Origin: Paroceanicella profunda
Lineage (GTDB): Bacteria > Pseudomonadota > Alphaproteobacteria > Rhodobacterales > Rhodobacteraceae
Direction: 5' to 3'
DNA: 64,000 nucleotides
Assembly (NCBI RefSeq): GCF_005887635.2
Contig: NZ_CP040822.1
Span: 62,001 to 126,000 of the forward strand
Positions 1 through 64,000 of this stretch are shown here, piece by piece. The first letter of the stretch is position 1, and each line of letters opens with the position of its first letter. The notes beneath the pieces were generated by a model that was not told the origin of the DNA, did no database searches, and saw only the letters and a program-made list of their open reading frames with translations. The position numbers were made by a program, and so were the translations under genes.

Positions 1-2
1 GG

Positions 3-701
3 CTGCTGGCCCGGGCCGCGATGCCGCTCATCGCGCATAAACTGCGGATCTGGGACGTGACCAGTGCGGCGCGGGTGGACCGGTTCGTGGCCAATTCCAA
101 CCACGTGGCCAACCGCATCACCCGCTTCTGGCGCCGGGAGGCCGAGGTGGTGTTCCCCCCCGTGGCGGTGCAGGATTTCGCGCCCGTGCCGCGGGAGGAG
201 CAGGGGGACTACTACCTGCTCGCGGGCGAGCTGGTGCGCTACAAGCGCCCCGACATCGCGGTGGAGGCCTTCAGCCGCATGAAGCGCAAGCTGCTGGTGA
301 TCGGCGGCGGCGAGGAGCGCGGGAGCCTCGAGAAGAGCGCCGGTGACAGCGTGCAGTTCCTCGGCAAGGTGCCCTTTGCCGAGCTCAAGCACCATTTCGC
401 CCGCTGCCGCGGCCTGGTGTTCCCCGGCGAGGAGGATTTCGGCATCATCCCGGTGGAGGTGATGGCCTCCGGCCGCCCGGTGATCGCCTATGCGAAGGGC
501 GGTGCGCTCGACACCATCCGCGACCGCGAGACCGGCCTGCTTTTCGAGGAGCAGAGCGTGGAGGGGCTGATCGCGGCGGTGGAGGCCTTCGAGCGCGAGG
601 GGCTGGACCGGCCGGACCCCGCCGCCCTCACCGCCCATGCCGCGCAATTCGACGAGGACACCTTCCGCCGCGGCATGCGCGCGGTGATCGACACCCTCTG
701 A
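3..701 (+). CDS. Glycosyltransferase family 1, 3' part (5' end outside window)
   Basis: C-terminal half of a GT-B glycosyltransferase that moves a sugar from a nucleotide-sugar donor, probably onto a lipid-linked polysaccharide precursor. The frame is open to the window edge with no stop before the ATG at 21, so the acceptor-binding N-terminal domain is missing here. Counting from that ATG, the GT1 hallmark E-x7-E is visible at E138 and E146 (EDFGIIPVE), preceded by the typical donor-domain strands (LLAGELVRYKRPDIAVEAF, LLVIGGG). A GH16 glucanase and a polymerase-like membrane protein follow in the same direction, which supports an exopolysaccharide role. The sugar and linkage cannot be read from the sequence. 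Confidence 0.85.
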   Translation: MLARAAMPLIAHKLRIWDVTSAARVDRFVANSNHVANRITRFWRREAEVVFPPVAVQDFAPVPREEQGDYYLLAGELVRYKRPDIAVEAFSRMKRKLLVIGGGEERGSLEKSAGDSVQFLGKVPFAELKHHFARCRGLVFPGEEDFGIIPVEVMASGRPVIAYAKGGALDTIRDRETGLLFEEQSVEGLIAAVEAFEREGLDRPDPAALTAHAAQFDEDTFRRGMRAVIDTL

Positions 702-757
702 CCCCCCGGGGGGGGGCGCCTGCCCGCCCCCCGCCCAGGACGGAAAGGACCGGCACC

Positions 758-1588
758 ATGCCCGCCCGCCTCATGCCTGCCTCCCTCATGCCCCATCGCC
801 TCCTGCGGGGCCTCGCCTTCGGCCTCGGCCTGCTGGCCGCCGCGCCCCTTGCGGCGCGCGAGGACCCGATCGGCCCCGAGGGCTGGCCGCTCCTCTTCGC
901 CGAGGAGTTCGACGCGCCGCTCGATGTCACCCCCTGGGGGGAGCGGCCCTCGCGCTGGATCGCCCACACGCCCTGGAACGGCGATTTCGGCGATGCCGAG
1001 TTCGCCGACCCCGCGCCGGGCTTTCCCTTCAGCCAGGAGGACGGCGTGCTCAGCATCGAGGCGCGGCGCGCGCCGGACGGGCGCTGGCGCGCCGGCCTGC
1101 TCTCGGCCACCGACCCGCAGGGGCGCGGCTTCTCGGCGCGCACGGGGTATTTCGAGGTGCGGATGCGCGTGCCGCCGGGCAAGGGCGTGTGGCCGGCCTT
1201 CTGGCTGATGGGGCTCGACCGCAGCGCGATGAGCGCGGAGATCGACGTGATGGAGCATTACGGCCACATGCCGGCGCGCTTCTCGAGCAAGATCCATGTC
1301 TGGGGCGCGCGCACCGGCGGCGAGGACCGCAGCCGCACCCGTCGCACCACCGCGGGCGCGCCGCTGGCGGAGGGGTTCCACCGCTGGGGCGTGCTGCTGG
1401 AGGAGAACCACATCACCTTCTACTTCGACCGCCGCCCGGTGTGGGACGTGCCGCGCCCGCCCGAGTTCGACATGCCCTTCTACCCGCTGGTGAACCTCGC
1501 GCTCGGCTCGGGCTGGCCGATCGACGAGACCCCCGACCCCTCGTATCTCCTGGTGGATTACGTGCGGGTCTACGCCCTGCCGGAGTGA
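758..1588 (+). CDS. Secreted GH16 beta-glucanase (ExoK-like)
   Basis: Glycoside hydrolase family 16 enzyme, expected to cut beta-1,3/1,4-glucan type chains outside the cytoplasm. The N-terminus has a hydrophobic signal segment ending near LAAAPLAARED. The catalytic signature E-I-D-V-M-E sits at residues 161-166, so E161 is the likely nucleophile, D163 the helper and E166 the acid/base. At 276 residues it is the size of ExoK-type enzymes. It lies 57 bp after a glycosyltransferase and 10 bp before a polymerase-like protein, so trimming of the locally made exopolysaccharide is the natural role. A good GGAAAGG ribosome site precedes the ATG. Substrate is inferred. Confidence 0.88.
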   Translation: MPARLMPASLMPHRLLRGLAFGLGLLAAAPLAAREDPIGPEGWPLLFAEEFDAPLDVTPWGERPSRWIAHTPWNGDFGDAEFADPAPGFPFSQEDGVLSIEARRAPDGRWRAGLLSATDPQGRGFSARTGYFEVRMRVPPGKGVWPAFWLMGLDRSAMSAEIDVMEHYGHMPARFSSKIHVWGARTGGEDRSRTRRTTAGAPLAEGFHRWGVLLEENHITFYFDRRPVWDVPRPPEFDMPFYPLVNLALGSGWPIDETPDPSYLLVDYVRVYALPE

Positions 1589-1598
1589 GGAGGCGCGG

Positions 1599-3041
1599 AT
1601 GGTCTTCCTTCCCCTCGCCCTGTTCTGGAGCTTCGCGATCTGGGGGCTGGTGAGCCGCAGGCCGGTGATCATCTACCTGTTCTTCGCCTCGATGCCCTTC
1701 GGGGCCTTCGCGGTGGTGCCGCCGGAGGCGCTGGGCGGGCTCACCTTCACGCCCACGCCCATCGTGGCGCTGCTGATCTGCGTGCGGATGTTCATGACGC
1801 CGCGGGCGCTGAGCTATGTCATCACCTCCGCGATCGAGGAGCGGCGGTTGCTCTATCTCTTCGCCTTCTGGGTGGTGGCGGTGTTCGCGACCATGTTCCT
1901 GCCGCGGGTGTTTGCCGGCGAGGTGGGGGTGATCCCGATGCGCGGGCTGCTGTCGCAGCCGGCCCCGCTGATGCCGAGCACGCAGAACATGTCCCAGCTC
2001 ACCTATCTCACCATCTCGGTGCTGGCGGTGGTGGCCTTCTCGCGGCTGCTGCAGGGCGCGGAGATGCGCCAGCACGTGCTGCGCGCGCTCTGCCTGGGCG
2101 CCTTCCTGACCATCGTCACCGGGCTCCTGGACTTCGCCACCCAGTTCGTGCCGCTGGAGCCGGTGCTGGCGCCGTTCCGCACCGCCTCCTACGCGCTGCT
2201 CACGGATGTGGAGGTGCTGGGGGCCAAGCGCGTGGTGGGGCTGATGCCGGAGGCCTCCTCCTACGGCTCGGTGTGCATCGCCATGCTCACCGCGCTGTGG
2301 TTCCTGCGCCGGGCGATCCGCGACGAGAGGCTGCGCAACCGGCGCGCGCCGCTGCTGTGCGGCGGGCTGCTGCTGTTCGGCTGGCTGTCGACCTCCTCGG
2401 CCACCTATGTGGGCCTCGCGCTGTTCATCTGCATGGTGGTGATGGAATGGGCCTGGCGGGCGGGCGCGCTGAAGCGCGGCGCCTATCGCAGGCGCGGGCT
2501 GGCGGTGGAATTCTGGCTGGCCTTCGCGGGGTTCGGCGCGCTCACCGCCATCGTGGCCTTCCACCCCGCGGTGCTGGACCCGATGGTGGCGATGATCGAC
2601 CGGATGGTGCTGCAGAAGACCTCCTCGAGTTCCTTCGAGGAGCGCGGCATGTGGACGGCCGTCTCCTGGCAGGCGACGCTGGACACCTGGGGGCTGGGGG
2701 TGGGCGTGGGCTCGACGCGCGCGTCGAACTTCGCCGTGGCGGTGCTGAGCAACACCGGCTTCGCCGGCGGGCTGTGCTACGCGCTGTTCCTGCTGCGCAC
2801 CTTCACCCGCCGGGCCCATCCGGACGATTTCGAGGGCGCGGCGATGATCTCCGGCATCCGCTGGGCCTATCCGCCGGGCTTCGTCCTGGTGCTGCTGGTG
2901 GGCACCTCGGCGGATTTCGGCCCGATGGTCGCCTTCCAGTACGGGCTGATCACCGCGATCGCGCTGGCGGGAGAGCGCCGCCGCGCGCAGGACCGCGCCC
3001 GGGCCCGCCCGCCCGCCGCCCCGCGCCCGGTGCCCGCATGA
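1599..3041 (+). CDS. Multi-pass membrane protein, VpsF/O-antigen-ligase-like polysaccharide polymerase
   Basis: A 480-residue inner-membrane protein with roughly ten or more hydrophobic segments and a long extracytoplasmic loop, the shape of Wzy polymerases, O-antigen ligases and VpsF-family exopolysaccharide proteins. The ATG follows AGGAGG at about 6 bp and lies 10 bp after the GH16 stop, so the two genes are probably co-translated. The sequence shows no catalytic motif I can name. Assignment rests on topology and on neighbours (glycosyltransferases, flippase, glucanase). The C-terminus ends in a short Arg/Pro/Ala-rich tail. Confidence 0.7.
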   Translation: MVFLPLALFWSFAIWGLVSRRPVIIYLFFASMPFGAFAVVPPEALGGLTFTPTPIVALLICVRMFMTPRALSYVITSAIEERRLLYLFAFWVVAVFATMFLPRVFAGEVGVIPMRGLLSQPAPLMPSTQNMSQLTYLTISVLAVVAFSRLLQGAEMRQHVLRALCLGAFLTIVTGLLDFATQFVPLEPVLAPFRTASYALLTDVEVLGAKRVVGLMPEASSYGSVCIAMLTALWFLRRAIRDERLRNRRAPLLCGGLLLFGWLSTSSATYVGLALFICMVVMEWAWRAGALKRGAYRRRGLAVEFWLAFAGFGALTAIVAFHPAVLDPMVAMIDRMVLQKTSSSSFEERGMWTAVSWQATLDTWGLGVGVGSTRASNFAVAVLSNTGFAGGLCYALFLLRTFTRRAHPDDFEGAAMISGIRWAYPPGFVLVLLVGTSADFGPMVAFQYGLITAIALAGERRRAQDRARARPPAAPRPVPA

Positions 3042-3070
3042 GGGCGCGGGCCGCCGCGCTTCGCTCCGCC

Positions 3071-3100
3071 CCGGCCCGCCCCGCCGGATGGGCGGGCCGG
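3071..3100. terminator. Perfect 10-bp stem between convergent genes
   Basis: CCGGCCCGCC at 3071-3080 is repeated in inverted form at 3091-3100 around a 10-nt loop. It lies between the polymerase-like gene (ending 3041) and the convergent DUF707 gene (ending 3182), the place for a bidirectional terminator. There is no T-run, which is common in genomes this rich in G+C. Confidence 0.5.
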
Positions 3101-3181
3101 CCCGGCGCCGCGACCGGGCAGGGTGTCGGCCCGCGCCCGGTCATCCGGCGGGCCGGGCCGGGAGGGGTGGGGGCGGGGCCC

Positions 3182-4072
3182 TCAGCCCTCCGGGGTGACG
3201 GGAAACATGCGGGGGATGTTGAGCGGCCTGCGCTCGACCAGGTGGTACCAGTGCAGCGCGATGGCCTTCAGCCGCAGCCCTCCGGGGCGCTGGCGGAAGG
3301 TGGCGGCCGCGAGGCCCAGCGCGCCGAGCAGCAGCCGGGCGCGCGAGGTCACCCGGCGCCCGGAGCGGGTTTCCGCCGCGTAGGGCACGCAGCTCAGCCA
3401 GGGCAGGTCGAACAGGCCCAGCACGGTGCCGATGTCATCCTCGTAGCCGCGCGCGCCCTCGAACCCGTTGCGCTCCTTCTGCGCGCCCACCGGCCGGGTG
3501 TGGGTGACGGGGAAGGCGTCGATCACCGCGAAATCGCGCGGCGAGCGGTAGAGCAGGTTGCACCAGGCAAGGTCGATGCCGCTCTCCAGCCCCATGCCGA
3601 ACAGCGGGCGGACCTCCTCCAGCGCGTCGACCCGGAAGATCGGGCACATCATCTCCACGAAGTTCACGTAGCGCAGGCGGAAGCTCTTCTGCTGCAGCAG
3701 GGCCGCGAAGGAGAAATGGCTGTCGAGGGTGAGCGCGGGCTGGGCCAGGCGCAGCCCGCGCTCGGCGCAACAGGCGAAGAGCCCGTTGAGCGTGGCCACG
3801 TCGGCGGCGAGGTCCTCGTCGAAGAAGGCCACGTGGCTGTAGCGGCGCAGCAGCGCGGCGTGATCGTCCAGGAAGCCGGCATATCCGGCCACCTTGGTGC
3901 CCTCGCGGCGCTCGAAGAACAGCCCGTCCCCGGTGATCTCCGGCAGGTCCGGGTCATAGGCGGAGAGGAAGACGTCATAGCTCCGCTCCGTCCCGGGGGC
4001 GAGCCATCCGGCATGCAGGCCCTGCGCGCCCACGCGCGAGACCAGCAGGAAGCGGCGTGGCGCGCCGCTCAT
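3182..4072 (-). CDS. DUF707 family protein (glycosyltransferase-like)
   Basis: A 296-residue protein resembling the DUF707 family, which occurs in polysaccharide clusters and in plant proteins and looks like a GT-A fold, although no reaction is established to my knowledge. Visible features are the acidic segment VAFFDEDLAAD, LAQPALTLDSHFSF, and ESGIDLAWC. The start at 4072 (MSGAPRRFLLV) is preferred because the 20 residues upstream in frame are Pro/Arg-rich with no family character. It is transcribed against its neighbours, so it is a separate unit within the polysaccharide region. Confidence 0.65.
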   Translation of the reverse strand: MSGAPRRFLLVSRVGAQGLHAGWLAPGTERSYDVFLSAYDPDLPEITGDGLFFERREGTKVAGYAGFLDDHAALLRRYSHVAFFDEDLAADVATLNGLFACCAERGLRLAQPALTLDSHFSFAALLQQKSFRLRYVNFVEMMCPIFRVDALEEVRPLFGMGLESGIDLAWCNLLYRSPRDFAVIDAFPVTHTRPVGAQKERNGFEGARGYEDDIGTVLGLFDLPWLSCVPYAAETRSGRRVTSRARLLLGALGLAAATFRQRPGGLRLKAIALHWYHLVERRPLNIPRMFPVTPEG

Positions 4073-4593
4073 GAACGGGCCCCGTGCAGGGGCCGGGCGG
4101 GGCGGGGGGCCGGCGGGACGGGCCCCCGGCATGTCGGGGAAAGGGCGTCGCGGCGGCGCGGGGGCGCCGGCTGTCGTGTTGCTGATATCATTCCTGACCT
4201 GACTACGCTTTTGCCCGGAGGCCGGTTCGGACAGCGGGCCGGGGCGCCCGGGGGCAATTCCCCGCAGGCCGGCCCGGACCGTGGCCCCGGGGAGATGAAC
4301 TTACCTGCGGGGCCGGGGAATCCGACCCGCTCAAACCCGAACCGGACACGCCTGGCGGCCCGGCCCGCGGCCGGCAGCGCCAGCCCGGCCCGACCGGGCG
4401 CCCCCGGGACGGACCGGCAGGACCGGCCCGATCCGATGCGGAAGACGGACCGGCAGGGCCGGCCCGATCAAACATGCTTGCGGGCCCGCGCCACCCGGAC
4501 GCCGACCCTTTCAATATCCCCGATCCTTTCGCCTCGGATGGCCCGCGTCAATGGCGCATCCGGGCGCAGGCGGCACAGACGAGGACATCGCGC
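4073..4593. other. 521-bp divergent intergenic region
   Basis: Spacer between the divergent DUF707 and GT2 genes. It holds a relatively AT-rich patch with the palindrome TGATATCA at 4183-4190, a plausible promoter zone, and a 23-bp direct repeat (4411-4433 and 4447-4469). No convincing gene was found; the open frames here are Arg/Pro/Gly-rich and unlike the flanking proteins. Confidence 0.5.
4411..4469. repeat. 23-bp direct repeat, 36-bp period
   Basis: Copies at 4411-4433 and 4447-4469 differ at one base and are themselves rich in GGCC/CCGG. They lie about 125 bp ahead of the GT2 start. A regulatory role is possible but only the repetition is seen. Confidence 0.55.
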
Positions 4594-5550
4594 ATGACAT
4601 CCCATTCCCCGGCCCCCCCCGCTCCGGCGCCCGGACCCCTGCCCGCGCAGGGCCCGGAGGCCGGCGGGCTGACCATCGCCATCGGCATCGCCACGGCCGG
4701 GCGCCGGGAGGTGCTGGCCGAGACCATCGCCTTTCTCGCCCGCCAGACCCGGCCGGCCGACCGGCTGCTGATCTGCCCCGCCGACCCGGAGGCCGACCTC
4801 GACCGCGCCGGGCTGGAGGCCGCGCAGCCGGGGAGCGCGGTGGTGCGCGCGCCGCGCGGGCTGTGCAACCAGCGCAACGCGCTGATCCGGGCGGCGGGGG
4901 AGGCCGACCTGCTGGTGTTCCTGGACGACGACTTCCTGCCCTGCCCGGATTTCCTGGCCGAGGCCGAACGGCTGTTCCGCGCCGCGCCGGAGGTGGTGAT
5001 GGCCACGGGAACGGTGCTGGCCGACGGTATCCTCGGGCCGGGGCTGACCTTCGCGGAGGGGCTGGCGGCGCTGGAGGCGGCCGGCCCCGCGCCGGGCGAC
5101 GCCCCGGTGGAGGTCTACAACGGCTATGGCTGCAACATGGTGGTGCGGCTGGCGCCGGTGCGCGGGCAGGGCCTCGCCTTCGACGAGGACCTGCCGTTCT
5201 ACGCCTGGCTGGAGGACGTGGACTTCAGCCGCCGGCTGGCCGCGCACGGGCGGATCGTGAAGAGCCCGCGGCTGCGCGGCGTGCACCTGGGCTCGAAGCG
5301 CGGGCGCTCGCCGGGGCGGCGGCTGGGCTATTCGCAGATCGCCAACCCGGTGCACCTGCTGCGCAAGGGCACCCTGTCACGCGGCCGGGCCCTCCGGCAG
5401 ATGCGGCGCAACCTGCTCGCCAATGCCGCGCGGGCGGCCTGGCCCGAACCCTGGGTGGACCGGCGCGGCCGGCTGGCGGGCAACCTGCTGGCGCTGGCGC
5501 ATGCCCTCACCGGGCGGCTGAGCCCGGGGCGGGTGCGCGACATGAGCTGA
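4594..5550 (+). CDS. Glycosyltransferase family 2
   Basis: A 318-residue GT-A glycosyltransferase. It starts with the N-terminal nucleotide-binding strand (LTIAIGIATAGRREVL), has a D-x-D type metal/donor site in FLDDDFLPCPDF (D111-D113) and a likely catalytic region near E207-D208 (WLEDVDFSRRL). The ATG at 4594 is preferred to the upstream in-frame ATG at 4474 because residues before it are low-complexity and the fold begins about 25 residues later. Its role is adding a sugar in the local polysaccharide pathway; donor and acceptor are unknown. It converges on the flippase gene. Confidence 0.82.
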   Translation: MTSHSPAPPAPAPGPLPAQGPEAGGLTIAIGIATAGRREVLAETIAFLARQTRPADRLLICPADPEADLDRAGLEAAQPGSAVVRAPRGLCNQRNALIRAAGEADLLVFLDDDFLPCPDFLAEAERLFRAAPEVVMATGTVLADGILGPGLTFAEGLAALEAAGPAPGDAPVEVYNGYGCNMVVRLAPVRGQGLAFDEDLPFYAWLEDVDFSRRLAAHGRIVKSPRLRGVHLGSKRGRSPGRRLGYSQIANPVHLLRKGTLSRGRALRQMRRNLLANAARAAWPEPWVDRRGRLAGNLLALAHALTGRLSPGRVRDMS

Positions 5551-5682
5551 CCAGGTGCCCCCCCGTGGTGTCGGGGGCGACCGGTGCGGCGCCCCCGGCC
5601 GCGCAGGCGCCGGGCGGGGCGATATCCGTGCGGTGAAGGAGGGGCGCCGGGCAGGACGACATCGGGCGGTGAAGGCAGGGGC

Positions 5683-5718
5683 TTCCCCTCGGGGGGGATC
5701 GACCCCCCGCTCGGGGAA
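5683..5718 (+). repeat. Nested palindromic intergenic element, copy A
   Basis: Outer arms TTCCCC (5683-5688) and GGGGAA (5713-5718) enclose an inner G-run/C-run stem with loop ATCGA. It lies between the 3' ends of the GT2 and flippase genes. Related copies are at 53610, 62815 and 63561 (inverted). The innermost pair is G:C here where the other copies have C:G. Confidence 0.75.
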
Positions 5719-5748
5719 CGACGCGCGCCGCGCGCGGGCCCCGCTCCG

Positions 5749-7248
5749 CTATCTGCGGCGCAGGACGCGGGCCGGGAGGCGGGCGGCGCGCGCCACCACC
5801 ACGGCCTCGATGCCGCCGGGCCGGCCGAAGACCCGCCACAGGCCCAGCGTGACGGCGAGAAACACCAGCATCGCTGCCCCGGCCAGCAGCGCGCAGGCCG
5901 CCACCAGCCCGACCCCGACCGGGATCCCCGCAAGCCAGGGCCCGCCCGCGAGCAGCACCCCGGCCATCGGCACCAGCGCCGCGGCAGGCCGCCAGACCGC
6001 CGCCGCCTGCCGGCCGAGCGACAGGCCGATCAGCCGGCGCACGATCAGCCCGGAGACCACGATCACCACGAGATTGGCCAGCGCGCGCGCCACGATCGCC
6101 CCCCAGATGCCGAACCACAGGATGCCCAGCAGCGTGGCCGGCAGCTTGAAGGCGAATTCCAGCACGATCTGCAGCGTGGTGTAGCGGGTGCGGTCGAGCA
6201 CCATGGCGAGCGACTGCATGGGGCGCACCGGCAGCGGCATCAGCCCGCAGAGCGCGAGCCAGGTGAGCATCGGGGCGACCTCGATCCACTGCGGCCCCAG
6301 CGCCAGCCGCACGGCGGGCCCGGCCATCAGCGCGAGGCCCAGCAGCAGCGGCCCGGTGACGAAGACCACGGCGTTCGAGGCCTTGCAATAGGCCGCGCCC
6401 AGCGCCTCCGGCGCATGGGCCAGCGGCGCGAACCCGGCCATGAGCGGGCGCAGCAGCGGCACCAGGATGGCCTGGTAGGGGATGGTGGCGAGATCATTGG
6501 CCAGCGAGAACCGGCCGAAGAGCCCGGGCTCCAGGAAGCGGCCGAGCATCAGCTTGTCCATCTGCCAGTTGATGGCCGAGAACAGCTGGTAGAGGCTGTT
6601 CCAGCCCACCATGTCGGCGAAGCGGTGCCACTCCGAGAGGGTGAGGCGCGGCCGGTGCGGGGCCAGCACGTAGGAGAGCGAACTGGTGACCACCGGGGTG
6701 GTGACCGTGCCCGCGGCAATGGCCCAGTAGCTGCCCGTGCCCAGCGCCAGGCCGGCCGCGACGAGGAGCGCCAGGGTCTTGCCGGTGATGTCGAGGGCGG
6801 CCTCGCGGCGGAAATCCAGCCGCTGCATGAACAGCACCATGCGCGGGCTCATCATGCCGCGCATCACCGGGCCGAGGCCGAGCACCAGCAGCAGCGCGGT
6901 CAGCCGCGGCTCCTGGTAGAGGGCGGCGACGGGCCAGGCCAGCGCGCCGAGCAGCGCCGCGATCACCAGCCCGCGCAGCAGGCCCAGGGTGAGCGCGGTG
7001 TCGAACATCGCCACGCTCGGGTCCGTCACCCGCACGAGGGACTGCATCAGCGGCAGTTCCAGCACCGCCTCCACGATCAGCACTACGGTGAGCGCCATGG
7101 CCACCAGCCCGAAATCCTGAGGGCCGAGCAGGCGGGCGAGAATGAGCAGGAGGAGAAAGTCGATGGCCTTGGAGGCGAGCTTCCCGGCCACGAGCCAGAT
7201 GCCGGCTCCGGCCGTCCGCTCGGACAGGCTGCGGGGATCATGTTTCAT
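5749..7248 (-). CDS. Wzx-type oligosaccharide flippase / polysaccharide transporter
   Basis: A 499-residue membrane protein of the polysaccharide-transporter (MATE-like) superfamily, expected to flip lipid-linked repeat units across the inner membrane. It begins KHDPRSLSERTAGAGIWLVA and shows about twelve to fourteen hydrophobic segments, such as FLLLLILARLLGPQDFGLVA, a sequence typical of this family. The ATG at 7248 is chosen because the roughly 100 residues that could extend it upstream are Arg/Pro-rich and unlike the family. It converges with the GT2 gene and follows the sulfotransferase in the same direction. Confidence 0.85.
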   Translation of the reverse strand: MKHDPRSLSERTAGAGIWLVAGKLASKAIDFLLLLILARLLGPQDFGLVAMALTVVLIVEAVLELPLMQSLVRVTDPSVAMFDTALTLGLLRGLVIAALLGALAWPVAALYQEPRLTALLLVLGLGPVMRGMMSPRMVLFMQRLDFRREAALDITGKTLALLVAAGLALGTGSYWAIAAGTVTTPVVTSSLSYVLAPHRPRLTLSEWHRFADMVGWNSLYQLFSAINWQMDKLMLGRFLEPGLFGRFSLANDLATIPYQAILVPLLRPLMAGFAPLAHAPEALGAAYCKASNAVVFVTGPLLLGLALMAGPAVRLALGPQWIEVAPMLTWLALCGLMPLPVRPMQSLAMVLDRTRYTTLQIVLEFAFKLPATLLGILWFGIWGAIVARALANLVVIVVSGLIVRRLIGLSLGRQAAAVWRPAAALVPMAGVLLAGGPWLAGIPVGVGLVAACALLAGAAMLVFLAVTLGLWRVFGRPGGIEAVVVARAARLPARVLRRR

Positions 7249-7605
7249 GGAATCACTTCGAACAAAGGGATCACGGGAACGGATGCGCCCGGGGGCGCGG
7301 GCCGACCGTCGGAAAATGCCGGGGCCGGGAACGGTGCGGGGTGGAAAGGACCGGCGCCGGGACCGGCCAGGCCTCCCCCCGGGGGGCAGCGACCGGCGCC
7401 GGGCACGCGGCCGGGATGACAGGCGGTGCGGATCAATTCCGGGTCGGGACCCCCCCTGCGCGACCGCTTCGCCGCACAGGACAACAGGCAGGGCCGCCAC
7501 GAGGGTCTCCACGGGGCGGCGCAGGGGCGCAACGCCCCCCGGCACATGGGGCAAACCTACACCCGATGATGCGCCGCAACCAAGGAGAAATGCCCGGGGT
7601 GGGGC
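7249..7605. other. 357-bp intergenic region with strong palindromes
   Basis: Spacer between the sulfotransferase and flippase genes, both on the minus strand. It contains two perfect CCGGCGCCGG palindromes (7351-7360, 7393-7402) on either side of CCCCCCGGGGGG (7375-7386), and a GGGGCG-CAA-CGCCCC hairpin (7524-7538). These could end the sulfotransferase transcript. No gene is supported. Confidence 0.5.
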
Positions 7606-8424
7606 TCAGGCGCTTTGCGCCACCCGGAGCCTGCGGAACGCGTTCAGCGTGCTCTCCGTGCGGACGATCGTGTTGTAGAACGCGCAATCAAAGCGATGCT
7701 CTTCGGAGATGGCGTCGATCTCGGCCTCGCTGAGGTCGCTGCGACTGATGATCTTCGCATCCTCTCCGGTCACGTTCTGGCGCGAGGCACGCACCTCGAT
7801 CTTCGCATCCATCGCATCGAACAACTGCTGAATGAAACCGTTCATCCGGTTCTGCGGGGCGAAGGCGAACTCCACCGGCTTGCCGCCGGGCGAGCGCAGC
7901 AGGCCGCCATCCATCGTCAGGCCACCGAAAAGCTGGCGCGACATCGGGCTGCCCCCGAACTGCTCACTGCGCCAGAAGCTCTCGAAATCGGGGAACCGCC
8001 GCCGAAAATCCTCATACCACGTATGAGCCGGGGAGGAATTGTAGTTGTAGTGGGACACCAGACGATCAATCGGATCGCGAATGACGCATGCGACAACAAT
8101 CCGTTCTTCCGGGATGTGATCCAAAATCTCATAAGTGCTGAAATGGCCCGTATAGAACTGGCACTTTTTATCACGGACGTCACCGAAATAGGAGCGGATA
8201 CTCCCTGGGATATCCTTGTGGTCGACATGGAATGATTTGAAGTGAGCCTTGAACGGCTCGTAGAAGGAGACTCCGGCAGTTTTTGGAACGTGACAGTGAA
8301 CAATGCAGTCAAAATATTTCTTATTTTTGAATGCGTCTCCAAGGCGCCAAGTGGATTCCATGAGGTACCGGGAAATTGACCTCCCATCTTCTTCCGATGT
8401 GAGATTATCTAGGGTTCTCTTCAT
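7606..8424 (-). CDS. Sulfotransferase family protein
   Basis: A 272-residue PAPS-dependent sulfotransferase. The 5'-phosphosulfate loop is CHVPKTAGVSF (P47-K48-T49) and the 3'-phosphate site is VIRDPIDRLVSHYNY (R116, S124). It would add sulfate to a carbohydrate or similar acceptor, fitting the adjacent polysaccharide genes. Codon third positions contain visibly more A/T than in neighbouring genes, especially at 7980-8424, and the upstream spacer is also AT-rich, which suggests later acquisition. It is a single-gene unit between the flippase and flgI. Confidence 0.82.
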   Translation of the reverse strand: MKRTLDNLTSEEDGRSISRYLMESTWRLGDAFKNKKYFDCIVHCHVPKTAGVSFYEPFKAHFKSFHVDHKDIPGSIRSYFGDVRDKKCQFYTGHFSTYEILDHIPEERIVVACVIRDPIDRLVSHYNYNSSPAHTWYEDFRRRFPDFESFWRSEQFGGSPMSRQLFGGLTMDGGLLRSPGGKPVEFAFAPQNRMNGFIQQLFDAMDAKIEVRASRQNVTGEDAKIISRSDLSEAEIDAISEEHRFDCAFYNTIVRTESTLNAFRRLRVAQSA

Positions 8425-8512
8425 TTTATCATGACCTCTTTCGGTATCAATTGATGATCCCGCAAGCCTACTGAAGGCATCATCCGCCTTTTCGCTACTT
8501 ACAATTACGCGG

Positions 8513-8526
8513 AGTGTCCAGACACT
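8513..8526. promoter_or_regulatory. Operator-like palindrome AGTGTC-CA-GACACT
   Basis: Perfect 6-bp arms around a 2-nt centre, about 90 bp upstream of the sulfotransferase start, within the AT-rich spacer 8425-8530. It could bind a dimeric regulator or be the remnant of an element end. Only the symmetry is seen. Confidence 0.35.
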
Positions 8527-8687
8527 TATGGGTCGGGTCCTGCTGACGCAGAGTGGTTGCGCAGGCCCTGCCAGAGCCGGATTGCGGCGCGTCCGCCACG
8601 GGCATCACAGGGCGCGCACGGCACCTGCCATTCCTGACGCTCCGGCATCCGTGCGGCCGTGCCGGCCCTTGCCCGGATCACGCCGGG

Positions 8688-9806
8688 CTATTGTACCACG
8701 AAATCGGCGTGGAGGGCGCCTGCGACCTTGATGGCCTTGAGGATGTCGATCATGTCGCGCGGCGAGATGCCGAGGGCGTTCAGGCCCTGGACGAGCTGGG
8801 AGAGCGAGACCGTGTCGTCGACCACCGCGAGCTGGGTGCCGGCATCGGCCTGGATCTCGGCATCCGTGCGCGGCACGACCACGGTGTCCCCGCCGCGGGT
8901 GAAGGGGTTGGGCTGCACGACGAGCGGCGTCTCGGAGATGCGCAGGGTCAGGTTGCCCTGGGCGATGGCCACGCGCGAGACGCGCACGTCATTGCCCAGA
9001 ACGATGGTTCCCGAGCGCTGGTCGACCACCACGCGGGCGCGCTGATCGGGGGTGACCTCGATGTTCTCGAGCCGGGCGATGAGCTGGGCCGGGGGCACGC
9101 CCGAGGCGGCGAGATCGAGCTGGACGGTGCCGGAATCCTGCATGCGGGCGATGTTGCGCCCCAGGCCGGTGTTGATGGCGGTGGCGATGCGGCTGGCGGT
9201 GGTGAAATCCGGGTCGCGCAGGGCGAGGCGCAGGTTTTCCATCGTGGCGAAGTTGAACGGGATCTCGCGTTCCACCCGGGCACCGCCGGGGATGGTGCCC
9301 GCGGTGGGCACGCCCTGGGTGACACTGGCGGCCGCGCCCTGTGCCACGACGCCGCCGGCCAGGATGCCGCCTTGCGCGACGGCGTAGATCTGGCCATCCG
9401 CGGCATTGAGCGGGGTCATGATCAGCGTGCCGCCGAGCAGGCTCTTCGCATCGCCGATCGCCGAGACGATCACGTCGATGCGCGAGCCGGCGCGGGCGAA
9501 GGGCGGCAGCGTGGCGGTGACCAGGACCGCGGCGACGTTCTTGGGGCGGAACTGCTCGCCCGAGACGTTGATGCCCAGCCGCTCCAGCAGGTTGGCGAGG
9601 GCTTCCTCGGTGAAGGGGGCGTTGCGCAGCCCGTCGCCGGTGCCGTTCAGCCCGACGATCAGCCCGTAGCCGACCAGGTCGTTGCCGCGCACGCCATCGA
9701 CTTCCACGAGGTCCTTGATCCGGGCCGAGGCGGCCTGGCCCGTGCCGGGGAAGGCGGCGGTCAGCAAGGCGCAGAGCGCCAGCAGGAAGCGGGCGGTGCG
9801 GGTCAT
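8688..9806 (-). CDS. flgI: Flagellar P-ring protein FlgI
   Basis: A 372-residue periplasmic protein that forms the P ring around the rod in the peptidoglycan layer. A signal peptide (TRTARFLLALCALLTAAFPGTGQAA) is followed by the family signature ARIKDLVEVDGVRGNDLVGY and GLNGTGDGL, and it ends with a typical AGALHADFVVQ tail. The ATG at 9806 is preferred to an in-frame ATG 30 bp upstream because the signal peptide starts there and a GAAAGG site precedes it. It is the last gene of the flgE-flgK-flgL-flgI unit, 91 bp after flgL. Confidence 0.97.
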   Translation of the reverse strand: MTRTARFLLALCALLTAAFPGTGQAASARIKDLVEVDGVRGNDLVGYGLIVGLNGTGDGLRNAPFTEEALANLLERLGINVSGEQFRPKNVAAVLVTATLPPFARAGSRIDVIVSAIGDAKSLLGGTLIMTPLNAADGQIYAVAQGGILAGGVVAQGAAASVTQGVPTAGTIPGGARVEREIPFNFATMENLRLALRDPDFTTASRIATAINTGLGRNIARMQDSGTVQLDLAASGVPPAQLIARLENIEVTPDQRARVVVDQRSGTIVLGNDVRVSRVAIAQGNLTLRISETPLVVQPNPFTRGGDTVVVPRTDAEIQADAGTQLAVVDDTVSLSQLVQGLNALGISPRDMIDILKAIKVAGALHADFVVQ

Positions 9807-9897
9807 GGGCAGGGCCTTTCGCGGCAGGCGGGGCAAGTGTCAGGCATGGGGGTCGGCGGTGTGGCAGGGGCCCGGGCGGGCGGGGGCATTGCGCGGA

Positions 9898-10905
9898 TCA
9901 CCTCAGGTAGAGGGTGAGCGACATGGAGGTGAGCCGCGAGGTGACGGTATAGAGCGAGGCGAGCTGGCTCTCGAGTTCGGCGAAGCGGGCCGCGGTCTCG
10001 TAGGGATCGACGGCGATCATCTCGGAGCGGGCCAGTTCGAGGGCGGATTGCTCCGCGGTGGTGCGGGTGGCCGCATCCTCGATCCGGGCTTCCTGGACGC
10101 CCAGCGCATTGCCGAGTTCGACCACGGCGAGGCGGGCGTTCACGATCACGGTGCCCGCGTCCTGCAGCAGCAGGGCCTGGGCGGGGGCATCGTCGGCGAA
10201 GTCGGATTCGACGGCCATCACCGCGGTGGCAAGCCCCTGCATGATCCGGCGCAGGGGCTCGGCATCGGCGCGCAGGGCGTAGTCGGCGTATTCGCCGTCC
10301 CCGGTTTCGACGGCCGGGGCGTTCTGGGTGGCGCCGCGATAGGCGGAGGTGGCGAAGCCGCCGGCGGGGTCGTTGAAATAGGTATCGATGGCCGCGAGGG
10401 CGGAGGTGGCGTCCGGGGCGGCATCGACCAGGGTGCGGATCTCGGCGATCATGTCTTCGGAGGAGATCAGCGGCGTGGTGTCGACCGCCGCGCCGGCGAA
10501 AAGGCTGCGCCCGGCGAAGGAGGCATTGAGCGTGCTGACGACCGAGCCGAGGCCGTTGCGCGCCTGGCCGGCCTCGGTTCGCGCGGCAATGAGGTCGTTG
10601 CGGCCGATCTCGGCGAGCAGGTCGATCCCGACATCGACGGTGGTGGCGGTGATGGTCTGCAGGCTCGACTGGGTGAGCGCCGAGCGCGAGGCGGCCAGCG
10701 ACAGCGTGTCGGTGCGCGCGGTGAGCCGCGCGATCCGGGTCTCGATGCCGTAGAGACGGCGCGGGTCGCCGCCCGTGGCCTCGAGGATGTCGGTCTTGCG
10801 GAAGGTGGTGAGCTCGGTGCCCGCCCGTTCCAGCGCGGCGGAGAGCGAGGCGTTGCTCCGCGACAGGCGCAGGTGGGAGAGCAGGTCGGGGGTGGTGCCG
10901 ATCAT
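9898..10905 (-). CDS. flgL: Flagellar hook-filament junction protein FlgL
   Basis: A 335-residue flagellin-fold protein, the second of the two junction proteins joining hook to filament. The N-terminal helix (TPDLLSHLRLSRSNASLSAA) and C-terminal helix (FAELESQLASLYTVTSRLTS) are the conserved flagellin-like coiled coil; the middle is variable. It starts 4 bp after the flgK stop, indicating translational coupling. Secreted by the flagellar export apparatus, so no signal peptide is expected or seen. Confidence 0.92.
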   Translation of the reverse strand: MIGTTPDLLSHLRLSRSNASLSAALERAGTELTTFRKTDILEATGGDPRRLYGIETRIARLTARTDTLSLAASRSALTQSSLQTITATTVDVGIDLLAEIGRNDLIAARTEAGQARNGLGSVVSTLNASFAGRSLFAGAAVDTTPLISSEDMIAEIRTLVDAAPDATSALAAIDTYFNDPAGGFATSAYRGATQNAPAVETGDGEYADYALRADAEPLRRIMQGLATAVMAVESDFADDAPAQALLLQDAGTVIVNARLAVVELGNALGVQEARIEDAATRTTAEQSALELARSEMIAVDPYETAARFAELESQLASLYTVTSRLTSMSLTLYLR

Positions 10906-10909
10906 GGTG

Positions 10910-12367
10910 TCAGATCTCCAACAGCTGCTGCAGCATTTCGTCGATGGCGGTGATCACCCGCGCGTTGGCGGCATAGGCGGTCTGGACCAGGAGCAGGTCC
11001 TGCATCTCCTGGTCGGTGTCCACGCCGGTGAGCGAGAGTTCGTGTTCGCGCAGGGCGCTGGCCTGGCCGGAGGCGTAGCTGGCCGTCGCGTCGCGCGTTG
11101 CCGCCTCGCCGAGGACCAGCGAGGAGAGTTCGGAGGCGAGGGTGGCGGCGGAGAAGGTGCCGCTCACCCCGGTGACGGCGCTGGCCGGGAGGCGTTCGCT
11201 GAACGCCGCGTCCATGGCGCGCAGCAGCGTATCGTCGCCCGACAGGCCCTGGGTGACGGCGTTGATGCCGTCGCGCAGGCGCCACAGGCTGCCGCCCCGC
11301 GACGGGTCGACCGCGGCATTCACCTCGATCCGCCCGGCGAGGCCGGTGGTGTCCAGCGGGTCCAGCGCACTGCCGGCGTCGGTGAACAGGCCGGGGTCGC
11401 CGACGGCGAGGGTGGTGTCGACCGCGGGGTCCTCGAAACGGGCGACGAGATCGGCGGCGAGCGCGTCGAGCCGGGCCGTCGCCTCCGGGAGGGCGACGTC
11501 GCGCAGCTCGAACGCGGCGGCGAGGCGGCCGCCCTCGAGCATGCCGGAGCCCTGGCCGATGTCCATGTCCCGGCCGTTGAGGGTGAGCCCGGAGAGCCCG
11601 CCGGAGGCCAGGGTCATGTCGGCGGTGATGGTGGCGGTGCGCTCGAAGCCCAGTTCAAAGGCGCGGCCGTCGAGCAGGGTGGCCCCGCCGGCGGAGTAGA
11701 GCGCCACCTGGTCATTGCGGCGCGCGACGCGCAGCGGGATGATCTCGTTCACCTCGTCGATCAGGCGCTGGCGCTCGTCCTCGAGGGCGGCGGTATCGGC
11801 GCGGGCGGAATTGCGCACCAGGATCTCGCGGTTGAGATCGGCGATGGCGGCAAGGTTGGTGTTCACGGTGGTCACGCCGGCGTCGATGGCGCCGTCGGCC
11901 TCCTCGCGCAGGGCGCGGGTTTCGGCGGCGGCGGAGTTCAGCGCGCCGGCATAGGCGCGGGCGGTCTCCAGCAGGGTGCCCTGCAGGGTGGTGGATTCAG
12001 GAGTGTCGCCGAGGGTGGCGAGAGCGGTGCCGAAGGCGGTGGCGCGGGTGGCGAGGGCGCCGTCGGCCCCGGGTTCGCCGATGACTTCGGCGAGGCGGGC
12101 GAGGGCGCTCGTGAGCAGGGCGCTGCCGCTTTCGAAGGCTTCGGCCCGGCGCCGGTCGGCGGTGGCGCGGAGGTCCGTGGCGCGCGAGATGCCGTCGACG
12201 CGCACCCCGCCGCCGGAATTGCCCACCATCCGCGAGGACAGCGCGACCGACCGTCGGGCGAAGCCGTCGGTCATCGCGTTCGCCACGTTGTCGGAGACCG
12301 CCCCGGCCCGCCGGGAACTGGCGACGAGGCCCGAGTAGGCGTTGTTGAGGGCCTGGCTGATGCTCAT
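10910..12367 (-). CDS. flgK: Flagellar hook-associated protein FlgK
   Basis: A 485-residue junction protein (HAP1). The N-terminus SISQALNNAYSGLVASSRRA with a later NDxVANA-type segment (SDNVANAMTDGFARR) and the C-terminal LLVQTAYAANARVITAIDEM are typical of rod/hook/HAP axial proteins. The start has a good AAGGAG ribosome site at 7 bp. It lies 37 bp after flgE and 4 bp before flgL. The central domain is variable and Ala/Thr-rich. Confidence 0.93.
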   Translation of the reverse strand: MSISQALNNAYSGLVASSRRAGAVSDNVANAMTDGFARRSVALSSRMVGNSGGGVRVDGISRATDLRATADRRRAEAFESGSALLTSALARLAEVIGEPGADGALATRATAFGTALATLGDTPESTTLQGTLLETARAYAGALNSAAAETRALREEADGAIDAGVTTVNTNLAAIADLNREILVRNSARADTAALEDERQRLIDEVNEIIPLRVARRNDQVALYSAGGATLLDGRAFELGFERTATITADMTLASGGLSGLTLNGRDMDIGQGSGMLEGGRLAAAFELRDVALPEATARLDALAADLVARFEDPAVDTTLAVGDPGLFTDAGSALDPLDTTGLAGRIEVNAAVDPSRGGSLWRLRDGINAVTQGLSGDDTLLRAMDAAFSERLPASAVTGVSGTFSAATLASELSSLVLGEAATRDATASYASGQASALREHELSLTGVDTDQEMQDLLLVQTAYAANARVITAIDEMLQQLLEI

Positions 12368-12404
12368 CGCTCTGCTCCTTCAGGGACGCGGGCCGGCGGG
12401 CCGG

Positions 12405-13694
12405 TCAGCGCTTGAGATTGGTGGTTTCCTGCAGCATCTCGTCGACGGTCTGGATGACCTTGGCGTTCGAGGAATAGGCGCGCTGGGTCTGGATCATCTG
12501 GGTGAGTTCGGCAGCGATGTCGGTGGCCGATTCCTCCAGCGCGTAGCCGTTCACCTCGCCTGTCGGGCCGGCACCGGCGTCCCAGAGGTAGAACTGGCCC
12601 GATTCCTTGGTGACCGAGAAGGTCTGGTTGCTCTCGGCCTTCAGCCCGTTAGTGTTGGGCACCGAGACCAGGGGCACCTGGTAGATGGTGCGGGTGAAGC
12701 CGGTGTCGTAGATGGCGTTCAGGAAGCCGTTCTGGTCGATCTCGACATCGGTGAGCGTGCCGGCGGGCGCGCCGTCCTTGAAGATGCCCACCGGGGCGAA
12801 TTCGGCGGCGAGCTGGGTGAGGTTGTCGGTATCGCCCGGCGCGCCGATGTCCACGGTCAGCGCGTTGCCCGAGGAGAGCGTGAGGGAGAGCTTGCCCGTG
12901 GTGATGTCATAATTGGTGAGCGGGGTCACGCTGAGCAGGGCGCCGCCCATGCCGGCGGTGTCATCGAAGGTGACGGTGATGGTGTCGAGCACGCCGCCCG
13001 TATCGGAGAATTCCACCGTCCACTCATTGTCCGCGGCCCCCGTGGGGGTGAAGGTGGTGGTGAGGGTCTGCGAGGCGCCGAGCGTGTCGTAATACTCGAT
13101 GGGCAGTTCCAGCGTGTCGCCGGCGGTGCCCGCGGTGACCGCGTCCTGGGCGGCGGTGGCCGGCAGGTTCACGCCGAGCTCGATCTCCGATGTCTCGCGC
13201 GCGGAGTAGCCGGAGGCGATCCGGATCGGTTCGAGCCCGCTGGCGCTGTCCCGGGAGTTGGACGGGATCGAGCCGTCGGTACTTGCCGCCCAGCCCATCA
13301 GGACCAGGCCGGAGGCGGTGGTCAGGTAGCCCTGTTCGTCGGCGCGGAACGAGCCGGTGGTGGTGAGCAGCAGCGGCGGGTTCAGCACGCCGGCGCCGAT
13401 GGCCGAGATGGTGCTGACCGGCAGCATCCCGACGCCGGAGACCGCGATGTCGGTGGAATTCGTCGTGCCGACCAGGGTGCTCTTGCCCGAGACTTCCCGA
13501 TAGCTCTGTGCCCGCACGCCGCCGGCGGTGTAGCTGCCCGCGCTCTCGGTGAGCACGAGGGAGGAGAAGTCCGTGCCGGCGCGCTTGTAGCCGTAAGTGG
13601 CCGAGTTCGCGATGTTGTCGGAGATCGTCGCGAGGCGCGAGGCGTTGGCGAACAGCCCGGTCACGCCGGCATTGAGCGAGGAGGAGATGGTCAT
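12405..13694 (-). CDS. flgE: Flagellar hook protein FlgE
   Basis: A 429-residue structural protein of the hook. The N-terminal axial motif is ISSSLNAGVTGLFANASRLA, then ISDNIANSATYGYKR; the C-terminus QTQRAYSSNAKVIQTVDEML is the paired axial helix. The middle is a beta-rich, Thr/Asp-rich hook domain. It is the first gene of a four-gene minus-strand unit. A GGGAAAG ribosome site lies just ahead of the ATG, and a CtrA-like box lies about 95 bp upstream (13785-13799). Confidence 0.95.
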   Translation of the reverse strand: MTISSSLNAGVTGLFANASRLATISDNIANSATYGYKRAGTDFSSLVLTESAGSYTAGGVRAQSYREVSGKSTLVGTTNSTDIAVSGVGMLPVSTISAIGAGVLNPPLLLTTTGSFRADEQGYLTTASGLVLMGWAASTDGSIPSNSRDSASGLEPIRIASGYSARETSEIELGVNLPATAAQDAVTAGTAGDTLELPIEYYDTLGASQTLTTTFTPTGAADNEWTVEFSDTGGVLDTITVTFDDTAGMGGALLSVTPLTNYDITTGKLSLTLSSGNALTVDIGAPGDTDNLTQLAAEFAPVGIFKDGAPAGTLTDVEIDQNGFLNAIYDTGFTRTIYQVPLVSVPNTNGLKAESNQTFSVTKESGQFYLWDAGAGPTGEVNGYALEESATDIAAELTQMIQTQRAYSSNAKVIQTVDEMLQETTNLKR

Positions 13695-13784
13695 GTCTTT
13701 CCCTTCGGCGGAAGCAAACGGCTCTCTGATGTGGCATGACCCCAGCGGGCCCGGCTCTGCCTTCCATCTCTGCCCCCCGAGCCC

Positions 13785-13799
13785 TTAAGGCTCTCCTAA
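13785..13799 (-). promoter_or_regulatory. CtrA-like box upstream of flgE
   Basis: On the minus strand the sequence reads TTAG-GAGAGCC-TTAA, one mismatch from the CtrA consensus TTAA-N7-TTAA. TTAA is rare in this G+C-rich sequence, so a spaced pair in a short spacer upstream of a class of genes known to be CtrA-controlled in alphaproteobacteria is noteworthy. Binding is inferred. Confidence 0.5.
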
Positions 13800-13836
13800 C
13801 CGTGAGGACGCGGGCCGGTGGGGAAATGCATCGCAT

Positions 13837-14697
13837 TCAAGGCGTTTTGCTGCGCTCGAGATCGGTGCGCAGGAAGGTGATGGCGATGCGGCGATTCTGC
13901 GGGGCGAGGGGGTCCTCCACGGCGGGAGAGCTGGCCCCGTGGCCGGTGATGCGGCGAAAGCGCGTGCTGGCGATCCCGTCGGATTCCAGCAGGCGGCGCG
14001 CGGCCTGGGCGCGGTCGGTCGAGAGCTCCCAGTTGCCGTAGCCCGTGCCGGCGAAGGGCAGGGCGTCGGTGTGGCCCTCCACCGCGATCGGGTTCTGCAG
14101 CAGGCCGCCCACCTCGGCCACCAGGTCGAGCAGGGCGCGCATCTTCACCGAGGGCTCCGCCGTGCCGGGGCCGAACAGCGGCGGGCCCTCGCGGTCGACC
14201 AGCTCGATGATCAGCCCCTCGTCGGTGACGCGGGTGGAGATGTGGGTGAGCAGCTCGTCCTCCACGTCGCTCTCCCCGCTGTCGCCGCGCAGGAGATTCT
14301 GGACCGCGGAGAAGGCCTGGTCCTCGTGGCTGGGATCGGCGCTCTCGTAATCCCTGTCCGGCTCCTTCTCGTCGTTGGTGCCGTCGCCGCGGTAATCCTC
14401 GCGCGCGCCGATGCCGCTTTCGGTGAGCTCGTCATCGGCGGCCACGGTCTTGCCCGCGAACAGCCCGTCACCGCCGGAGGAGAGCCGCGAGATCGGGATG
14501 CTGGGGCTGAAATAATCCGCCAGGCCCTTCTTCTGGTCCTCCGTGGTGGCGTTGAGCAGCCACATGAGCAGGAAGAAGGCCATCATCGCGGTCACGAAAT
14601 CCGCGTAGGCCACCTTCCAGGCGCCGCCGTGGTGACCCTCTCCCGCGACGATCTTCTTGCGCTTGATGATCGGTCGCGCGTTGTCTCCCTTGGCCAC
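13837..14697 (-). CDS. motB: Flagellar stator protein MotB
   Basis: A 286-residue stator subunit that anchors to peptidoglycan and carries protons with MotA. The start is GTG at 14697, given by an AGGAGG site 5 bp upstream; no ATG fits. The cytoplasmic N-terminus contains VAGEGHHGGAWKVAYADF; D33 is the expected proton-binding aspartate at the start of the single membrane helix (FVTAMMAFFLLMWLL). The C-terminal OmpA-like domain has the peptidoglycan-binding signature VEGHTDALPF and ends near RRIAITFLR. It is far from motA (31995) and divergent from fliM. A Glu/Asp-rich linker separates helix and OmpA domain. Confidence 0.95.
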   Translation of the reverse strand: MAKGDNARPIIKRKKIVAGEGHHGGAWKVAYADFVTAMMAFFLLMWLLNATTEDQKKGLADYFSPSIPISRLSSGGDGLFAGKTVAADDELTESGIGAREDYRGDGTNDEKEPDRDYESADPSHEDQAFSAVQNLLRGDSGESDVEDELLTHISTRVTDEGLIIELVDREGPPLFGPGTAEPSVKMRALLDLVAEVGGLLQNPIAVEGHTDALPFAGTGYGNWELSTDRAQAARRLLESDGIASTRFRRITGHGASSPAVEDPLAPQNRRIAITFLRTDLERSKTP

Positions 14698-14946
14698 CCT
14701 CGCCTCCTCGCGATCCTCGTTCTGCCTGCAGGCTCGGGCGGAAAGCTTGCCAAGCGGTTGCCGCGCCGCCGCGCGGATCGCGACAATTCGAGAGGCTTTC
14801 GGCACGCGCTTAAGCCCTTGGCAATAGAGAGCGGCGAAAACTCCGGCCTCGTTCCCGGACCGCTGGTGTGTCCGGGCCCCGGAGATCCCCCTGGAACAGG
14901 TGCGGCCCCCCGGGTGGCGGAGAAGCCGTTCGAGGCAGGGGACCAG

Positions 14947-15912
14947 ATGAGCGAAGCCGGGCAGACCATCGTTGCGCGAAAGATCAGCTCGGCGCGCGTG
15001 AGCCGCTCCCCGATTCCCCAGGTGGAGATGATCGGCGAGGATTTCGCCAAGCTGCTGGACGACCGGCTGCGCAGGCTGCTGCGCACCATCACCTCCTCGA
15101 TCATCCTCGATTGCGAGGTGCGCAAGCTCTCCCGGGTGCTCGAGGCGATTCCGGTGCCGGCGATGCTGGGCGTGGTCGACGTGAAGAACTCGCCGGCCGC
15201 CGCGCTGGTCAACATCTCCAACGACCTGATCTATCACATCGTCGATCTGCGCATGGGCGGGGACACCGAGCAGTCCCCGGTGCCCACCGCGCGCTCGATC
15301 ACGCCGCTCGACTGCGCGCTGTGCTCGGATTTCGTCAATGCGCTGATCGGCGCCTTCACCCAGGCGATCAGCATGTATCTCGGCGCGCCGGAAATGGAAT
15401 GGATGTCGCTGCGCCAGTTCGAGCAGCACGTCACCATGGCCCGCATCGCCCCGGACAATGCCGACGTCCTGGTGCTCAACGTGAGCCTGGACATCGGCGA
15501 GGCGGCGCGTTCGGGGGATTTCGACATGGTGATCCCGCTCTCCGTGCTCGACAGTTTCAAGGCCGCCTCGCAGCGCCGCCCGCAGGACGCGGCGGAGCGC
15601 AACATGCTCGACCTGTGGTCGAACCGGATGAGCCGCGCGGCGCGCGAGGCCCCGGTGCGCATCACCTCCGTCATCCACCGCCTGCACCTCGACCTCGGCT
15701 CCATCCAGGCCTGGAGGGAGGGCGACGTGCTCGAGATCCCGGCTGCGGGCCGCAACCGCATCGAACTGATGCTGAGCGGGCAGGACGAGGTTCCCATCGC
15801 CATCGGACGGCTGGGAGCCTTCGAGGAACAGAAGGCGGTGAAGCTCACGCTCCCGCCCGACCCCGACTTCGTGAAGCACATCCGCAGCCTGACAGGAGAG
15901 CCCGGCGCATGA
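14947..15912 (+). CDS. fliM: Flagellar motor switch protein FliM
   Basis: A 321-residue C-ring protein. The middle domain (about residues 30-215) includes the FliM signature region DLIYHIVDLRMGG and LIGAFTQAISM, and residues about 235-305 form the C-terminal SpoA/FliN-like domain. The usual N-terminal CheY-P binding motif of the LSQ-EIDALL type is not seen: the protein begins MSEAGQTIVARKISSARVSR. Nothing in the upstream in-frame sequence supplies it. It is the first gene of the chemotaxis operon and overlaps the STAS gene by 4 bp. The 249-bp spacer to divergent motB contains only a half CtrA-type site (TTAA at 14810). Confidence 0.9.
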   Translation: MSEAGQTIVARKISSARVSRSPIPQVEMIGEDFAKLLDDRLRRLLRTITSSIILDCEVRKLSRVLEAIPVPAMLGVVDVKNSPAAALVNISNDLIYHIVDLRMGGDTEQSPVPTARSITPLDCALCSDFVNALIGAFTQAISMYLGAPEMEWMSLRQFEQHVTMARIAPDNADVLVLNVSLDIGEAARSGDFDMVIPLSVLDSFKAASQRRPQDAAERNMLDLWSNRMSRAAREAPVRITSVIHRLHLDLGSIQAWREGDVLEIPAAGRNRIELMLSGQDEVPIAIGRLGAFEEQKAVKLTLPPDPDFVKHIRSLTGEPGA

Positions 15913-16184
15913 CACCGACACACACCTTCCCGCCCCGGCCGACCTTGCCGGCGGCGGAGGCCTTTCTGGCCGAGATGCGGGAGACCTCCGCAGCCCCGGT
16001 CATCGACGCGAGCACCGTCGAGGACCTGCCCACCGCCTTCGTCCTGGCCCTCACCGCCGTCGGGCGGGCGCTGGGCGAGCATGGCGACAAGATCAGCGTG
16101 ATCCGGCCCAGCGCCGGGTTTGTCGATGCGTTTTCGGATCTCGGTCTGTTCCAGGACCTGATGAAGATGGAGTTCTGCCAATGA
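15909..16184 (+). CDS. Small STAS-domain protein
   Basis: A 91-residue protein matching the STAS/anti-sigma-antagonist fold: APVIDASTVEDLPTAFVLAL, then GDKISVIRPSAGFVDAFSDLGL. It starts inside the fliM stop (ATGA overlap) and overlaps cheY by 4 bp. STAS proteins bind partner proteins, often under serine phosphorylation control. The position after fliM and before cheY suggests a switch or receptor-array partner, but no partner can be read from the sequence. The residue at the usual phosphorylation position appears to be S35 or T36. Confidence 0.78.
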   Translation: MTPTHTFPPRPTLPAAEAFLAEMRETSAAPVIDASTVEDLPTAFVLALTAVGRALGEHGDKISVIRPSAGFVDAFSDLGLFQDLMKMEFCQ

Positions 16185-16540
16185 AACGGATTCTGGCCGT
16201 GGATGATGCCGTATCCCTGCGCAACATGTTGTGCGATTGCCTGCGCGGTGCCGGGCACGACGTCTATGAGGCCGGCAACGGCCAGGAGGCGCTGGACCAG
16301 CTCAAGGCGCACAAGCCCGACATCGTGATCACCGACCTCACCATGCCGGTGATGGACGGGCTCGATTTCATCGAGGCGGCGCGCAAGGAGCCCGAAGGTC
16401 AGGGCCTGCCGATGCTGCTGCTGACCACCGAGACCGCGGACCGGCTCAAGCAGCGCGCCCGCGCCGTGGGGGCCACCGGCTGGCTCACCAAGCCCTTCGA
16501 CCCCGACCAGGTTCTCAAACTGGTCGACCAGCTGACCTGA
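16181..16540 (+). CDS. cheY: Chemotaxis response regulator CheY (first copy)
   Basis: A 119-residue single-domain receiver. Acid pocket D8-D9, phospho-acceptor D52 (DIVITDLTMPVMDG), conserved Thr in LLLTTET and Lys in WLTKPFDP are all present, so it should be phosphorylated by CheA and act on the flagellar switch or serve as a phosphate sink. Start overlaps the STAS gene by 4 bp; cheA follows after 16 bp with an AAGGGAG site. A second receiver closes the operon. Confidence 0.95.
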   Translation: MKRILAVDDAVSLRNMLCDCLRGAGHDVYEAGNGQEALDQLKAHKPDIVITDLTMPVMDGLDFIEAARKEPEGQGLPMLLLTTETADRLKQRARAVGATGWLTKPFDPDQVLKLVDQLT

Positions 16541-16556
16541 ACGAAGGGAGCGTGAC

Positions 16557-18698
16557 ATGGCGATGGACGATGCAGAAGACTATCAGGCGATCTTCTTCTC
16601 GGAATGCTCCGAGCTGCTGGTCGACCTGCAGGAACGGCTCGACGAACTGCTCGACGGGGGCGGATCGATGGATACGGTGAACGCCGCCTTCCGGGCCGTG
16701 CACTCGATCAAGGGTGGCGCGGCGGCCTTCGGCTTCCGCGACCTCATCGCCTTCGCGCATGTCTTCGAGACGGTGATGGACCAGGTCCGGTCCGAGACGC
16801 TCGAGCTCACGCCGGAAGTGTGCAGCATCCTGATGCGCGCCGGCGACGTGATCGCGGTGCTCGTGGAGCATGCGCGGGACGGGGGCGAGCTGCCGGAGGA
16901 GCGCGTGGAGCGCGTCCTGGGCGAATTGCGCGAGCTGGGCAATCTCGAGGCCCCGGCGGAAAAGCCCGCCGAGGCGGCGCCCGCCCCCGTGGCGGAGGAG
17001 GTGCTCGAGGAGGGTGGCTTCCACGAGTTCTCCGTGACCATCACCATCAGTGACAACTTCCTGTTCTCGGGGCACGACCCGCTGAAGATGATCCGTGCGC
17101 TGAAGGCGCACGGGCTCTCCAGGGTCACGCCGCCCGAGACCATCGCGCCGCTGGCCGAGATCGATCTGCACGCCGGCGGGCTGACCTGGACGCTCGACTT
17201 CGAGAGCGATGCGCCGGCCTCGGCGCTCGACGGGTTCTTCGACATCTACCGGCATGCCGCCGACATCGACGTGATCCTGCCCGCCCCCGAGGAGGGGGCG
17301 GATCCCGCGGGGGAGTCTGAAGCGCCGCCGGCAGCGGCGGCTCCTGCGCAGGCCCCGGCGGTAGCGGCTCCGCCCGCGGAGGCTGCCCCGGCCAGGCCGG
17401 CCGCGGCCTCCGGTGGCGGCGGGCGCGGTGCCGGCGCGGCCGGCGGCGGCAACGGCGGCGGGAGCAGCGGCGGCGACGGTGGCGAGCATCCGGTCGAGAA
17501 GCCCAAGATGGCCAAGTCGCTGCGCGTCGAGCTGCCGCGCATCGACCGGCTGGTGAACCTCGTGGGCGAGATCGTCATCACCCAGGCGGTGATGGCCCAG
17601 AAGCTCTCGGAGATCGACACTTCCGGAAATCTCGAGCTCGGCCACGCGGTCGAGAGCATGACCCGCCAGACCCGCGAGCTGCAGGAAAGCGTGATGGCGA
17701 TCCGCGCGCAGCCGGTGAAATCGGTGTTCCAGCGCATGCCGCGCGTCGTGCGCGACCTGTCGGACACGCTGAAGAAGGAGGCGCGGCTGGTGCTCGCGGG
17801 CGAGCATACGGAGGTCGACACCACGGTGATCGAGGAGCTTGCCGAGCCGCTCACCCACATGCTGCGCAACTCGATGGACCACGGGCTGGAGGGCAATGAC
17901 GAGCGCGAGCAGCTCGGCAAGTCGCGCATCGGCACCATCCGCCTTGCCGCCGAGCATCGCGGCGAGCGGGTGATCATCTCGATCGAGGACGACGGCCGCG
18001 GCATCAACCGCGAGCGGGTGCTCTCCAAGGCGATCGAGAAGGGGCTCGTGCAGCCCGAGGAGCAGCTCACCCCGGACGACATCGACAACCTGATCTTCCA
18101 TCCCGGCTTCTCGACCGCCTCCGAGATCTCCTCGGTCTCGGGCCGCGGCGTGGGCATGGACGTGGTCAAGAAGAAGATCCAGACCCTCGGCGGCCGCTGC
18201 ACGCTCAGGAACGTGCCGGGCAAGGGCCTGAAATTCATGATCACCCTGCCGCTCACCCTCGCGGTGCTCGACGGGATGACCATCTGCGTCGGCGACCAGC
18301 GTTTCATCCTGCCGCTGTCCTCGGTGATCGAGGCGCTCAGGATCGAGGACGACCAGACCGAGGCCCTGCCCAATGGCGGCCGGGTGATGTTCCTGCGCGG
18401 CCAGTACCTTCCGCTGATCTCGCTGCGCCAGGCGCTGCGGGTCGAGGGGCCGGTGCACCACGAGGACATGGCCATCGTGGTCGACACGGAAACCAACGGC
18501 CTGGTGGCGCTGCTCGTCGACGAACTCATCGGCCAGCGGCAGGTGGTGCTCAAGAGCCTCGAGGCGAATTTCCGCCGCGTCGAGGGTGTCTCGGGGGCCA
18601 CCATTCTCGGCGACGGCCGCGTCGCCCTCATCCTTGACGTTCCCGCGCTTGTAAGAGGCGGTCCCGGGGCGTCTTCCGGCATGGAGATGTACCATTGA
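16557..18698 (+). CDS. cheA: Chemotaxis histidine kinase CheA
   Basis: A 713-residue kinase. The P1 HPt domain has the phosphorylated histidine H49 (VHSIKGGAAAFGF). A domain at about 155-245 resembles a P2/regulatory domain. An Ala/Pro/Gly-rich linker runs from about 245 to 310, followed by P3 dimerisation helices, the P4 ATPase with N-box HMLRNSMDHGLEG (about 433-445) and DDGRGI/GRGVGMDVV boxes, then P5, the CheW-like domain to the end. The stop overlaps the cheW start. It phosphorylates both CheYs and CheB. Confidence 0.96.
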   Translation: MAMDDAEDYQAIFFSECSELLVDLQERLDELLDGGGSMDTVNAAFRAVHSIKGGAAAFGFRDLIAFAHVFETVMDQVRSETLELTPEVCSILMRAGDVIAVLVEHARDGGELPEERVERVLGELRELGNLEAPAEKPAEAAPAPVAEEVLEEGGFHEFSVTITISDNFLFSGHDPLKMIRALKAHGLSRVTPPETIAPLAEIDLHAGGLTWTLDFESDAPASALDGFFDIYRHAADIDVILPAPEEGADPAGESEAPPAAAAPAQAPAVAAPPAEAAPARPAAASGGGGRGAGAAGGGNGGGSSGGDGGEHPVEKPKMAKSLRVELPRIDRLVNLVGEIVITQAVMAQKLSEIDTSGNLELGHAVESMTRQTRELQESVMAIRAQPVKSVFQRMPRVVRDLSDTLKKEARLVLAGEHTEVDTTVIEELAEPLTHMLRNSMDHGLEGNDEREQLGKSRIGTIRLAAEHRGERVIISIEDDGRGINRERVLSKAIEKGLVQPEEQLTPDDIDNLIFHPGFSTASEISSVSGRGVGMDVVKKKIQTLGGRCTLRNVPGKGLKFMITLPLTLAVLDGMTICVGDQRFILPLSSVIEALRIEDDQTEALPNGGRVMFLRGQYLPLISLRQALRVEGPVHHEDMAIVVDTETNGLVALLVDELIGQRQVVLKSLEANFRRVEGVSGATILGDGRVALILDVPALVRGGPGASSGMEMYH

Positions 18699-19183
18699 GC
18701 GATTTCGGCCTCCAGCTCGACGATCCGCAGGCCCAGGGCAGCGGACGCTCGAAACAGTACGTGACCTTCCTGGTGGGCGACCGGGTATACGGCGTCGACA
18801 TCAAGCAGGTGCGCGAGATCAAGCAGTGGTCGCCGACCACCGCCTTGCCCAACCAGCCGCATTTCACCCGCGGCGTGCTGAACCTGCGCGGCACGATCGT
18901 GCCCGTGCATGACCTGCGCGCGCGGTTCAGCGGCGAGATGACGGAGGCGACGGAGAACCACGTGGTGGTGATCGTCGCGATCCGCGAGCAGACCGTGGGT
19001 GTGCTGGTCGATGCGGTCTCGGACATCGTCGCGGTGTCCTCCGACGAGATCCGGCCCGTGCCTTCCTCCGCCGGTGAGGGCGATACCAGCGCGATCTCGG
19101 GCCTGGTGAACACCGATGAGGTGATGGTTGCGCTGCTCGACCTCGCCTCGCTCTTCGGAACCCCGGGTTTCGAGACGCTCTGA
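18695..19183 (+). CDS. cheW: Chemotaxis coupling protein CheW
   Basis: A 162-residue adaptor linking chemoreceptors to CheA. The CheW fold is clear: [20 protein letters not shown], then [17 protein letters not shown]. The start is TTG at 18695, overlapping the cheA stop (TTGA) with GGAG 8 bp upstream; no ATG or GTG fits the conserved N-terminus. The weak start may set its dose relative to CheA. Confidence 0.93.
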
Positions 19184-19215
19184 CCGCCCCGTCCCTTCGC
19201 CAACGGAACCTTGCC

Positions 19216-22194
19216 ATGCGCATATTGCCCTCTGCCCTGTCCCGGAGCATGAGAACCCAGCTCACCATCATGGTGACGGGCCTGTGTCTTGTCATCGCCC
19301 TGGCGGTGGGCGGGATGAGTTATTTCAGTGCCCGGGACGCGGCACTCGCGCGGTCGGAGGCGGCTCTGAAGGCCAGGGCCGTGCGCGAGGCCGCGGCGGT
19401 GGCGGAGTATCTGTCCGGGGCCCGGTATGACCTGGAGTATCTCGCCGGCTCGGTGCGCGCGGGAGGGGGGGTGGCGGCCCTCCGGACGGGCTGGGAAACG
19501 GCAGACCCCGCCGCGATGCGCCGGCTCTACCTGGAGGGCAATCCCAATCCGGTGGGCAGCCGGCAGAAGCTCGACGATGCCGGCGACGGCTCGGCCTATT
19601 CGGCCGCCCATGCCCTCTGGCACCCGACCCTGCGCGCCTTCCAGCAAAACCGGGGGTATTACGACCTGTTCCTGATCGGGCCCGCGGGCCGGGTGCTCTA
19701 CACGGTCTTCAAGGAGGCCGATTTCGGCGATGATCTCTCCAGGGCGCCACTGTCCTCCTCCGGGCTCGGGGAGGTCTACGCACGGGTGCGCGACGCCGGG
19801 CCCGGCGGCGGCGTGGCCTTCTCGGACTTCCGTCCCTACGCGCCGAGCGCCGGCGTGCCGGCAAGCTTCATGGCGCTCGGAATCTGGGGCGATTCCGGCG
19901 CGCTGGAGGGGGTGATTGCGGCGCAGATTCCCTCCGACCGCATCGAGGCCCTGCTCAAGGCCGAGGATGATCCGGACACGGGGCGCTACTCCTTCCTGAT
20001 CGGCGCCGACGGCCTGCTGCGCAGCGACACGGACCTCACGACGCAGGACGACATCCTGTCCACCCGCTTCGACACCAGCACCCTGGAGGGGGATATCGAC
20101 GTCGTGCCGGGCCTTGCCGGCACGCTGTCGCATGTCGCCATTGCCCCGGTTCAGCCGGTGCCCGGCTTCGGGTCGGGCGGCGGCTGGAGGCTGGTTTCCC
20201 AGGTGCCCGAGGAGGTGTTCCTCGGCCCGGTGCGCCAACTGGGCATGAGGATCCTTGCGATCTCGGCGCTGCTCGTGCTCGTCGCGGCTGTGCTGGGCTT
20301 CCTGCTCGCGCGCAGCTTCACCCGCCCGATCCTGGGCATCACCCAGGCGGTAAAGGTGCTTGCGGAGGGCAAGACGACCGATGTGCCCGGCTCCGGCCGG
20401 TCCGACGAGATCGGCGACCTGTCGCGCTCCCTCTTCGCGATCCACGAGGCCTCCGCCGAGGCCAAGCGCGTGGGGGCCGCGGTCGAGAGTTCCTCGGCGC
20501 TGTTCCTGCTCGCGGACGAAAACCGCCAGATCGTCTATCTCAACGGCGCACTGAAACAGACGCTGGAGAGTTCCCGGCCGTTCTTCGAGAAGCAGATCCC
20601 CGGCTGGGACGGCAGCTTCATCGGTCGCTATCTCGACACGTTCGGCCGCGGCGGCGTGCTGGAGCGGCGCAATCTCGAGGTGATGGATCATCCGATCTCC
20701 AGCGAGCTGAGCTTCGATGACCGGATGTTCGAGATGATCCTCGCCCCGGTCCTGCTCGATGACGGCACCCTGCTGGGCTATGTCACGCAATGGACCGAGC
20801 GGACCCGCCAGCGCCAGGCCGAACAGCAGATCGCGGCGATGATCGCGGCGATCGGCTCCGGGGACTTCTCCCGCCGGGTCGAGATCCAGGGCCAGGACGG
20901 CTTCATCCGCGAGGCGGCCCAGGGCGTCAACCGGATCGGCGAACTGGTGAGCGGCTTCCTCGGGGAGCTCGACACCGTGCTCTCCGCCCTTGCCGAAGGG
21001 GACATGACCGGGCGCATGGACATGTCGCGGGGCGGCCAGTACCAGCGGCTTGCCGAGGTCACCAACCGCAGCATCTCCACCCTGAGCGACCTCGTGGTGC
21101 GCATCTCCGCGGCCCAGGGCCGGATGACCAGCACCAGTCAGGCCATCCTCACCGGGGCGACCGATCTTGCCAAGCGGGCCGAGGAACAGGCCGCCTCGCT
21201 TGAGGAAACGGCCGCGACCATGGAGGAGATGACCGCCAACGTGCGCGCCAGCGCCGAGAATGCCACCAAGGTGACCGGGCTTGCCCGCGATGCGGCCGGG
21301 CGCGCCAGCGAAGGCCAGGAAGTGGTGAGCAACGCGGTCTCGGCCATGGTCAAGATCGAGGAGAGTTCCGGCAAGATCTCCGACATCACCGCGGTGATCG
21401 ACTCGATCGCCTTCCAGACCAACCTTCTGGCGCTGAACGCGGCCGTCGAGGCGGCGCGGGCCGGCGATGCCGGCAAGGGCTTCGCCGTGGTGGCCTCCGA
21501 GGTGCGCACGCTCGCGCAGCGCTCCAGCCAGGCCGCCCGCGACATCAAGGATCTGATCCAGGACAGCTCGGCCCATGTCACCCGCGGCGTGGACCTGGTC
21601 AAGGGCACCGGCACCGCGCTCACGGGCATCGTGGAATCGATCACCCGCGTGGCCGGGACCATCGAGGAAATCTCCAATGCCAGCCGCGAGCAGTCGAGCG
21701 GCATCGAGGAAATCTCGAGCGTGGTCAGCAGCATGGACGAGCGCACCCAGGCCAATGCCCAGGTTGCGGAGGAGAGTGCCGGTTCCGCCCGCCAGATCAG
21801 CGAGGTCGCCGGCGAACTGGGCACGCTGATCGGGGTCTTCCGCACCGGCAAGACCGCGGCCACGGCCACGGTGTCCGGGCCTGCGCGGCGTCCGGCCTCG
21901 GCCCCCGCCTCCACCGGGGGCGAGCAGCATCAGGATGCGGAATGGGAGCGCCTCGCCCAGGCCCGGCGCGCCAGGCCGACCGCCTCTTCCACGTCGCCCT
22001 CGGCCAGCCCGGCAAAGCCGCCCGCCGCGCGCGCCGCCGCCAAGCCGGCAAAACCGGCCGCAGCGGCACGCCCTGCCGCCAAGCCGCCCGCACCGCTGCC
22101 GCGGGCCCCGCAGGCCCCCGCCGCCCGGCCGCGCGTTGCGGCGCCGGCTGCCCCCGCTGCGTCGCAGCGTGATGACGATTGGTCGGAGTTCTGA
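19216..22194 (+). CDS. Methyl-accepting chemotaxis protein with C-terminal WxxF tether
   Basis: A 992-residue membrane chemoreceptor. TM1 is about residues 18-38, a large periplasmic Cache-like sensor spans about 40-340, and TM2 about 343-367. Then come HAMP, a PAS-like domain (about 425-540), a second HAMP-like segment and a signalling domain. The hairpin tip lies near 728-770 ([20 protein letters not shown]). After a 100-residue Ala/Pro linker the protein ends DDDWSEF, matching the xWxxF type of CheR/CheB docking peptide. It lies 32 bp after cheW and 2 bp before cheR, so it is probably the main receptor for this Che system. Ligand is unknown. Confidence 0.93.
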
Positions 22195-22196
22195 AC

Positions 22197-23060
22197 ATGT
22201 CGGTTGCCCCTCGCCCCTCCTCCACGCCTGCCACGACGGATGCCGGTCGCGAGGCAATTCTCTCCGAGGCCAATTTCCGCGCCATCAGCGAGCGGGTCTA
22301 CCAGCTCACGGGCATCGTGCTGAAGGAGCACAAGCGCCAGATGGTCCATACCCGGCTCAGCCGGCGGTTGCGCGCGCTTGGCCTGCAGGATTTCGACAGC
22401 TATCTGCGCCTGCTCGACTCTCCGGAAAGCGCGACGGAGATCGGGGAGCTGATGAATGCCATCACCACCAACCTCACCTCCTTCTTCCGCGAGAGCCATC
22501 ATTTCGACCATCTGCGCCGCGAGGTGGTCGAGCCCTGCATGGCGCAGGGGGCGTCGCGCTTCCGCATCTGGTCGGCGGGGTGTTCGACGGGCGAGGAGCC
22601 CTACACGATCCAGATGACCATGCAGGCGGCCGGTGCGCTTGCCCATCGCTGGGATTACCGGCTTCTGGCGACCGACCTCGACAGCAACGTCCTGGCCCGG
22701 GCCGCGGCGGGGGTCTATGCGGCCGACCGGGTGACGGGCGTGCCCCCTGCGGTGCTCTCCGCGGCGGCCAGCTCGCGGCCGGACGGGACGATCGAGATGC
22801 GCCCGGTGCTCAAGGCGCCGATCCGTTTCCGCCAGCTCAACCTGCTGCATCAATGGCCGGTAAAGGGCCCGTTCGACGCCATTTTCTGCCGCAACGTACT
22901 GATCTACTTCGACGCGGAGACCAAGCTCGGCATCGTTGATCGCTTCGCCGACCTGCTTGCCCCGCATGGGGCGCTCTACCTGGGACATTCGGAATCCCTT
23001 CTCGGCGAACACCCCAAGCTTCTGTCCTGCGGACGGACCACCTACAGGAGACGCGCATGA
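22197..23060 (+). CDS. cheR: Chemoreceptor methyltransferase CheR
   Basis: A 287-residue SAM-dependent enzyme that methylates glutamates on chemoreceptors. The N-terminal helical domain is followed by the SAM-binding motif RIWSAGCSTGEEPYT and the FDAIFCRNVLIYFD segment typical of CheR. ATG at 22197 is 2 bp after the receptor stop; an in-frame TTG 18 bp upstream is less likely. The stop overlaps cheD by 4 bp. No TPR extension is present, so recruitment through the receptor's C-terminal WSEF is plausible. Confidence 0.95.
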   Translation: MSVAPRPSSTPATTDAGREAILSEANFRAISERVYQLTGIVLKEHKRQMVHTRLSRRLRALGLQDFDSYLRLLDSPESATEIGELMNAITTNLTSFFRESHHFDHLRREVVEPCMAQGASRFRIWSAGCSTGEEPYTIQMTMQAAGALAHRWDYRLLATDLDSNVLARAAAGVYAADRVTGVPPAVLSAAASSRPDGTIEMRPVLKAPIRFRQLNLLHQWPVKGPFDAIFCRNVLIYFDAETKLGIVDRFADLLAPHGALYLGHSESLLGEHPKLLSCGRTTYRRRA

Positions 23061-23653
23061 GCACTGCTGCCGACCGCGGCCGCCCGGGCCATTTCTGGGA
23101 CCCCAAGATCAACGCGATGACCCAGACGGTCCTGCCCGGTTTCCATGCCGTGACCGACGAGAAGGACCTCGCCCTCGTCACGCTGCTCGGCTCTTGCGTG
23201 GCCGCCTGCATCCGTGACCCCCAGCTCGGGGTGGGCGGGCTCAATCATTTCCTGCTGCCCGGCGATACGAACGGCGACCAGAAATCGGCCCGCTACGGCG
23301 TGCACGCGATGGAGGTCCTGATCAACGACATCCTCAAGCGCGGTGGCTCCAAGGGGCGGCTCGAGGCGAAGGTCTTCGGCGGCGCCAACGTGATCGACGT
23401 CTCCGCGGCCGAGACGGTGGGAGACCGCAATTCGCGTTTCGTCGCCGATTACCTGCGTCGTGAGGGCATCCGCATCACCGCCCAGGATCTCGGCGGTGAC
23501 CGGGCGCGCCGGGTGTTCTTCTTTCCCGATTCCGGGCGCGCCTCGGTGCTGAAGCTGCCGATCGCGGACAACCGGCGCCTGCGCAACGAGGAAATGGCGC
23601 TGCGCAGCAAGGCCCAGGCCGCGCCGAAGGCCGGCGGCGTGGAGCTGTTCTGA
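23057..23653 (+). CDS. cheD: Chemoreceptor glutamine deamidase CheD
   Basis: A 198-residue enzyme that converts receptor glutamines to glutamates and may modulate receptor-kinase activity. Catalytic residues are visible: C47 in LLGSCVAACIRD and H64 in GGLNHFLLP, with the 17-residue spacing expected for the family, and the later KVFGGANVI segment. It overlaps cheR by 4 bp and shares 1 bp with cheB. The last 20 residues are an Ala-rich tail. Confidence 0.94.
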   Translation: MSTAADRGRPGHFWDPKINAMTQTVLPGFHAVTDEKDLALVTLLGSCVAACIRDPQLGVGGLNHFLLPGDTNGDQKSARYGVHAMEVLINDILKRGGSKGRLEAKVFGGANVIDVSAAETVGDRNSRFVADYLRREGIRITAQDLGGDRARRVFFFPDSGRASVLKLPIADNRRLRNEEMALRSKAQAAPKAGGVELF

Positions 23654-24741
23654 TGATGCGGGGGGGGCGTCCGATCCGCGTCGTCGTTGTCGATGACAGC
23701 TCGCTGATGCGCGCGATGATCCGCTCGGCCCTCTCGGGGGAGGGCGATATCGAAGTGGTGGGCCTTGCGGCGCATGTCGGCGAGGGGCGGGAGATGATCC
23801 GCAACCTCGATCCCGATGTGATCACCCTCGATGTGGAAATGCCGGGGATGAGCGGGCTCGATTTCCTCGAGAAGATCATGACCTTGCGGCCGACGCCGGT
23901 GGTCATGGTCTCCTCGCTCACCGCCCGCGGCACCGAGACGGCGCTCGAAGCCCTGTCGATCGGGGCTGTCGATGCCATCGCCAAGCCGGACAGCCCGCAA
24001 GCCACTGCGGCCTGGGGGCCGCTGCTGCGCGACGTGGTCCGGGTGGCCGCCGCGGCCCGGGTGCAACGCCGGGCCGTGCGCGCGCCGGTGGCGCGTGCCG
24101 CGGCGGCGCCCCCGGCGTCCGCCCGCCGGCCCGCCGCCGCGCCGACCGGGCGCCGCATGGTCGCGATCGGCGCGTCGACCGGCGGCGTGGGCGCGCTGGG
24201 CCAGCTCTTCCAGGTGCTCGGGAGACGCTGTGCCTTGCCCATTCTCATCACCCAGCACATGCCCGCCGGCTACACCGAACGCTTCGCCGGCCGGCTCGCG
24301 ACCGAGACCGGGCTCGACGTGGCCGAGGGCCGCGACGGGGAAATCATGCGGGCCGGAATGATCCGCATCGCCCCTGGCGACCGGCACATGACTGTCGCGC
24401 GCAGTGGCGCAGGCCTCATCGTGCAGGTCGGCGGCACGGAGCCGGTCTCCGGTCATTGCCCTTCGGTCGACCGGTTGTTTCATTCCGTGGCCCAGGCTGC
24501 GGGGGAGCAGGCGCTGGGCGTCATCCTCACCGGCATGGGCCGGGACGGAGCCGACGGCCTCCTGGCAATGCGCCAGGCCGGCGCACGCTGCCTTGGCCAG
24601 TCCCCAGACAGTTGCGTCGTCTACGGCATGCCCAAGGCGGCAATGCAGCTCGGTGCGGTGGCCGAGGAACTCAACATCCCCGCTCTCGCGGAGCGGATCG
24701 CGGCGCAGGGCAGCGCCGGATCCGCCCGCCATGCCATGTGA
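23653..24741 (+). CDS. cheB: Chemoreceptor methylesterase CheB
   Basis: A 362-residue response regulator with enzyme output. The receiver has D60 as phospho-acceptor (DVITLDVEMPGM). After an Ala/Pro/Arg-rich linker (about 135-168), the methylesterase domain has catalytic S175 (IGASTGG), H202 (ITQHMP) and D298 (GMGRDGADG). The start overlaps the cheD stop by one base (TGATG). It removes receptor methyl groups when phosphorylated by CheA. Confidence 0.95.
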   Translation: MMRGGRPIRVVVVDDSSLMRAMIRSALSGEGDIEVVGLAAHVGEGREMIRNLDPDVITLDVEMPGMSGLDFLEKIMTLRPTPVVMVSSLTARGTETALEALSIGAVDAIAKPDSPQATAAWGPLLRDVVRVAAAARVQRRAVRAPVARAAAAPPASARRPAAAPTGRRMVAIGASTGGVGALGQLFQVLGRRCALPILITQHMPAGYTERFAGRLATETGLDVAEGRDGEIMRAGMIRIAPGDRHMTVARSGAGLIVQVGGTEPVSGHCPSVDRLFHSVAQAAGEQALGVILTGMGRDGADGLLAMRQAGARCLGQSPDSCVVYGMPKAAMQLGAVAEELNIPALAERIAAQGSAGSARHAM

Positions 24742-24762
24742 CCCCAAGCAAGGAGACCTCCC

Positions 24763-25143
24763 ATGCCCGCAGCCAAATCTCTCAAAGTCCTCGTCGTCGA
24801 TGACCAGCAAACCATGCGGGGCCTCGCCCGGCAGGCGCTCAAGCATATCGGGGTGGTCGATGTGTCTCTCGCCGCCACCGGCGAAGGCGCGCTCGACGTG
24901 ATGAACACCAAGATGTTCGACGTGGTGATCTCGGATCTCAACATGCCCGGGCTTTCCGGGCTCGACCTGGCGCGCAAGATCAAGAGCCATCCGGTGTTCA
25001 ACCGAATCCCGGTCTTCCTCGCGACGTCCGATGCCTATCGCGACCAGGCGACGGCAGATCTCGTGGATCAGTTCGTGGCCAAGCCCTTCAGTGCCGCGGA
25101 CATGCGCAAGGCGCTCGAGGCGCATCTCGGGGCGCTGAGCTGA
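24763..25143 (+). CDS. Chemotaxis response regulator CheY (second copy)
   Basis: A 126-residue single-domain receiver with acidic pocket D13-D14, phospho-acceptor D58 (MFDVVISDLNMPGLSG), conserved Thr/Ser in VFLATSD and Lys in QFVAKPFS. It is the last gene of the fliM-che operon, 21 bp after cheB with an AAGGAG site. With two CheYs, one commonly binds the switch while the other drains phosphate; which is which cannot be decided from sequence. Confidence 0.93.
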   Translation: MPAAKSLKVLVVDDQQTMRGLARQALKHIGVVDVSLAATGEGALDVMNTKMFDVVISDLNMPGLSGLDLARKIKSHPVFNRIPVFLATSDAYRDQATADLVDQFVAKPFSAADMRKALEAHLGALS

Positions 25144-25295
25144 GCCTCTCTCCGGGATGGTGGCACACGGGCCCTGACCGGGGGCCGTGAAGAGCAGGCG
25201 GGCAGGTGGCGATGAGCCTCTGCCGCCTTTCGGGAAGGCTGGATGGGCCCGGGGGCACCCGTCGTCCCGGATCCCGGCCGCTGACAGGGGACGGA

Positions 25296-25311
25296 GGGAC
25301 CGCAGGGTCCC
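25296..25311. terminator. GGGACC-GCAG-GGTCCC hairpin
   Basis: Perfect 6-bp arms with a GCAG loop between the convergent cheY and fliG genes. A second, imperfect stem (CACGG...CCGTG) lies at 25166-25189. Together with the nested palindrome at 25315 they make this spacer a likely bidirectional terminator. Confidence 0.4.
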
Positions 25312-25314
25312 GAC

Positions 25315-25359
25315 GCGGATCCGGAGGCGGGGGGCAACGCCCCTCTCCGACGGATCCGC
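25315..25359. repeat. Nested palindrome, related variant of the dispersed element
   Basis: The inner stem GGGGC-AAC-GCCCC is enclosed by CGGAG/CTCCG and then GCGGATC/GATCCGC, with a 3-nt bulge on the right side. The two-level architecture resembles the copies at 5683, 53610, 62815 and 63561, but the loop differs, so kinship is less certain. Confidence 0.45.
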
Positions 25360-25373
25360 TTCCCGTTCCGGGG

Positions 25374-26459
25374 TCAGTCCTCGTCCGAGGCCTCGGGCTG
25401 GTTGAGCCGGATCGCGCCGCGTTGCGAGAGGCCCTGAATCGCCTTTACCAGTTCGGCCTGGGCCGCCTCGCCTTCCTTCAGCGGCGGAGCCTGCATGGCG
25501 GCCAGATCCTCGGTCATGCGCTCCGAGAGGCGCTTGGAGAGATTGCCGAGGATGAATTCCACCACTTTCGGGTTGGTCTCCATGCCGGTCTTGAGGGCTG
25601 CCATGAGCACCGGCTCCTCCAGTTCGCGGGTGATCTGGGTGACGTCCCGCCCGACCACACGGCTGACGATGTCCCCGAAGGTGAACATCACGCGCTGCAC
25701 CTCGGCGGCGAAGACCGGCTCGTCCTCCTCCAGCTGCGCGAGGAACTGCTCGCGCGCGGCGCTGGAGACGTGGTTCATCAGGCCGGCGAGCAGTTCGGCC
25801 GGCTTCTTCGTGCCGCTCTCGCGCTGGATGACGGAGAGGAACTCCTCCTCGATCACGCGCTTGACCTGCTCGAGCACCAGGTGGTCGACCCGCGGCACCC
25901 GGCTCATGCGCAGCACGATGATCTGGGCGATCTCGCCGGGAAGGCGTTCCAGGACGCGTGCCGCGCGGTCCGCGCGCATGCGTCCGAGGATCACCGAGCC
26001 GATCTGCGGGTGTTCGGCGGCGATGAAATTGGCCAGGGACCCCACCGGCGCATTGCCCAGCTTGTCCCAGATCGACAGCCGGACATTGCCGTGCACATCC
26101 TCCATGATGCGGTCGTATTCTTCCTGGTCGAGGGCCTCGGAGAGGATCTTGCGCGCGGTGATGATTCCGCCGGAGACCTCATAGTCCCCGCCGAGTTCGG
26201 TGAGGAATTCATGGCTGACCTGGTCGAGCACCTGCGCCGGGATCCGGCCCATGGTGGAAATGGTGCGCGCGAAGCGCCGGACATTGGCCTCGCCGAGTTC
26301 CTTGAGCACGCCGGCCGCCTGCATCGGGCCGAGGGCGGCGATGATGATCGTCGCCTTCTGGGTCGGGGTGAGCTCCTCGGTGGCGCGTTCCTCGCCATCG
26401 ATGCGCGCAAGGGCGAGGGACTGGCGCGCGAGCGCGGGGAGATTGTCCGGAGCGCTCAT
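25374..26459 (-). CDS. fliG: Flagellar motor switch protein FliG
   Basis: A 361-residue rotor protein that joins the MS ring to the C ring and meets the stator. The N-terminal part has LTPTQKATIIIAALGPMQAAGVL, the middle contains FIAAEHPQIGSVILGRMRADRAA (the EHPQ motif), and the C-terminal domain has the charged torque helix region (VVGRDVTQITRELEEPVLMAAL). It overlaps fliP by 4 bp at its start. It is the last gene of the fliF-fliH-fliN-fliP-fliG unit. Confidence 0.95.
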   Translation of the reverse strand: MSAPDNLPALARQSLALARIDGEERATEELTPTQKATIIIAALGPMQAAGVLKELGEANVRRFARTISTMGRIPAQVLDQVSHEFLTELGGDYEVSGGIITARKILSEALDQEEYDRIMEDVHGNVRLSIWDKLGNAPVGSLANFIAAEHPQIGSVILGRMRADRAARVLERLPGEIAQIIVLRMSRVPRVDHLVLEQVKRVIEEEFLSVIQRESGTKKPAELLAGLMNHVSSAAREQFLAQLEEDEPVFAAEVQRVMFTFGDIVSRVVGRDVTQITRELEEPVLMAALKTGMETNPKVVEFILGNLSKRLSERMTEDLAAMQAPPLKEGEAAQAELVKAIQGLSQRGAIRLNQPEASDED

Positions 26460-27238
26460 GTGCCGTAGCTCCGCACCAGGGCGCCGGCGAGCAGGCTCCA
26501 GCCGTCGGCGAGCACGAAGAAGCCCAGCTTGAAGGGCAGGGAGACCACTGCGGGCGGCACCATCATCATTCCCATCGACATCAGGATCGAGGCGACGGCG
26601 AGGTCGATCACCAGGAAGGGCAGGAACACCAGGAAGCCGACCTCGAAGCCGCGGGTGACTTCGGAGAGCAGGAAGGCGGGCACCAGAACGCCGAAGCTGA
26701 CCGGCGCGTCCGGCGCGGTCTGCGCCAGGCGCTCGGGGGCGGCGGCGCGCATTTCGGCGACGGTGTCCGGGTCGACCCGCCCCTCCATGAACCGGCGGAA
26801 GGGCAGGGCGGTGGCCTGCAGGGCGGCCTCGGGTTCGACCGTGCCTTCGAGCAGCGGGGATACCCCGCTCTCCCAGGCCTCGGTGAAGACCGGTTCCATC
26901 ACGAACCAGGTGAGAAACAGCGCGAGGCTCACGATCAGCATGTTGGGCGGCGCCTGCTGGACGCCGACCGCCTGGCGCAGGATCGAGAGCACCGTGACGA
27001 TGAAGGGAAAGCAGGTCACCATGATGGCGATGCCCGGCGCGAGGCTCAGCAGCGTGACGATGGCGAAGAGCTGGATCGCCCGGCCGGTCAGCGAGGCGCC
27101 CTCCGCCCCTTCCGCGCCGAGATCGAGGGTGAACTGCTGGGCCGCGGCGGGCCCGGCGAGCAGCAGAAGCGCCAGGGTGCCGAGCAGCACTGCCCGCCCG
27201 GCCGGGAGCGGGCGGGGGCAGGAGGGGTCAGATGCCAT
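26456..27238 (-). CDS. fliP: Flagellar export gate protein FliP
   Basis: A 260-residue membrane protein, the main subunit of the export-gate core with FliQ and FliR. It has an N-terminal signal segment ending LLLLAGPAAAQ, the conserved FPFIVTVLSILRQAVGVQQAPPN, and the C-terminal VLVPAFLLSEVTRGFEVGF and SMGMMMVPPAVVSLPFKL. The ATG at 27238 is chosen over one 51 bp upstream, because that stretch lies inside fliN. The gene overlaps the fliN stop by 11 bp and fliG by 4 bp. Confidence 0.95.
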   Translation of the reverse strand: MASDPSCPRPLPAGRAVLLGTLALLLLAGPAAAQQFTLDLGAEGAEGASLTGRAIQLFAIVTLLSLAPGIAIMVTCFPFIVTVLSILRQAVGVQQAPPNMLIVSLALFLTWFVMEPVFTEAWESGVSPLLEGTVEPEAALQATALPFRRFMEGRVDPDTVAEMRAAAPERLAQTAPDAPVSFGVLVPAFLLSEVTRGFEVGFLVFLPFLVIDLAVASILMSMGMMMVPPAVVSLPFKLGFFVLADGWSLLAGALVRSYGT

Positions 27239-27554
27239 TCGAGAGATCTTCGATTTCCGTGAGACGCACGCCGAGCCGGCCGCTGTCACCGTCCATTTCC
27301 TGCAGTTCGCCGCGCGCGATCAGCCGCTCGCCGATGTAGATCTCCACCGGGTCCTCGATCTTGCTGTCGAGCGGCAGCACCGAGTCGCGGCGCAGGTTCA
27401 CCAGTTCGCTCACCAGCGGCCGGGCCTTGCCTACCGAGATGATCACCTCGATCGGCACGCCGAGCACCGCGCTCGAGCGGCGCCGGTTCTGCGCCGGCTC
27501 GGTGGTCTTGGCTGGCACGCCCGCGTCCGGGGTGAGGTCGTCCTGATCATCCAT
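27228..27554 (-). CDS. fliN: Flagellar motor switch protein FliN
   Basis: A 108-residue C-ring protein: a short acidic N-terminus, then the SpoA domain (LGVPIEVIISVGKARPLVSEL, DPVEIYIGERLIARGEL, LGVRLTEIEDLS). It binds FliM and FliH and helps dock the export ATPase complex. The ATG at 27554 lies inside the end of fliH (8-bp overlap). Confidence 0.94.
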   Translation of the reverse strand: MDDQDDLTPDAGVPAKTTEPAQNRRRSSAVLGVPIEVIISVGKARPLVSELVNLRRDSVLPLDSKIEDPVEIYIGERLIARGELQEMDGDSGRLGVRLTEIEDLSNGI

Positions 27555-28164
27555 GGGTCTGTTTCCTTGTGTCCTCGGCCGGGGGGGCTTCGGCGAGGAA
27601 CCGGTCCACCGCCGTGAGGGCTCCGGCCATGCTGGCCTCGAGATCGATCTCGTCGAAGCCCGAGGCCCAGACGATGCGGGCCTCCAGTGCCCGGCGTTCC
27701 GGATCGGGACGGATGTCGACGCCCGGCGCGAGCGTGCTGCGCAGCCGCTCGGCCATTTCGGGGGCAACGAGGATGGCCACCCGCTCCTGCGGGGCATGGC
27801 GCAGCGCCGCGTCGAGCCGGTCGGCGATTTCATGGGCGAGCCCCGCCCGGGCCAGGGCCGGGCTGATCGCGGCGGCGAAGGAGCGGATCAGCGGGTGGAG
27901 CGCGCGCAGCACCGCCGAGCGCGCCTCCTGCCCGCCGATGTCGTGGTCTGCCAGCGCTTCGGAGATCTGGCCGAGCAGCATCCGCAGCTCGGCATCGCCC
28001 GCCGCCATGGCCGCGGCCGCCCCCTCCTCGTAGCCGCGGGCATGGGCCTCGCTGCGCGCCCTGGTGAGGGCACGTTCCATCTCGGCGGTGTCGACGGTGG
28101 GGCGCGGGGCCGGGCGCGGCGCGGCGGCGGAGAAGTTTTCCAGGGACATCACGGCCTGTCTCAT
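27547..28164 (-). CDS. fliH: FliH-type regulator of the export ATPase
   Basis: A 205-residue, Ala-rich, largely helical protein in the place of FliH, between fliF and fliN. The central GYEEGAAAAMAAGDAEL segment and the C-terminal domain (VAILVAPEMAERL, EARIVWASGFDEIDLEAS) resemble the FliH/HrpE family. It would hold FliI dimers and link them to FliN. The start overlaps the fliF stop (ATGA). Identification rests partly on position. Confidence 0.78.
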   Translation of the reverse strand: MRQAVMSLENFSAAAPRPAPRPTVDTAEMERALTRARSEAHARGYEEGAAAAMAAGDAELRMLLGQISEALADHDIGGQEARSAVLRALHPLIRSFAAAISPALARAGLAHEIADRLDAALRHAPQERVAILVAPEMAERLRSTLAPGVDIRPDPERRALEARIVWASGFDEIDLEASMAGALTAVDRFLAEAPPAEDTRKQTHG

Positions 28165-29750
28165 GCGGCATCCTCGCCCGGTTCACGGGTCTCCAGCCAG
28201 TTGCGCAACAGCAGCGTCGCCTCTTCCGAACGCTCGGCGATGGCCTCGCGCAGGGTGAGCAGGCGCGCTTCGGATTCGGGGGTGGGCCCGAGCACCTGCT
28301 GGGCGGCCTCCAGCGAGGCCGCGAGTTCCTCGGGGTTGATCATGCCCTGGCCGTCCTCCAGGGCATCCCCATCGGCCTGCGTGAGGGCCACGGGCGGGGC
28401 GGCGAGCATCGGGCGCAGCACGAAGAGCCCGAGCAGCAGGGCCACGCCGGCCAGCACGCCGAGCTGGATCAGCGTCATCGCGTTCACCGCGAAGAGGTCG
28501 AACACTCCGGCTTCGGCGCGGGTGCCGAGCACCGGCTCGGGGGAGAATTCGAGGCTGTCGATGGTCACCACGTCGCCGCGGGCCTCGTCGAAGCCGACCG
28601 CGGAGCGGACCAGTTCGCCCAGGGCCACGAGTTCGGCCTCCGGGCGCTGGGTCCAGGTGGTGGTGCCGTCCGCCGCGGTGGTGGTGAGGCCGTCCACCAG
28701 CACCGCGACCGAGAGCCGGCGCACGTCTCCGGGCATGCGCACGCGCTCGCGGCGCACTTCGGAGACCTCGAAATTCGAGCGCCCGCGGGTCTCGGAGCTG
28801 GAGCGTTTCGAGGTCTGCCCGCCCTGGCCGGCCTGGGCCGGGTCCGGGAGCTGGGAGGCGACGGTGACGCCGCCGGGCCCGTTGCCTTCGGAGGATTCGC
28901 TCTTCTCGCTGGTCTCCTCGGCGATGGCGACACGGCTGGCCGGATCGATCACCCGCTCGGAGACGGTCTCGCTCTCCATCACCGTGTCCACGGTGACCTC
29001 GACCACTGCCTTGCCGTCTCCGACACGCGCGGCGAGCAGGCGTTCGAGCTTGGCGCGCAGCTCCTCGGCGCGGCCGGTGCCGGAGAGGTCCTTCACCTGG
29101 GCGGGCGCATCGTCTCCGGCCGCGAGGATCACGCCGGCGACCGAATCGATCACCGTCACGTTGTCCGGGTTGAGCCCGGCCACGGCGGAGGCGACGAGAT
29201 AGCGTGCGGCCCGTGCCTGGGTCTCGTCGACGGTGCCGCCGCCGGAGGTGAGAATCACCGAGGCCGTGGGCGCCTTGTCGCGCTCGAAGGGCCGGCGGAC
29301 CGGGTTGGCGATATGCACCCGCGCCGCCCGCATGCCCGGGGCGGCGAGCAGCGTGCGGGCAAGCTCGCCCTCCTTCGCGCGCCAGTAGGTGGCGTCGAAC
29401 ATCTCCGCCGTGGTGCCGAAGCCCGACAGCCCGTCCAGCAGCTCGTACCCGGCGATTCCCGTGGCCGGCAGGTTTTCCGAGGCGAGGCCGAGCCGCACCC
29501 TGTCCCGTTCGTCCGTGGGCACGTAGATGGCCTGCCCCCGCAGTTCATAGGGCACGCCTTTCTGTTCCAGCGAGGTGATCACCTCGGCGGCGGCACGGGG
29601 CTCCAGCCCCGCGTAGAGGAGCGCCATGGAGGGCGCACTTGCGAGACGCGCGAGAGCGATGACGACGGCGACGGTCGCCAGACCCGCCAGAATCGCCAGG
29701 ATTCGCTTGCGCGCATCCATCTCCTTCCAGAGTGAGGCCAGTCGGTCCAA
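28161..29750 (-). CDS. fliF: Flagellar MS-ring protein FliF
   Basis: A 529-residue protein forming the membrane base of the motor. The N-terminal helix is about residues 17-39; then come the YscJ-like domains (ALLYAGLEPRAAAEVITSLEQ), a beta-rich middle, a second helix near 425-450 and the C-terminal FliG-binding tail (LLRNWLETREPGEDAA). The start is TTG at 29750: the conserved LASLWKEMDARKRI lies at the very N-terminus, the in-frame ATG at 29720 would delete it, and a stop lies five codons upstream. The ribosome site is weak. First gene of the minus-strand unit. Confidence 0.93.
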   Translation of the reverse strand: MDRLASLWKEMDARKRILAILAGLATVAVVIALARLASAPSMALLYAGLEPRAAAEVITSLEQKGVPYELRGQAIYVPTDERDRVRLGLASENLPATGIAGYELLDGLSGFGTTAEMFDATYWRAKEGELARTLLAAPGMRAARVHIANPVRRPFERDKAPTASVILTSGGGTVDETQARAARYLVASAVAGLNPDNVTVIDSVAGVILAAGDDAPAQVKDLSGTGRAEELRAKLERLLAARVGDGKAVVEVTVDTVMESETVSERVIDPASRVAIAEETSEKSESSEGNGPGGVTVASQLPDPAQAGQGGQTSKRSSSETRGRSNFEVSEVRRERVRMPGDVRRLSVAVLVDGLTTTAADGTTTWTQRPEAELVALGELVRSAVGFDEARGDVVTIDSLEFSPEPVLGTRAEAGVFDLFAVNAMTLIQLGVLAGVALLLGLFVLRPMLAAPPVALTQADGDALEDGQGMINPEELAASLEAAQQVLGPTPESEARLLTLREAIAERSEEATLLLRNWLETREPGEDAA

Positions 29751-29830
29751 GGCAGGGTGCTCTCATTGCTAATCGCCTGAAGGGCCGTTCTGGCCCCCCT
29801 TCGCCTGGGGGGATATTCGCTGCCGCACAC

Positions 29831-29845
29831 TTAACATTAAGTTAG
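29831..29845 (+). promoter_or_regulatory. CtrA-like box between fliF and fliL
   Basis: TTAA-CATTAAG-TTAG, one mismatch from the CtrA consensus TTAA-N7-TTAA, with an extra internal TTAA. It lies 51 bp ahead of fliL and 80 bp ahead of divergent fliF, so it could serve both operons. A CCCCCC/GGGGGG hairpin (29794-29812) lies in the fliF leader. CtrA control of early flagellar operons is established in Caulobacter and known in Rhodobacteraceae; binding here is inferred. Confidence 0.6.
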
Positions 29846-29896
29846 TCCCTGCCGCGCTAGATGGGCCCATCGATCACTGGTTCCCGAGGATGCGCG

Positions 29897-30421
29897 ATGA
29901 GCGATGCGACGATGGATGCGGAGGCCGTGGCGGAGGGCGCGTCCGACGCCGACGCCGCGCCGAAGAAGAAGGGCAAGGGTCTGCTCATCGGGCTCGTGGC
30001 CGCGGTGCTCTTCGGGGCGGGGGGCTTCTACGCCACCTTCTCGGGCATGGTGTCGCTGCCCTTCGGCGGCGGGGAGGCCGGCCATGCGGCGCCCGGGGAG
30101 CCGGTGCCCGAGCCGCTCTCGCCCATGGCTTTCCTGCCGCTGGGGGACATCGTCATCACCCTCGGCGCCCCGGCGGGGGCGCGGCAGCTGCAGTTCACCA
30201 GCCAGGTCGAGGTGAATCCCGATTACCGCGCCGATGTGGAGCTCTTGCAGCCGCGGATGCTCGACGTGGTCAACACCTATCTGCGCGCCGTCGAGCTGCG
30301 CGACCTCGCGGATCCCGCCGCGATGGGGCGGATTCGCGCCCAGTTGCTGCGCCGCATCCAGATCGTCACCGGCGAGGGCCGGGTGCGCGACCTGCTGATC
30401 ACCAACTTCGTGCTGAACTGA
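29897..30421 (+). CDS. fliL: Flagellar basal-body-associated protein FliL
   Basis: A 174-residue single-pass inner-membrane protein that surrounds the stator. A charged cytoplasmic start with KKKGKG leads into the membrane helix LLIGLVAAVLFGAGGFYATF, followed by a periplasmic domain with FLPLGDIVITLG and the typical end VRDLLITNFVLN. The ATG at 29897 is preferred to an in-frame ATG 36 bp upstream. First gene of the long plus-strand operon that also carries motA. Confidence 0.92.
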   Translation: MSDATMDAEAVAEGASDADAAPKKKGKGLLIGLVAAVLFGAGGFYATFSGMVSLPFGGGEAGHAAPGEPVPEPLSPMAFLPLGDIVITLGAPAGARQLQFTSQVEVNPDYRADVELLQPRMLDVVNTYLRAVELRDLADPAAMGRIRAQLLRRIQIVTGEGRVRDLLITNFVLN

Positions 30422-30461
30422 GGCGCCGCATGCCCGGCGGCAGAGACCCGAGGAGAGTGCC

Positions 30462-31295
30462 ATGGCGCTGATCGCCGACGGATTGATGATCGTGGCCTCG
30501 CTGGTCGCGGCGATCTACTGCATCGTGCTGTCGAGCCGTGTGCGCGGCCTCACGAACCTCGACCAGGGGCTCGGCGCGGCCATTGCCGGGCTCTCGCGCC
30601 AGGTCGACGGCATGCAGGGGGCGCTGGAGCAGGCCAAGCGGGCCTCCGGCGCCTCGGTGCGCGAATTGCGCGAGATGACGGCCAGGGCGGAATCCGCCGC
30701 GGGCCGGCTGGAGCTGCTGCTCGCCGCCCTGCACACCGATGACGCGGCACGCCCGATCCCCTCCGACCTGCGCGCCACCGCCCGGGCGGCGGCCGCCGCG
30801 GCCCCCGTCACCGCACCTGCCGAGACCGCCCCCCCCGTCGCCGCGGCGCCCCCGCCGATGGAGGAGGCGCCGGCCGCATCCTGGCAGGCGGAGCCCGGAC
30901 GACCCGCCGGGGCCTTCTCCGGGGATCCCGGGCCCGACCCCGAACCGGATGCTGAACCGGAGCCGGACGTTGCCGCGGATGTCGGGCCCCCGCCGGCCCC
31001 CCTGGCGGAGGAGGAACCTTCCCCGCCCGCTCCGCTGGCCGCGGAAATGGCGGACGCGCTGCCCGAGCCCGAAATTGCTCCCGAGCCCGAGCCCGAGCCC
31101 GAGCCCGAGATCCTTCCCGACCCCCCGGGCGGCGAGCGCCCGGCACCGGCCTCCAAAACCTCGGACAGGATGGAGGAAAGCGAGGAGGGCGAGCTGGCAC
31201 TTGCGCCGCCGCCCCCCCGGCCCGCTCCCGGGTCTCCCGCCGCCGAGAGCCTGCGCACTGCCCTTCGTGACCTTCTGGGAAGGAGAGAGACATGA
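30462..31295 (+). CDS. DUF6468/PflI-like bitopic membrane protein
   Basis: A 277-residue protein with one N-terminal membrane helix (IADGLMIVASLVAAIYCIVL), a coiled-coil segment to about residue 90 and a long Pro/Glu/Ala-rich tail containing a repeated Glu-Pro tract. It resembles the DUF6468 proteins encoded next to fliL in alphaproteobacteria; the Caulobacter flagellar-positioning protein PflI has a similar shape and context. A role in flagellar placement or stator support is inferred from this. It overlaps the MotE-like gene by 4 bp. Confidence 0.68.
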   Translation: MALIADGLMIVASLVAAIYCIVLSSRVRGLTNLDQGLGAAIAGLSRQVDGMQGALEQAKRASGASVRELREMTARAESAAGRLELLLAALHTDDAARPIPSDLRATARAAAAAAPVTAPAETAPPVAAAPPPMEEAPAASWQAEPGRPAGAFSGDPGPDPEPDAEPEPDVAADVGPPPAPLAEEEPSPPAPLAAEMADALPEPEIAPEPEPEPEPEILPDPPGGERPAPASKTSDRMEESEEGELALAPPPPRPAPGSPAAESLRTALRDLLGRRET

Positions 31296-31879
31296 GCCGC
31301 CCCCGCCGCCAGGCCGCGCCACGCGCGCTGATGCTCGTCGCCGTGTGTTTCGGCGGCTCGCTGGCCCTGCGCCTCACCGAACACGGCGAGGTGATCGCCG
31401 CGGAGCTTTCGGGACATGGCGAGGAGACTGTGGCCGGCGCCCCGGCCGTGACACCGGGCTGCAGCCCCGATCCGGGCGCCAACGACCTTCTGGCCGCGAT
31501 CCGTGACCGGGAGGCCCAGCTCGAGGCGCGCGAATCCGAACTGGCCGGGCGCGAACAGATGCTCAGCGTGGCCCGGGCCAAGATCGAGGAACAGATCGCC
31601 TCGCTCGAGGATGCCGAGCGCCGCCTCGCCGACACGCTCTCCATTGCCGACAAGGCGGCCGAGCAGGACGTGGCCCGGCTGGTCTCGGTCTACGAGACGA
31701 TGAACCCCAAGGCCGCGGCGCAGATCTTCGCGACCATGGACGTGAGCTTCGCCGCCGGCTTCCTCACCCGCATGCGCCCGGAAAGCGCCGCGGCGATTCT
31801 CGCCGGCATCGATGCGGACCGCGCCTATGCGATCTCCGCCACCATGGCCGGGCGCAATGCCCGCGCCCCCACCCAGTAG
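31292..31879 (+). CDS. MotE-family flagellar protein (MgtE N-domain type)
   Basis: A 195-residue protein with an N-terminal hydrophobic segment (APRALMLVAVCFGGSLAL), a coiled coil over about residues 75-120, and a C-terminal MgtE_N-like helical unit (YETMNPKAAAQIFATMDVS, MRPESAAAILAGIDAD). Such proteins occur beside alphaproteobacterial motility genes; MotE of Sinorhizobium is a periplasmic chaperone for MotC. A stator-related role is inferred from position ahead of motA. Confidence 0.8.
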   Translation: MSRPRRQAAPRALMLVAVCFGGSLALRLTEHGEVIAAELSGHGEETVAGAPAVTPGCSPDPGANDLLAAIRDREAQLEARESELAGREQMLSVARAKIEEQIASLEDAERRLADTLSIADKAAEQDVARLVSVYETMNPKAAAQIFATMDVSFAAGFLTRMRPESAAAILAGIDADRAYAISATMAGRNARAPTQ

Positions 31880-31920
31880 GGACTGGATGGGCCTGCGCTT
31901 CGCAGTTTCTTAACCCCGGC

Positions 31921-31962
31921 GGGCCGATACTCGGCCCGGTCAGGATCAGGCGGGAAACCCGC
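31921..31962 (+). terminator. Two hairpins before motA
   Basis: GGGCCGA-TAC-TCGGCCC (31921-31937) and GCGGG-AAA-CCCGC (31950-31962) lie in the 115-bp gap between the MotE-like gene and motA. They may attenuate read-through or protect the processed motA message. A poor CtrA-type match (TTAAC at 31910) lies just upstream. Confidence 0.35.
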
Positions 31963-31994
31963 TCCATAATCCCTCAGCAACCGGGAGAAGCCCA

Positions 31995-32864
31995 GTGATC
32001 GGAATCATCGGGATCGTGGTCATCCTTGTCATGGTCTTCGGGGGCTACATCGCGGCCGGGGGCAAGATGGCGATCATCATCCATGCCCTGCCCTTCGAGA
32101 TGATCATCATCGGGGGGGCGGCGGTGGGAGCGTTCATCATCTCCAATGACGGTGCGGCCGTGAAGCAGACGCTCAAGGACATGGGCAAGGTCTTCAAGGG
32201 CGTGCGCTGGAAGGGCCAGGACTTTCAGGATCTGCTCTGCCTGCTCTTCGAGCTGATCAAGATCGCCCGTCAGAACCCTGTCGAGCTCGAAGGCCATATC
32301 GAGAACCCGCATGAATCGGCGATCTTCGGGAAATACCCCAAGATCCAGCACGACCATGCCGCCGTGGACATGATCTGCGACACGTTCCGCAACGCCACGA
32401 TGAACTATGACGACCCGAACCAGGTCGAGGAGGTTCTCGACAAGCAGCTCGACGCGGAAAAGCACCACGCCCTGCATTCCAGCCACGCCATGCAGCAGAT
32501 CGCCGACGGCCTTCCGGCGCTGGGCATCGTCGCCGCGGTGCTGGGCGTCATCAAGACCATGGCCTCGATCGACCAGCCCCCGGCCGTGCTGGGCGGGCTG
32601 ATCGGCGGCGCCCTGGTCGGCACCTTTCTCGGCGTGTTCCTGGCCTACGGCATCATGGGGCCCTTCGCGGCCAAGGTGAAGACCGTCTGCGAGGCCGATC
32701 ACCAGTTCTACGTCCTGATCCGCGAAGTGCTGGTGGCCAACCTGCACAACCACGCCCCCAACATCTGCATCGAGGTCGGCCGGCAGAACACGCCGCATTC
32801 GGTGCGTCCGAGCTTCAATGCCATGGATGAGGCGCTGCGCAACACCAAGGGGGCGGCTGCATGA
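31995..32864 (+). CDS. motA: Flagellar stator protein MotA
   Basis: A 289-residue four-helix stator subunit. It has the family N-terminus IGIIGIVVILVMVFGGYIAAGG, a large cytoplasmic loop, and helices 3-4 (GLPALGIVAAVLGVIKTMASI and LVGTFLGVFLAYGIMGPFAA) with the conserved prolines. The start is GTG at 31995 with GGGAGA about 7 bp upstream; motB also uses GTG, which may hold both stator proteins at a matching level. The stop overlaps the next gene (ATGA). Confidence 0.95.
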   Translation: MIGIIGIVVILVMVFGGYIAAGGKMAIIIHALPFEMIIIGGAAVGAFIISNDGAAVKQTLKDMGKVFKGVRWKGQDFQDLLCLLFELIKIARQNPVELEGHIENPHESAIFGKYPKIQHDHAAVDMICDTFRNATMNYDDPNQVEEVLDKQLDAEKHHALHSSHAMQQIADGLPALGIVAAVLGVIKTMASIDQPPAVLGGLIGGALVGTFLGVFLAYGIMGPFAAKVKTVCEADHQFYVLIREVLVANLHNHAPNICIEVGRQNTPHSVRPSFNAMDEALRNTKGAAA

Positions 32865-35512
32865 GTGTGCAGGTCCGCTCCGGACACGGGCCGGCGCCCT
32901 CTCCGGGCCCGCAGGCCGCCGGGCTTCGGGCCCGCGCCGCGGCCCTGGCATGGTCGGTCCTGCTGCCGGCGCTGGTGCTCTGTGCGCTGATCCTGCCGGC
33001 GGCGGCCCAGGCCCCCCTGCTGCTGCGCGCCGGCGATCAGAGCCGGATGTCGCGCCTCGTGCTCGACCTGCCGCCGGGCACGCCCTGGTCCACGGACCAG
33101 GACGGGCGCACGGTCATGGTCCGCTTCCCGGGCATCGCGCTGGACTTCGACACCCGCGCCATCTTCCCCGACCGGCGGGCAAGCCGGGTGCTCTCGGCCC
33201 AGGTCCGCAACGAAGTGACCGGGACCATCCTGTTCCTGACCCTGGCCTGTGACTGCACGGCCGAGAGCTTCGCGCTCGGCCCGCGCAAGCTGATCATCGA
33301 CGTGCGCGACCGCACCAGCCCGAAGGACGCGGCCGAGGCGCCGCGTGCGCCCGAGGGCCGCGTCGAAGGCAACGTCGCGGCCGAAGCGCCGTCCCGCGAG
33401 GCACCGCCGGCCGGGGCCGCACCTGCTGCGCGCACGGCGGCTGCTCCGGAGGCACAGGCCCCCGCCGGCACCGCTCCCTCCGCGCAGGCCCCGGCGCCGC
33501 CTCCGCCAGCAGGCGCGGCCCCGCCCGCGGATCCGGCTGCCGCACTGGCCCATGCGCCGGACGGCGATGTCCCGGTTCCGACCCCCATGCCCCGCCCCGA
33601 AACCCGGCCGGCCCTGAAAGGCGACGATCTCGCCGCCATCGAGGCGGCCCGCAGCCGGCTGATGGAAAAGCTCGCCCGCGCGGCGGAGCAGGGCCTGGTC
33701 GAATTCCGGACCCCCGAGGCCGGCGCCGAGGCTGCGGAGGGCCAGGCCCCGTCTGCGGCCGCAGCGGCCGAGGCAGAGCCCGGCATGCCGGAGGAGACGG
33801 CCGGGGCCGACGGGGCGGACCAGCCGGCAGACGCGGCGCAGGCCACGGAGGGACCCGCGGCCGCCCCTTCTCCGGAGGATGGCCCTGCTCTCACGGTCAC
33901 CACCGCGCGCGAGCGGGACCGGGCCGCGGACACGGAGGGTGCCGCCCCGCCACCGCCCTACTGCCTGCCCGAGGAAGCGCTCGACATCACCTCCTGGGCC
34001 AGCAGCGAGCCCGTCGTCACCCAGATCGCGGAGGCGCGTGCCGGGTTGATCGGCGAATTCGACCGCCCCGATCCGGAGGCGGTGAGCCGGCTCGTGCGGC
34101 TCTACATCCACTACGGATTCGGGCTCGAGGCCCAGGATCTGCTGGACAACATGGGCACCCAGATCCCGCGCAGTGCCCTGCTGCGCGACCTGGCCCGGGT
34201 GGTCGAGGGCGGCACGCCCCTGCCGGACGGGCCGCTGGCCCTGCAGGTCGGCTGCCCGGGCCGGGCCGGGTTCTGGGGGTTGCTCGCGGCCACGGACCCG
34301 GAGACCGGCACGGTGCCGCCCGGGATCCCCGTGCCCGACACCACGACGCTGCGGGATGTATTCTCGGAATTCCCCGCCGTGCCGCGCCGGCTGCTCGGGC
34401 CGCGCATGGCGCTCGGTCTGCTGGACCTGGGGCGGGAAGCCGATGCCGGGCTCGTGCTGTCGCTCACCGCCGTTCACCCCGGCGATCCCGGCGATGCCTA
34501 TGAATACGCCCGGGCCAAGCTGCTCGAGGCGCAGGGGGCGCCGGAGGCCGCCGAGGTGATCTATCGCCAGCTCATCGACGACAACCGCCCCAATGCGCCG
34601 GCCGCGATGATCGCCCTCACCGAGAGCCGGCTGCAACGCGGCCTGCCCCCGCCGGGCGCGATGGCCGCCGATCTCGCCGGCCAGGCCCGGCAGGTCCGGC
34701 GCACCGAGCAGGGTCGCCGGCTGGAGGCTGCCGAAATCGAGGCGCGGGCTGCCAGTGGCGAACTGGACCGGGCGTTGCGCCTGATCGCCGACGATCTGGC
34801 CGAGACGCCGGGGCGCGGGGCCGAACTGCGCGAGGCGGCCGCGCGGGTTCTGGCCCGCAGCCGGGCGCCGGAGGCGGATCCGGCGAGCTATGCCGCGGCC
34901 GTCCTTGCGCATCGTACCCTGCTCTCCGAGGGGCCCGAGGCCGACCCTGCGCGGCTGATCGTGGCCGATGAGCTCACCCGCATCGGGCTGCCCAATGCGG
35001 CGCTCGACATCCTCGGCCCCACGCTGTCGCGCGGCGCACCCGAGGCCCGGCTTGCCGCTGCCCGCGCGCATGACCTGCTCGGCGAATCCACCCCGACCCT
35101 CGACCTGCTCGAGGGCATGGCCGGCCCGGATGTGGCCCGATTGCGCGCTGCCGCCCTCGCCCGGAGGCAGGATTATGCCGGCGCCCGCATCGCGCTCGCC
35201 GGCGCGGGAGACCGCCAGCGCGAAGCGACCCTGGCCTTCGCGGCGGGGGACTGGGCGGCCGCGCTGGAGGCACCGGACCCGGTTGCCCGGACCATGGCCG
35301 CCTATATGGCCGGCCTCGGCCCCGAGGCCGCCAACCTGCCCGGCGCGGCGGATGTCGCGGCGCCGCTCGCCGCCTTCCTCGCCACGCCCGTGCCCGAAGA
35401 CGAGATCAGCCTCGCCGGCGCCCGCCAGACCATCGACCTGTCGCGCAGCGCCCGCGCCCTCATCACCGAGACCCTCGGTCTCCCGCCGCCCGCCCAGGCG
35501 CCGGGTGGCTGA
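32861..35512 (+). CDS. Large exported protein with AMIN-like N-domain and TPR-type C-region
   Basis: An 883-residue protein of unknown function, translationally coupled to motA. An N-terminal hydrophobic segment (LLPALVLCALILPAAAQA) suggests export or anchoring. Residues about 55-150 look like an AMIN-type beta domain (SRLVLDLPPGTPWST ... KLIIDVRD), a fold that binds peptidoglycan or secretin partners in other proteins. An Ala/Pro-rich linker follows to about 370, then helical TPR-like repeats to the end. It might help stator or ring assembly through the cell wall. Function is inferred from context only. Confidence 0.6.
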   Translation: MSVQVRSGHGPAPSPGPQAAGLRARAAALAWSVLLPALVLCALILPAAAQAPLLLRAGDQSRMSRLVLDLPPGTPWSTDQDGRTVMVRFPGIALDFDTRAIFPDRRASRVLSAQVRNEVTGTILFLTLACDCTAESFALGPRKLIIDVRDRTSPKDAAEAPRAPEGRVEGNVAAEAPSREAPPAGAAPAARTAAAPEAQAPAGTAPSAQAPAPPPPAGAAPPADPAAALAHAPDGDVPVPTPMPRPETRPALKGDDLAAIEAARSRLMEKLARAAEQGLVEFRTPEAGAEAAEGQAPSAAAAAEAEPGMPEETAGADGADQPADAAQATEGPAAAPSPEDGPALTVTTARERDRAADTEGAAPPPPYCLPEEALDITSWASSEPVVTQIAEARAGLIGEFDRPDPEAVSRLVRLYIHYGFGLEAQDLLDNMGTQIPRSALLRDLARVVEGGTPLPDGPLALQVGCPGRAGFWGLLAATDPETGTVPPGIPVPDTTTLRDVFSEFPAVPRRLLGPRMALGLLDLGREADAGLVLSLTAVHPGDPGDAYEYARAKLLEAQGAPEAAEVIYRQLIDDNRPNAPAAMIALTESRLQRGLPPPGAMAADLAGQARQVRRTEQGRRLEAAEIEARAASGELDRALRLIADDLAETPGRGAELREAAARVLARSRAPEADPASYAAAVLAHRTLLSEGPEADPARLIVADELTRIGLPNAALDILGPTLSRGAPEARLAAARAHDLLGESTPTLDLLEGMAGPDVARLRAAALARRQDYAGARIALAGAGDRQREATLAFAAGDWAAALEAPDPVARTMAAYMAGLGPEAANLPGAADVAAPLAAFLATPVPEDEISLAGARQTIDLSRSARALITETLGLPPPAQAPGG

Positions 35513-35529
35513 CCGGAAGGAGCCGGACC

Positions 35530-36252
35530 ATGGATAATCCCAGTTACGTGACCCTCAGCCGCCAGAGCGGCCTGCAGAAGGCGATGACCGTCATCGCCAA
35601 CAACATCGCCAACATGTCGACCAACGGGTTCCGCCGCGAAGGCGTGATCTTCGCGGAGATGTACGCGCCCATTCCCGGCCAGCCGGACACCATGGCGATG
35701 ACCGCGGCGCGGGTGCGCCTCACCGACATGTCCGCCGGGCCGCTCACCACCACCGGCGGCACGTTCGATTTCGCCATCGACGGGCCGGGGTTCTTCACCA
35801 TCGAGACCCCTGACGGGCCGCGCCTCACCCGCGACGGCGCCTTCGCCCGCAACATCGACGGCGAACTGGTCACCCTCGATGGCAACCGGGTGCTCGACGA
35901 CGGTGGCGCGCCGATCTTCCTGCCCCCCGACTCGGCCTCGATCGCGGTTGCCGCCGACGGGACCATCGACGCCGATGGCCAGGCCCTCGGCGCACTCGGT
36001 GTCGTCGAGGTCGCCGACCCCAAGACCCTCATCCGCGAGGCCTCCGGCCTGTTTGCCACCGATGACGTGCTTCTGCCCTCCGAGACCAGCCGGATCCTGC
36101 AGGGCCGGCTCGAGCAGTCGAATGTCGACCCGGTGATCGAGATGACCCGGATGATCGAGGTCCAGCGCAGCTACGAACTCGGCTCCGGTTTCGCCGACCG
36201 CGAGGATGACCGGATCCGCAACCTCGTCCGCACCCTGGGCCAGCAGGTCTGA
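35530..36252 (+). CDS. flgF: Flagellar proximal rod protein FlgF
   Basis: A 240-residue axial protein of the proximal rod. N-terminal VTLSRQSGLQKAMTVIANNIANMSTNGFRREG and C-terminal EMTRMIEVQRSYELGSGFAD are the conserved rod motifs (shown in part). It lies 17 bp after the AMIN/TPR gene with an AAGGAG site and 19 bp before flgG. Confidence 0.95.
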   Translation: MDNPSYVTLSRQSGLQKAMTVIANNIANMSTNGFRREGVIFAEMYAPIPGQPDTMAMTAARVRLTDMSAGPLTTTGGTFDFAIDGPGFFTIETPDGPRLTRDGAFARNIDGELVTLDGNRVLDDGGAPIFLPPDSASIAVAADGTIDADGQALGALGVVEVADPKTLIREASGLFATDDVLLPSETSRILQGRLEQSNVDPVIEMTRMIEVQRSYELGSGFADREDDRIRNLVRTLGQQV

Positions 36253-36271
36253 CCACGAAAGGAAGCTTCCC

Positions 36272-37057
36272 ATGCGCGCGCTCAACATCGCCGCCACCGG
36301 CATGCAGGCCCAGCAGATGCGGGTCGAGGTGATCTCCAACAACCTCGCCAACATGTCGACCACCGCCTACAACACCCGCCGGGCCGAGTTCGCGGACCTG
36401 CATTACCAGCAGGTCCAGCGCGCCGGCACGGTGAACTCGACCACCGGGGTGCTGCTGCCCGCGGGGGTGCAGCTCGGTCTCGGGGTCCGGGCGTCCGCCG
36501 TCTCGATGAATGTCGCCCAGGGCGCGCTCATGCAGACCGGGGGCGAGCTTGACCTCGCCATCGAGGGCAACGGCTATCTCGAGGTGCTGATGCCCAACGG
36601 CACCTCCTCCTACACCCGCGACGGGGCGCTGAAACGCGACCCGGACGGGCTCATCGTCACGTCCGACGGCTTTTCCGTGATCCCCGAAATCACCATCCCG
36701 CAGGACGCGACCGGCATCACCGTGAACGCGAACGGCGAGGTCTATGCCAGCTTTGACGACCAGGTCGACGATCAGCTCCTCGGCCAGTTCAGCCTGGTGA
36801 GCTTCTCCAACCAGAAGGGGCTCGAGGCGCTCGGCGGCAATCTCTACCGCGAGACCGCCGCCTCCGGGCAGCCGGTGGTGGGCGACCCCGGGGTCGACGG
36901 GCGCGGCACGTTCCGCCAGGGCTACCTGGAGGAAAGCTCGGTCGACGCGGTGCGCGAGATCACCGAACTCATCGAGGCGCAGCGCGGTTACGAGCTCAAC
37001 GCCAAGGTCATCACCGCCGCCGACCAGATGCTCGGCGCCACGACCCAGCTCAGGTGA
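36272..37057 (+). CDS. flgG: Flagellar distal rod protein FlgG
   Basis: A 261-residue distal rod protein, exactly the usual length. It starts RALNIAATGMQAQQMRVEVI with SNNLANMSTTAYNTRRAEF and ends ITELIEAQRGYELNAKVIT plus ADQMLGATTQL. The ATG at 36272 follows AAAGGAAG. It runs directly into flgA. Confidence 0.97.
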   Translation: MRALNIAATGMQAQQMRVEVISNNLANMSTTAYNTRRAEFADLHYQQVQRAGTVNSTTGVLLPAGVQLGLGVRASAVSMNVAQGALMQTGGELDLAIEGNGYLEVLMPNGTSSYTRDGALKRDPDGLIVTSDGFSVIPEITIPQDATGITVNANGEVYASFDDQVDDQLLGQFSLVSFSNQKGLEALGGNLYRETAASGQPVVGDPGVDGRGTFRQGYLEESSVDAVREITELIEAQRGYELNAKVITAADQMLGATTQLR

Positions 37058-37062
37058 GCGTG

Positions 37063-37494
37063 ATGGCAGGCCTGCTTCCCGTCCTGTTGCTCGGTTTTCT
37101 CGTGCCGGCCGCCCTGTTGGCCGGCGACAACACGCTGGTGGCCACCCGCGCGGTGCGCGCCTCCAGCGTGCTCGGCCCGGACGATGTCACGCTGCTGCCC
37201 GGCAGCACCCCCGGGGCCCTGTCCTCCCCCGAGGAGGCGATCGGGCAGGAGACCCGCGCCGCCCTCTATCCCGGCCGGCCGATCTATGCCGGCCAGGTCG
37301 GACCGCCGGCCCTGGTCGAGCGCAATGCCACCGTCATGCTGCATTTCCGCCAGGGAGCGCTGTTCATCTCCACCGAGGGGCGCGCCCTCGACCGCGCCGG
37401 CGAAGGCGAAACCGTGCGGGTGATGAACCTCACCTCGCGCCAGATCGTGCAGGGCCGCGTCGCGCCGGATGGCAGTGTGGAGGTCGGCCGATGA
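37063..37494 (+). CDS. flgA: Flagellar P-ring assembly chaperone FlgA
   Basis: A 143-residue periplasmic chaperone needed to build the P ring. It has a signal peptide (AGLLPVLLLGFLVPAALLAG) then the SAF-like domain (TRAVRASSVLGPDDVTLLP, ALYPGRPIYAGQVGPPALV). ATG at 37063 is preferred because AGGTGA lies 5 bp ahead; GTG at 37054, overlapping the flgG stop, is the alternative. It is shorter than enterobacterial FlgA, having mainly the C-terminal domains. It overlaps flgH by 4 bp. Confidence 0.9.
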   Translation: MAGLLPVLLLGFLVPAALLAGDNTLVATRAVRASSVLGPDDVTLLPGSTPGALSSPEEAIGQETRAALYPGRPIYAGQVGPPALVERNATVMLHFRQGALFISTEGRALDRAGEGETVRVMNLTSRQIVQGRVAPDGSVEVGR

Positions 37495-38249
37495 CCCGCG
37501 CCCGGATGCCGGTCCGGCTGCTGCTGCTCGGGGTCGCGCTGGCGGCCACGGGCTGTTCGCGGCTCGAGAATGTCGGCAAGCCGCCGGAGATGACCCCGCC
37601 GGGCCGCCCGATGCCGGCCATGGCCCCGATCGCGGCCGAGCGCATCGCGCTGGCGACGCCGCGCCTGCTTCCGCCGCCCGAATCCTATGCGGCCGGTTCG
37701 CTGTGGCGCAATGGTCCGAGCTCGCTGTTCGGGGACCGCCGGGCCCAGACCCTGGGCGACATCGTCACCGTGGTGATCGAGATCGACGACAAGGCTTCGA
37801 TCTCCAACGAGACCAAGCGTGACCGGACCGGCGACGAGAGCCTCAGCATTGCCGCCCTGCTCGGCCTGCCATCGGTGGCTGACGCGATCCTGCCGGCGGG
37901 TGCGGGCCTCGACCCGGCGGCGAGCATTGCCTCCAGTTCCGGCTCCACGGGCAAGGGAACGGTGGACCGGACGGAAAAGATCACCCTGCGGATTGCCGCC
38001 ACCGTCACCGACATGCTGCCCAACGGGCACATGGTCATCACCGGCACCCAGGAGATCCGGGTCAATTACGAATTGCGCGACCTGCAGGTGGCCGGCGTCG
38101 TCCGCCCCGAGGACATCACCCGCAAGAACGAGATCACCTATGACAAGATCGCCGATGCCCGGATCCTCTACGGGGGCCGCGGCCAGATCACCGACGTGCA
38201 GCAACCCCGCTACGGCCAGCAAGTGGCCGACATCATCCTGCCCTTCTGA
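37491..38249 (+). CDS. flgH: Flagellar L-ring lipoprotein FlgH
   Basis: A 252-residue outer-membrane ring protein. A lipoprotein signal ends LAATGC with C22 as the likely lipidated cysteine. The family core SLWRNGPSSLFGDRRAQTLGDIVTVVIEI and the end QVADIILPF are clear (shown in part as motifs). It overlaps flgA by 4 bp and lies 12 bp ahead of the second FliL gene. Confidence 0.96.
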   Translation: MTRARMPVRLLLLGVALAATGCSRLENVGKPPEMTPPGRPMPAMAPIAAERIALATPRLLPPPESYAAGSLWRNGPSSLFGDRRAQTLGDIVTVVIEIDDKASISNETKRDRTGDESLSIAALLGLPSVADAILPAGAGLDPAASIASSSGSTGKGTVDRTEKITLRIAATVTDMLPNGHMVITGTQEIRVNYELRDLQVAGVVRPEDITRKNEITYDKIADARILYGGRGQITDVQQPRYGQQVADIILPF

Positions 38250-38261
38250 GGAGATGCGCCG

Positions 38262-38786
38262 ATGAAGAAGCTCCTGCCCGTGATCCTGGTGCTGCTCGGC
38301 ATCGGCGGAGGGCTGTTCGCCGGGCAGATGCTCAAACCGCCCGCTCCCGAGGAGGAGCAGGCCCATCTCGCGGTGACCGAACCTGCCCATGGCGATGCAG
38401 TGGATCACGCCGCCCCCGAGGGGGATCCGCTGGAGCCCACCCCGGTGAAGGTTCCCGAGGAGGGCTGGGAATACAACAAGCTCGACAAGCAGTTCATCAT
38501 ACCGGTGATGAGCGAGACCCGGGTGCGGGCGCTGATCGTCATGTCGATCTCCCTCGAGACCGAACCGGGGCTCGACACCCAGATCGCGACCCGCGAGCCC
38601 AAGCTGCGCGACGCCTTCCTGCGGGTGCTGTTCGAACATGAGCGCAGCGGCGGATTCTCCGGGGTGTTCACGGATCCGCGGACTCTTTCGGACTTGCGCA
38701 TCAGCCTGCGCAAGGTGGCGCGCAGCATCGTCGGCCCCGGCGTGAACGATGTGCTGGTCACCGACATCCTGCGCCAGGACATGTGA
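38262..38786 (+). CDS. Second FliL-family protein
   Basis: A 174-residue single-pass membrane protein: an N-terminal helix (KKLLPVILVLLGIGGGLFAG), an acidic linker, then a FliL-like periplasmic domain (VRALIVMSISLETEPGLD ... IVGPGVNDVLVTDILRQDM). It differs strongly in sequence from the first FliL at 29897. It is the last gene of the fliL-to-flgH operon, directly ahead of a strong terminator. The role could be a second stator-ring component. Confidence 0.82.
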   Translation: MKKLLPVILVLLGIGGGLFAGQMLKPPAPEEEQAHLAVTEPAHGDAVDHAAPEGDPLEPTPVKVPEEGWEYNKLDKQFIIPVMSETRVRALIVMSISLETEPGLDTQIATREPKLRDAFLRVLFEHERSGGFSGVFTDPRTLSDLRISLRKVARSIVGPGVNDVLVTDILRQDM

Positions 38787-38793
38787 CAGGCAA

Positions 38794-38827
38794 GCCAGAA
38801 AGGCGGCCTGAGGGCCGCCTTTCTGGC
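38794..38827. terminator. Perfect 15-bp stem, bidirectional terminator
   Basis: GCCAGAAAGGCGGCC (38794-38808) is exactly inverted at 38813-38827 around the loop TGAG. It lies 8 bp after the FliL2 stop and 65 bp after the convergent flgD stop. The stem carries AAA/TTT so that each strand has a short T-run on its 3' arm. Confidence 0.85.
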
Positions 38828-38891
38828 GCGATCCTGTCCGAACATCCCAGGCTTCTTCAGACCGACCGTGCCGGCGACAGCACGGTCGGGG

Positions 38892-39563
38892 TCAGCCCTC
38901 GGCCGCGCGCAGGATGGAAACATCCTCGCTGTCGATGCGGCTGCCGTCGGAGAGCACCAGGATGGTGCTGTCGCTCTCACGCCGGACTTCGACGACGGGG
39001 GCGAACACCTCCACGGCGCGGTTGTCGAGGAGAGCCCCGTCGAGATAGCTCTCGATGGTGAAGCTGTAACTGCCTTCGGGCAGGGTGCCGGTGGTGCTTT
39101 CCCCGTCCCAGACGATCTGCTCGGCGGAAGGGCTGACGGTCACGCGGCCGACCTCGGTGCCGGCCTCGTCGCTGACCACGAGCACCGCGAGATCGGCGCC
39201 GGAGACCGGGTCGGCATAGAGGGTGAGCGGTGCGTTGTCATAGGGGGCCGCGGCGTAGGCCCGGACTTCGGTGCCGATCCAGTCAGACAGGCCCGCGGCG
39301 GACCCGTTCGAGAGCAGTTCGGCGATGGCTTTGAGGCTCTCGTTCGCCTGCACCTGCTGCTCCACGGCCGAGAAGGAGGCGAGCTGTGCCACGAACTCGG
39401 TCGATTCCACCGGCTCCAGCGGATCCTGGTTGCGCAACTGGGTGGTGAGCAGGGTGAGGAAGGTCTCGAAATCGGCGGTAAGGCCCCGGGTCCCGGTGCT
39501 GGTGGCCGCGGCTGCGGCGGAGGTGACCTGGGGGGAGGTGGCGGTTGTGCTGGGGATCTCCAT
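38892..39563 (-). CDS. flgD: Flagellar hook-capping protein FlgD
   Basis: A 223-residue scaffold that caps the growing hook. The N-terminal motif DFETFLTLLTTQLRNQDPLE with PVESTEFVAQLASFSAVEQQ is the FlgD signature, followed by a beta-rich domain (FlgD Ig/Tudor type) to the end. It is the second gene of the fliK-flgD unit, 24 bp after fliK. Confidence 0.96.
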   Translation of the reverse strand: MEIPSTTATSPQVTSAAAAATSTGTRGLTADFETFLTLLTTQLRNQDPLEPVESTEFVAQLASFSAVEQQVQANESLKAIAELLSNGSAAGLSDWIGTEVRAYAAAPYDNAPLTLYADPVSGADLAVLVVSDEAGTEVGRVTVSPSAEQIVWDGESTTGTLPEGSYSFTIESYLDGALLDNRAVEVFAPVVEVRRESDSTILVLSDGSRIDSEDVSILRAAEG

Positions 39564-39587
39564 GATCTGGCTCCATCGGGCTGGGGG

Positions 39588-41258
39588 CTAGAGGCGAATG
39601 TCGAGCGGTCCGTCGCGGCGCGGCGGTCCGGAAGGGGCCGGGCCGGCCTCTCCGGGAAGGGGGGAGGCGGCGGGGTCCGAGAAGGCGGAGAACCGTGCCG
39701 GCTGCCCCCCCGCAGGCGCGTGTTCGGACCGCTGTCCGGAAGAGCCGAAGGAAAGCTGGGCCCCCTGGAACCCGGCATTGGCGAGTTCGCGCTGCAGCAG
39801 GTCCGCATGGCGGCGCAAGAGGTCGAGGGTCTCAGGCCTGTCGACGGTCACCACGGCCGTGGCGCTGCCATCGTCGGTGGAGAGGCTGACGGTGACCCGG
39901 CCGAGTTCCGGCGGATCGAGGCGCAGTTCCACCCGGCGGCCGGCATCCCGACGGTCGATCGCGCTGACCACCTGGGCCACGAGATCGGCCGGGCGGACCG
40001 GCAGCGGAAAGGCCGGCACGGCCGGGCCGGCGGCGGTGAGGAACCCGGCCATCCGCGGAGGGGGCAGGGTGGTGAACCCGGGATCCTCCAGCGCATCGGC
40101 CTCGGGCTCCATGTCCGGCACGGCGGTGCGCAGGACCTGCGGGGAGACCGTGGGCACTGCTGCCGGCGGAACAGGGCTGAAAGCGGGGGCGGGTGTCGCG
40201 GCCCGGGCCACGTGCTCCGGGCCCGGGTTGCGCGGGCTGGCCTCCGGTGCGGGCGCGGGGTCCGGATCCTCGGTGGCCCGGGCGGCCTCGTGCGGGGGCA
40301 CCGGTGCGCCTGCCATGACCGTTGCGGAGCCGGGCGAAGCCGGCGCGGGCGCGCGCCCGGGCAGGGTGGCAGCGGCACTGTCGCCGGAGGGACGAGGGTC
40401 CGGCCCGGCCCGCGGGGGGAGGGCGGGTTCGTCATGCTGATCTGCCGTGAGGCGGAAATCGGCGGGCGTGGCCGGACGCGCCGTGGCTGGGGCGGGTGTC
40501 GGGGTGCTGCCCGGCTCCGGCGCGGCGGTTGCGTCTTTCGTCGGGCCGGAACCGGACAGCGCCGGGGCAGCGACGGCCGAAGGCAGGGGCGCGGATGGCG
40601 GGGCGTCCTGATCGCCCGATGGCGCCGGGGTAGCGGCAATCGCCCCGGCAACCTGCCTGTCCGGGGCCCCGGCGAGGGGGACAGCGGCTGGTGGCGGCGC
40701 GGGCAGCCTGTCCGCCTGTGCAGGCGTGCCGGCGTCCTGTCGGGCGGCGAAAAGAGCCGAGATCGCGTCCGCGGCTGGCGGGCGCCCGTTCGGGGTGGCC
40801 GGCGCGGCTGGGGGAGGGCGGCCCGGAGAATCAGCGCGTCCGGCCTCGGCCGGTGCCGCGGCGCCGGCGGTTCGGAGCGGCGTGGCAACAGCCGCGGAGA
40901 CCGTTTCCGCGGACAGGAGTTCCGCGAACTCTCCGGCGGGGGGGAGGGCCGCGGGAGGCAGGGTCCCCTGGGCCGCGGCGTCGGCGCCGATCTCCGCGTC
41001 GGGCCTGCGCCGGGCGGGCCGGCCGGTCCCGGCCTCCTGTGCTCCGGCGGCACCGTCGCGCGCCTGCTCCGGCGCGGCGGAGGCGCTGTCGGAGGCGGTA
41101 TTTCGCGCGGCGCGGCGCGGGGTTTCGCGGCGCGCGGCCTGTTCCGTCCCGGCCTCCTGCGCGGCGGCGGGGCCGCGCGCGCCCCGCGCCTGCGTGCGGG
41201 ACGGCCCGGCCGCCGTGCCGCCGGACGGCCCGGCAGATGGGAAGACGGGCACGCTCAT
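39588..41258 (-). CDS. fliK: Flagellar hook-length control protein FliK
   Basis: A 556-residue ruler protein that stops hook growth and switches export to filament proteins. Most of the length is Ala/Pro/Gly/Arg-rich and low-complexity, as expected for a secreted ruler. The conserved C-terminal domain lies in the last 130 residues: RRVELRLDPPELGRVTVSLS and LLRRHADLLQRELANAGF. ATG at 41258 (MSVPVFPSAGP) is preferred over one 81 bp upstream, which would add an unrelated stretch. Only the C-terminal domain supports the name directly. Confidence 0.88.
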   Translation of the reverse strand: MSVPVFPSAGPSGGTAAGPSRTQARGARGPAAAQEAGTEQAARRETPRRAARNTASDSASAAPEQARDGAAGAQEAGTGRPARRRPDAEIGADAAAQGTLPPAALPPAGEFAELLSAETVSAAVATPLRTAGAAAPAEAGRADSPGRPPPAAPATPNGRPPAADAISALFAARQDAGTPAQADRLPAPPPAAVPLAGAPDRQVAGAIAATPAPSGDQDAPPSAPLPSAVAAPALSGSGPTKDATAAPEPGSTPTPAPATARPATPADFRLTADQHDEPALPPRAGPDPRPSGDSAAATLPGRAPAPASPGSATVMAGAPVPPHEAARATEDPDPAPAPEASPRNPGPEHVARAATPAPAFSPVPPAAVPTVSPQVLRTAVPDMEPEADALEDPGFTTLPPPRMAGFLTAAGPAVPAFPLPVRPADLVAQVVSAIDRRDAGRRVELRLDPPELGRVTVSLSTDDGSATAVVTVDRPETLDLLRRHADLLQRELANAGFQGAQLSFGSSGQRSEHAPAGGQPARFSAFSDPAASPLPGEAGPAPSGPPRRDGPLDIRL

Positions 41259-41342
41259 GCCGAAACCGTGCTTTTGCCGTTCATGACAGGTACCGATTGC
41301 TCCGTTGCGGGGAAACTGCCCGGTCAGCATGCCGCGCAAGCC

Positions 41343-41357
41343 TTACCAATCATTTAC
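41343..41357 (+). promoter_or_regulatory. Weak CtrA-like box upstream of flgJ
   Basis: TTAC-CAATCAT-TTAC has the 7-bp spacing but two mismatches from the CtrA consensus. It lies between divergent fliK and flgJ, in the only AT-rich part of that spacer. Confidence 0.28.
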
Positions 41358-41402
41358 CGAAACCGGCGAAACTGGTGCGACGCATCGATGATGGAGCCGC
41401 GC

Positions 41403-41756
41403 ATGACCAGCCCGACCCTTGCAGCCCCGGCCTTTAGAGCCCCGGCCCCTGTGCCCGTCGCCCTGCCGGGCCCCGCCCTGCCCGGCGCGGCCGCCGGGGG
41501 GGAGGCGGCGGAGGCGCGCACTGCCCGGTTGCGCCAGGCCGCGCAGGAGCTCGAGGCGAGTTTCCTCGCGGAAATGCTCAAGGCCGCCGGGTTCGGCAAG
41601 GCGCGGGAGGGCTTCGGTGGCGGTGCGGGGGAGGATGCCTTCGCCAGCCTTCTGGTGCGGGAGCAGGCCGGGATGCTGGCGGCGCGGGGGGGTGTCGGCC
41701 TGGCCGAGCACATCTATCACGCCCTTGTCGCGCGTGGGGGAGGCGGGGATGTTTGA
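41403..41756 (+). CDS. flgJ: FlgJ-type rod-binding protein (no muramidase domain)
   Basis: A 117-residue protein equal to the N-terminal rod-binding half of enterobacterial FlgJ: LRQAAQELEASFLAEMLKAA and FASLLVREQAGMLAARGGVGLAEHIY. The peptidoglycan-hydrolase half is absent; a separate lytic transglycosylase lies at 50680. ATG at 41403 has GGAG 5 bp upstream; in-frame ATGs at 41388 and 41391 are alternatives. It overlaps the next gene by 8 bp. Confidence 0.88.
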   Translation: MTSPTLAAPAFRAPAPVPVALPGPALPGAAAGGEAAEARTARLRQAAQELEASFLAEMLKAAGFGKAREGFGGGAGEDAFASLLVREQAGMLAARGGVGLAEHIYHALVARGGGGDV

Positions 41757-42120
41757 GCGCCTGTCCTGGGGCCACCGGGCCCGCCGTGTGCTCTCGATGC
41801 TGGCCGAGGAACGTGGCCTGCTGCAGAGCGCGCGGCTGGCGGACCTTGTCAGCCTTTCGCAGAAGCGGGACCGGCTGGTCGACGATCTCGCCAGCCGGCC
41901 GGGGCGGAGCGACGAGGACACCATCGCCATGCTGGAGCGCATCCGCAGCGAGGCCCGGCGCAACCAGCGTCTCATCGAGGCGTTCCGCAAGGGGGTGGAG
42001 GACGCGCGGACCCAGCTGGAGCGCATCGAGAAATCCACCACCGAGATCGGGCTCTACTCCTCCAGCGGCAGCCGCCTTCCCGACCCGCCGACCCGGGCCC
42101 GGTCCGACCGCCGCGCCTGA
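41749..42120 (+). CDS. FlgN-like export chaperone
   Basis: A 123-residue, strongly helical and charged protein downstream of flgJ. The pattern (LLQSARLADLVSLSQKRDRLVDDLA, then RRNQRLIEAFRKGVEDARTQLERI; parts quoted) fits FlgN-type chaperones that keep FlgK and FlgL unfolded until export. Sequence alone is weak; size, helicity and position support the call. It overlaps flgJ by 8 bp and faces the triple hairpin. Confidence 0.62.
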   Translation: MFERLSWGHRARRVLSMLAEERGLLQSARLADLVSLSQKRDRLVDDLASRPGRSDEDTIAMLERIRSEARRNQRLIEAFRKGVEDARTQLERIEKSTTEIGLYSSSGSRLPDPPTRARSDRRA

Positions 42121-42168
42121 CCCGCTCCCCGCCCCGTGACGAGGCCGGGCGGGGGCGGGACGGCGCAC

Positions 42169-42232
42169 CGGCATGCGGGGCGCATGCCGCTTTCCGGCCT
42201 GGGCCGGAAAGGTGATCCGGGGACCGGATCAC
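42169..42232. terminator. Three perfect hairpins in tandem
   Basis: Three separate inverted repeats lie one base apart. Hairpin 1 has 9-bp arms at 42169-42177 and 42181-42189, loop GGG. Hairpin 2 is TTTCCGGCC-TG-GGCCGGAAA at 42191-42210. Hairpin 3 is GTGATCCGG-GGA-CCGGATCAC at 42212-42232. They fill the gap between the convergent flgN-like and sulfotransferase genes, so a strong two-way transcription block is likely. Confidence 0.75.
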
Positions 42233-42280
42233 GTGCGCCCCGGCGCATCGCTCCGGCCGGATCTCCCGGGAGTGCCGGGG

Positions 42281-43732
42281 TCAGAGCCGCGGGCGCGCCC
42301 AGGCTTCGATCTGCTCCATGCCGCCGAGCGCCTCGATCAGCGGGTCGAGCCTGGTGCCGTAGCGTTTCCATTTGTCCACCGACCGGTTGTTCACCCCCTC
42401 ACGCACCTGGGCGGCCGATGCGGTGCGCACCGTGCGGGTGCTGCTGGCGGGGTCGAGGCAGGCCGGGTCCCAGTCGAGCTCCAGGAAGGCGATCAGCTCA
42501 CGCACATGCGGCTCGAAATCCGTCACCATGTCCTCGTAGACGATCTCATGCATGCGCAGCGGCAGCACCTCGCGCCAATGCGCCATCACGCGCTGGTAGG
42601 CCCGGTACTGTCCGGCCAGCGCCTCAATGGTGTTGGTGTAGGAATACTGGACGTCGTTGAAGCGCTGGAACAGGCAGGAGACGCAATTGTCGAGCGGGTG
42701 GCGGTGGATCACGATCACCCGCGCGTTCGGGAACATCCGCGAGATCAGCCCGAGCCGGAACACGTTCTCCGGCAGCTTGTCGATGAAGCGGCGGAAGGTC
42801 TGTCCGGGGGCGAAGCCGTGCACCTGGCTCATCAGGTACTGCGCCGCGACCTCCTCGACCTGGGGAACGATGGTGCGCACGGATTCGAAGGCATTGGTGA
42901 TCCGGGTGTTCTGGGAGGCCCAGTTCATCGCCAGGATCTCCGCGGTCCGGCAGCCCGAAAGCTCCCCCGCCGCCAGGATGTCCGGGTGGCGCGAGAGCAC
43001 CGTCTCGGTGAAGGTCGTGCCCGAGCGCGGCATGCCCAGGACGAAGACCGGCGCCTCGCTCGGATCGCCCCCGCAGGGCTGCCGGGTCAGCGCCTCGCGG
43101 GTGTTGGCGCGGATGATGCGCTCCACGTTCTCCGAGTCGAGATTGCACTCCACCCCATAGGCCTCGCCGCCCAGCAGGGCATGGTCGAAGGCCTTGTCAT
43201 ACGCCTTCGCCCGATCGTAGACCTTGGCCAGCCCGTAATGGGCGAAGCTGCGCTCGACCCGGTTCAGCCCGCCTTTCTCGATCAGGCCGTGCAGGCGGTG
43301 CACGATCGGGTCGTCCGGGCCGGCATTGCTCATGGTGCAGTAGTTGTACATCGGGTTGATCTTCTCGGGCTGCATGTCGATGGCCCGAAGCATCATGCGG
43401 CTGGCCTCCTCCAGCTCCCCGGCGAAATAGAGAAAATTCGCGTAATTCCACCAGCGGCTCGGCTCGTCCGGCTTGAGCGACAGGCTCTCGCGCAGGATGC
43501 GCAGGCCGCGCGCCGTCTCGTCCATGTTGCACAGGCTGGCCCCGAGATAGAACAGCAGCCCGGAATTGCGCGGATCCTTCTTCAGCGCGCGCTCGAAACA
43601 GGCCACCGCCTCGGCATACTGGCCGCGGCCCATGTGCTTCACGCCTTCCTCGAAATGGCGCACGCCATAGCGATGCTTCTTGGAGACAGGCTGCGCCTTC
43701 ACCTTCGGCTTCTTCTGCTGGATGACCCGCAT
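42281..43732 (-). CDS. TPR-sulfotransferase fusion protein
   Basis: A 483-residue protein. Residues about 20-200 are TPR-like helices (HFEEGVKHMGRGQYAEAVAC, FERALKKDPRNSGLLFYLGA). The C-terminal half is a sulfotransferase with the PAPS loop VFVLGMPRSGTTFTETVLS and a downstream VIHRHPLDNCVSCLFQRF segment. The ATG at 43732 has AGGAG at 5 bp. TPR-sulfotransferases usually act on proteins or glycans bound through the repeats. The gene is divergent from flagellin, so a flagellin or filament-glycan substrate is possible but not shown. Confidence 0.85.
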   Translation of the reverse strand: MRVIQQKKPKVKAQPVSKKHRYGVRHFEEGVKHMGRGQYAEAVACFERALKKDPRNSGLLFYLGASLCNMDETARGLRILRESLSLKPDEPSRWWNYANFLYFAGELEEASRMMLRAIDMQPEKINPMYNYCTMSNAGPDDPIVHRLHGLIEKGGLNRVERSFAHYGLAKVYDRAKAYDKAFDHALLGGEAYGVECNLDSENVERIIRANTREALTRQPCGGDPSEAPVFVLGMPRSGTTFTETVLSRHPDILAAGELSGCRTAEILAMNWASQNTRITNAFESVRTIVPQVEEVAAQYLMSQVHGFAPGQTFRRFIDKLPENVFRLGLISRMFPNARVIVIHRHPLDNCVSCLFQRFNDVQYSYTNTIEALAGQYRAYQRVMAHWREVLPLRMHEIVYEDMVTDFEPHVRELIAFLELDWDPACLDPASSTRTVRTASAAQVREGVNNRSVDKWKRYGTRLDPLIEALGGMEQIEAWARPRL

Positions 43733-44079
43733 CTCGCGCTCCTCTTCCGCGCCCCTGTGGCGCGGGGGAAGGCTAGGGGCAAATCCTCGCCTCAGGGTTA
43801 ACGGATCCTCTCGCCGAAGCCCCGGTATATCGTTGTAAGTTTTAAGCAATTCCCGGAGCGCGGTAAGACTCCGTTATGGATTCTGGGCGAGTTTCCGGAC
43901 TGCGGCCCGGGATGGGTTGGCGCAGACCGGGCGAGGGCACGGCACGGACCGACAGAAGGTCGTGCCTGCGGACCTCTCGCGGAACTGCACACGTCAGAAT
44001 GGCGGCTCACGGGCCGGGAGCAAACCCGGCCACCCATCACATGGGGGTTAAAACGCCCCCCGCCAAAGGAAGACGAAAC
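43733..44079. other. 347-bp divergent region and flagellin leader
   Basis: Spacer between the TPR-sulfotransferase and flagellin genes. An AT-rich core (43797-43850, with GTTAAC and TTTTAAGC) is the likely promoter zone. The flagellin-proximal 70 bp hold two hairpins and the ribosome site. No convincing sigma-28 or sigma-54 promoter was found. Confidence 0.5.
44012..44061 (+). promoter_or_regulatory. Two leader hairpins ahead of flagellin
   Basis: GGCCGGG-AGCAAA-CCCGGCC (44012-44031) and GGGGG-TTAAAACG-CCCCC (44043-44060) lie just before the AAGGA ribosome site (44066-44070). In Caulobacter FlbT acts on the flagellin mRNA leader; flbT is in this operon, so these stems are candidate targets. 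That link is inferred. Confidence 0.45.
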
Positions 44080-45291
44080 ATGTCCTCGATCCTCACGAAT
44101 ACCAGCGCAATGGTCGCGCTGCAGACCCTGAACTCCACCAACAAGAACCTCGCGATGACCACGAACGAGATCTCGACCGGCAAATCGGTCGCGACCGCGC
44201 GGGACAACGCCTCGATCTGGGCCATCGCCCAGACCATGCAGACCGACGTGGACGGCTTCTCGGGCATCTCCGACGGCCTGAACACCGGCTCCGCCGCCGT
44301 CGCCGTGGCCCGGACCGCGGCGGAAACCGTGACCGGCCTGCTCGGCCAGGTGAAGGAAAAGATCATTGCCGCGCAGGACCCCGCGTCCGACCGCGCCAAG
44401 CTGCAGACCGACATCGACCAGCTCGTGCAGCAGGTCGGCTCCGTGGTCGACGCCGCCCAGTTCAACGGCCTCAACCTGGTCGATGGCACCAACGGCAGCA
44501 TCAACGTGCTCGCCTCGCTCAACCGCGACAGCTCGGGCAATGTCACGGTCGCGAACATCCAGGTGAGCGGCCAGGACCTCGGCTCTGCCGCCGGCACCGC
44601 GCCGACCGGCTTCTTCGCCGTCGGCAACGGCACGACCTCGGCCAATGGCACCAGCTTCGGCGGCATCATCGACTCGGGCAGCGGCACCAACACGCTCGTG
44701 CTCGACTCGGCCAACTTCACCGCCGCCCTGGGCGGCGAGAAGATCTCGATCACCATCGCCGGGCAGACGGCAACCTACACCGTCACCGCCAATGACATGG
44801 ACACCACCAACGGGTCGGACCCCAACACGGTGATCATGTCCAAGGTGGCCGACAAGATCAATTCGCTCGGCATCACCGGCCTCGTGGCCACGATGGGCAC
44901 CGGGGCGATCACGCTCACCAACACCGGAACGATCGACTTCGCCTTCTCCGGTGAGATCACGGCCCCCGGCGCGGGTGGCCTCTCCGGCCTCGCCGGCATC
45001 GATGTGAACGCGGATGCCGCCGGTGCGCTCGCCGCGATCGAACCGCTGATCCAGACAGCGATCGACGCCTCGGCCGCCTTCGGTTCGGCCCAGGCCCGCA
45101 TCGACATCCAGAACGAATTCGTCGGCAAGCTGACGGACTCGCTCAAGACCGGCATCGGCGCACTGGTCGATGCGGACATGGAAGAAGCCTCGGCCCGCCT
45201 GCAGGCCCTGCAGGTGCAGCAGCAGCTCGGCATCCAGTCGCTCTCGATCGCCAACCAGGCGCCGCAGAACGTTCTGTCGCTGTTCCGCTGA
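44080..45291 (+). CDS. fliC: Flagellin
   Basis: A 403-residue filament protein. The conserved N-terminal D0/D1 helices (SSILTNTSAMVALQTLNSTN, KNLAMTTNEISTGKSVATAR) and C-terminal helix (EEASARLQALQVQQQLGIQS, then LSIANQAPQNVLSLF) flank a variable Thr/Asn/Ser/Gly-rich centre with many possible modification sites. The ATG follows AAAGGAAG. It is the only flagellin gene in the window, in operon order flagellin-flaF-flbT-DUF1217. Confidence 0.96.
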   Translation: MSSILTNTSAMVALQTLNSTNKNLAMTTNEISTGKSVATARDNASIWAIAQTMQTDVDGFSGISDGLNTGSAAVAVARTAAETVTGLLGQVKEKIIAAQDPASDRAKLQTDIDQLVQQVGSVVDAAQFNGLNLVDGTNGSINVLASLNRDSSGNVTVANIQVSGQDLGSAAGTAPTGFFAVGNGTTSANGTSFGGIIDSGSGTNTLVLDSANFTAALGGEKISITIAGQTATYTVTANDMDTTNGSDPNTVIMSKVADKINSLGITGLVATMGTGAITLTNTGTIDFAFSGEITAPGAGGLSGLAGIDVNADAAGALAAIEPLIQTAIDASAAFGSAQARIDIQNEFVGKLTDSLKTGIGALVDADMEEASARLQALQVQQQLGIQSLSIANQAPQNVLSLFR

Positions 45292-45300
45292 TCCGATGAG

Positions 45301-45324
45301 CGGGGCGGGCTCCGGCCCGCCCCG
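45301..45324 (+). terminator. 10-bp perfect stem after flagellin
   Basis: CGGGGCGGGC-TCCG-GCCCGCCCCG begins 10 bp after the flagellin stop. There is no T-run, so it may be a partial terminator or a 3' stabiliser that lets flagellin message exceed flaF-flbT. Confidence 0.6.
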
Positions 45325-45419
45325 GCCTGACCGGCCGGCGGCTCCCCCGAGGGATCCGCCGCGCCGCCGGGCCTCCCCCGGGATCCGTCGCGTCACCTGA
45401 AGGAGCGAGGACCGAACGA

Positions 45420-45797
45420 ATGAACAGTGCTGCTTTCGCCCGGACCGGATACGATAGTGCCGCCCCCGCCCAGGGGACACCGCGGCGCACCGAATACCGG
45501 GCCTTTGCCCAGGCCACGCACCGCCTCTCGCGTGCCGGCCAGACCGATCCTCTCGATTTTCCGCGCCTGGCGGAAGCCGTGAGCGAGAACCAGCGCCTCT
45601 GGATCCTGCTCGCCGCCGACGTGGCCGACAGCGCCAACGGCCTGCCCGCCCCCCTGCGCGCCCAGATCTTCTACCTCGCGGAATTCACCCGTCTGCACAG
45701 CCGCAAGATCCTCGACGGGACGGCCACGGTCGCGGCCCTGATCGACATCAACACGGCCGTGATGCGCGGGTTGCGCGGCGGAACGGAGAGCGCCTGA
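45420..45797 (+). CDS. flaF: Flagellin synthesis regulator FlaF
   Basis: A 125-residue protein of the FlaF family, which in alphaproteobacteria is needed for flagellin synthesis or export and works opposite FlbT. Family features: EYRAFAQATHRLSRAGQTD, AVSENQRLWILLAADVAD and the end INTAVMRGLRGG. The stop overlaps the flbT start by one base. Confidence 0.92.
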   Translation: MNSAAFARTGYDSAAPAQGTPRRTEYRAFAQATHRLSRAGQTDPLDFPRLAEAVSENQRLWILLAADVADSANGLPAPLRAQIFYLAEFTRLHSRKILDGTATVAALIDINTAVMRGLRGGTESA

Positions 45798-46228
45798 TGC
45801 CCGGCCTCATCCTCAAGCTCACGCCCGGCGAACGCTTCATGGTCAACGGCGTGGTGATGGAAAACGGCGATCACCGGGCGCGGATCTGCGTCGTGACCGA
45901 GAACGCCAATGTGCTGCGGCTGCGCGATGCCATTCACCCCGGCGAAGTGAACACGCCGGTGCGCCGGGTCTGCTACATCGCCCAGCTGGTGCTGGCCGGC
46001 GAGGCGGAGGAAAGCCTTGCCCGCCAGCAACTTCTGACCGGGATCGAGCAGCTCTCCCAGGTCTTTACCGATGCCGACAGCCGCACCAAGCTGGACGCCG
46101 CCACCAGCCATGCGATGGAGGCGAAATACTACCCGGCCCTGAAGGCACTGCGCAGCCTGCTCTCGCGCGAGGCCCGGCTGATGCAGGCCATGCCTCGCCC
46201 GCCGTCCGAGACGAGGGTCGCACAATGA
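45797..46228 (+). CDS. flbT: Flagellin mRNA regulator FlbT
   Basis: A 143-residue protein of the FlbT family, a post-transcriptional repressor of flagellin in Caulobacter. Visible: LILKLTPGERFMVNGVVMEN, NANVLRLRDAIHPGEVNTPV, RRVCYIAQLVLAGEAEE and a C-terminal helix. It overlaps flaF by one base and the DUF1217 gene by 4 bp. Confidence 0.94.
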   Translation: MPGLILKLTPGERFMVNGVVMENGDHRARICVVTENANVLRLRDAIHPGEVNTPVRRVCYIAQLVLAGEAEESLARQQLLTGIEQLSQVFTDADSRTKLDAATSHAMEAKYYPALKALRSLLSREARLMQAMPRPPSETRVAQ

Positions 46229-47073
46229 GCTACACGCCTGTAATCCCCCTGACCGGCATGGCCGGCTGGCAGTTCCTGCAGCGCACGGCCGACACCCAGA
46301 AGGCCACCTTCAACCAGGATGTGCAGGTCCGCCGCGAAACCGAGTACTTCCTCGAGAAGATCGGGGAGGTCACCAGCGTCGACCAGCTCATGGGCGACCG
46401 CACGCTGCTCAAGGTCGCTCTCGGAGCCTTCGGCCTGGAGGATGACCTGAGCAAGGGCGCCTGGGTGCGCAAGATCCTCGAGGAGGGCACCGAAGCCTCC
46501 GATGCCTTCGCCATGCGTCTCACCGACCGGCGCTATCGTGATTTCTCCGGCACCTTCGGCTTTGGCAACATTCTCGGAGCGCGGACGGGGGACGAGGGGT
46601 TCGGCGACCTGATCGTGCAGAAATACAAGGACCACATGTTCGAGGTCGCCGTGGGCGAGGTCGACAACAGCATGCGGCTTGCCCTCAACTACGCCAACAG
46701 CCTCCAGTCGCTCGTCGACCGCGGGCTGGGGGAGAATGCGGCCTGGTACACGCTGATGGGCGACCAGCCCCTGCGCACGGTGATGGAAGCCGCCCTCGGC
46801 CTGCCCGACAAGCTCTCCGCCCTCGATGTCGACAAGCAGCTGGTCTTCTTCAAGGACAAGGCAGCATCGGTCTTCGGCTCGAGCGCGCTTGGCGATCTCC
46901 TCTCGGAGGACAATGTCGAGAAGGCCATTCGAATCTACATGGCCAAGGTCCAGGCCGAGGCCGGACCGAGCGCTTCCACTCCCGGTTATGCCGCGCTCTC
47001 CCTGCTCCAGGGCGGCACGGCTTCCGCGCTCAGTTCCGCCGGCATCGCCAACCTGCTGCTGAGCCGGGCCTGA
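46225..47073 (+). CDS. DUF1217 flagellar protein
   Basis: A 282-residue protein matching DUF1217, a family found in alphaproteobacterial flagellar clusters. It is all-helical by appearance (TEYFLEKIGEVTSVDQLMGD, FGFGNILGARTGDEGFGDLI). No signal peptide is seen. It overlaps flbT by 4 bp and ends the flagellin operon. The function is not known; a flagellin-related or axial role is inferred. Confidence 0.82.
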   Translation: MSYTPVIPLTGMAGWQFLQRTADTQKATFNQDVQVRRETEYFLEKIGEVTSVDQLMGDRTLLKVALGAFGLEDDLSKGAWVRKILEEGTEASDAFAMRLTDRRYRDFSGTFGFGNILGARTGDEGFGDLIVQKYKDHMFEVAVGEVDNSMRLALNYANSLQSLVDRGLGENAAWYTLMGDQPLRTVMEAALGLPDKLSALDVDKQLVFFKDKAASVFGSSALGDLLSEDNVEKAIRIYMAKVQAEAGPSASTPGYAALSLLQGGTASALSSAGIANLLLSRA

Positions 47074-47386
47074 AGGCTTCGGCCAGGCCCCCTGGCTTCG
47101 GAATGCTTGCCGGGCGAGGTATCGCAAGCCCGTCTCCGGGCCGGGGACGGGCCCCGCCCGGCCATCGGGCTCCGCTCCGCACATGCGGGCGCGAGGGGCA
47201 GGACAGCACAGGACAGCACAGGACAGCACAGGGCAGGCGTGACCGGGTCGGCGGGGCCGTGTCGGAGTACGGAGCATCCCGGGAACTCGTCTTCTGCAGG
47301 CGGAACCTGTGTGCAACGGCCCGGACGGTTCCGGTTCCTGCCTGAGGGATCCCCCCCACGGGCCCAGCGGTGGCCGCGCTGCGTCT
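47074..47386. other. 313-bp convergent spacer
   Basis: It lies between the DUF1217 and fliI 3' ends. It contains a short hairpin GCCAGG-CCC-CCTGGC (47082-47096) that may terminate the flagellin operon, other G+C-rich stems around 47140-47165, and a decamer tandem repeat at 47201. No gene is supported. Confidence 0.5.
47201..47230. repeat. Decamer tandem repeat (GGACAGCACA)x3
   Basis: Three exact copies, followed by a partial GGGCAG. The 10-bp period is close to one helical turn. It lies between convergent genes. Confidence 0.85.
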
Positions 47387-48736
47387 TCAGGCGGGCTTCC
47401 GGCCGGGAGGCGGGGCGCCGAGGGCTTCGGCCAGGCCGGCGAAACTGTCTTCCACCGAAGCGCTGCGCCGGGCGAAGAGCGCGTCGAGGCCCTGGTGCAG
47501 GCGGATGGCCTCGTCGATCTGCGCATCGCTGCCCGCCGCATAGAGCCCGGTCTGGATCATCGGGAGCGCCTGTTCGTAGATGCCCAGCAGCCGCCGGGCG
47601 CGGGAGAGCAGCGCGTTCTCCGGCCCGCTCGCCACGCCCGGCAGGGCGCGAGACACTGAGCGGCGGATGTCGATGGCCGGGAACCGCCCGCGCTCGGCGA
47701 TCTCACGGTCGAGAATCACGTGGCCGTCGAGGATGCCGCGGGTGATGTCGGCCACCGGCTCCTCCATGTCCGACCCCGCGACCAGCACGGTGAAGACGCC
47801 GGTGATGTCGCCCTGCCCGGCACGCGCGAGCCCGGGCCCCGCGCGCTCTGCAAGCCCGGCGATCAGCGCCGCGGTGGAGGGCGGGTAGGCGCGCAGGCTC
47901 GGCGGCTCGCCGGAGGTGAGCGCCACTTCGCGATGCGCCTCGGCGAAGCGGGTGAGCGAATCGACCAGCAGCAGCACATGCTCGCCCGCGTCGCGGAAGG
48001 CCTCGGCCACCGCCATGCCCATCCAGGCCGCCCGGCGCTTGATCAGCGGTGACTGGTCCGAGGTTGCCACCACCACCACCGCCCGTGCCATGCCCTCGGG
48101 ACCCAGCGTGTGTTCGATGAATTCGCGCAGCTCTCGCCCGCGCTCGCCGATCAGCACCACCACCACCCGGTCCGCCTCCACGCCGCGCGCGAGGTCGGCG
48201 AGCAGGGAGGATTTCCCGATGCCGGAGCCGGCGAAGACGCCGATGCGCTGGCCGCGCGCCAGCGGCAGCATGGTGTCGAGCGCCGCGAGCCCGGTGCGCA
48301 GCCGCGGGCCGAGCAGGCGGCGCTCATTGGCCGGAGGCGCCTCGCGGCGCAGCCGCACCGGCGCCGGGCCCTGCGGCAGCGGACGGCCATCGAGCGGCAT
48401 GCCGAACGCGTCGACCACGCGCCCCGCCCAGCCCGGCCCCGGCAGAACCGGCAGGTCCGGCTCCAGCCAGACCCGCGCCCCCAGGGTGAGCCCGTCCGTC
48501 GGCCCGTAGGTCATCACCCGCGCGCCCTGTGCCGAGAGCGCCACGATCTCGCCGGGCACCCGCGAGGGCGCGCCGGCCGTGCCTGACGAGGCGCAGTCGA
48601 TGGCCACCCGGTCTCCCAGCCCGGCGAACCCCTGCACCCCGGTCACCTGCAGCGACCCGGTGTCGACCGCGATCACCGACCCCGCCCGGCGGTGCGGCGT
48701 GATCCGCGACAGGCTGTCCTCCAGCGTCTCGAACAT
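47387..48736 (-). CDS. fliI: Flagellar export ATPase FliI
   Basis: A 449-residue F1-beta-like ATPase that powers substrate loading into the export gate. Walker A is AGSGIGKSS (G170-S177), with GERGRELREFIEHTLG, VLLLVDSLTRFAEAHREVAL and the dimer/arginine region downstream. ATG at 48736 (MFETLEDSLSRI) gives the usual N-terminus. It is transcribed alone, divergent from flgB, separate from fliH. Confidence 0.96.
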   Translation of the reverse strand: MFETLEDSLSRITPHRRAGSVIAVDTGSLQVTGVQGFAGLGDRVAIDCASSGTAGAPSRVPGEIVALSAQGARVMTYGPTDGLTLGARVWLEPDLPVLPGPGWAGRVVDAFGMPLDGRPLPQGPAPVRLRREAPPANERRLLGPRLRTGLAALDTMLPLARGQRIGVFAGSGIGKSSLLADLARGVEADRVVVVLIGERGRELREFIEHTLGPEGMARAVVVVATSDQSPLIKRRAAWMGMAVAEAFRDAGEHVLLLVDSLTRFAEAHREVALTSGEPPSLRAYPPSTAALIAGLAERAGPGLARAGQGDITGVFTVLVAGSDMEEPVADITRGILDGHVILDREIAERGRFPAIDIRRSVSRALPGVASGPENALLSRARRLLGIYEQALPMIQTGLYAAGSDAQIDEAIRLHQGLDALFARRSASVEDSFAGLAEALGAPPPGRKPA

Positions 48737-48844
48737 CGACAGGGCTCCGGTTGCGCGGCCCGGTTCGGGCCCTCCGGAACTAAAACCTTTTATCAACAAA
48801 GAAGGGTTAAGCCCGAAAGGGATCGCCAAGGGAGAAGCCCTGAA
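48737..48844. promoter_or_regulatory. AT-rich divergent promoter region fliI/flgB
   Basis: A 108-bp spacer with an AT-rich core at 48780-48812 (CTAAAACCTTTTATCAAC) and a half CtrA site GGTTAAGC. No partner half-site at 7 bp, so CtrA control is not claimed. Confidence 0.4.
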
Positions 48845-49246
48845 ATGACACTCGATCTCGCCATCATGCGCCTTGCGGACCGTCTGGCCTCGTACGCTTC
48901 CGTGCGCCAGAGCGTGATTGCAGAGAACATCGCGAATGCCGACACGCCCGGCTTTCGCGCGCAGGACCTGTTGCCCTTCGCGGATGCCTACGCGGATGCC
49001 GCGCATGGCATTCCCGTGGCCGAGCCCGGCCGGCCGGGGCATTTCATCATCGGCAAGGACGGGTTCGCCGGCTTCGCGCTGGAGGAGGACGCCGCGCCCG
49101 GCGCCGTCAGCCCCAACGGCAATTCCGTCGCCATCGAGGACCAGATGATGCGTTCGGCCGAGCTGCAACTGCAGCATGACCTCGCCCTGGGGGTCTACCA
49201 CAAATCCCTGCAGATCCTGCGGGCCGGCCTCGGCCGGATCCGCTGA
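48845..49246 (+). CDS. flgB: Flagellar proximal rod protein FlgB
   Basis: A 133-residue rod protein. The N-terminus RLASYASVRQSVIAENIANA with DTPGFRAQDL is the axial motif; the C-terminus ELQLQHDLALGVYHKSLQIL matches. First gene of the flgB-flgC-fliE-fliQ-sltF-flhA-fliR-flhB series. Confidence 0.94.
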   Translation: MTLDLAIMRLADRLASYASVRQSVIAENIANADTPGFRAQDLLPFADAYADAAHGIPVAEPGRPGHFIIGKDGFAGFALEEDAAPGAVSPNGNSVAIEDQMMRSAELQLQHDLALGVYHKSLQILRAGLGRIR

Positions 49247-49257
49247 GGAGGAAGACC

Positions 49258-49647
49258 ATGGAGAGTTTCTTCGGCAGCATGATCACCTCGGCCCACGGCA
49301 TGGTGGCCCAGTCCACCCGGCTGCGGGTGACCTCCGAGAACATCGCCAATGTCGACACCCCGGGCTACACCCGCAAGATCGTGACCTTCGAGCAGCTCGC
49401 CACCGATGAGGGCACCGAGATCGTCACCACCGGCCCGATCACCTTCGGGAAGGAGGAGCACGCCCGCATCCGCGATCCCGCCCATCCGCTGGCCGATCCG
49501 GATGGCACCTACATGGGATCGAACGTCGACCTGATGGTCGAGATCGCCGATGCCCGCGAAGCGCAGCGCACCTATGAGGCCAACCTGCGCATGTTCGACC
49601 AGGCCCGGCAGATGGCCTCGTCCTTCCTCGACCTGCTGCGCACCTGA
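49258..49647 (+). CDS. flgC: Flagellar proximal rod protein FlgC
   Basis: A 129-residue rod protein with N-terminal STRLRVTSENIANVDTPGYT and C-terminal EAQRTYEANLRMFDQARQMA. Lies 11 bp after flgB with an AGGAGGAA site. Confidence 0.96.
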   Translation: MESFFGSMITSAHGMVAQSTRLRVTSENIANVDTPGYTRKIVTFEQLATDEGTEIVTTGPITFGKEEHARIRDPAHPLADPDGTYMGSNVDLMVEIADAREAQRTYEANLRMFDQARQMASSFLDLLRT

Positions 49648-49670
49648 CCACAGCCCCCACGGAGCCCGCC

Positions 49671-49967
49671 ATGGACACCCAGAACCTCATTTCCCAGCTC
49701 TATTCCCGGGCGCAGACCACCATGCCGCCGGCACCGGTCGCGCCGAAGGAGGCCGTCGCCGGGCCCGATTTCGCCGAGATCGCCCGCGGCATCGTCGATG
49801 ACCTGCGCCGCAACGAGGCCGTGGCCCAGGCCGGGCTCGCCGGCCGGGCCGAACCGCAGTCGGTGGTGATGGCCCTCGCTTCCACCGAGCTGGCCATCGA
49901 GACCGCCGTGACCCTGCGGGACCGGGTGGTCGAGGCCTACCAGGAAATCCTGCGCATGCCCGTCTGA
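49671..49967 (+). CDS. fliE: Flagellar hook-basal body protein FliE
   Basis: A 98-residue MS-ring/rod junction protein. The C-terminal motif ASTELAIETAVTLRDRVVEA with YQEILRMPV is the FliE signature. Needed before other rod proteins can be exported. Confidence 0.93.
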   Translation: MDTQNLISQLYSRAQTTMPPAPVAPKEAVAGPDFAEIARGIVDDLRRNEAVAQAGLAGRAEPQSVVMALASTELAIETAVTLRDRVVEAYQEILRMPV

Positions 49968-50025
49968 CCCGCCCCCCGGGGCGCTTGCCATGACGACCCG
50001 CCCGCTTCGCAGGAGATCCGTTCCG

Positions 50026-50292
50026 ATGAGCGACACCCAGATCTACGACCTTCTGCGCGATGCGCTCTGGGTGGGCTTCCTCGTCTGCCTGCCGGTGCTC
50101 GGCGTGGCGCTGGCCATCGGCCTGCTCATCGGCCTGTTCCAGGCTCTCACCTCGGTGCAGGAGATGACCCTCACCTTCGTGCCCAAGCTGGCGGCGATGA
50201 TGGCCGTCTACTGGGTGACGATGGGGTTCATGAGCGGGATCCTGGTCGATTTCTTCCACGACCGGGTGCTGCCCGCCATCGTCGGGTCCTGA
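50026..50292 (+). CDS. fliQ: Flagellar export gate protein FliQ
   Basis: An 88-residue two-helix membrane protein of the export-gate core: LLRDALWVGFLVCLPVLGVA, then LFQALTSVQEMTLTFVPKLA. ATG at 50026, with AGGAG 10 bp upstream, gives the usual length; the in-frame ATG at 49990 adds 12 atypical residues. Confidence 0.94.
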   Translation: MSDTQIYDLLRDALWVGFLVCLPVLGVALAIGLLIGLFQALTSVQEMTLTFVPKLAAMMAVYWVTMGFMSGILVDFFHDRVLPAIVGS

Positions 50293-50679
50293 GCGATGGC
50301 CGGACCCCGCCCCGCGCCCGGAGTGCGGCGCCACGGCCCCTCCGCGCTTTTGCCCGCCGCGCTTTTGTCCTGCGCGCGTTCGTCTTCCGGGCGCAGGATG
50401 CGGAGGCGCTCCGCCCCGGCCGGAAGGATCGGGCTGCCCGGGGCGCGCCTTGCCTGCCGGTTCCCCGCATGCCCCCCCCGGGCGTGCCCGGCCCCCGCCG
50501 CCGGGCCGAGCGCTGGGCGGGTCTCTCCGGCCCGGTCCCGACGCGGATCCCCTCATGCCCTTCCGTCCCGCGCCGGCAGGGGGCGGGCGGCGCGGACAGG
50601 TTCGGGGCCGGTGGGTCCGGGGCCGGTGGGGCCGGGGCGAACGGGAACGGGACGAACGGGAACGGGGCGCGGCGGCGCG
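50293..50679. other. 387-bp spacer between fliQ and sltF
   Basis: Unusually long gap within an otherwise tight operon. It is Pro/Arg/Gly-coding-like in all frames and ends in 15-bp-period repeats. The reading frame of sltF stays open back to 50296, but that extension is low-complexity and would bury the signal peptide, so it is treated as non-coding. Confidence 0.5.
50601..50667. repeat. Two successive 15-bp-period tandem repeats
   Basis: TTCGGGGCCGGTGGG/TCCGGGGCCGGTGGG (50601-50630) is followed by two copies of CGAACGGGAACGGG+A/G (50638-50667). They end 12 bp before the sltF ATG and lack a clear ribosome site. Confidence 0.75.
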
Positions 50680-51444
50680 ATGAAGGCGAGGCAGGGGCCC
50701 GTCTTCGCCGGCTGGCCGCGGGCCCGCGCGTTCCTGGCGCATCTGCTCTGTCTCCTGCTGCTCGGGCTGCCGGCCCTGCCCGGGCGCGCCGCCGCTCCCC
50801 CGGAGGGAGAGAGCGCCCGGGCCACGGCGGCGATCTGCGACATCGTGGCCCGCGAGGCCGCGCAGGAGAGCGGCGTGCCGCTCGACGTGCTGCGCGCCAT
50901 CACCCGCACCGAGACCGGGCGCAAGCTGGAGGGGGCCTTCCTGCCCTGGCCCTGGACGATCAACATGGAGGGCAAGGGGCTCTGGTTCGACAGCCCGTCC
51001 GAGGCGCTCGCCTATGCCCGCGCCCGCCATGCCGAGGGGGCGCGCAGCTTCGACATGGGCTGTTTCCAGGTGAATTTCCGCTGGCATGGCGAGCATTTCG
51101 CCTCGCTCGACGAGATGATGGACCCGCTGGCGAATGCCCGCTACGCGGCGCGGTTTCTCTCCGAGCTCTATGCCGAGAGCGGTGACTGGGTGACGGCGGC
51201 GAGCCACTACCATTCCCGCACCCCCGAATTCGCCAGCCGCTACGGCGCGCGGTTCGCCCGGCTGCGCGCCAGCCTGCCGCCCATGCCCGAGGGGACCGGC
51301 TTTGCCGCCCTGCCGCGCCGGGCCTCCGAGGTGCCTGCCACCGTTGCCATGGTGGCGCTGCCGTACACCCCGGGGGCAGTTTCGCTGGTTCTTCCAGCTG
51401 CGAGCGGGGGCCTGCTGACGCCGGCGCGCCCGCTGTTCGACTGA
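50680..51444 (+). CDS. sltF: SltF-type flagellar lytic transglycosylase
   Basis: A 254-residue exported transglycosylase. Signal peptide FLAHLLCLLLLGLPALPGRAAA; SLT domain with catalytic E78 (LRAITRTETG), the region FDMGCFQVNFRWHGEHF, and NARYAARFLSELYAESGDW. In Rhodobacter, SltF opens peptidoglycan for the rod and works with a FlgJ lacking hydrolase activity, matching the short FlgJ at 41403. It sits between fliQ and flhA. Confidence 0.88.
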   Translation: MKARQGPVFAGWPRARAFLAHLLCLLLLGLPALPGRAAAPPEGESARATAAICDIVAREAAQESGVPLDVLRAITRTETGRKLEGAFLPWPWTINMEGKGLWFDSPSEALAYARARHAEGARSFDMGCFQVNFRWHGEHFASLDEMMDPLANARYAARFLSELYAESGDWVTAASHYHSRTPEFASRYGARFARLRASLPPMPEGTGFAALPRRASEVPATVAMVALPYTPGAVSLVLPAASGGLLTPARPLFD

Positions 51445-51457
51445 AGGTCTGAAGTCC

Positions 51458-53548
51458 ATGTCCACCCGCGCCAGCTTCAGCCCCGCCATGCTCGCCCAGC
51501 CCACGGTGATGCTGGCCCTCGCCCTGATGGCGATCATCGTGATGATGATCCTGCCGATGCCGGCCTGGGTGCTCGATGTCGGCCTCACCGCCTCCTTCGG
51601 CCTCGCCATCCTGATCTTCACCGTGACGCTGTTCATCCAGCGCCCGCTCGACTTCTCCGCCTTCCCCACCATCCTGCTCGCCTCGCTGATGCTGCGGCTC
51701 TCGCTCAACGTGAGCTCGACCAAGCTCATCATCGGCGAGGGGCACAACGGGCCCCAGGCCGCGGGCGGGGTGATCGAGGGCTTCGCCATGTTCATCATGG
51801 GCGGCTCGGTGGGGCTGGGCCTCGTGGTGTTCGGCGTGCTGCTGATCGTGAACTTCATCGTGATCACCAAGGGTGCGGGCCGCATGGCCGAGGTGGGCGC
51901 GCGCTTCGCGCTCGACGGCATGCCGGGCAAGCAGCTCGCCATCGACAGCGACATGGCCGCCGGCGCCATCACCCACGAGCAGGCCCGCGAGCGGCGCAAG
52001 ACCGAGCAGGAGGAGACCACCTTCTTCGGCTCGCTCGACGGCGCGTCGAAATTCGTGAAGGGCGACGCGGTGGCGGGGCTGCTCATCACCCTGCTGAACC
52101 TGCTCGTGGGCCTCTCCATGGGCATCCTCGTGCACGGCATGCCGGCGGGCGAGGCCTTCGAGACCTATGCCATCCTCACCGTGGGCGACGGGCTCGTCAC
52201 CCAGATCCCGGCGGTGATCATCTCCATCGCCGCCGCCCTGCTGCTCTCGAAGGGCGGCGCGCTGGGAACGGCGGACAAGGCGCTCTTCGGCCAGCTCGGC
52301 CGCTACCCGCTGGCGCTCGCCACCGTGGCCGGGCTGATGGGGCTGTTCGGGCTGATGCCGGGCCTGCCGGTGCTGCCCTTCGTCACCGGCGCCGCCATCC
52401 TGGGCGGCATCGCCTGGATCTCCGCCGGCCGGCAGGAGCGGGCGAAGACCGCCGAGCGGGTGGAGACCGAGGCCCCCGCCCCCGCGCCCGCGCGCCGGCT
52501 GGGCGACATGCTCGACCTCGACGAGATCCACCTCGAGTTCGCCCCCGACCTGGTCGCCACCGTGATGGACGAGGCCACCGGGCTCGACGGGCGCATCCTC
52601 AACATGCGCAACCACATCGCCCAGACCTGGGGGCTGATCATCCCGGAGATCCGCCTCACCGACAACGCGCTCCTGCCGCGCGGCACCTATGCCATCCGCA
52701 TCCAGGGGGTGGAGATGGCGCGCGCCCGGCTCAAGACCGGCTTCGTGCTGGTGCTGCTCAACGAGGCGATGGGCGAGGCGCCGCCGGGCGAGGACGTGGC
52801 CGAGCCGGTCTACGGCGCGCCCGCGCGCTGGATCGCGGAGGCCGACCAGGAGGAGGCGGCGCTCAACGGGCTCTCGGTGGTCACCCCGGTGGAGGTGGTG
52901 GCCACGCACCTGATGGAGGTGCTCAAGCTCAACTTCGGCCGGCTGTTCAGCCGCCGCACCCTGCGCAAGCTGCTCGAGGAGTTCACCCGCGTCTCCGACA
53001 CCGCCCGGGCGGAGGCGAACCGGCGCATCCTCGACGAGTTCATCCCCGACCGGGTGCCGGTGGACCTGCTGCAGCAGGTGCTGCGGCTGCTGCTGGAGGA
53101 GCGGGTGTCGATCCGCAACCTGCCGCTGATCCTGGAGGCGATCGCCGAGGCCAAGACCGTGGTCAACCATACCGAGGCGATCTGCGAGCATGTGCGCCAC
53201 CGGCTGGGCTTCCAGCTGGTCGCCGAGCTGATGGAGCCGGACGGGGCGCTGCCGCTGATCCAGCTCGCGCCCGAATGGGAGGAGACCTTCCTCGCCCACC
53301 AGATCGACGGGGCGGACAGCGGCGTGGACGTCGCGCTGCCGCCCACGGACTTCAACCGGCTGGCGCGGTCGGTGGCCGAGAAGCTGGCCAAGGCCGGCGC
53401 GGACGGGCGCTACCCGGCGATCGCCACCTCCACCCGGCGGCGGCGCTTCCTGCGCACGGTCCTGTCGGCCAAGGGGATCCGGAACCCGGTGCTCTCCTTC
53501 GAGGAGATCGGCACCGAGGTGAAGCCGGCCCTGCTCGGAGTGGCCTGA
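51458..53548 (+). CDS. flhA: Flagellar export gate protein FlhA
   Basis: A 696-residue export-gate subunit. About eight N-terminal membrane helices cover residues 1-330, with the FHIPEP-type loop region (IQRPLDFSAFPTILLASLML, RLSLNVSSTKLIIGEGH). The cytoplasmic domain runs to the end and includes IRNLPLILEAIAEAKTV. It starts 13 bp after sltF. The terminal LLGVA is short, as in other FlhA. Confidence 0.96.
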   Translation: MSTRASFSPAMLAQPTVMLALALMAIIVMMILPMPAWVLDVGLTASFGLAILIFTVTLFIQRPLDFSAFPTILLASLMLRLSLNVSSTKLIIGEGHNGPQAAGGVIEGFAMFIMGGSVGLGLVVFGVLLIVNFIVITKGAGRMAEVGARFALDGMPGKQLAIDSDMAAGAITHEQARERRKTEQEETTFFGSLDGASKFVKGDAVAGLLITLLNLLVGLSMGILVHGMPAGEAFETYAILTVGDGLVTQIPAVIISIAAALLLSKGGALGTADKALFGQLGRYPLALATVAGLMGLFGLMPGLPVLPFVTGAAILGGIAWISAGRQERAKTAERVETEAPAPAPARRLGDMLDLDEIHLEFAPDLVATVMDEATGLDGRILNMRNHIAQTWGLIIPEIRLTDNALLPRGTYAIRIQGVEMARARLKTGFVLVLLNEAMGEAPPGEDVAEPVYGAPARWIAEADQEEAALNGLSVVTPVEVVATHLMEVLKLNFGRLFSRRTLRKLLEEFTRVSDTARAEANRRILDEFIPDRVPVDLLQQVLRLLLEERVSIRNLPLILEAIAEAKTVVNHTEAICEHVRHRLGFQLVAELMEPDGALPLIQLAPEWEETFLAHQIDGADSGVDVALPPTDFNRLARSVAEKLAKAGADGRYPAIATSTRRRRFLRTVLSAKGIRNPVLSFEEIGTEVKPALLGVA

Positions 53549-53609
53549 TGCGCGCGCCCTGCCTGCCGGCGCCGCCCTCCCGGCCGGCCGCCGCACCCCC
53601 GGCGGAGCC

Positions 53610-53644
53610 TTCTCCTCGGGGGGCATCGAGCCCCCGTCGGAGAA
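53610..53644 (+). repeat. Nested palindromic element, copy B
   Basis: Outer arms TTCTCC/GGAGAA differ from copy A by a paired C-to-T and G-to-A change that preserves the stem. The inner stem is GGGGGC-ATCGA-GCCCCC. A further hairpin GGCCCGC-AGC-GCGGGCC follows at 53646-53662. It lies inside the operon, 61 bp after flhA and 52 bp before fliR, so it could tune expression between them. Confidence 0.78.
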
Positions 53645-53696
53645 CGGCCCGCAGCGCGGGCCGCAGCGCCCCGCCCCCGGCCGGGACAGCGGGACG

Positions 53697-54527
53697 ATGA
53701 CCGGGCTGGACGGGCTCATCGGCCTCTCCGCCGCACTGGAGGCGCTGGGCATCGCCGGCGGCAGCGGCCCGGCGATGGTGTTCACCTTCTTCGCCGTGTT
53801 CATGCGGGTGGGGGCGGTGGTCTCGCTGCTGCCGGGGATCGGCGAGCAGACCATGTCGATGCGCACCCGGCTGTGCGTGGCGCTGGCGCTCAGTGCCGCG
53901 CTCTGGCCGATGCTGGCGGAGCACGCGCACCTGCCGGGCGCGGACTGGGCCCCGGCTGCGCCGCAGCTCTTCCTCGTGCTGCTGGCCGAGACCGTGGCCG
54001 GGCTGGTGCTGGGGATCGCACTGCGGCTGATGCTCGTCGTGCTGCAGCTCGCGGGTTCGATCGCCGCCCAGTCCACCGCGATTTCCCAGATCGCCGGCGC
54101 CGGCGTGACCCCGGACCCGATGCCGGCGATGGGCAACATCCTGGTGATGGCCGGAATCGCCCTCGCCCTCACCCTCGGGCTGCACGTGAAGGCGGCGGTC
54201 ATGATCGCCTGGTCCTACGAGATGCTGCCCTTCGGCCGCTTCCCAGACGGGGCGGACATGGCCAGCTGGGGCACGGCGAGCGTGTCGCGCGGCTTCGCCC
54301 TCGCCCTGGCGCTGGCCGGGCCCTTCGTGCTGCTGTCCTTCCTCTACAACCTCACGCTCGGCGCCATCAACCGGGCGATGCCGCAGCTCATGGTGGCCTT
54401 CGTGGGGGCACCCTTCATCACCGGGGCGGGGCTGGTGCTGCTGATGCTCGCCGGCCCGGTGATGCTGCGCATCTGGGTGGGGGCGCTCGACGACGTGCTG
54501 GCCGATCCGCTGGCGGTGCCCCGATGA
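53697..54527 (+). CDS. fliR: Flagellar export gate protein FliR
   Basis: A 276-residue membrane protein, the single-copy subunit of the export-gate core. Hydrophobic segments include MVFTFFAVFMRVGAVVSLLP, LFLVLLAETVAGLVLGIALR and GFALALALAGPFVLLSFLYN (parts). It lies 148 bp after flhA, an unusual gap, and overlaps flhB by 4 bp. Confidence 0.93.
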   Translation: MTGLDGLIGLSAALEALGIAGGSGPAMVFTFFAVFMRVGAVVSLLPGIGEQTMSMRTRLCVALALSAALWPMLAEHAHLPGADWAPAAPQLFLVLLAETVAGLVLGIALRLMLVVLQLAGSIAAQSTAISQIAGAGVTPDPMPAMGNILVMAGIALALTLGLHVKAAVMIAWSYEMLPFGRFPDGADMASWGTASVSRGFALALALAGPFVLLSFLYNLTLGAINRAMPQLMVAFVGAPFITGAGLVLLMLAGPVMLRIWVGALDDVLADPLAVPR

Positions 54528-55615
54528 GCGGGGCGGACGACAGCAGCGGCGAGAAGAGTTTCGAGCCCACCGAGAAGAAGCTTTCCGATGCCCGGCGCCA
54601 GGGCGACGTGGCGAAATCGACCGATGTCTCGGCCGCGGCCGCCTATCTCGGCCTGCTGCTGGCCCTCTTCGCCGCCGGCGCCGCCCCGGTCGAGATCACC
54701 GGCGGCGCGCTGGCCCGCTTCCTCGGACGGGCCGACCAGCTGGAAGGCCGCATCCTGGGGCCCGGAGGGGCCGGGCTCGCCGGGGCGCTGATCGGCGAGG
54801 CGATGCTGGGGCTGCTGCCGCTCCTCGCCCTGCCCGCGCTCGCCGCCTTCATCGCGCTGCTCGCGCAACGCGCCTTCGCCTTCTCGCCGGAGAAACTGCA
54901 GCCGAAACTGTCGCGCATCGACCCGGTCTCGGTGGCCGGCAACAAGTTCGGGCCCACGGGGCTGATGGATTTCCTGCGCAACCTGGTGAAGATGTGCGCG
55001 ATCGGCGTGGTGCTCTGGCTCTACCTCGCCTCGGAGAGCGACCGGATCATCGGGGTGATGCGCGCGCCCGCCCGGATGCTGCCCGGGGAATTGGTGCGGC
55101 TGGGCACCGGGCTGCTCACCGCCATCACCGCCATCGCGGTGGTGATCGCCGCGCTCGACCTGCTCTGGCAACGCTTCAACCATGCCCGCCGCCTGCGCAT
55201 GTCGCTCAAGGAAATGCGCGACGAGGCCAAGGAATCCGAGGGCGACCCCCATCAGAAGGCCGCCCGCCGCCGCCGGGGCGAGGAGATCGCGCGCAACCAG
55301 ATGCTCGCCGACGTGCCGAAGGCCGATGTGGTGATCACGAACCCCAGCCATTACGCCGTGGCGCTGAAATGGTCGCGCAAACCGGGCGCGGCCCCGGAAT
55401 GCGTGGCCAAGGGGGTCGACGAAACCGCCCGGGCGATCCGCGAGGCGGCCGCCGCCGCCGGTGTGCCCATTCACCCCGATCCGCCCACCGCGCGCGCCCT
55501 GCACGCGTTGGTCGAGATCGGCGAGGAAGTGCCGCCGGACCTCTACCGGGCCGTGGCCGCGGCCATCCGCTTCGCCGAGGCGATGCGCGCCCGGGCCCGG
55601 GCCGGTTGGACCTGA
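54524..55615 (+). CDS. flhB: Flagellar export switch protein FlhB
   Basis: A 363-residue export protein that switches substrate class after self-cleavage. It starts KSFEPTEKKLSDARRQGDVA, the family signature, has four membrane helices, then a cytoplasmic domain. The cleavage site is N273-P274-S275-H276 (VVITNPSHYAVALKW) instead of the usual NPTH; the scissile Asn-Pro is kept. Start overlaps fliR (ATGA). Confidence 0.95.
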   Translation: MSGADDSSGEKSFEPTEKKLSDARRQGDVAKSTDVSAAAAYLGLLLALFAAGAAPVEITGGALARFLGRADQLEGRILGPGGAGLAGALIGEAMLGLLPLLALPALAAFIALLAQRAFAFSPEKLQPKLSRIDPVSVAGNKFGPTGLMDFLRNLVKMCAIGVVLWLYLASESDRIIGVMRAPARMLPGELVRLGTGLLTAITAIAVVIAALDLLWQRFNHARRLRMSLKEMRDEAKESEGDPHQKAARRRRGEEIARNQMLADVPKADVVITNPSHYAVALKWSRKPGAAPECVAKGVDETARAIREAAAAAGVPIHPDPPTARALHALVEIGEEVPPDLYRAVAAAIRFAEAMRARARAGWT

Positions 55616-55618
55616 GGC

Positions 55619-56053
55619 ATGGCCGACACGCTTTCCCCCGCCGGCATCGCCCGGCTCACCGACCTGGCGGACCGGGCCTTCGCCGCTCGCCGGGCGCGGC
55701 TGGGAGCGGCGGCCGCCGCCCAGTCCCTCGCCGAAAAGGCCCTCGCCGACCACCTCTCCCTGCGGGCCCCGGCGCTGCGCACGGCGGGCATCGACCAGCA
55801 GGTGCTCTCCGCCTGGCTGGTCTGGCATGGCCAGGAAATCCACCGCCGCCAGGCCCGGATCGATGCCGCCCGCCGCGACACCGCCGCCCGCCGGGCGGAA
55901 GCGGCCGAGGCCTTCGCCCGCTGCCGGGCCGTCACAATGCTCGCCAGACGCGCAGAGATCGAACGCCGCCGCAAGCAGGAGCGCGCCGACGAGCGGGCCC
56001 TGTCGATGCTGATGGCCGGCCGGAACGGGAAAATGTTTGGTCTCTTAGATTAA
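55619..56053 (+). CDS. FliJ-like helical protein
   Basis: A 144-residue, Ala/Arg-rich, predicted coiled-coil protein 3 bp after flhB. Its size, helicity and position suit FliJ, the stalk protein of the export ATPase, but I see no decisive sequence motif. Central IDQQVLSAWLVWHGQEIHRR is the most distinctive part. It ends the export-gate operon. Confidence 0.55.
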   Translation: MADTLSPAGIARLTDLADRAFAARRARLGAAAAAQSLAEKALADHLSLRAPALRTAGIDQQVLSAWLVWHGQEIHRRQARIDAARRDTAARRAEAAEAFARCRAVTMLARRAEIERRRKQERADERALSMLMAGRNGKMFGLLD

Positions 56054-56064
56054 TAGTGCGTTAG
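56050..56064 (+). promoter_or_regulatory. CtrA-like box overlapping the fliJ-like stop
   Basis: TTAA-TAGTGCG-TTAG, one mismatch from TTAA-N7-TTAA, at the very end of the flagellar operon. It is 52 bp ahead of the small membrane gene at 56117. Confidence 0.5.
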
Positions 56065-56077
56065 GGTGTGCACCCTA
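56062..56077. promoter_or_regulatory. Palindrome TAGGGTG-TG-CACCCTA
   Basis: Perfect 7-bp arms with a 2-nt centre, overlapping the right half of the CtrA-like box. Overlap would let a dimeric regulator compete with CtrA; it could also be a weak transcript hairpin. Confidence 0.42.
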
Positions 56078-56116
56078 GGGTTGTTGTACTCGTCCGGTAT
56101 GCCTGGAGTGACACAG

Positions 56117-56386
56117 ATGCACGCGTTCCCCTTCCGGCTGTTGCTGAGTGCTTATGGCAGCGCTGCCATCCTGGCCCTCGCAAGCTGGTGGGTCGGGCTG
56201 CCCGGTCTGGCGGCCGCGCTGCTGTTCTGGCTGTCGGGGGCCGGGTTCGTCTTCCTGCTGCCGGTGGTCTTTCCCGACATCTGCCCGCCGCGCCGGGCCC
56301 GCAGCGCCGAGGATGGCGCGCCGCCCCTGGTGCCCCGGGGGGGCTGGGCGCCGCAGTCCGAGCCGGCTCACAGGCCCGAGGGCTGA
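56117..56386 (+). CDS. Small membrane protein of unknown function
   Basis: An 89-residue protein with two hydrophobic segments (LLLSAYGSAAILALASWWVG and GLAAALLFWLSGAGFVFLLP; parts) and a polar C-terminal tail of about 35 residues. ATG at 56117 has GGAG 8 bp upstream; ATG at 56099 is the alternative. I do not recognise a family. The CtrA-like box upstream suggests co-expression with flagellar genes. Confidence 0.55.
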   Translation: MHAFPFRLLLSAYGSAAILALASWWVGLPGLAAALLFWLSGAGFVFLLPVVFPDICPPRRARSAEDGAPPLVPRGGWAPQSEPAHRPEG

Positions 56387-56414
56387 GCCCGGGCGTCCGC
56401 TCCCGTCCGGCGTC

Positions 56415-57362
56415 TCAGGCCCGGATCTGCCACAGGCGGTAGCGCTTCTGACCTGAAATTTCCCGGATGAGCCCCATCTCGGCGAAGCGTCGCAGGACGG
56501 CATTCGCCGCCTGCTGGCTCACCCCCAGCCGGTCGCGCAGCAGGTTGGCGGAGACGAGGTGCTCGGCGGCCAGAACCCCTGCCGCGGCTTCCGCAAGCTG
56601 CCCCGGCAGGGCCGCCACGCGCAGCCGTGCCGTGTCGGCCCAGTCCGCCCGGCGGGCGAGAGCGGCGAGAACCGGTTCGATCCGCGCCTCGGCCCGGGCG
56701 AGGAAGGCCTCGAGCCGGGCCTCCGGCCCCGGCCCGGCGGCCCGTGGTGCGGCCCCGAGCGGCAGGAAGCGCGCCCGGGCCTGATCCGCCGCCGCGATCC
56801 GGGCGGCCAGCACGCCCCCTTCCAGAACCGCGCCCGGCCCGCCCAGCCCATGCCCGTGCCACAGGGCCAGCGCGGCGGCCCCCCGGGTGAGCGGGTGAAG
56901 GCCGGCGAGCCCGGTCATCTCCTGCGACCAGGCCGCCGCCTCGGCATCCCAGTCGGCCCCGGTGGGCCGGCGCAGGAGCGGGCGCAGGGCGAGATCGGTC
57001 TCGCTGCCGTCATGTCCGAGAAACTGCCGCAGGCCGGCGGCACCGGCCTCGGGGTCCGGCGCCGCCCCGGTCAGCCGGCGCGCCGCCCAGCCGGCCGCCA
57101 GCAAGGCCCCGGGCGCCGTGCTGCCCGCCGGGGCCCCGTGGCGCCAGAGCAGGAAGGCTTCGAGCCCGAGCCGGGCGCCATCGGCGCGGGTCAGCGCGAC
57201 GGCTTCCTCCTCGGCCAGCCGCGCCGGGGCGGCGCCGCTGCCGGCCAGGCGTTCGTCGAGCCGGGCCAGTAGGGCCGCGACCCGGGCCAGGCGTCGCGGC
57301 ATCTGCCGCTCCGCCGCCGCCCAGGCCTCCGGGTCTGACAGGTCTGCATCCCGATCGGCCAT
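56415..57362 (-). CDS. HTH protein, DUF1612/RHE_PE00001-like
   Basis: A 315-residue protein. The last 60 residues form a winged helix-turn-helix (SANLLRDRLGVSQQAANAVL, then RRFAEMGLIREISGQKRY). The N-terminal region (RRLARVAALLARLDERLAGS) and overall length resemble the DUF1612 plus HTH proteins called RHE_PE00001 family, often plasmid-borne in alphaproteobacteria. A Fic-associated HTH is the main alternative. Regulatory target is unknown. Confidence 0.6.
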   Translation of the reverse strand: MADRDADLSDPEAWAAAERQMPRRLARVAALLARLDERLAGSGAAPARLAEEEAVALTRADGARLGLEAFLLWRHGAPAGSTAPGALLAAGWAARRLTGAAPDPEAGAAGLRQFLGHDGSETDLALRPLLRRPTGADWDAEAAAWSQEMTGLAGLHPLTRGAAALALWHGHGLGGPGAVLEGGVLAARIAAADQARARFLPLGAAPRAAGPGPEARLEAFLARAEARIEPVLAALARRADWADTARLRVAALPGQLAEAAAGVLAAEHLVSANLLRDRLGVSQQAANAVLRRFAEMGLIREISGQKRYRLWQIRA

Positions 57363-57541
57363 TGCCCCGCCTTCCTTCCGCCCCGCTCCGCGAAATCATA
57401 GAGCGGAACGCGGGGGGCGGGCCAGCCCGTGCGGGCCGGCCGGGCGCGCCCGATCCCGTGCGGCGCCCGGTTGCGGTTGATTGCGCGGGGCCGTCGGGTG
57501 GTCCCGCGCAGGGCAGGTTGTCGGCCCCGCGCGCGAGACGG

Positions 57542-60500
57542 TCAGTCGGTTCCCGCCGGTGCCGGATCGGGCGATGCGGCGGGGCCGGGTGCGCCGGTGA
57601 CGACCCGGCGCGGCAGGCCCTCGCCGCCCGGCTGCAGCCGCGAGAGATACTCCGACAGGATGAAGGAGATCTGGTCGAGCCGGGCGCGCAGCTCGGGATC
57701 GGGCGGGGGCGCGGTGACGCGCCCGAGCTCGTTGAGCGCGGTGCGCATGCCGCCCAGCATCAGGCGCAGGTTGCCGATCTCCCCGAAGAACCGGGTTTCC
57801 ATGCGCGCGATGTCCTGCGCGGCGGAGGGAGCTTCCGCCGACGGGCCGAGCGCCGCGGCGAGGGCCGGAGCGAGGGCCGCGGCCAACGCCTCGGGGTCGC
57901 CGCCTTCGGCCGGCGCCGTGTCCGCGAGGGCCCGGGCCAGCCCATCGAGGCGGGTTTCGAACCGCGCGAGGGCGGCCTCGACGGAGGCGGTGGTGTCCTC
58001 CCCGGGTGCGGGGCGGGCTCCGGCCAGCTCCTCCGCCAGGCCGTCAAACCGGGCTTCGACCCGGGCGAGACCCTCGGCGAAAGTGTCCGATCCGCCGGCT
58101 GCCGGCGCTGCCGCAGCGGCGGTGGCGAAGCTGTCCGCCAGGCTTTCGAGCCGGCTGTCGAGCCGGGCGAGGGTTTCTTCGAGCCCCGAGAGGTCGGGTG
58201 CCGCGCCGCGGCCTTCCTCCCCCCCACCGGTTTGCAGGTGTTCGGCCACGGCCTGCAGCGAGAGCACGATGCCCTGGAGCCGCGCGCGTTCGGGGCCGAT
58301 GCTCTGGCCGACCACCGCCGCGCGGGTGGCGAGGCTCTGCAGGGTCTTCTGCATCCGGTCGATGCGGCGGGTGAGCGGCTCGAGTGTATCTTCCGCGCTG
58401 ACGGGCAGGGCCATGATCCGGGTGGAGAGCGGTTCGAGGCGGGCCTCCGCTTCGGCCTGTCCGGCGCGGATCTCCTCGGCCAGCGCCGTGCGCAGGCTGT
58501 CGAGATCGGGCGGCGGCGGCAGGGCGCTCGCCAGGGTGGATATCTCGCGGCCGAGGGCGGCCAGGGGCGAGGCGAGCTCGGCGGCCACCCCCGGCGCGAG
58601 GCCGGACAGTGCGTCGGAGAGCTGGGCGGAGAGGGTTTCGAGCCGGATTTCCAGCGGGGCCAGGTCCACCGGATCGGGCGTGGCCTGTGCCGTCAGCGCG
58701 CCGAGCCGGCCGAGGCCTTCCTCGAACCCCGTTGCGAGGTCCTGTTTCAGGGCCGCGAGATCGGGCGCTTCGGGCAGCGGCCGCGCGGCGAGGGCCTCGA
58801 TGCGCTCGGTGAGCGCCGTGAGCCGCGATTGCATGACCTCGACATGGCGGGCCATGGCCTTCTCGCTCAGCGGGGGGTCCGACCGGCGGGAGATTGCGGC
58901 ATCGCCGAAGCGCATCAGCGCATGCTCGATGACCCCGAGACGCTCGTCGAGGTCGACCGTGCGGCTCTGGCGATCCTCCTCGCGGGCGAGCAGGCGCGAG
59001 AGGCTTTCCTCCAGCTCCGCGGCATGGGTGTCGAGGCGGCGCTGCGTGTCGCGCAGGCTGGCGGCGAGGCGCCCGGCATCCTCCTGCCCGGAGGGCTGGG
59101 CGAGGGCGGCGAGATGCGTCTCGATCGCATCCAGCCGGCGCGCGACCCCCTCGGAGAGGGAGGGCGGCGCCGGGGGCAGGGCCGCGATCACGGCCGGGGC
59201 GAGCTCGGCGGCCAGCCGGGCGGAGAGGCTGTCCGCCAGGGCCTCGGCGAGGGTGCGGGTGAGGGTCTCGGGATCGGCAGGTTCCGCCGGCGCGGGCAAG
59301 GCCTCCGCGACCGCGGCCTCGACCCGGGCGGTGAGCAGGCCTGCGAGCGCTTCGGAATCCGGCGCCGGGGGCAGGGCCGCGACCAGCGCCGGCGCGAGGG
59401 TTGCGGCCAGCGTGGGGCCGAGGGTGGAAGCCAGGGCTTCGGCCAGGGCCTCGGGGGCCATCGGTTCCGCCGGCCCGGGCAGGGCGGCGAGGGCGGCGTC
59501 GAGGCGGGCACCGAGGGCTTCGGAGAGGGCGTCCGCGTCCGGGCCTGCGGGGAGGCTGGCGGTGAGGGCGGGGAGGAGGGCAGCCGTGAGGGCTTCTGCC
59601 AGGGCCTCGGGGGCCATCGGTTCCGCGGGTGCGGGGAGGGCGGCGAGGGCTGCGTCGAGGCGGGCGCCGAGGGCTTCGGAGAGGGCGTCCGCGTCCGGGC
59701 CTGCGGGGAGGCTGGCGGTGAGGGCGGGGAGGAGGGCAGCCGTGAGGGCTTCTGCCAGGGCCTCGGGGGCCATCGGTTCCGCGGGTGCGGGGAGGGCGGC
59801 GAGGGCTGCGTCGAGGCGGGCGCCGAGGGCTTCGGAGAGGGCGTCCGCGTCCGGGCCTGCGGGGAGGCTGGCGGTGAGGGCGGGGAGGAGGGCAGCCGTG
59901 AGGGCTTCTGCCAGGGCCTCGGGGGCCATCGGTTCCGCGGGTGCGGGCAGGGCGGCGAGGGCTGCGTCGAGGCGGGTGCCGAGGGTTTCGGAGAGGGCGT
60001 CCGTGTCCGGGCCTGCGGGGAGGCTGGCGGTGAGCAGCGGCGCGAGGGCTTCGGCGAGTGCGGTGACCCGGGCCGTGTCGGTTTCGGCCGCGCCATCGGG
60101 AGCGGGGAAATGCGTGGCCAGCGCCGCGGCGAGCTCGCTGGCCAGGGTTGCCGCGTCGACCGGCGGATCGGAGGGCGCGGAGAGCGCCTCCTGCAGCGCC
60201 GCGAGCCGCGGGTCGAGCCCGGCGATGGCCGCGGCCACGCTCTCGGACAGCGCCTGCGGGTCGGTCTCGCCGATCCGGGCCTCGATGGCTTCGAGGCGCT
60301 CCACGAGCCGGGCGCCTTCCTCGGAGGCCGGGACGGCGACGGGGGCGGGGATGATCGCGCGCACCCGTTCGGCCACGCCGGAGAGGGCGGCGTCGACCAG
60401 TTCGGTGATCCGCCCGGCGGTGAGCCGGGCCGCGGCGATGGCATAGCCCGCGTCGAGCACCGAGCGCACGCCGGGCCCGGCGGCGGTGCGTGCCGCATCC

Positions 60501-60871
60501 TGCAGGGCGCCGACGAGGATCAGCGCCTGGTCGTCGAGCGAGGGCAGGGGCTCGCCCGGCGGCGAGAGCGGTTCGACATGCACCGCGCCGAACCCGGCCG
60601 ATGCGCCCAGTGCCTCCGCGAGACCGGCGGCAAAGGCCTCCTCCCCTTCCTCCGGCGCGGCCTGCACGCCGTAGGAGAAGGCGCCGAGCCGGAAGACCTG
60701 GCCGGCCACGCGTTCGCAGATCGCTTCCAGCAGGGCCGTCTCGAGGCCGGGGTCCCGGGCGCCGGCGACCGCGTTCGGGTCAAGTTCTATGCGATGGGTG
60801 ATCAGGCCGGCACGGGCAAGCCGCTCGGCCATGTCTCCGGTCATGTCTTCGGGAGATCCGCTTCCGTCCAT
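57542..60871 (-). CDS. Large Ala/Leu/Glu-rich helical protein with 52-residue repeats
   Basis: A 1109-residue protein of unknown function. Residues 1-170 look globular (RLARAGLITHRIELDPNAVA, FRLGAFSYGVQAAPEEGEEA); the rest is almost entirely helical, with coiled-coil-like Leu/Ala patterns. Residues about 289-480 hold 52-residue repeats beginning D-[AT]-D-A-L-S-E. ATG at 60871 is chosen since the sequence upstream to 61048 is Arg/Pro-rich. No membrane helix is evident. It is isolated between the HTH gene and divergent UDP-glucose dehydrogenase. A structural or scaffold role is a guess. Confidence 0.6.
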   Translation of the reverse strand: MDGSGSPEDMTGDMAERLARAGLITHRIELDPNAVAGARDPGLETALLEAICERVAGQVFRLGAFSYGVQAAPEEGEEAFAAGLAEALGASAGFGAVHVEPLSPPGEPLPSLDDQALILVGALQDAARTAAGPGVRSVLDAGYAIAAARLTAGRITELVDAALSGVAERVRAIIPAPVAVPASEEGARLVERLEAIEARIGETDPQALSESVAAAIAGLDPRLAALQEALSAPSDPPVDAATLASELAAALATHFPAPDGAAETDTARVTALAEALAPLLTASLPAGPDTDALSETLGTRLDAALAALPAPAEPMAPEALAEALTAALLPALTASLPAGPDADALSEALGARLDAALAALPAPAEPMAPEALAEALTAALLPALTASLPAGPDADALSEALGARLDAALAALPAPAEPMAPEALAEALTAALLPALTASLPAGPDADALSEALGARLDAALAALPGPAEPMAPEALAEALASTLGPTLAATLAPALVAALPPAPDSEALAGLLTARVEAAVAEALPAPAEPADPETLTRTLAEALADSLSARLAAELAPAVIAALPPAPPSLSEGVARRLDAIETHLAALAQPSGQEDAGRLAASLRDTQRRLDTHAAELEESLSRLLAREEDRQSRTVDLDERLGVIEHALMRFGDAAISRRSDPPLSEKAMARHVEVMQSRLTALTERIEALAARPLPEAPDLAALKQDLATGFEEGLGRLGALTAQATPDPVDLAPLEIRLETLSAQLSDALSGLAPGVAAELASPLAALGREISTLASALPPPPDLDSLRTALAEEIRAGQAEAEARLEPLSTRIMALPVSAEDTLEPLTRRIDRMQKTLQSLATRAAVVGQSIGPERARLQGIVLSLQAVAEHLQTGGGEEGRGAAPDLSGLEETLARLDSRLESLADSFATAAAAAPAAGGSDTFAEGLARVEARFDGLAEELAGARPAPGEDTTASVEAALARFETRLDGLARALADTAPAEGGDPEALAAALAPALAAALGPSAEAPSAAQDIARMETRFFGEIGNLRLMLGGMRTALNELGRVTAPPPDPELRARLDQISFILSEYLSRLQPGGEGLPRRVVTGAPGPAASPDPAPAGTD
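59432..60007 (-). repeat. 156-bp in-frame tandem repeat array
   Basis: Three full copies (60007-59852, 59851-59696, 59695-59540) plus a partial fourth to about 59432. By reading, copies two and three appear identical at nucleotide level and copy one differs at a few bases, so the expansion is recent. Each copy is 52 codons. Confidence 0.9.
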
Positions 60872-61239
60872 GCTCCGCTCCGCTCTGGGGTCCGGGACCC
60901 GGGGCGCCCGCCGCCCCCGGAGCCGCGCACCCCGCCGCGGCCCGACACCGGACCTCGGGGCGTTCTGCCCTGGGAGCCGGGCAGGGCCGACTCGAAATGC
61001 GGTCTCTCCCCGACCAGGCCGGGGGCGCCGCGGGAGGGACGCTAGCAAGCAATTGCTGACGATCCATTAACCTCGACCGGCCCCCGGCTCCTGCGCCGCG
61101 CACGGGTTCCGTTCGCGCCGCGAACCGGATAAACAGGCCGCGGAAGCCTCAGGACCCCCCGGTGCATCAGCAGGATGCGGGCCCGGGGGCCGGCCGGAGC
61201 CCCGGTGCGCGGGGTCTCCCCAGAACAAGGATGACGGCC
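60872..61239. other. 368-bp divergent spacer
   Basis: Between the repeat protein and UDP-glucose dehydrogenase. The likely promoter zone is the AT-rich patch 61041-61075, containing the 10-bp palindrome AGCAATTGCT (61048-61057) and a lone TTAACC. No gene is supported. Confidence 0.5.
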
Positions 61240-62556
61240 ATGCGCGTGGCAATGATCGGTACCGGCTATGTGGGCCTGGTCTCGGGGGTGTGTTTCTCGG
61301 ATTTCGGCCATGACGTGACCTGCGTGGACACGAATGCCGAGAAGATCGCCCAGCTCACCCGTGGCGAGGTGCCGATCTTCGAGCCCGGGCTGGAGGCGCT
61401 GCTGGCCAAGAACGTCGCCGCCGGGCGGCTGAGCTTCACCGGCGATCTCGCCAGCGCGGTGGCCGGGGCGGAGGCGGTGTTCATCGCGGTGGGCACGCCC
61501 ACGCGGCGCGGCGACGGCCATGCCGACCTCACCTACGTCTATGCCGCCGCGCGCGAGGTGGCCGCGGCGCTCTCGGGCTACACGGTGGTGGTGACGAAAT
61601 CGACCGTGCCGGTGGGCACCAACCGCGAGGTGGCACGCATCATCGCCGAGGCGAACCCGGAGGCCGATTTCGACGTGGCCTCCAACCCCGAGTTCCTGCG
61701 CGAGGGGGCGGCCATCGACGATTTCATGCGCCCGGACCGGGTGGTGGTGGGTGTCGAGAGCGCGCGGGCCCGCGAGGTGATGGGCGCGCTCTACCGGCCG
61801 CTCTACCTGCGCGAGGCGCCGATGGTCTATACCGGGCTCGAGAGCGCGGAGATGATCAAGTATGCCGCGAACGCCTTCCTCGCCACCAAGATCACCTTCA
61901 TCAACGAGATCGCGGCGCTGTGCGAGAAGGTGGGCGCCGACGTGAAGGCGGTCTCCAAGGGCATGGGGCTGGACGGGCGCATCGGCAACAAGTTCCTGCA
62001 TGCCGGGCCCGGCTATGGCGGCTCCTGCTTTCCCAAGGACACCAAGGCGCTGGCGCGCATCGGCCAGGACCATGCCTCGCCGATGGAGATCGTGGAGACG
62101 GTGATCGCGGTGAACGAGGCGCGCAAGCGGGCGATGGTCGACAAGGTGCTCGACCTGTGCGGCGGCCGGGTGGCGAACAAGGTGATCGCGGTGTTCGGCG
62201 TGACCTTCAAGCCCAACACGGACGACATGCGCGACAGCCCCTCGCTGACCATCGTGCCGGCGCTGGTGGGCGCGGGGGCCACGGTGCGGGTGGTCGACCC
62301 GGAGGGGCGCAAGGAGGGCGAGGCGCTCTTGCCCGGCGTCACCTGGATGGACGATCCCTACGAAGCGGCCTCGGGCGCGGTGGCCGCCGTCATCCTCACC
62401 GAGTGGAACGAGTTCCGCGCCCTCGATCTCGCGCGGCTGGCCGGTGCCATGGCCGAGCCGCGGCTCGCGGACCTGCGCAACATCTATTCCCCCGAGGACG
62501 CCGCCCGCGCCGGGCTCTCCTATGTCTCGGTGGGCCGGGCGCCGGTGGGGGCCTGA
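61240..62556 (+). CDS. ugd: UDP-glucose 6-dehydrogenase
   Basis: A 438-residue enzyme that oxidises UDP-glucose to UDP-glucuronate with two NAD+. It has the NAD-binding motif IGTGYVGLVSG (residues 7-17), EFLREGAAIDDFMRPDRVV, the active-site region MIKYAANAFLATKI (K207) and catalytic C263 (GPGYGGSCFPKDTKAL). ATG at 61240 has AAGG 9 bp upstream; ATG at 61231 abuts it and is less likely. It supplies glucuronate for acidic polysaccharides, matching the EPS genes at the other end. Confidence 0.95.
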   Translation: MRVAMIGTGYVGLVSGVCFSDFGHDVTCVDTNAEKIAQLTRGEVPIFEPGLEALLAKNVAAGRLSFTGDLASAVAGAEAVFIAVGTPTRRGDGHADLTYVYAAAREVAAALSGYTVVVTKSTVPVGTNREVARIIAEANPEADFDVASNPEFLREGAAIDDFMRPDRVVVGVESARAREVMGALYRPLYLREAPMVYTGLESAEMIKYAANAFLATKITFINEIAALCEKVGADVKAVSKGMGLDGRIGNKFLHAGPGYGGSCFPKDTKALARIGQDHASPMEIVETVIAVNEARKRAMVDKVLDLCGGRVANKVIAVFGVTFKPNTDDMRDSPSLTIVPALVGAGATVRVVDPEGRKEGEALLPGVTWMDDPYEAASGAVAAVILTEWNEFRALDLARLAGAMAEPRLADLRNIYSPEDAARAGLSYVSVGRAPVGA

Positions 62557-62978
62557 GGCGGGGCGCGACCGGGCCGTCGCCTGCTGCCTTGCTGCCGGTC
62601 CGGAGGGCGGGGAACGGTGCGAGGCGTTCGCGGCACCCTGCGTCTCGGGAGGCTGCCCGGGGCTTCGGGGCGCCCGCCAGGGCCGTCCGGCCGCCGGGGG
62701 GGAGACCGCCAGGGGCCGCGCCGGGGGGGTAATTCCGGCGGCCCCGGGCGATCTTGCCGCCGGGGCCGCCGATCCGGCCGTCTGCAGTCCCGCAGTCCGG
62801 CCGTTGCGCGGGAACTCCCCTTGGGGGGCATTGAGCCCCCGCGCGGGGAGCGGCCCGTCTTCGCGTGCCGGTCCCGGCCCCGGCCGGTCGCCCGGGGCGC
62901 GCCTGCCTCCCCCGGCCCCTTCCGCGGGGGCCGGCCCGTTCTCCCGGCGCCCGAGGCGCCCGATCCGGAGCCCTTGCC
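62557..62978. other. 422-bp spacer between ugd and DUF3291 gene
   Basis: Very G+C-rich with no AT-rich promoter core that I can recognise. It contains palindromic element copy C (62815-62850). No gene is supported. Confidence 0.5.
62815..62850 (+). repeat. Nested palindromic element, copy C
   Basis: Outer arms CTCCCC/GGGGAG (T-to-C paired with A-to-G relative to copy A) around GGGGGC-ATTGA-GCCCCC. It is followed by CGGCCCG, as in copy B. It lies 128 bp upstream of the DUF3291 gene. Confidence 0.75.
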
Positions 62979-63524
62979 ATGGCCCTCGCGCTCTACACGT
63001 TCGGACAGTTCGCCCGCCCCTCGGCGGACCCGGCGAATGACGGGTTCCACGACCGCAACGACCGCAACTTCCGCGCCGCGGAGCACAGCTCCGGCTTTCT
63101 CGGCCGCTCCGGCTATCCGGACGAGCCCGGCCCCGCGCCCTGGGGCGTGCAGGTCTACCCGCGCTTTCACGTGGAGAACGGCGACGGCTGGGCCCCCTCC
63201 ACCCTGTCGCTCTGGGAGAGCCCGGAGGCGGCGATGGCCTTCACCTGGCATTCGGAGATCCACCGCGAGGCGCTGCGCCGTGGGCGGGAGTGGTTCGTGA
63301 AACCCGCCTGGCCGCCCTACGTGTTCTGGTGGGTGGCCGAGGGCCATGTCCCGGACTGGGCGGAGGGTGTTGCCCGTTTCGAGCAGCTGGCCGACCAGGG
63401 GCCGGGCCCGCAGGCCTTCGACCACGCCGCGCTCTTCGATGCGGACGGCCAGCCCCGCCGGCAGGACCCTGCCATCCTCGCCCGGCACGTGGCCGCGAAC
63501 GCCACCCGCCTCGCCGGGCTCTGA
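62979..63524 (+). CDS. DUF3291 family protein
   Basis: A 181-residue protein resembling DUF3291, a family of small ferredoxin-fold-like or monooxygenase-like proteins. It starts ALALYTFGQFARPSADPAND; core segments are STLSLWESPEAAMAFTWHSE and AWPPYVFWWVAEGHVPDWAE. No signal peptide or cofactor motif is visible. Element copies C and D lie on either side in opposite orientation. Confidence 0.75.
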   Translation: MALALYTFGQFARPSADPANDGFHDRNDRNFRAAEHSSGFLGRSGYPDEPGPAPWGVQVYPRFHVENGDGWAPSTLSLWESPEAAMAFTWHSEIHREALRRGREWFVKPAWPPYVFWWVAEGHVPDWAEGVARFEQLADQGPGPQAFDHAALFDADGQPRRQDPAILARHVAANATRLAGL

Positions 63525-63560
63525 GCGCAACAGGGCCGTGCAGGCCGGCCCCGCCGGCCC

Positions 63561-63593
63561 TTCCCCGACGGGGCTCGATGCCCCCGAGGGGAA
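63561..63593 (-). repeat. Nested palindromic element, copy D (inverted)
   Basis: On the minus strand it reads TTCCCC, TC, GGGGGC-ATCGA-GCCCC, GTC, GGGGAA, the same as the consensus with a slightly shorter inner stem. It lies 37 bp after the DUF3291 stop, in the spacer to the convergent phosphomannomutase. Confidence 0.75.
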
Positions 63594-63715
63594 GATCCCC
63601 CGGCCTCGCGCTGCAGGTGGCGCCTGGCCCCCCGGCCGGCACCCGGGGGGCAGGCGCCGGAAGTCCCCCGGCGCGCCCGGGCCGGCACCGCGGAGGGCCC
63701 CTGCGCCTGCGGGGC

Positions 63716-64000
63716 TCAGAGCAGCGCCACGATCTCTCCCACCAGCGGCTCCACGCGCGCCGCGTCGCCGCGGGTTTCCAGGTTGAGGCGCACCAGCGGC
63801 TCGGTCTGGGAGCGGCGCAGGTTGAAGCGCCAGTCGGCGAATTCCATGCTCAGCCCGTCCGACCAGTCCACCGCCAGCGCCGCACCGGCATGGGCGGCGA
63901 AGACCCGGGCCAGCGCCGCCTCCGGGTCGGCGATGGTGAAGTTGCGCTCGCCCGAGCCGGGGAATTTCGCCAGCCGCTCGGAGACCAGGGTGGAGAGCGG
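63716..64000 (-). CDS. Phosphomannomutase/phosphoglucomutase, 3' end
   Basis: C-terminal 94 residues of an alpha-D-phosphohexomutase, cut by the window edge. Translating the minus strand gives DGLSMEFADWRFNLRRSQTE followed by PLVRLNLETRGD and the end VGEIVALL; the RRSQTEPLVRLN segment is the phosphate-binding signature of domain 4. It makes sugar-1-phosphates for GDP-mannose or UDP-glucose, consistent with nearby ugd and the polysaccharide genes. Confidence 0.88.
   Translation of the reverse strand, partial: PLSTLVSERLAKFPGSGERNFTIADPEAALARVFAAHAGAALAVDWSDGLSMEFADWRFNLRRSQTEPLVRLNLETRGDAARVEPLVGEIVALL

Follow-up and report, generated by a model that had tools for sequence, protein, structure and literature searches.

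Four similar nested palindromes lie between genes in the window, a stretch of 64,000 nucleotides from plasmid pD4M1D (137,471 bp) of the deep-sea bacterium Paraoceanicella profunda D4M1, and raise the question of whether they belong to a family whose folded form is maintained by selection, and what such a family may do. The genome of this strain has 5,468,583 bp, comprising a chromosome of 4,039,866 bp and six plasmids (PMC7002103). The initial annotation described the four copies as a REP-like or RNA-structured element with three compensatory stem changes, an observation which is right and understated; the element is a dispersed, strand-polar, intergenic unit of approximately 62 nt whose copies keep their positions between two species. 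All four copies are found where the annotation placed them (Table 1), as matches to covariance model R2 with E-values from 2.5e-11 to 2.6e-08, while the next-best match in the window has an E-value of 0.65, leaving these four as its sole strong matches; the model comprises 28 copies, with window copies A and C included and B and D left out. The window hairpins fold 2.9 to 4.0 SD below their own shuffles on either strand, and the CGGCCCG extension described as common to copies B and C falls in the 5' arm of the second hairpin segment. The FlhA of Oceanicella sp. SM1341 is 97% identical to that encoded beside copy B. The inner core alone (up to 3 mismatches) is not significant in the window, with 4 occurrences against 2.39 expected and 19 of 100 shuffles reaching 4; the genome-wide count carries the weight.

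Table 1. Coordinates of the element in the window (64,000-nucleotide numbering) and the Sphingomonadales plasmid loci carrying it
Feature	Position or locus	Strand	Basis and remarks
Copy A, hairpin 1	5683..5718	+ as written; proposed folding strand is the opposite	Model match; ortholog with compensatory closing pair
Copy A, second-hairpin segment	5719..5744	+	Offsets +17..+42 after the loop, from the conservation profile of 41 ortholog pairs
Copy B, hairpin 1	53610..53644	+	Between flhA (51458-53548) and fliR (53697-54527); model match, ortholog
Copy B, second-hairpin segment	53645..53671	+	Starts CGGCCCGCAGCGCGGGCC; conservation profile
Copy C, hairpin 1	62815..62850	+	Between UDP-glucose/GDP-mannose dehydrogenase gene and DUF3291 gene; model match, ortholog
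Copy C, second-hairpin segment	62851..62876	+	Conservation profile
Copy D, hairpin 1, inverted	63560..63594	-	Behind DUF3291 gene (stop 63524); model match, ortholog
Copy D, second-hairpin segment	63533..63558	-	Conservation profile
Sphingomonadales plasmid loci	L391, L392, L393, L395-L398, L400-L403		One copy each; L391, L393 and L395 near-identical

The genome-wide scan proposed in the initial annotation yields 53 clear copies, in excess over the controls. The pattern GGGGSNTYGANSCCC has 51 matches per strand against 2 in a backwards control, and GGGGCATYGAGCCCC has 50 against none. Hairpins of the form GGGGC-N5-GCCCC number 120 against 69 in the control, and 50 places carry the loop ATYGA, which means that one loop accounts for the excess of 51. 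The clear copies derive from 59 model places (E <= 10, one per place), of which the 53 with the loop were kept; among the six set aside, those at 281867 and 3026774 (both ATCGG) and 573669 (ATCTA) resemble variants and the other three resemble chance matches. The copies are spread over the chromosome and the plasmids with a nearly invariant 17-bp core, and they are mostly single, with some inverted pairs. For the sister genome, 65 of 73 matches were used.

Each element consists of two hairpins. Hairpin 1 is built from a lower stem that covaries, a small internal loop and the nearly invariant tip GGGGGC-ATYGA-GCCCCC, while the second hairpin, located 3' of it on the ATYGA strand, is more variable. 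In the profile of 41 ortholog pairs, hairpin 1, which reaches from 15 nt upstream of the loop to 16 nt downstream, has an identity of 0.80-1.0, falling to 0.63-0.68 just beyond its 5' edge; on the 3' side identity is mostly 0.78-0.98 as far as +42, with dips to about 0.7, and approximately 0.6-0.75 beyond. The lower stems fall into groups (TTCCCC.., AGCGCC.., ACGTCGG.. and ACGTCCC..) which are separated by paired changes, and the whole 62-nt units are alike within subfamilies and set in unlike flanks (median identity 0.90 to the best own paralog, 0.63 for the 5' flank). Read on the opposite strand, the tip has a GA/GA internal loop, a GGGGGC stem and the pentaloop UCRAU, and the two outer letters of the loop change together (C-G, once G-C, some U.G).

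The three compensations, which the initial annotation took as a sign of selection on the folded form, are real substitutions, as the orthologs in the sister genome hold the other pair (copy A, G-C versus C-G; copy B, T-A versus C-G; copy C, C-G versus T-A). Selection on the fold is supported by the double changes between orthologs and by covariation. Among 526 stem pairs in the 41 ortholog pairs, whose members are not independent of each other, 487 are the same, 15 have changed on both sides from one Watson-Crick pair to another, 3 are other doubles and 21 are one-sided, whereas independent change of the two arms would give about 1.5 doubles of any kind; this is the strongest evidence for the fold, because these pairs were not chosen for pairing. 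The covariation score is 0.455 against 0.094 for shuffled alignments (reached by none of 500 shuffles; 0.05-0.12 for slid structures), and in 28 distinct hairpins 97.6% of cells pair and 58 cells have changed on both sides against 17.9 when shuffled, but the score and the paired fraction are inflated by pre-selection, as the 28 aligned hairpins come from a class of 37 selected because at least 5 of the 6 lower-stem pairs form in a single register, with 60 rows outside this class. Two weaker measures of covariation are reached by 12 and 5 of 500 shuffles.

Orthologs were paired by BLAST of the flanks (same orientation, more than 300 bits), which linked 42 own places with the sister genome; dropping one chance model place leaves 39 clear copies and two ATCGG variants. 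As same orientation was a condition of pairing, it is no independent result. Pair 1735415 does not satisfy the rule and was added manually, and its main matches agree. In total, 45 of the 53 clear copies have a sister partner by flank match (39 by rule, 3 in printed matches and 3 from a region look-up). Among the 14 clear copies outside the pairs, those at 155193, 1401239 and 1736088 do have a partner in the same orientation, while 1894220 matches an inverted flank only; when two own regions were compared with the sister genome, partners turned up for 3 of the 4 elements there that lacked a listed one. Own copies resemble their best paralog (median 0.90) about as closely as their ortholog (0.92), and in just 19 of 38 cases is the ortholog the top match in the sister genome, which leaves room for past dispersal or gene conversion.

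With respect to genes, 52 of the 53 own copies are called intergenic, mostly at gene 3' ends; location relative to stop codons was among the checks proposed in the initial annotation. Convergent genes flank 23 of the copies and divergent genes 3, while 26 lie in tandem gaps (14 in one orientation and 12 in the other) and one falls within a called ORF; genes were called by a codon-usage script, and some boundaries as well as the in-ORF copy may be wrong. Gaps with an element (22 convergent, 24 tandem and 3 divergent of 49) differ from the 107 without (16, 62 and 29, respectively), convergent gaps being favoured (Fisher p 1e-4) and divergent ones avoided (Fisher p 0.002). Orientation in tandem gaps is not biased in the own genome and not clearly so in the sister genome (18 versus 11, p 0.26). 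In relatives, orientation in tandem gaps is 26 versus 10 (p 0.011), 58 of 71 intergenic copies lie behind a same-strand gene (4 more of 75 are called inside ORFs), and the loop lies 19-40 nt past the stop codon in 37 of these 58. A GGRGG stretch 5' of the element is common in relatives, though not universal. No common function was found among adjacent genes in the 20 scanned of 27 close genes listed, and such functionally unrelated neighbours suit a general border role.

The mismatches of hairpin 1 distinguish the two strands. On the strand as written, isolated stem mismatches in the own and sister genomes (85 distinct hairpins of 117, chosen mainly by core) are A.C or C.A in 18 cases versus G.T or T.G in 4 (p 0.004), and differences between orthologs give 11 versus 2 (p 0.02). 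The relatives give 12 versus 0, in hairpins mostly found by an opposite-strand structure model which can itself favour A.C over G.U; 80 of 89 loci gave a hairpin by rule (9 dropped), for 87 hairpins, 75 of them with distinct arms. By eye, A.C or C.A occurs in 5 of the 11 printed plasmid loci and G.T in none, while L402 and L403 carry G.G, which points the opposite way. Read from the opposite strand, A.C turns into a G.U wobble and the common TC/TC internal loop into GA/GA. That A.C is far commoner than G.U as written suggests that the opposite strand is the one selected to fold. That strand gives the better fold in 88 of 99 and in 52 of 75 hairpins, by an energy gap that includes constant loop terms; both strands fold well, and the four window copies have no consistent strand preference. 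In relatives, the element usually follows a gene to which the better-folding strand is antisense. In the second hairpin, mismatches (T.G 9 versus A.C or C.A 11) have no clear polarity.

Beyond the two species, matches at E <= 0.01 occur in at least 34 of 198 genomes of the family, the own genome included; one other genome has at least 27 copies and most have one to nine, all counts being lower bounds since 34 candidates were scored per genome. In a class-wide model search (17 candidates per genome, strict filters), the own genome is the only one of 385 genomes with a match at E <= 0.001; given this strictness and the copies on Sphingomonadales plasmids, absence elsewhere is not shown by that search. 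BLAST of a Sphingomonas copy against plasmids retrieves 31 records, and the element is also present on plasmids of Thioclava, Gemmobacter and Mesorhizobium, while a longer copy from relative G011 has no match among plasmids. In all 11 opened Sphingomonadales plasmid records the element lies approximately 60 nt 3' of a DUF2493/SLOG gene, a setting favoured by the search itself, as most of these records were found by likeness to one copy. In ten printed records it lies, by eye, beyond a hairpin with a T-rich tail (terminator-like in the two scanned), and is thus probably outside that mRNA. Several Rhodobacterales (L290/L341, L285, L293 and others) have a recurrent terminator-like string, CTCCGGCGGGAGTATTT, 3' of the element. 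Relative G016 has a single element together with Y1 transposase matches. A 42-nt match to the Sphingomonas copy with 95% identity is located at 3800-3841 of MT839809.1, a 4-kb record from human faecal samples that is named 'Bacteriophage sp.' and lacks annotation.

The element is a genuine REP-like family: its fold is under selection, its loop is almost fixed and it is strand-polar. Its function is tentatively assigned: the family may be a new REP-like one serving as a folded gene-end mark, in which a putative host factor would recognise the folded tip on one strand, as RNA or single-stranded DNA, and the hairpin would mark and insulate the 3' border of the gene, limiting transcription that runs through and/or protecting RNA ends. 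It is possible, with less confidence, that the mark amounts to a single-strand structure code shared by Rhodobacterales and Sphingomonadales plasmids, where the UCRAU pentaloop and the GA/GA internal loop on an antisense fold would be read by a putative RNA- or ssDNA-binding protein setting gene 3' borders.

Alternatively, though this is somewhat doubtful, the element may be a REP-like non-autonomous mobile element, whose folded single strand would be recognised by a putative enzyme and whose copies would survive mainly behind genes as other insertions were purged. Mobility would agree with alike units in unlike flanks, with the presence on plasmids of other orders, with the inverted pairs, and with the strand-specific mismatch pattern, as TnpA-REP binds only one strand of its REP (PMC8266576). 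Against it, no Y1 transposase (PF01797) is found in the own and sister genomes or in 12 chosen element-bearing genomes (5 of 14 control genomes are positive), no empty site is seen in the sister genome for the 45 of 53 own copies traced to a partner, and compensations have taken place within orthologous copies.

A sense-strand 3'-UTR motif bound by an RNA-binding protein is unlikely. Such a motif could explain the position soon after the stop codon in relatives and the conserved loop and internal loop, but the sense-strand mismatches in the own and sister genomes are mostly A.C rather than G.U, and the Sphingomonadales copies come after a terminator-like hairpin. Of the two descriptions in the initial annotation, 'RNA-structured' is possible, with the reservation that the better-folding strand is antisense to the gene usually preceding it in relatives.

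The element shares with intrinsic terminators a strong GC hairpin placed at gene 3' ends, and its enrichment between convergent genes would suit a bidirectional one; this reading is nonetheless rather improbable, and the identity was rejected for lack of a T tract. As written, 0-1 T occurs in the 10 nt following hairpin 1 in 42 of 53 own copies, and on the opposite strand at least 4 T follow it in 7 of 53; a terminator scan at copy B found none. Also unlike terminators, the element has a fixed loop, left unexplained by termination, and a separate terminator-like hairpin with a T-rich tail adjoins it, before or after, in the three relatives scanned.

A duplex-DNA site for a chromosome-organising or regulatory protein, with an incidental lower stem, would suit the nearly invariant 17-bp core dispersed over chromosome and plasmids, but is improbable, since covariation accompanies the sequence changes of the lower stem, mismatches are strand-specific and no long strand runs are seen by eye on the chromosome. 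A replication-strand (primosome-site-like) reading was likewise set aside, as the copies, judged by eye, switch strand along the chromosome with no long runs. Paired changes with no function might also arise when imperfect palindromes are corrected by template switching, which can alter both arms in one event, but this is highly improbable here, because such correction would be expected to remove the internal loop, which is still present, and could preserve neither the loop ATYGA nor the placement.

The statement of the initial annotation that no description of the element was known agrees with Rfam 15 and literature listings (subscription papers being largely outside their scope), where none was found. 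The window has no match in Rfam 15, eight loci have one match of 24.3 bits versus 71 required, and the literature listings contain no paper on the core strings and nothing relevant for a terminator string or cuckoo RNA. The opposite strand reads GGGGG-YUCRAUG-CCCCC, like the T arm of tRNA, the T loop having a UCR turn and A; the outer letters of a T loop are not known to vary as a pair, and their paired variation here (copy A) weakens this reading. The integron attC site forms a bottom-strand hairpin used by the integrase IntI, and the likeness is limited to an antisense-strand fold after stop codons.

As a description, the term 'REP-like' stands, the element being dispersed, intergenic, hairpin-forming, polar and placed at gene ends, while membership of REPs proper does not. 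Like the REPs of RAYT/TnpA-REP systems, it consists of dispersed intergenic hairpins in high copy number; REP of E. coli has a conserved internal mismatch, and REP recognition is strand-specific, with the loop or mismatch counting (PMC2817692, PMC8266576). By these tests it is not a RAYT-type REP, as the genomes tested lack a Y1 transposase and the hairpin lacks a GT(A/G)G head. In relatives, the 5' flank as written is GGRGG, where T never occurs in more than 4 of 75 at any position, and on the opposite strand, where the head needs C(T/C)AC 3' of the hairpin, A occurs in at most 12 of 75 at each offset from 21 to 27. REPs usually exceed 100 copies (PMC2817692), above the 53 clear copies found here. 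In BIME clusters orientation alternates; the present copies are mostly single, with some inverted pairs. With no RAYT transposase in the genomes tested, positions maintained between species and a fold preserved by compensation, this REP-like family allows function to be tested apart from mobility, and its strand polarity prompts the question of which factor would read a hairpin formed opposite the gene. Br-REP1 and Br-REP2 of Bradyrhizobium japonicum are palindromes in many intergenic regions, and Br-REP1 was found in 3' UTRs of convergent genes, where three stem-loops adjoin one another and complementary small RNAs occur (PMC5082802). Unlike the present element, their consensus, as printed there, is by eye without the GGGGGCATCGAGCCCCC core, and the genera named are Bradyrhizobium and Rhodopseudomonas; as intergenic palindromes of alphaproteobacteria, they are the closest precedent seen.
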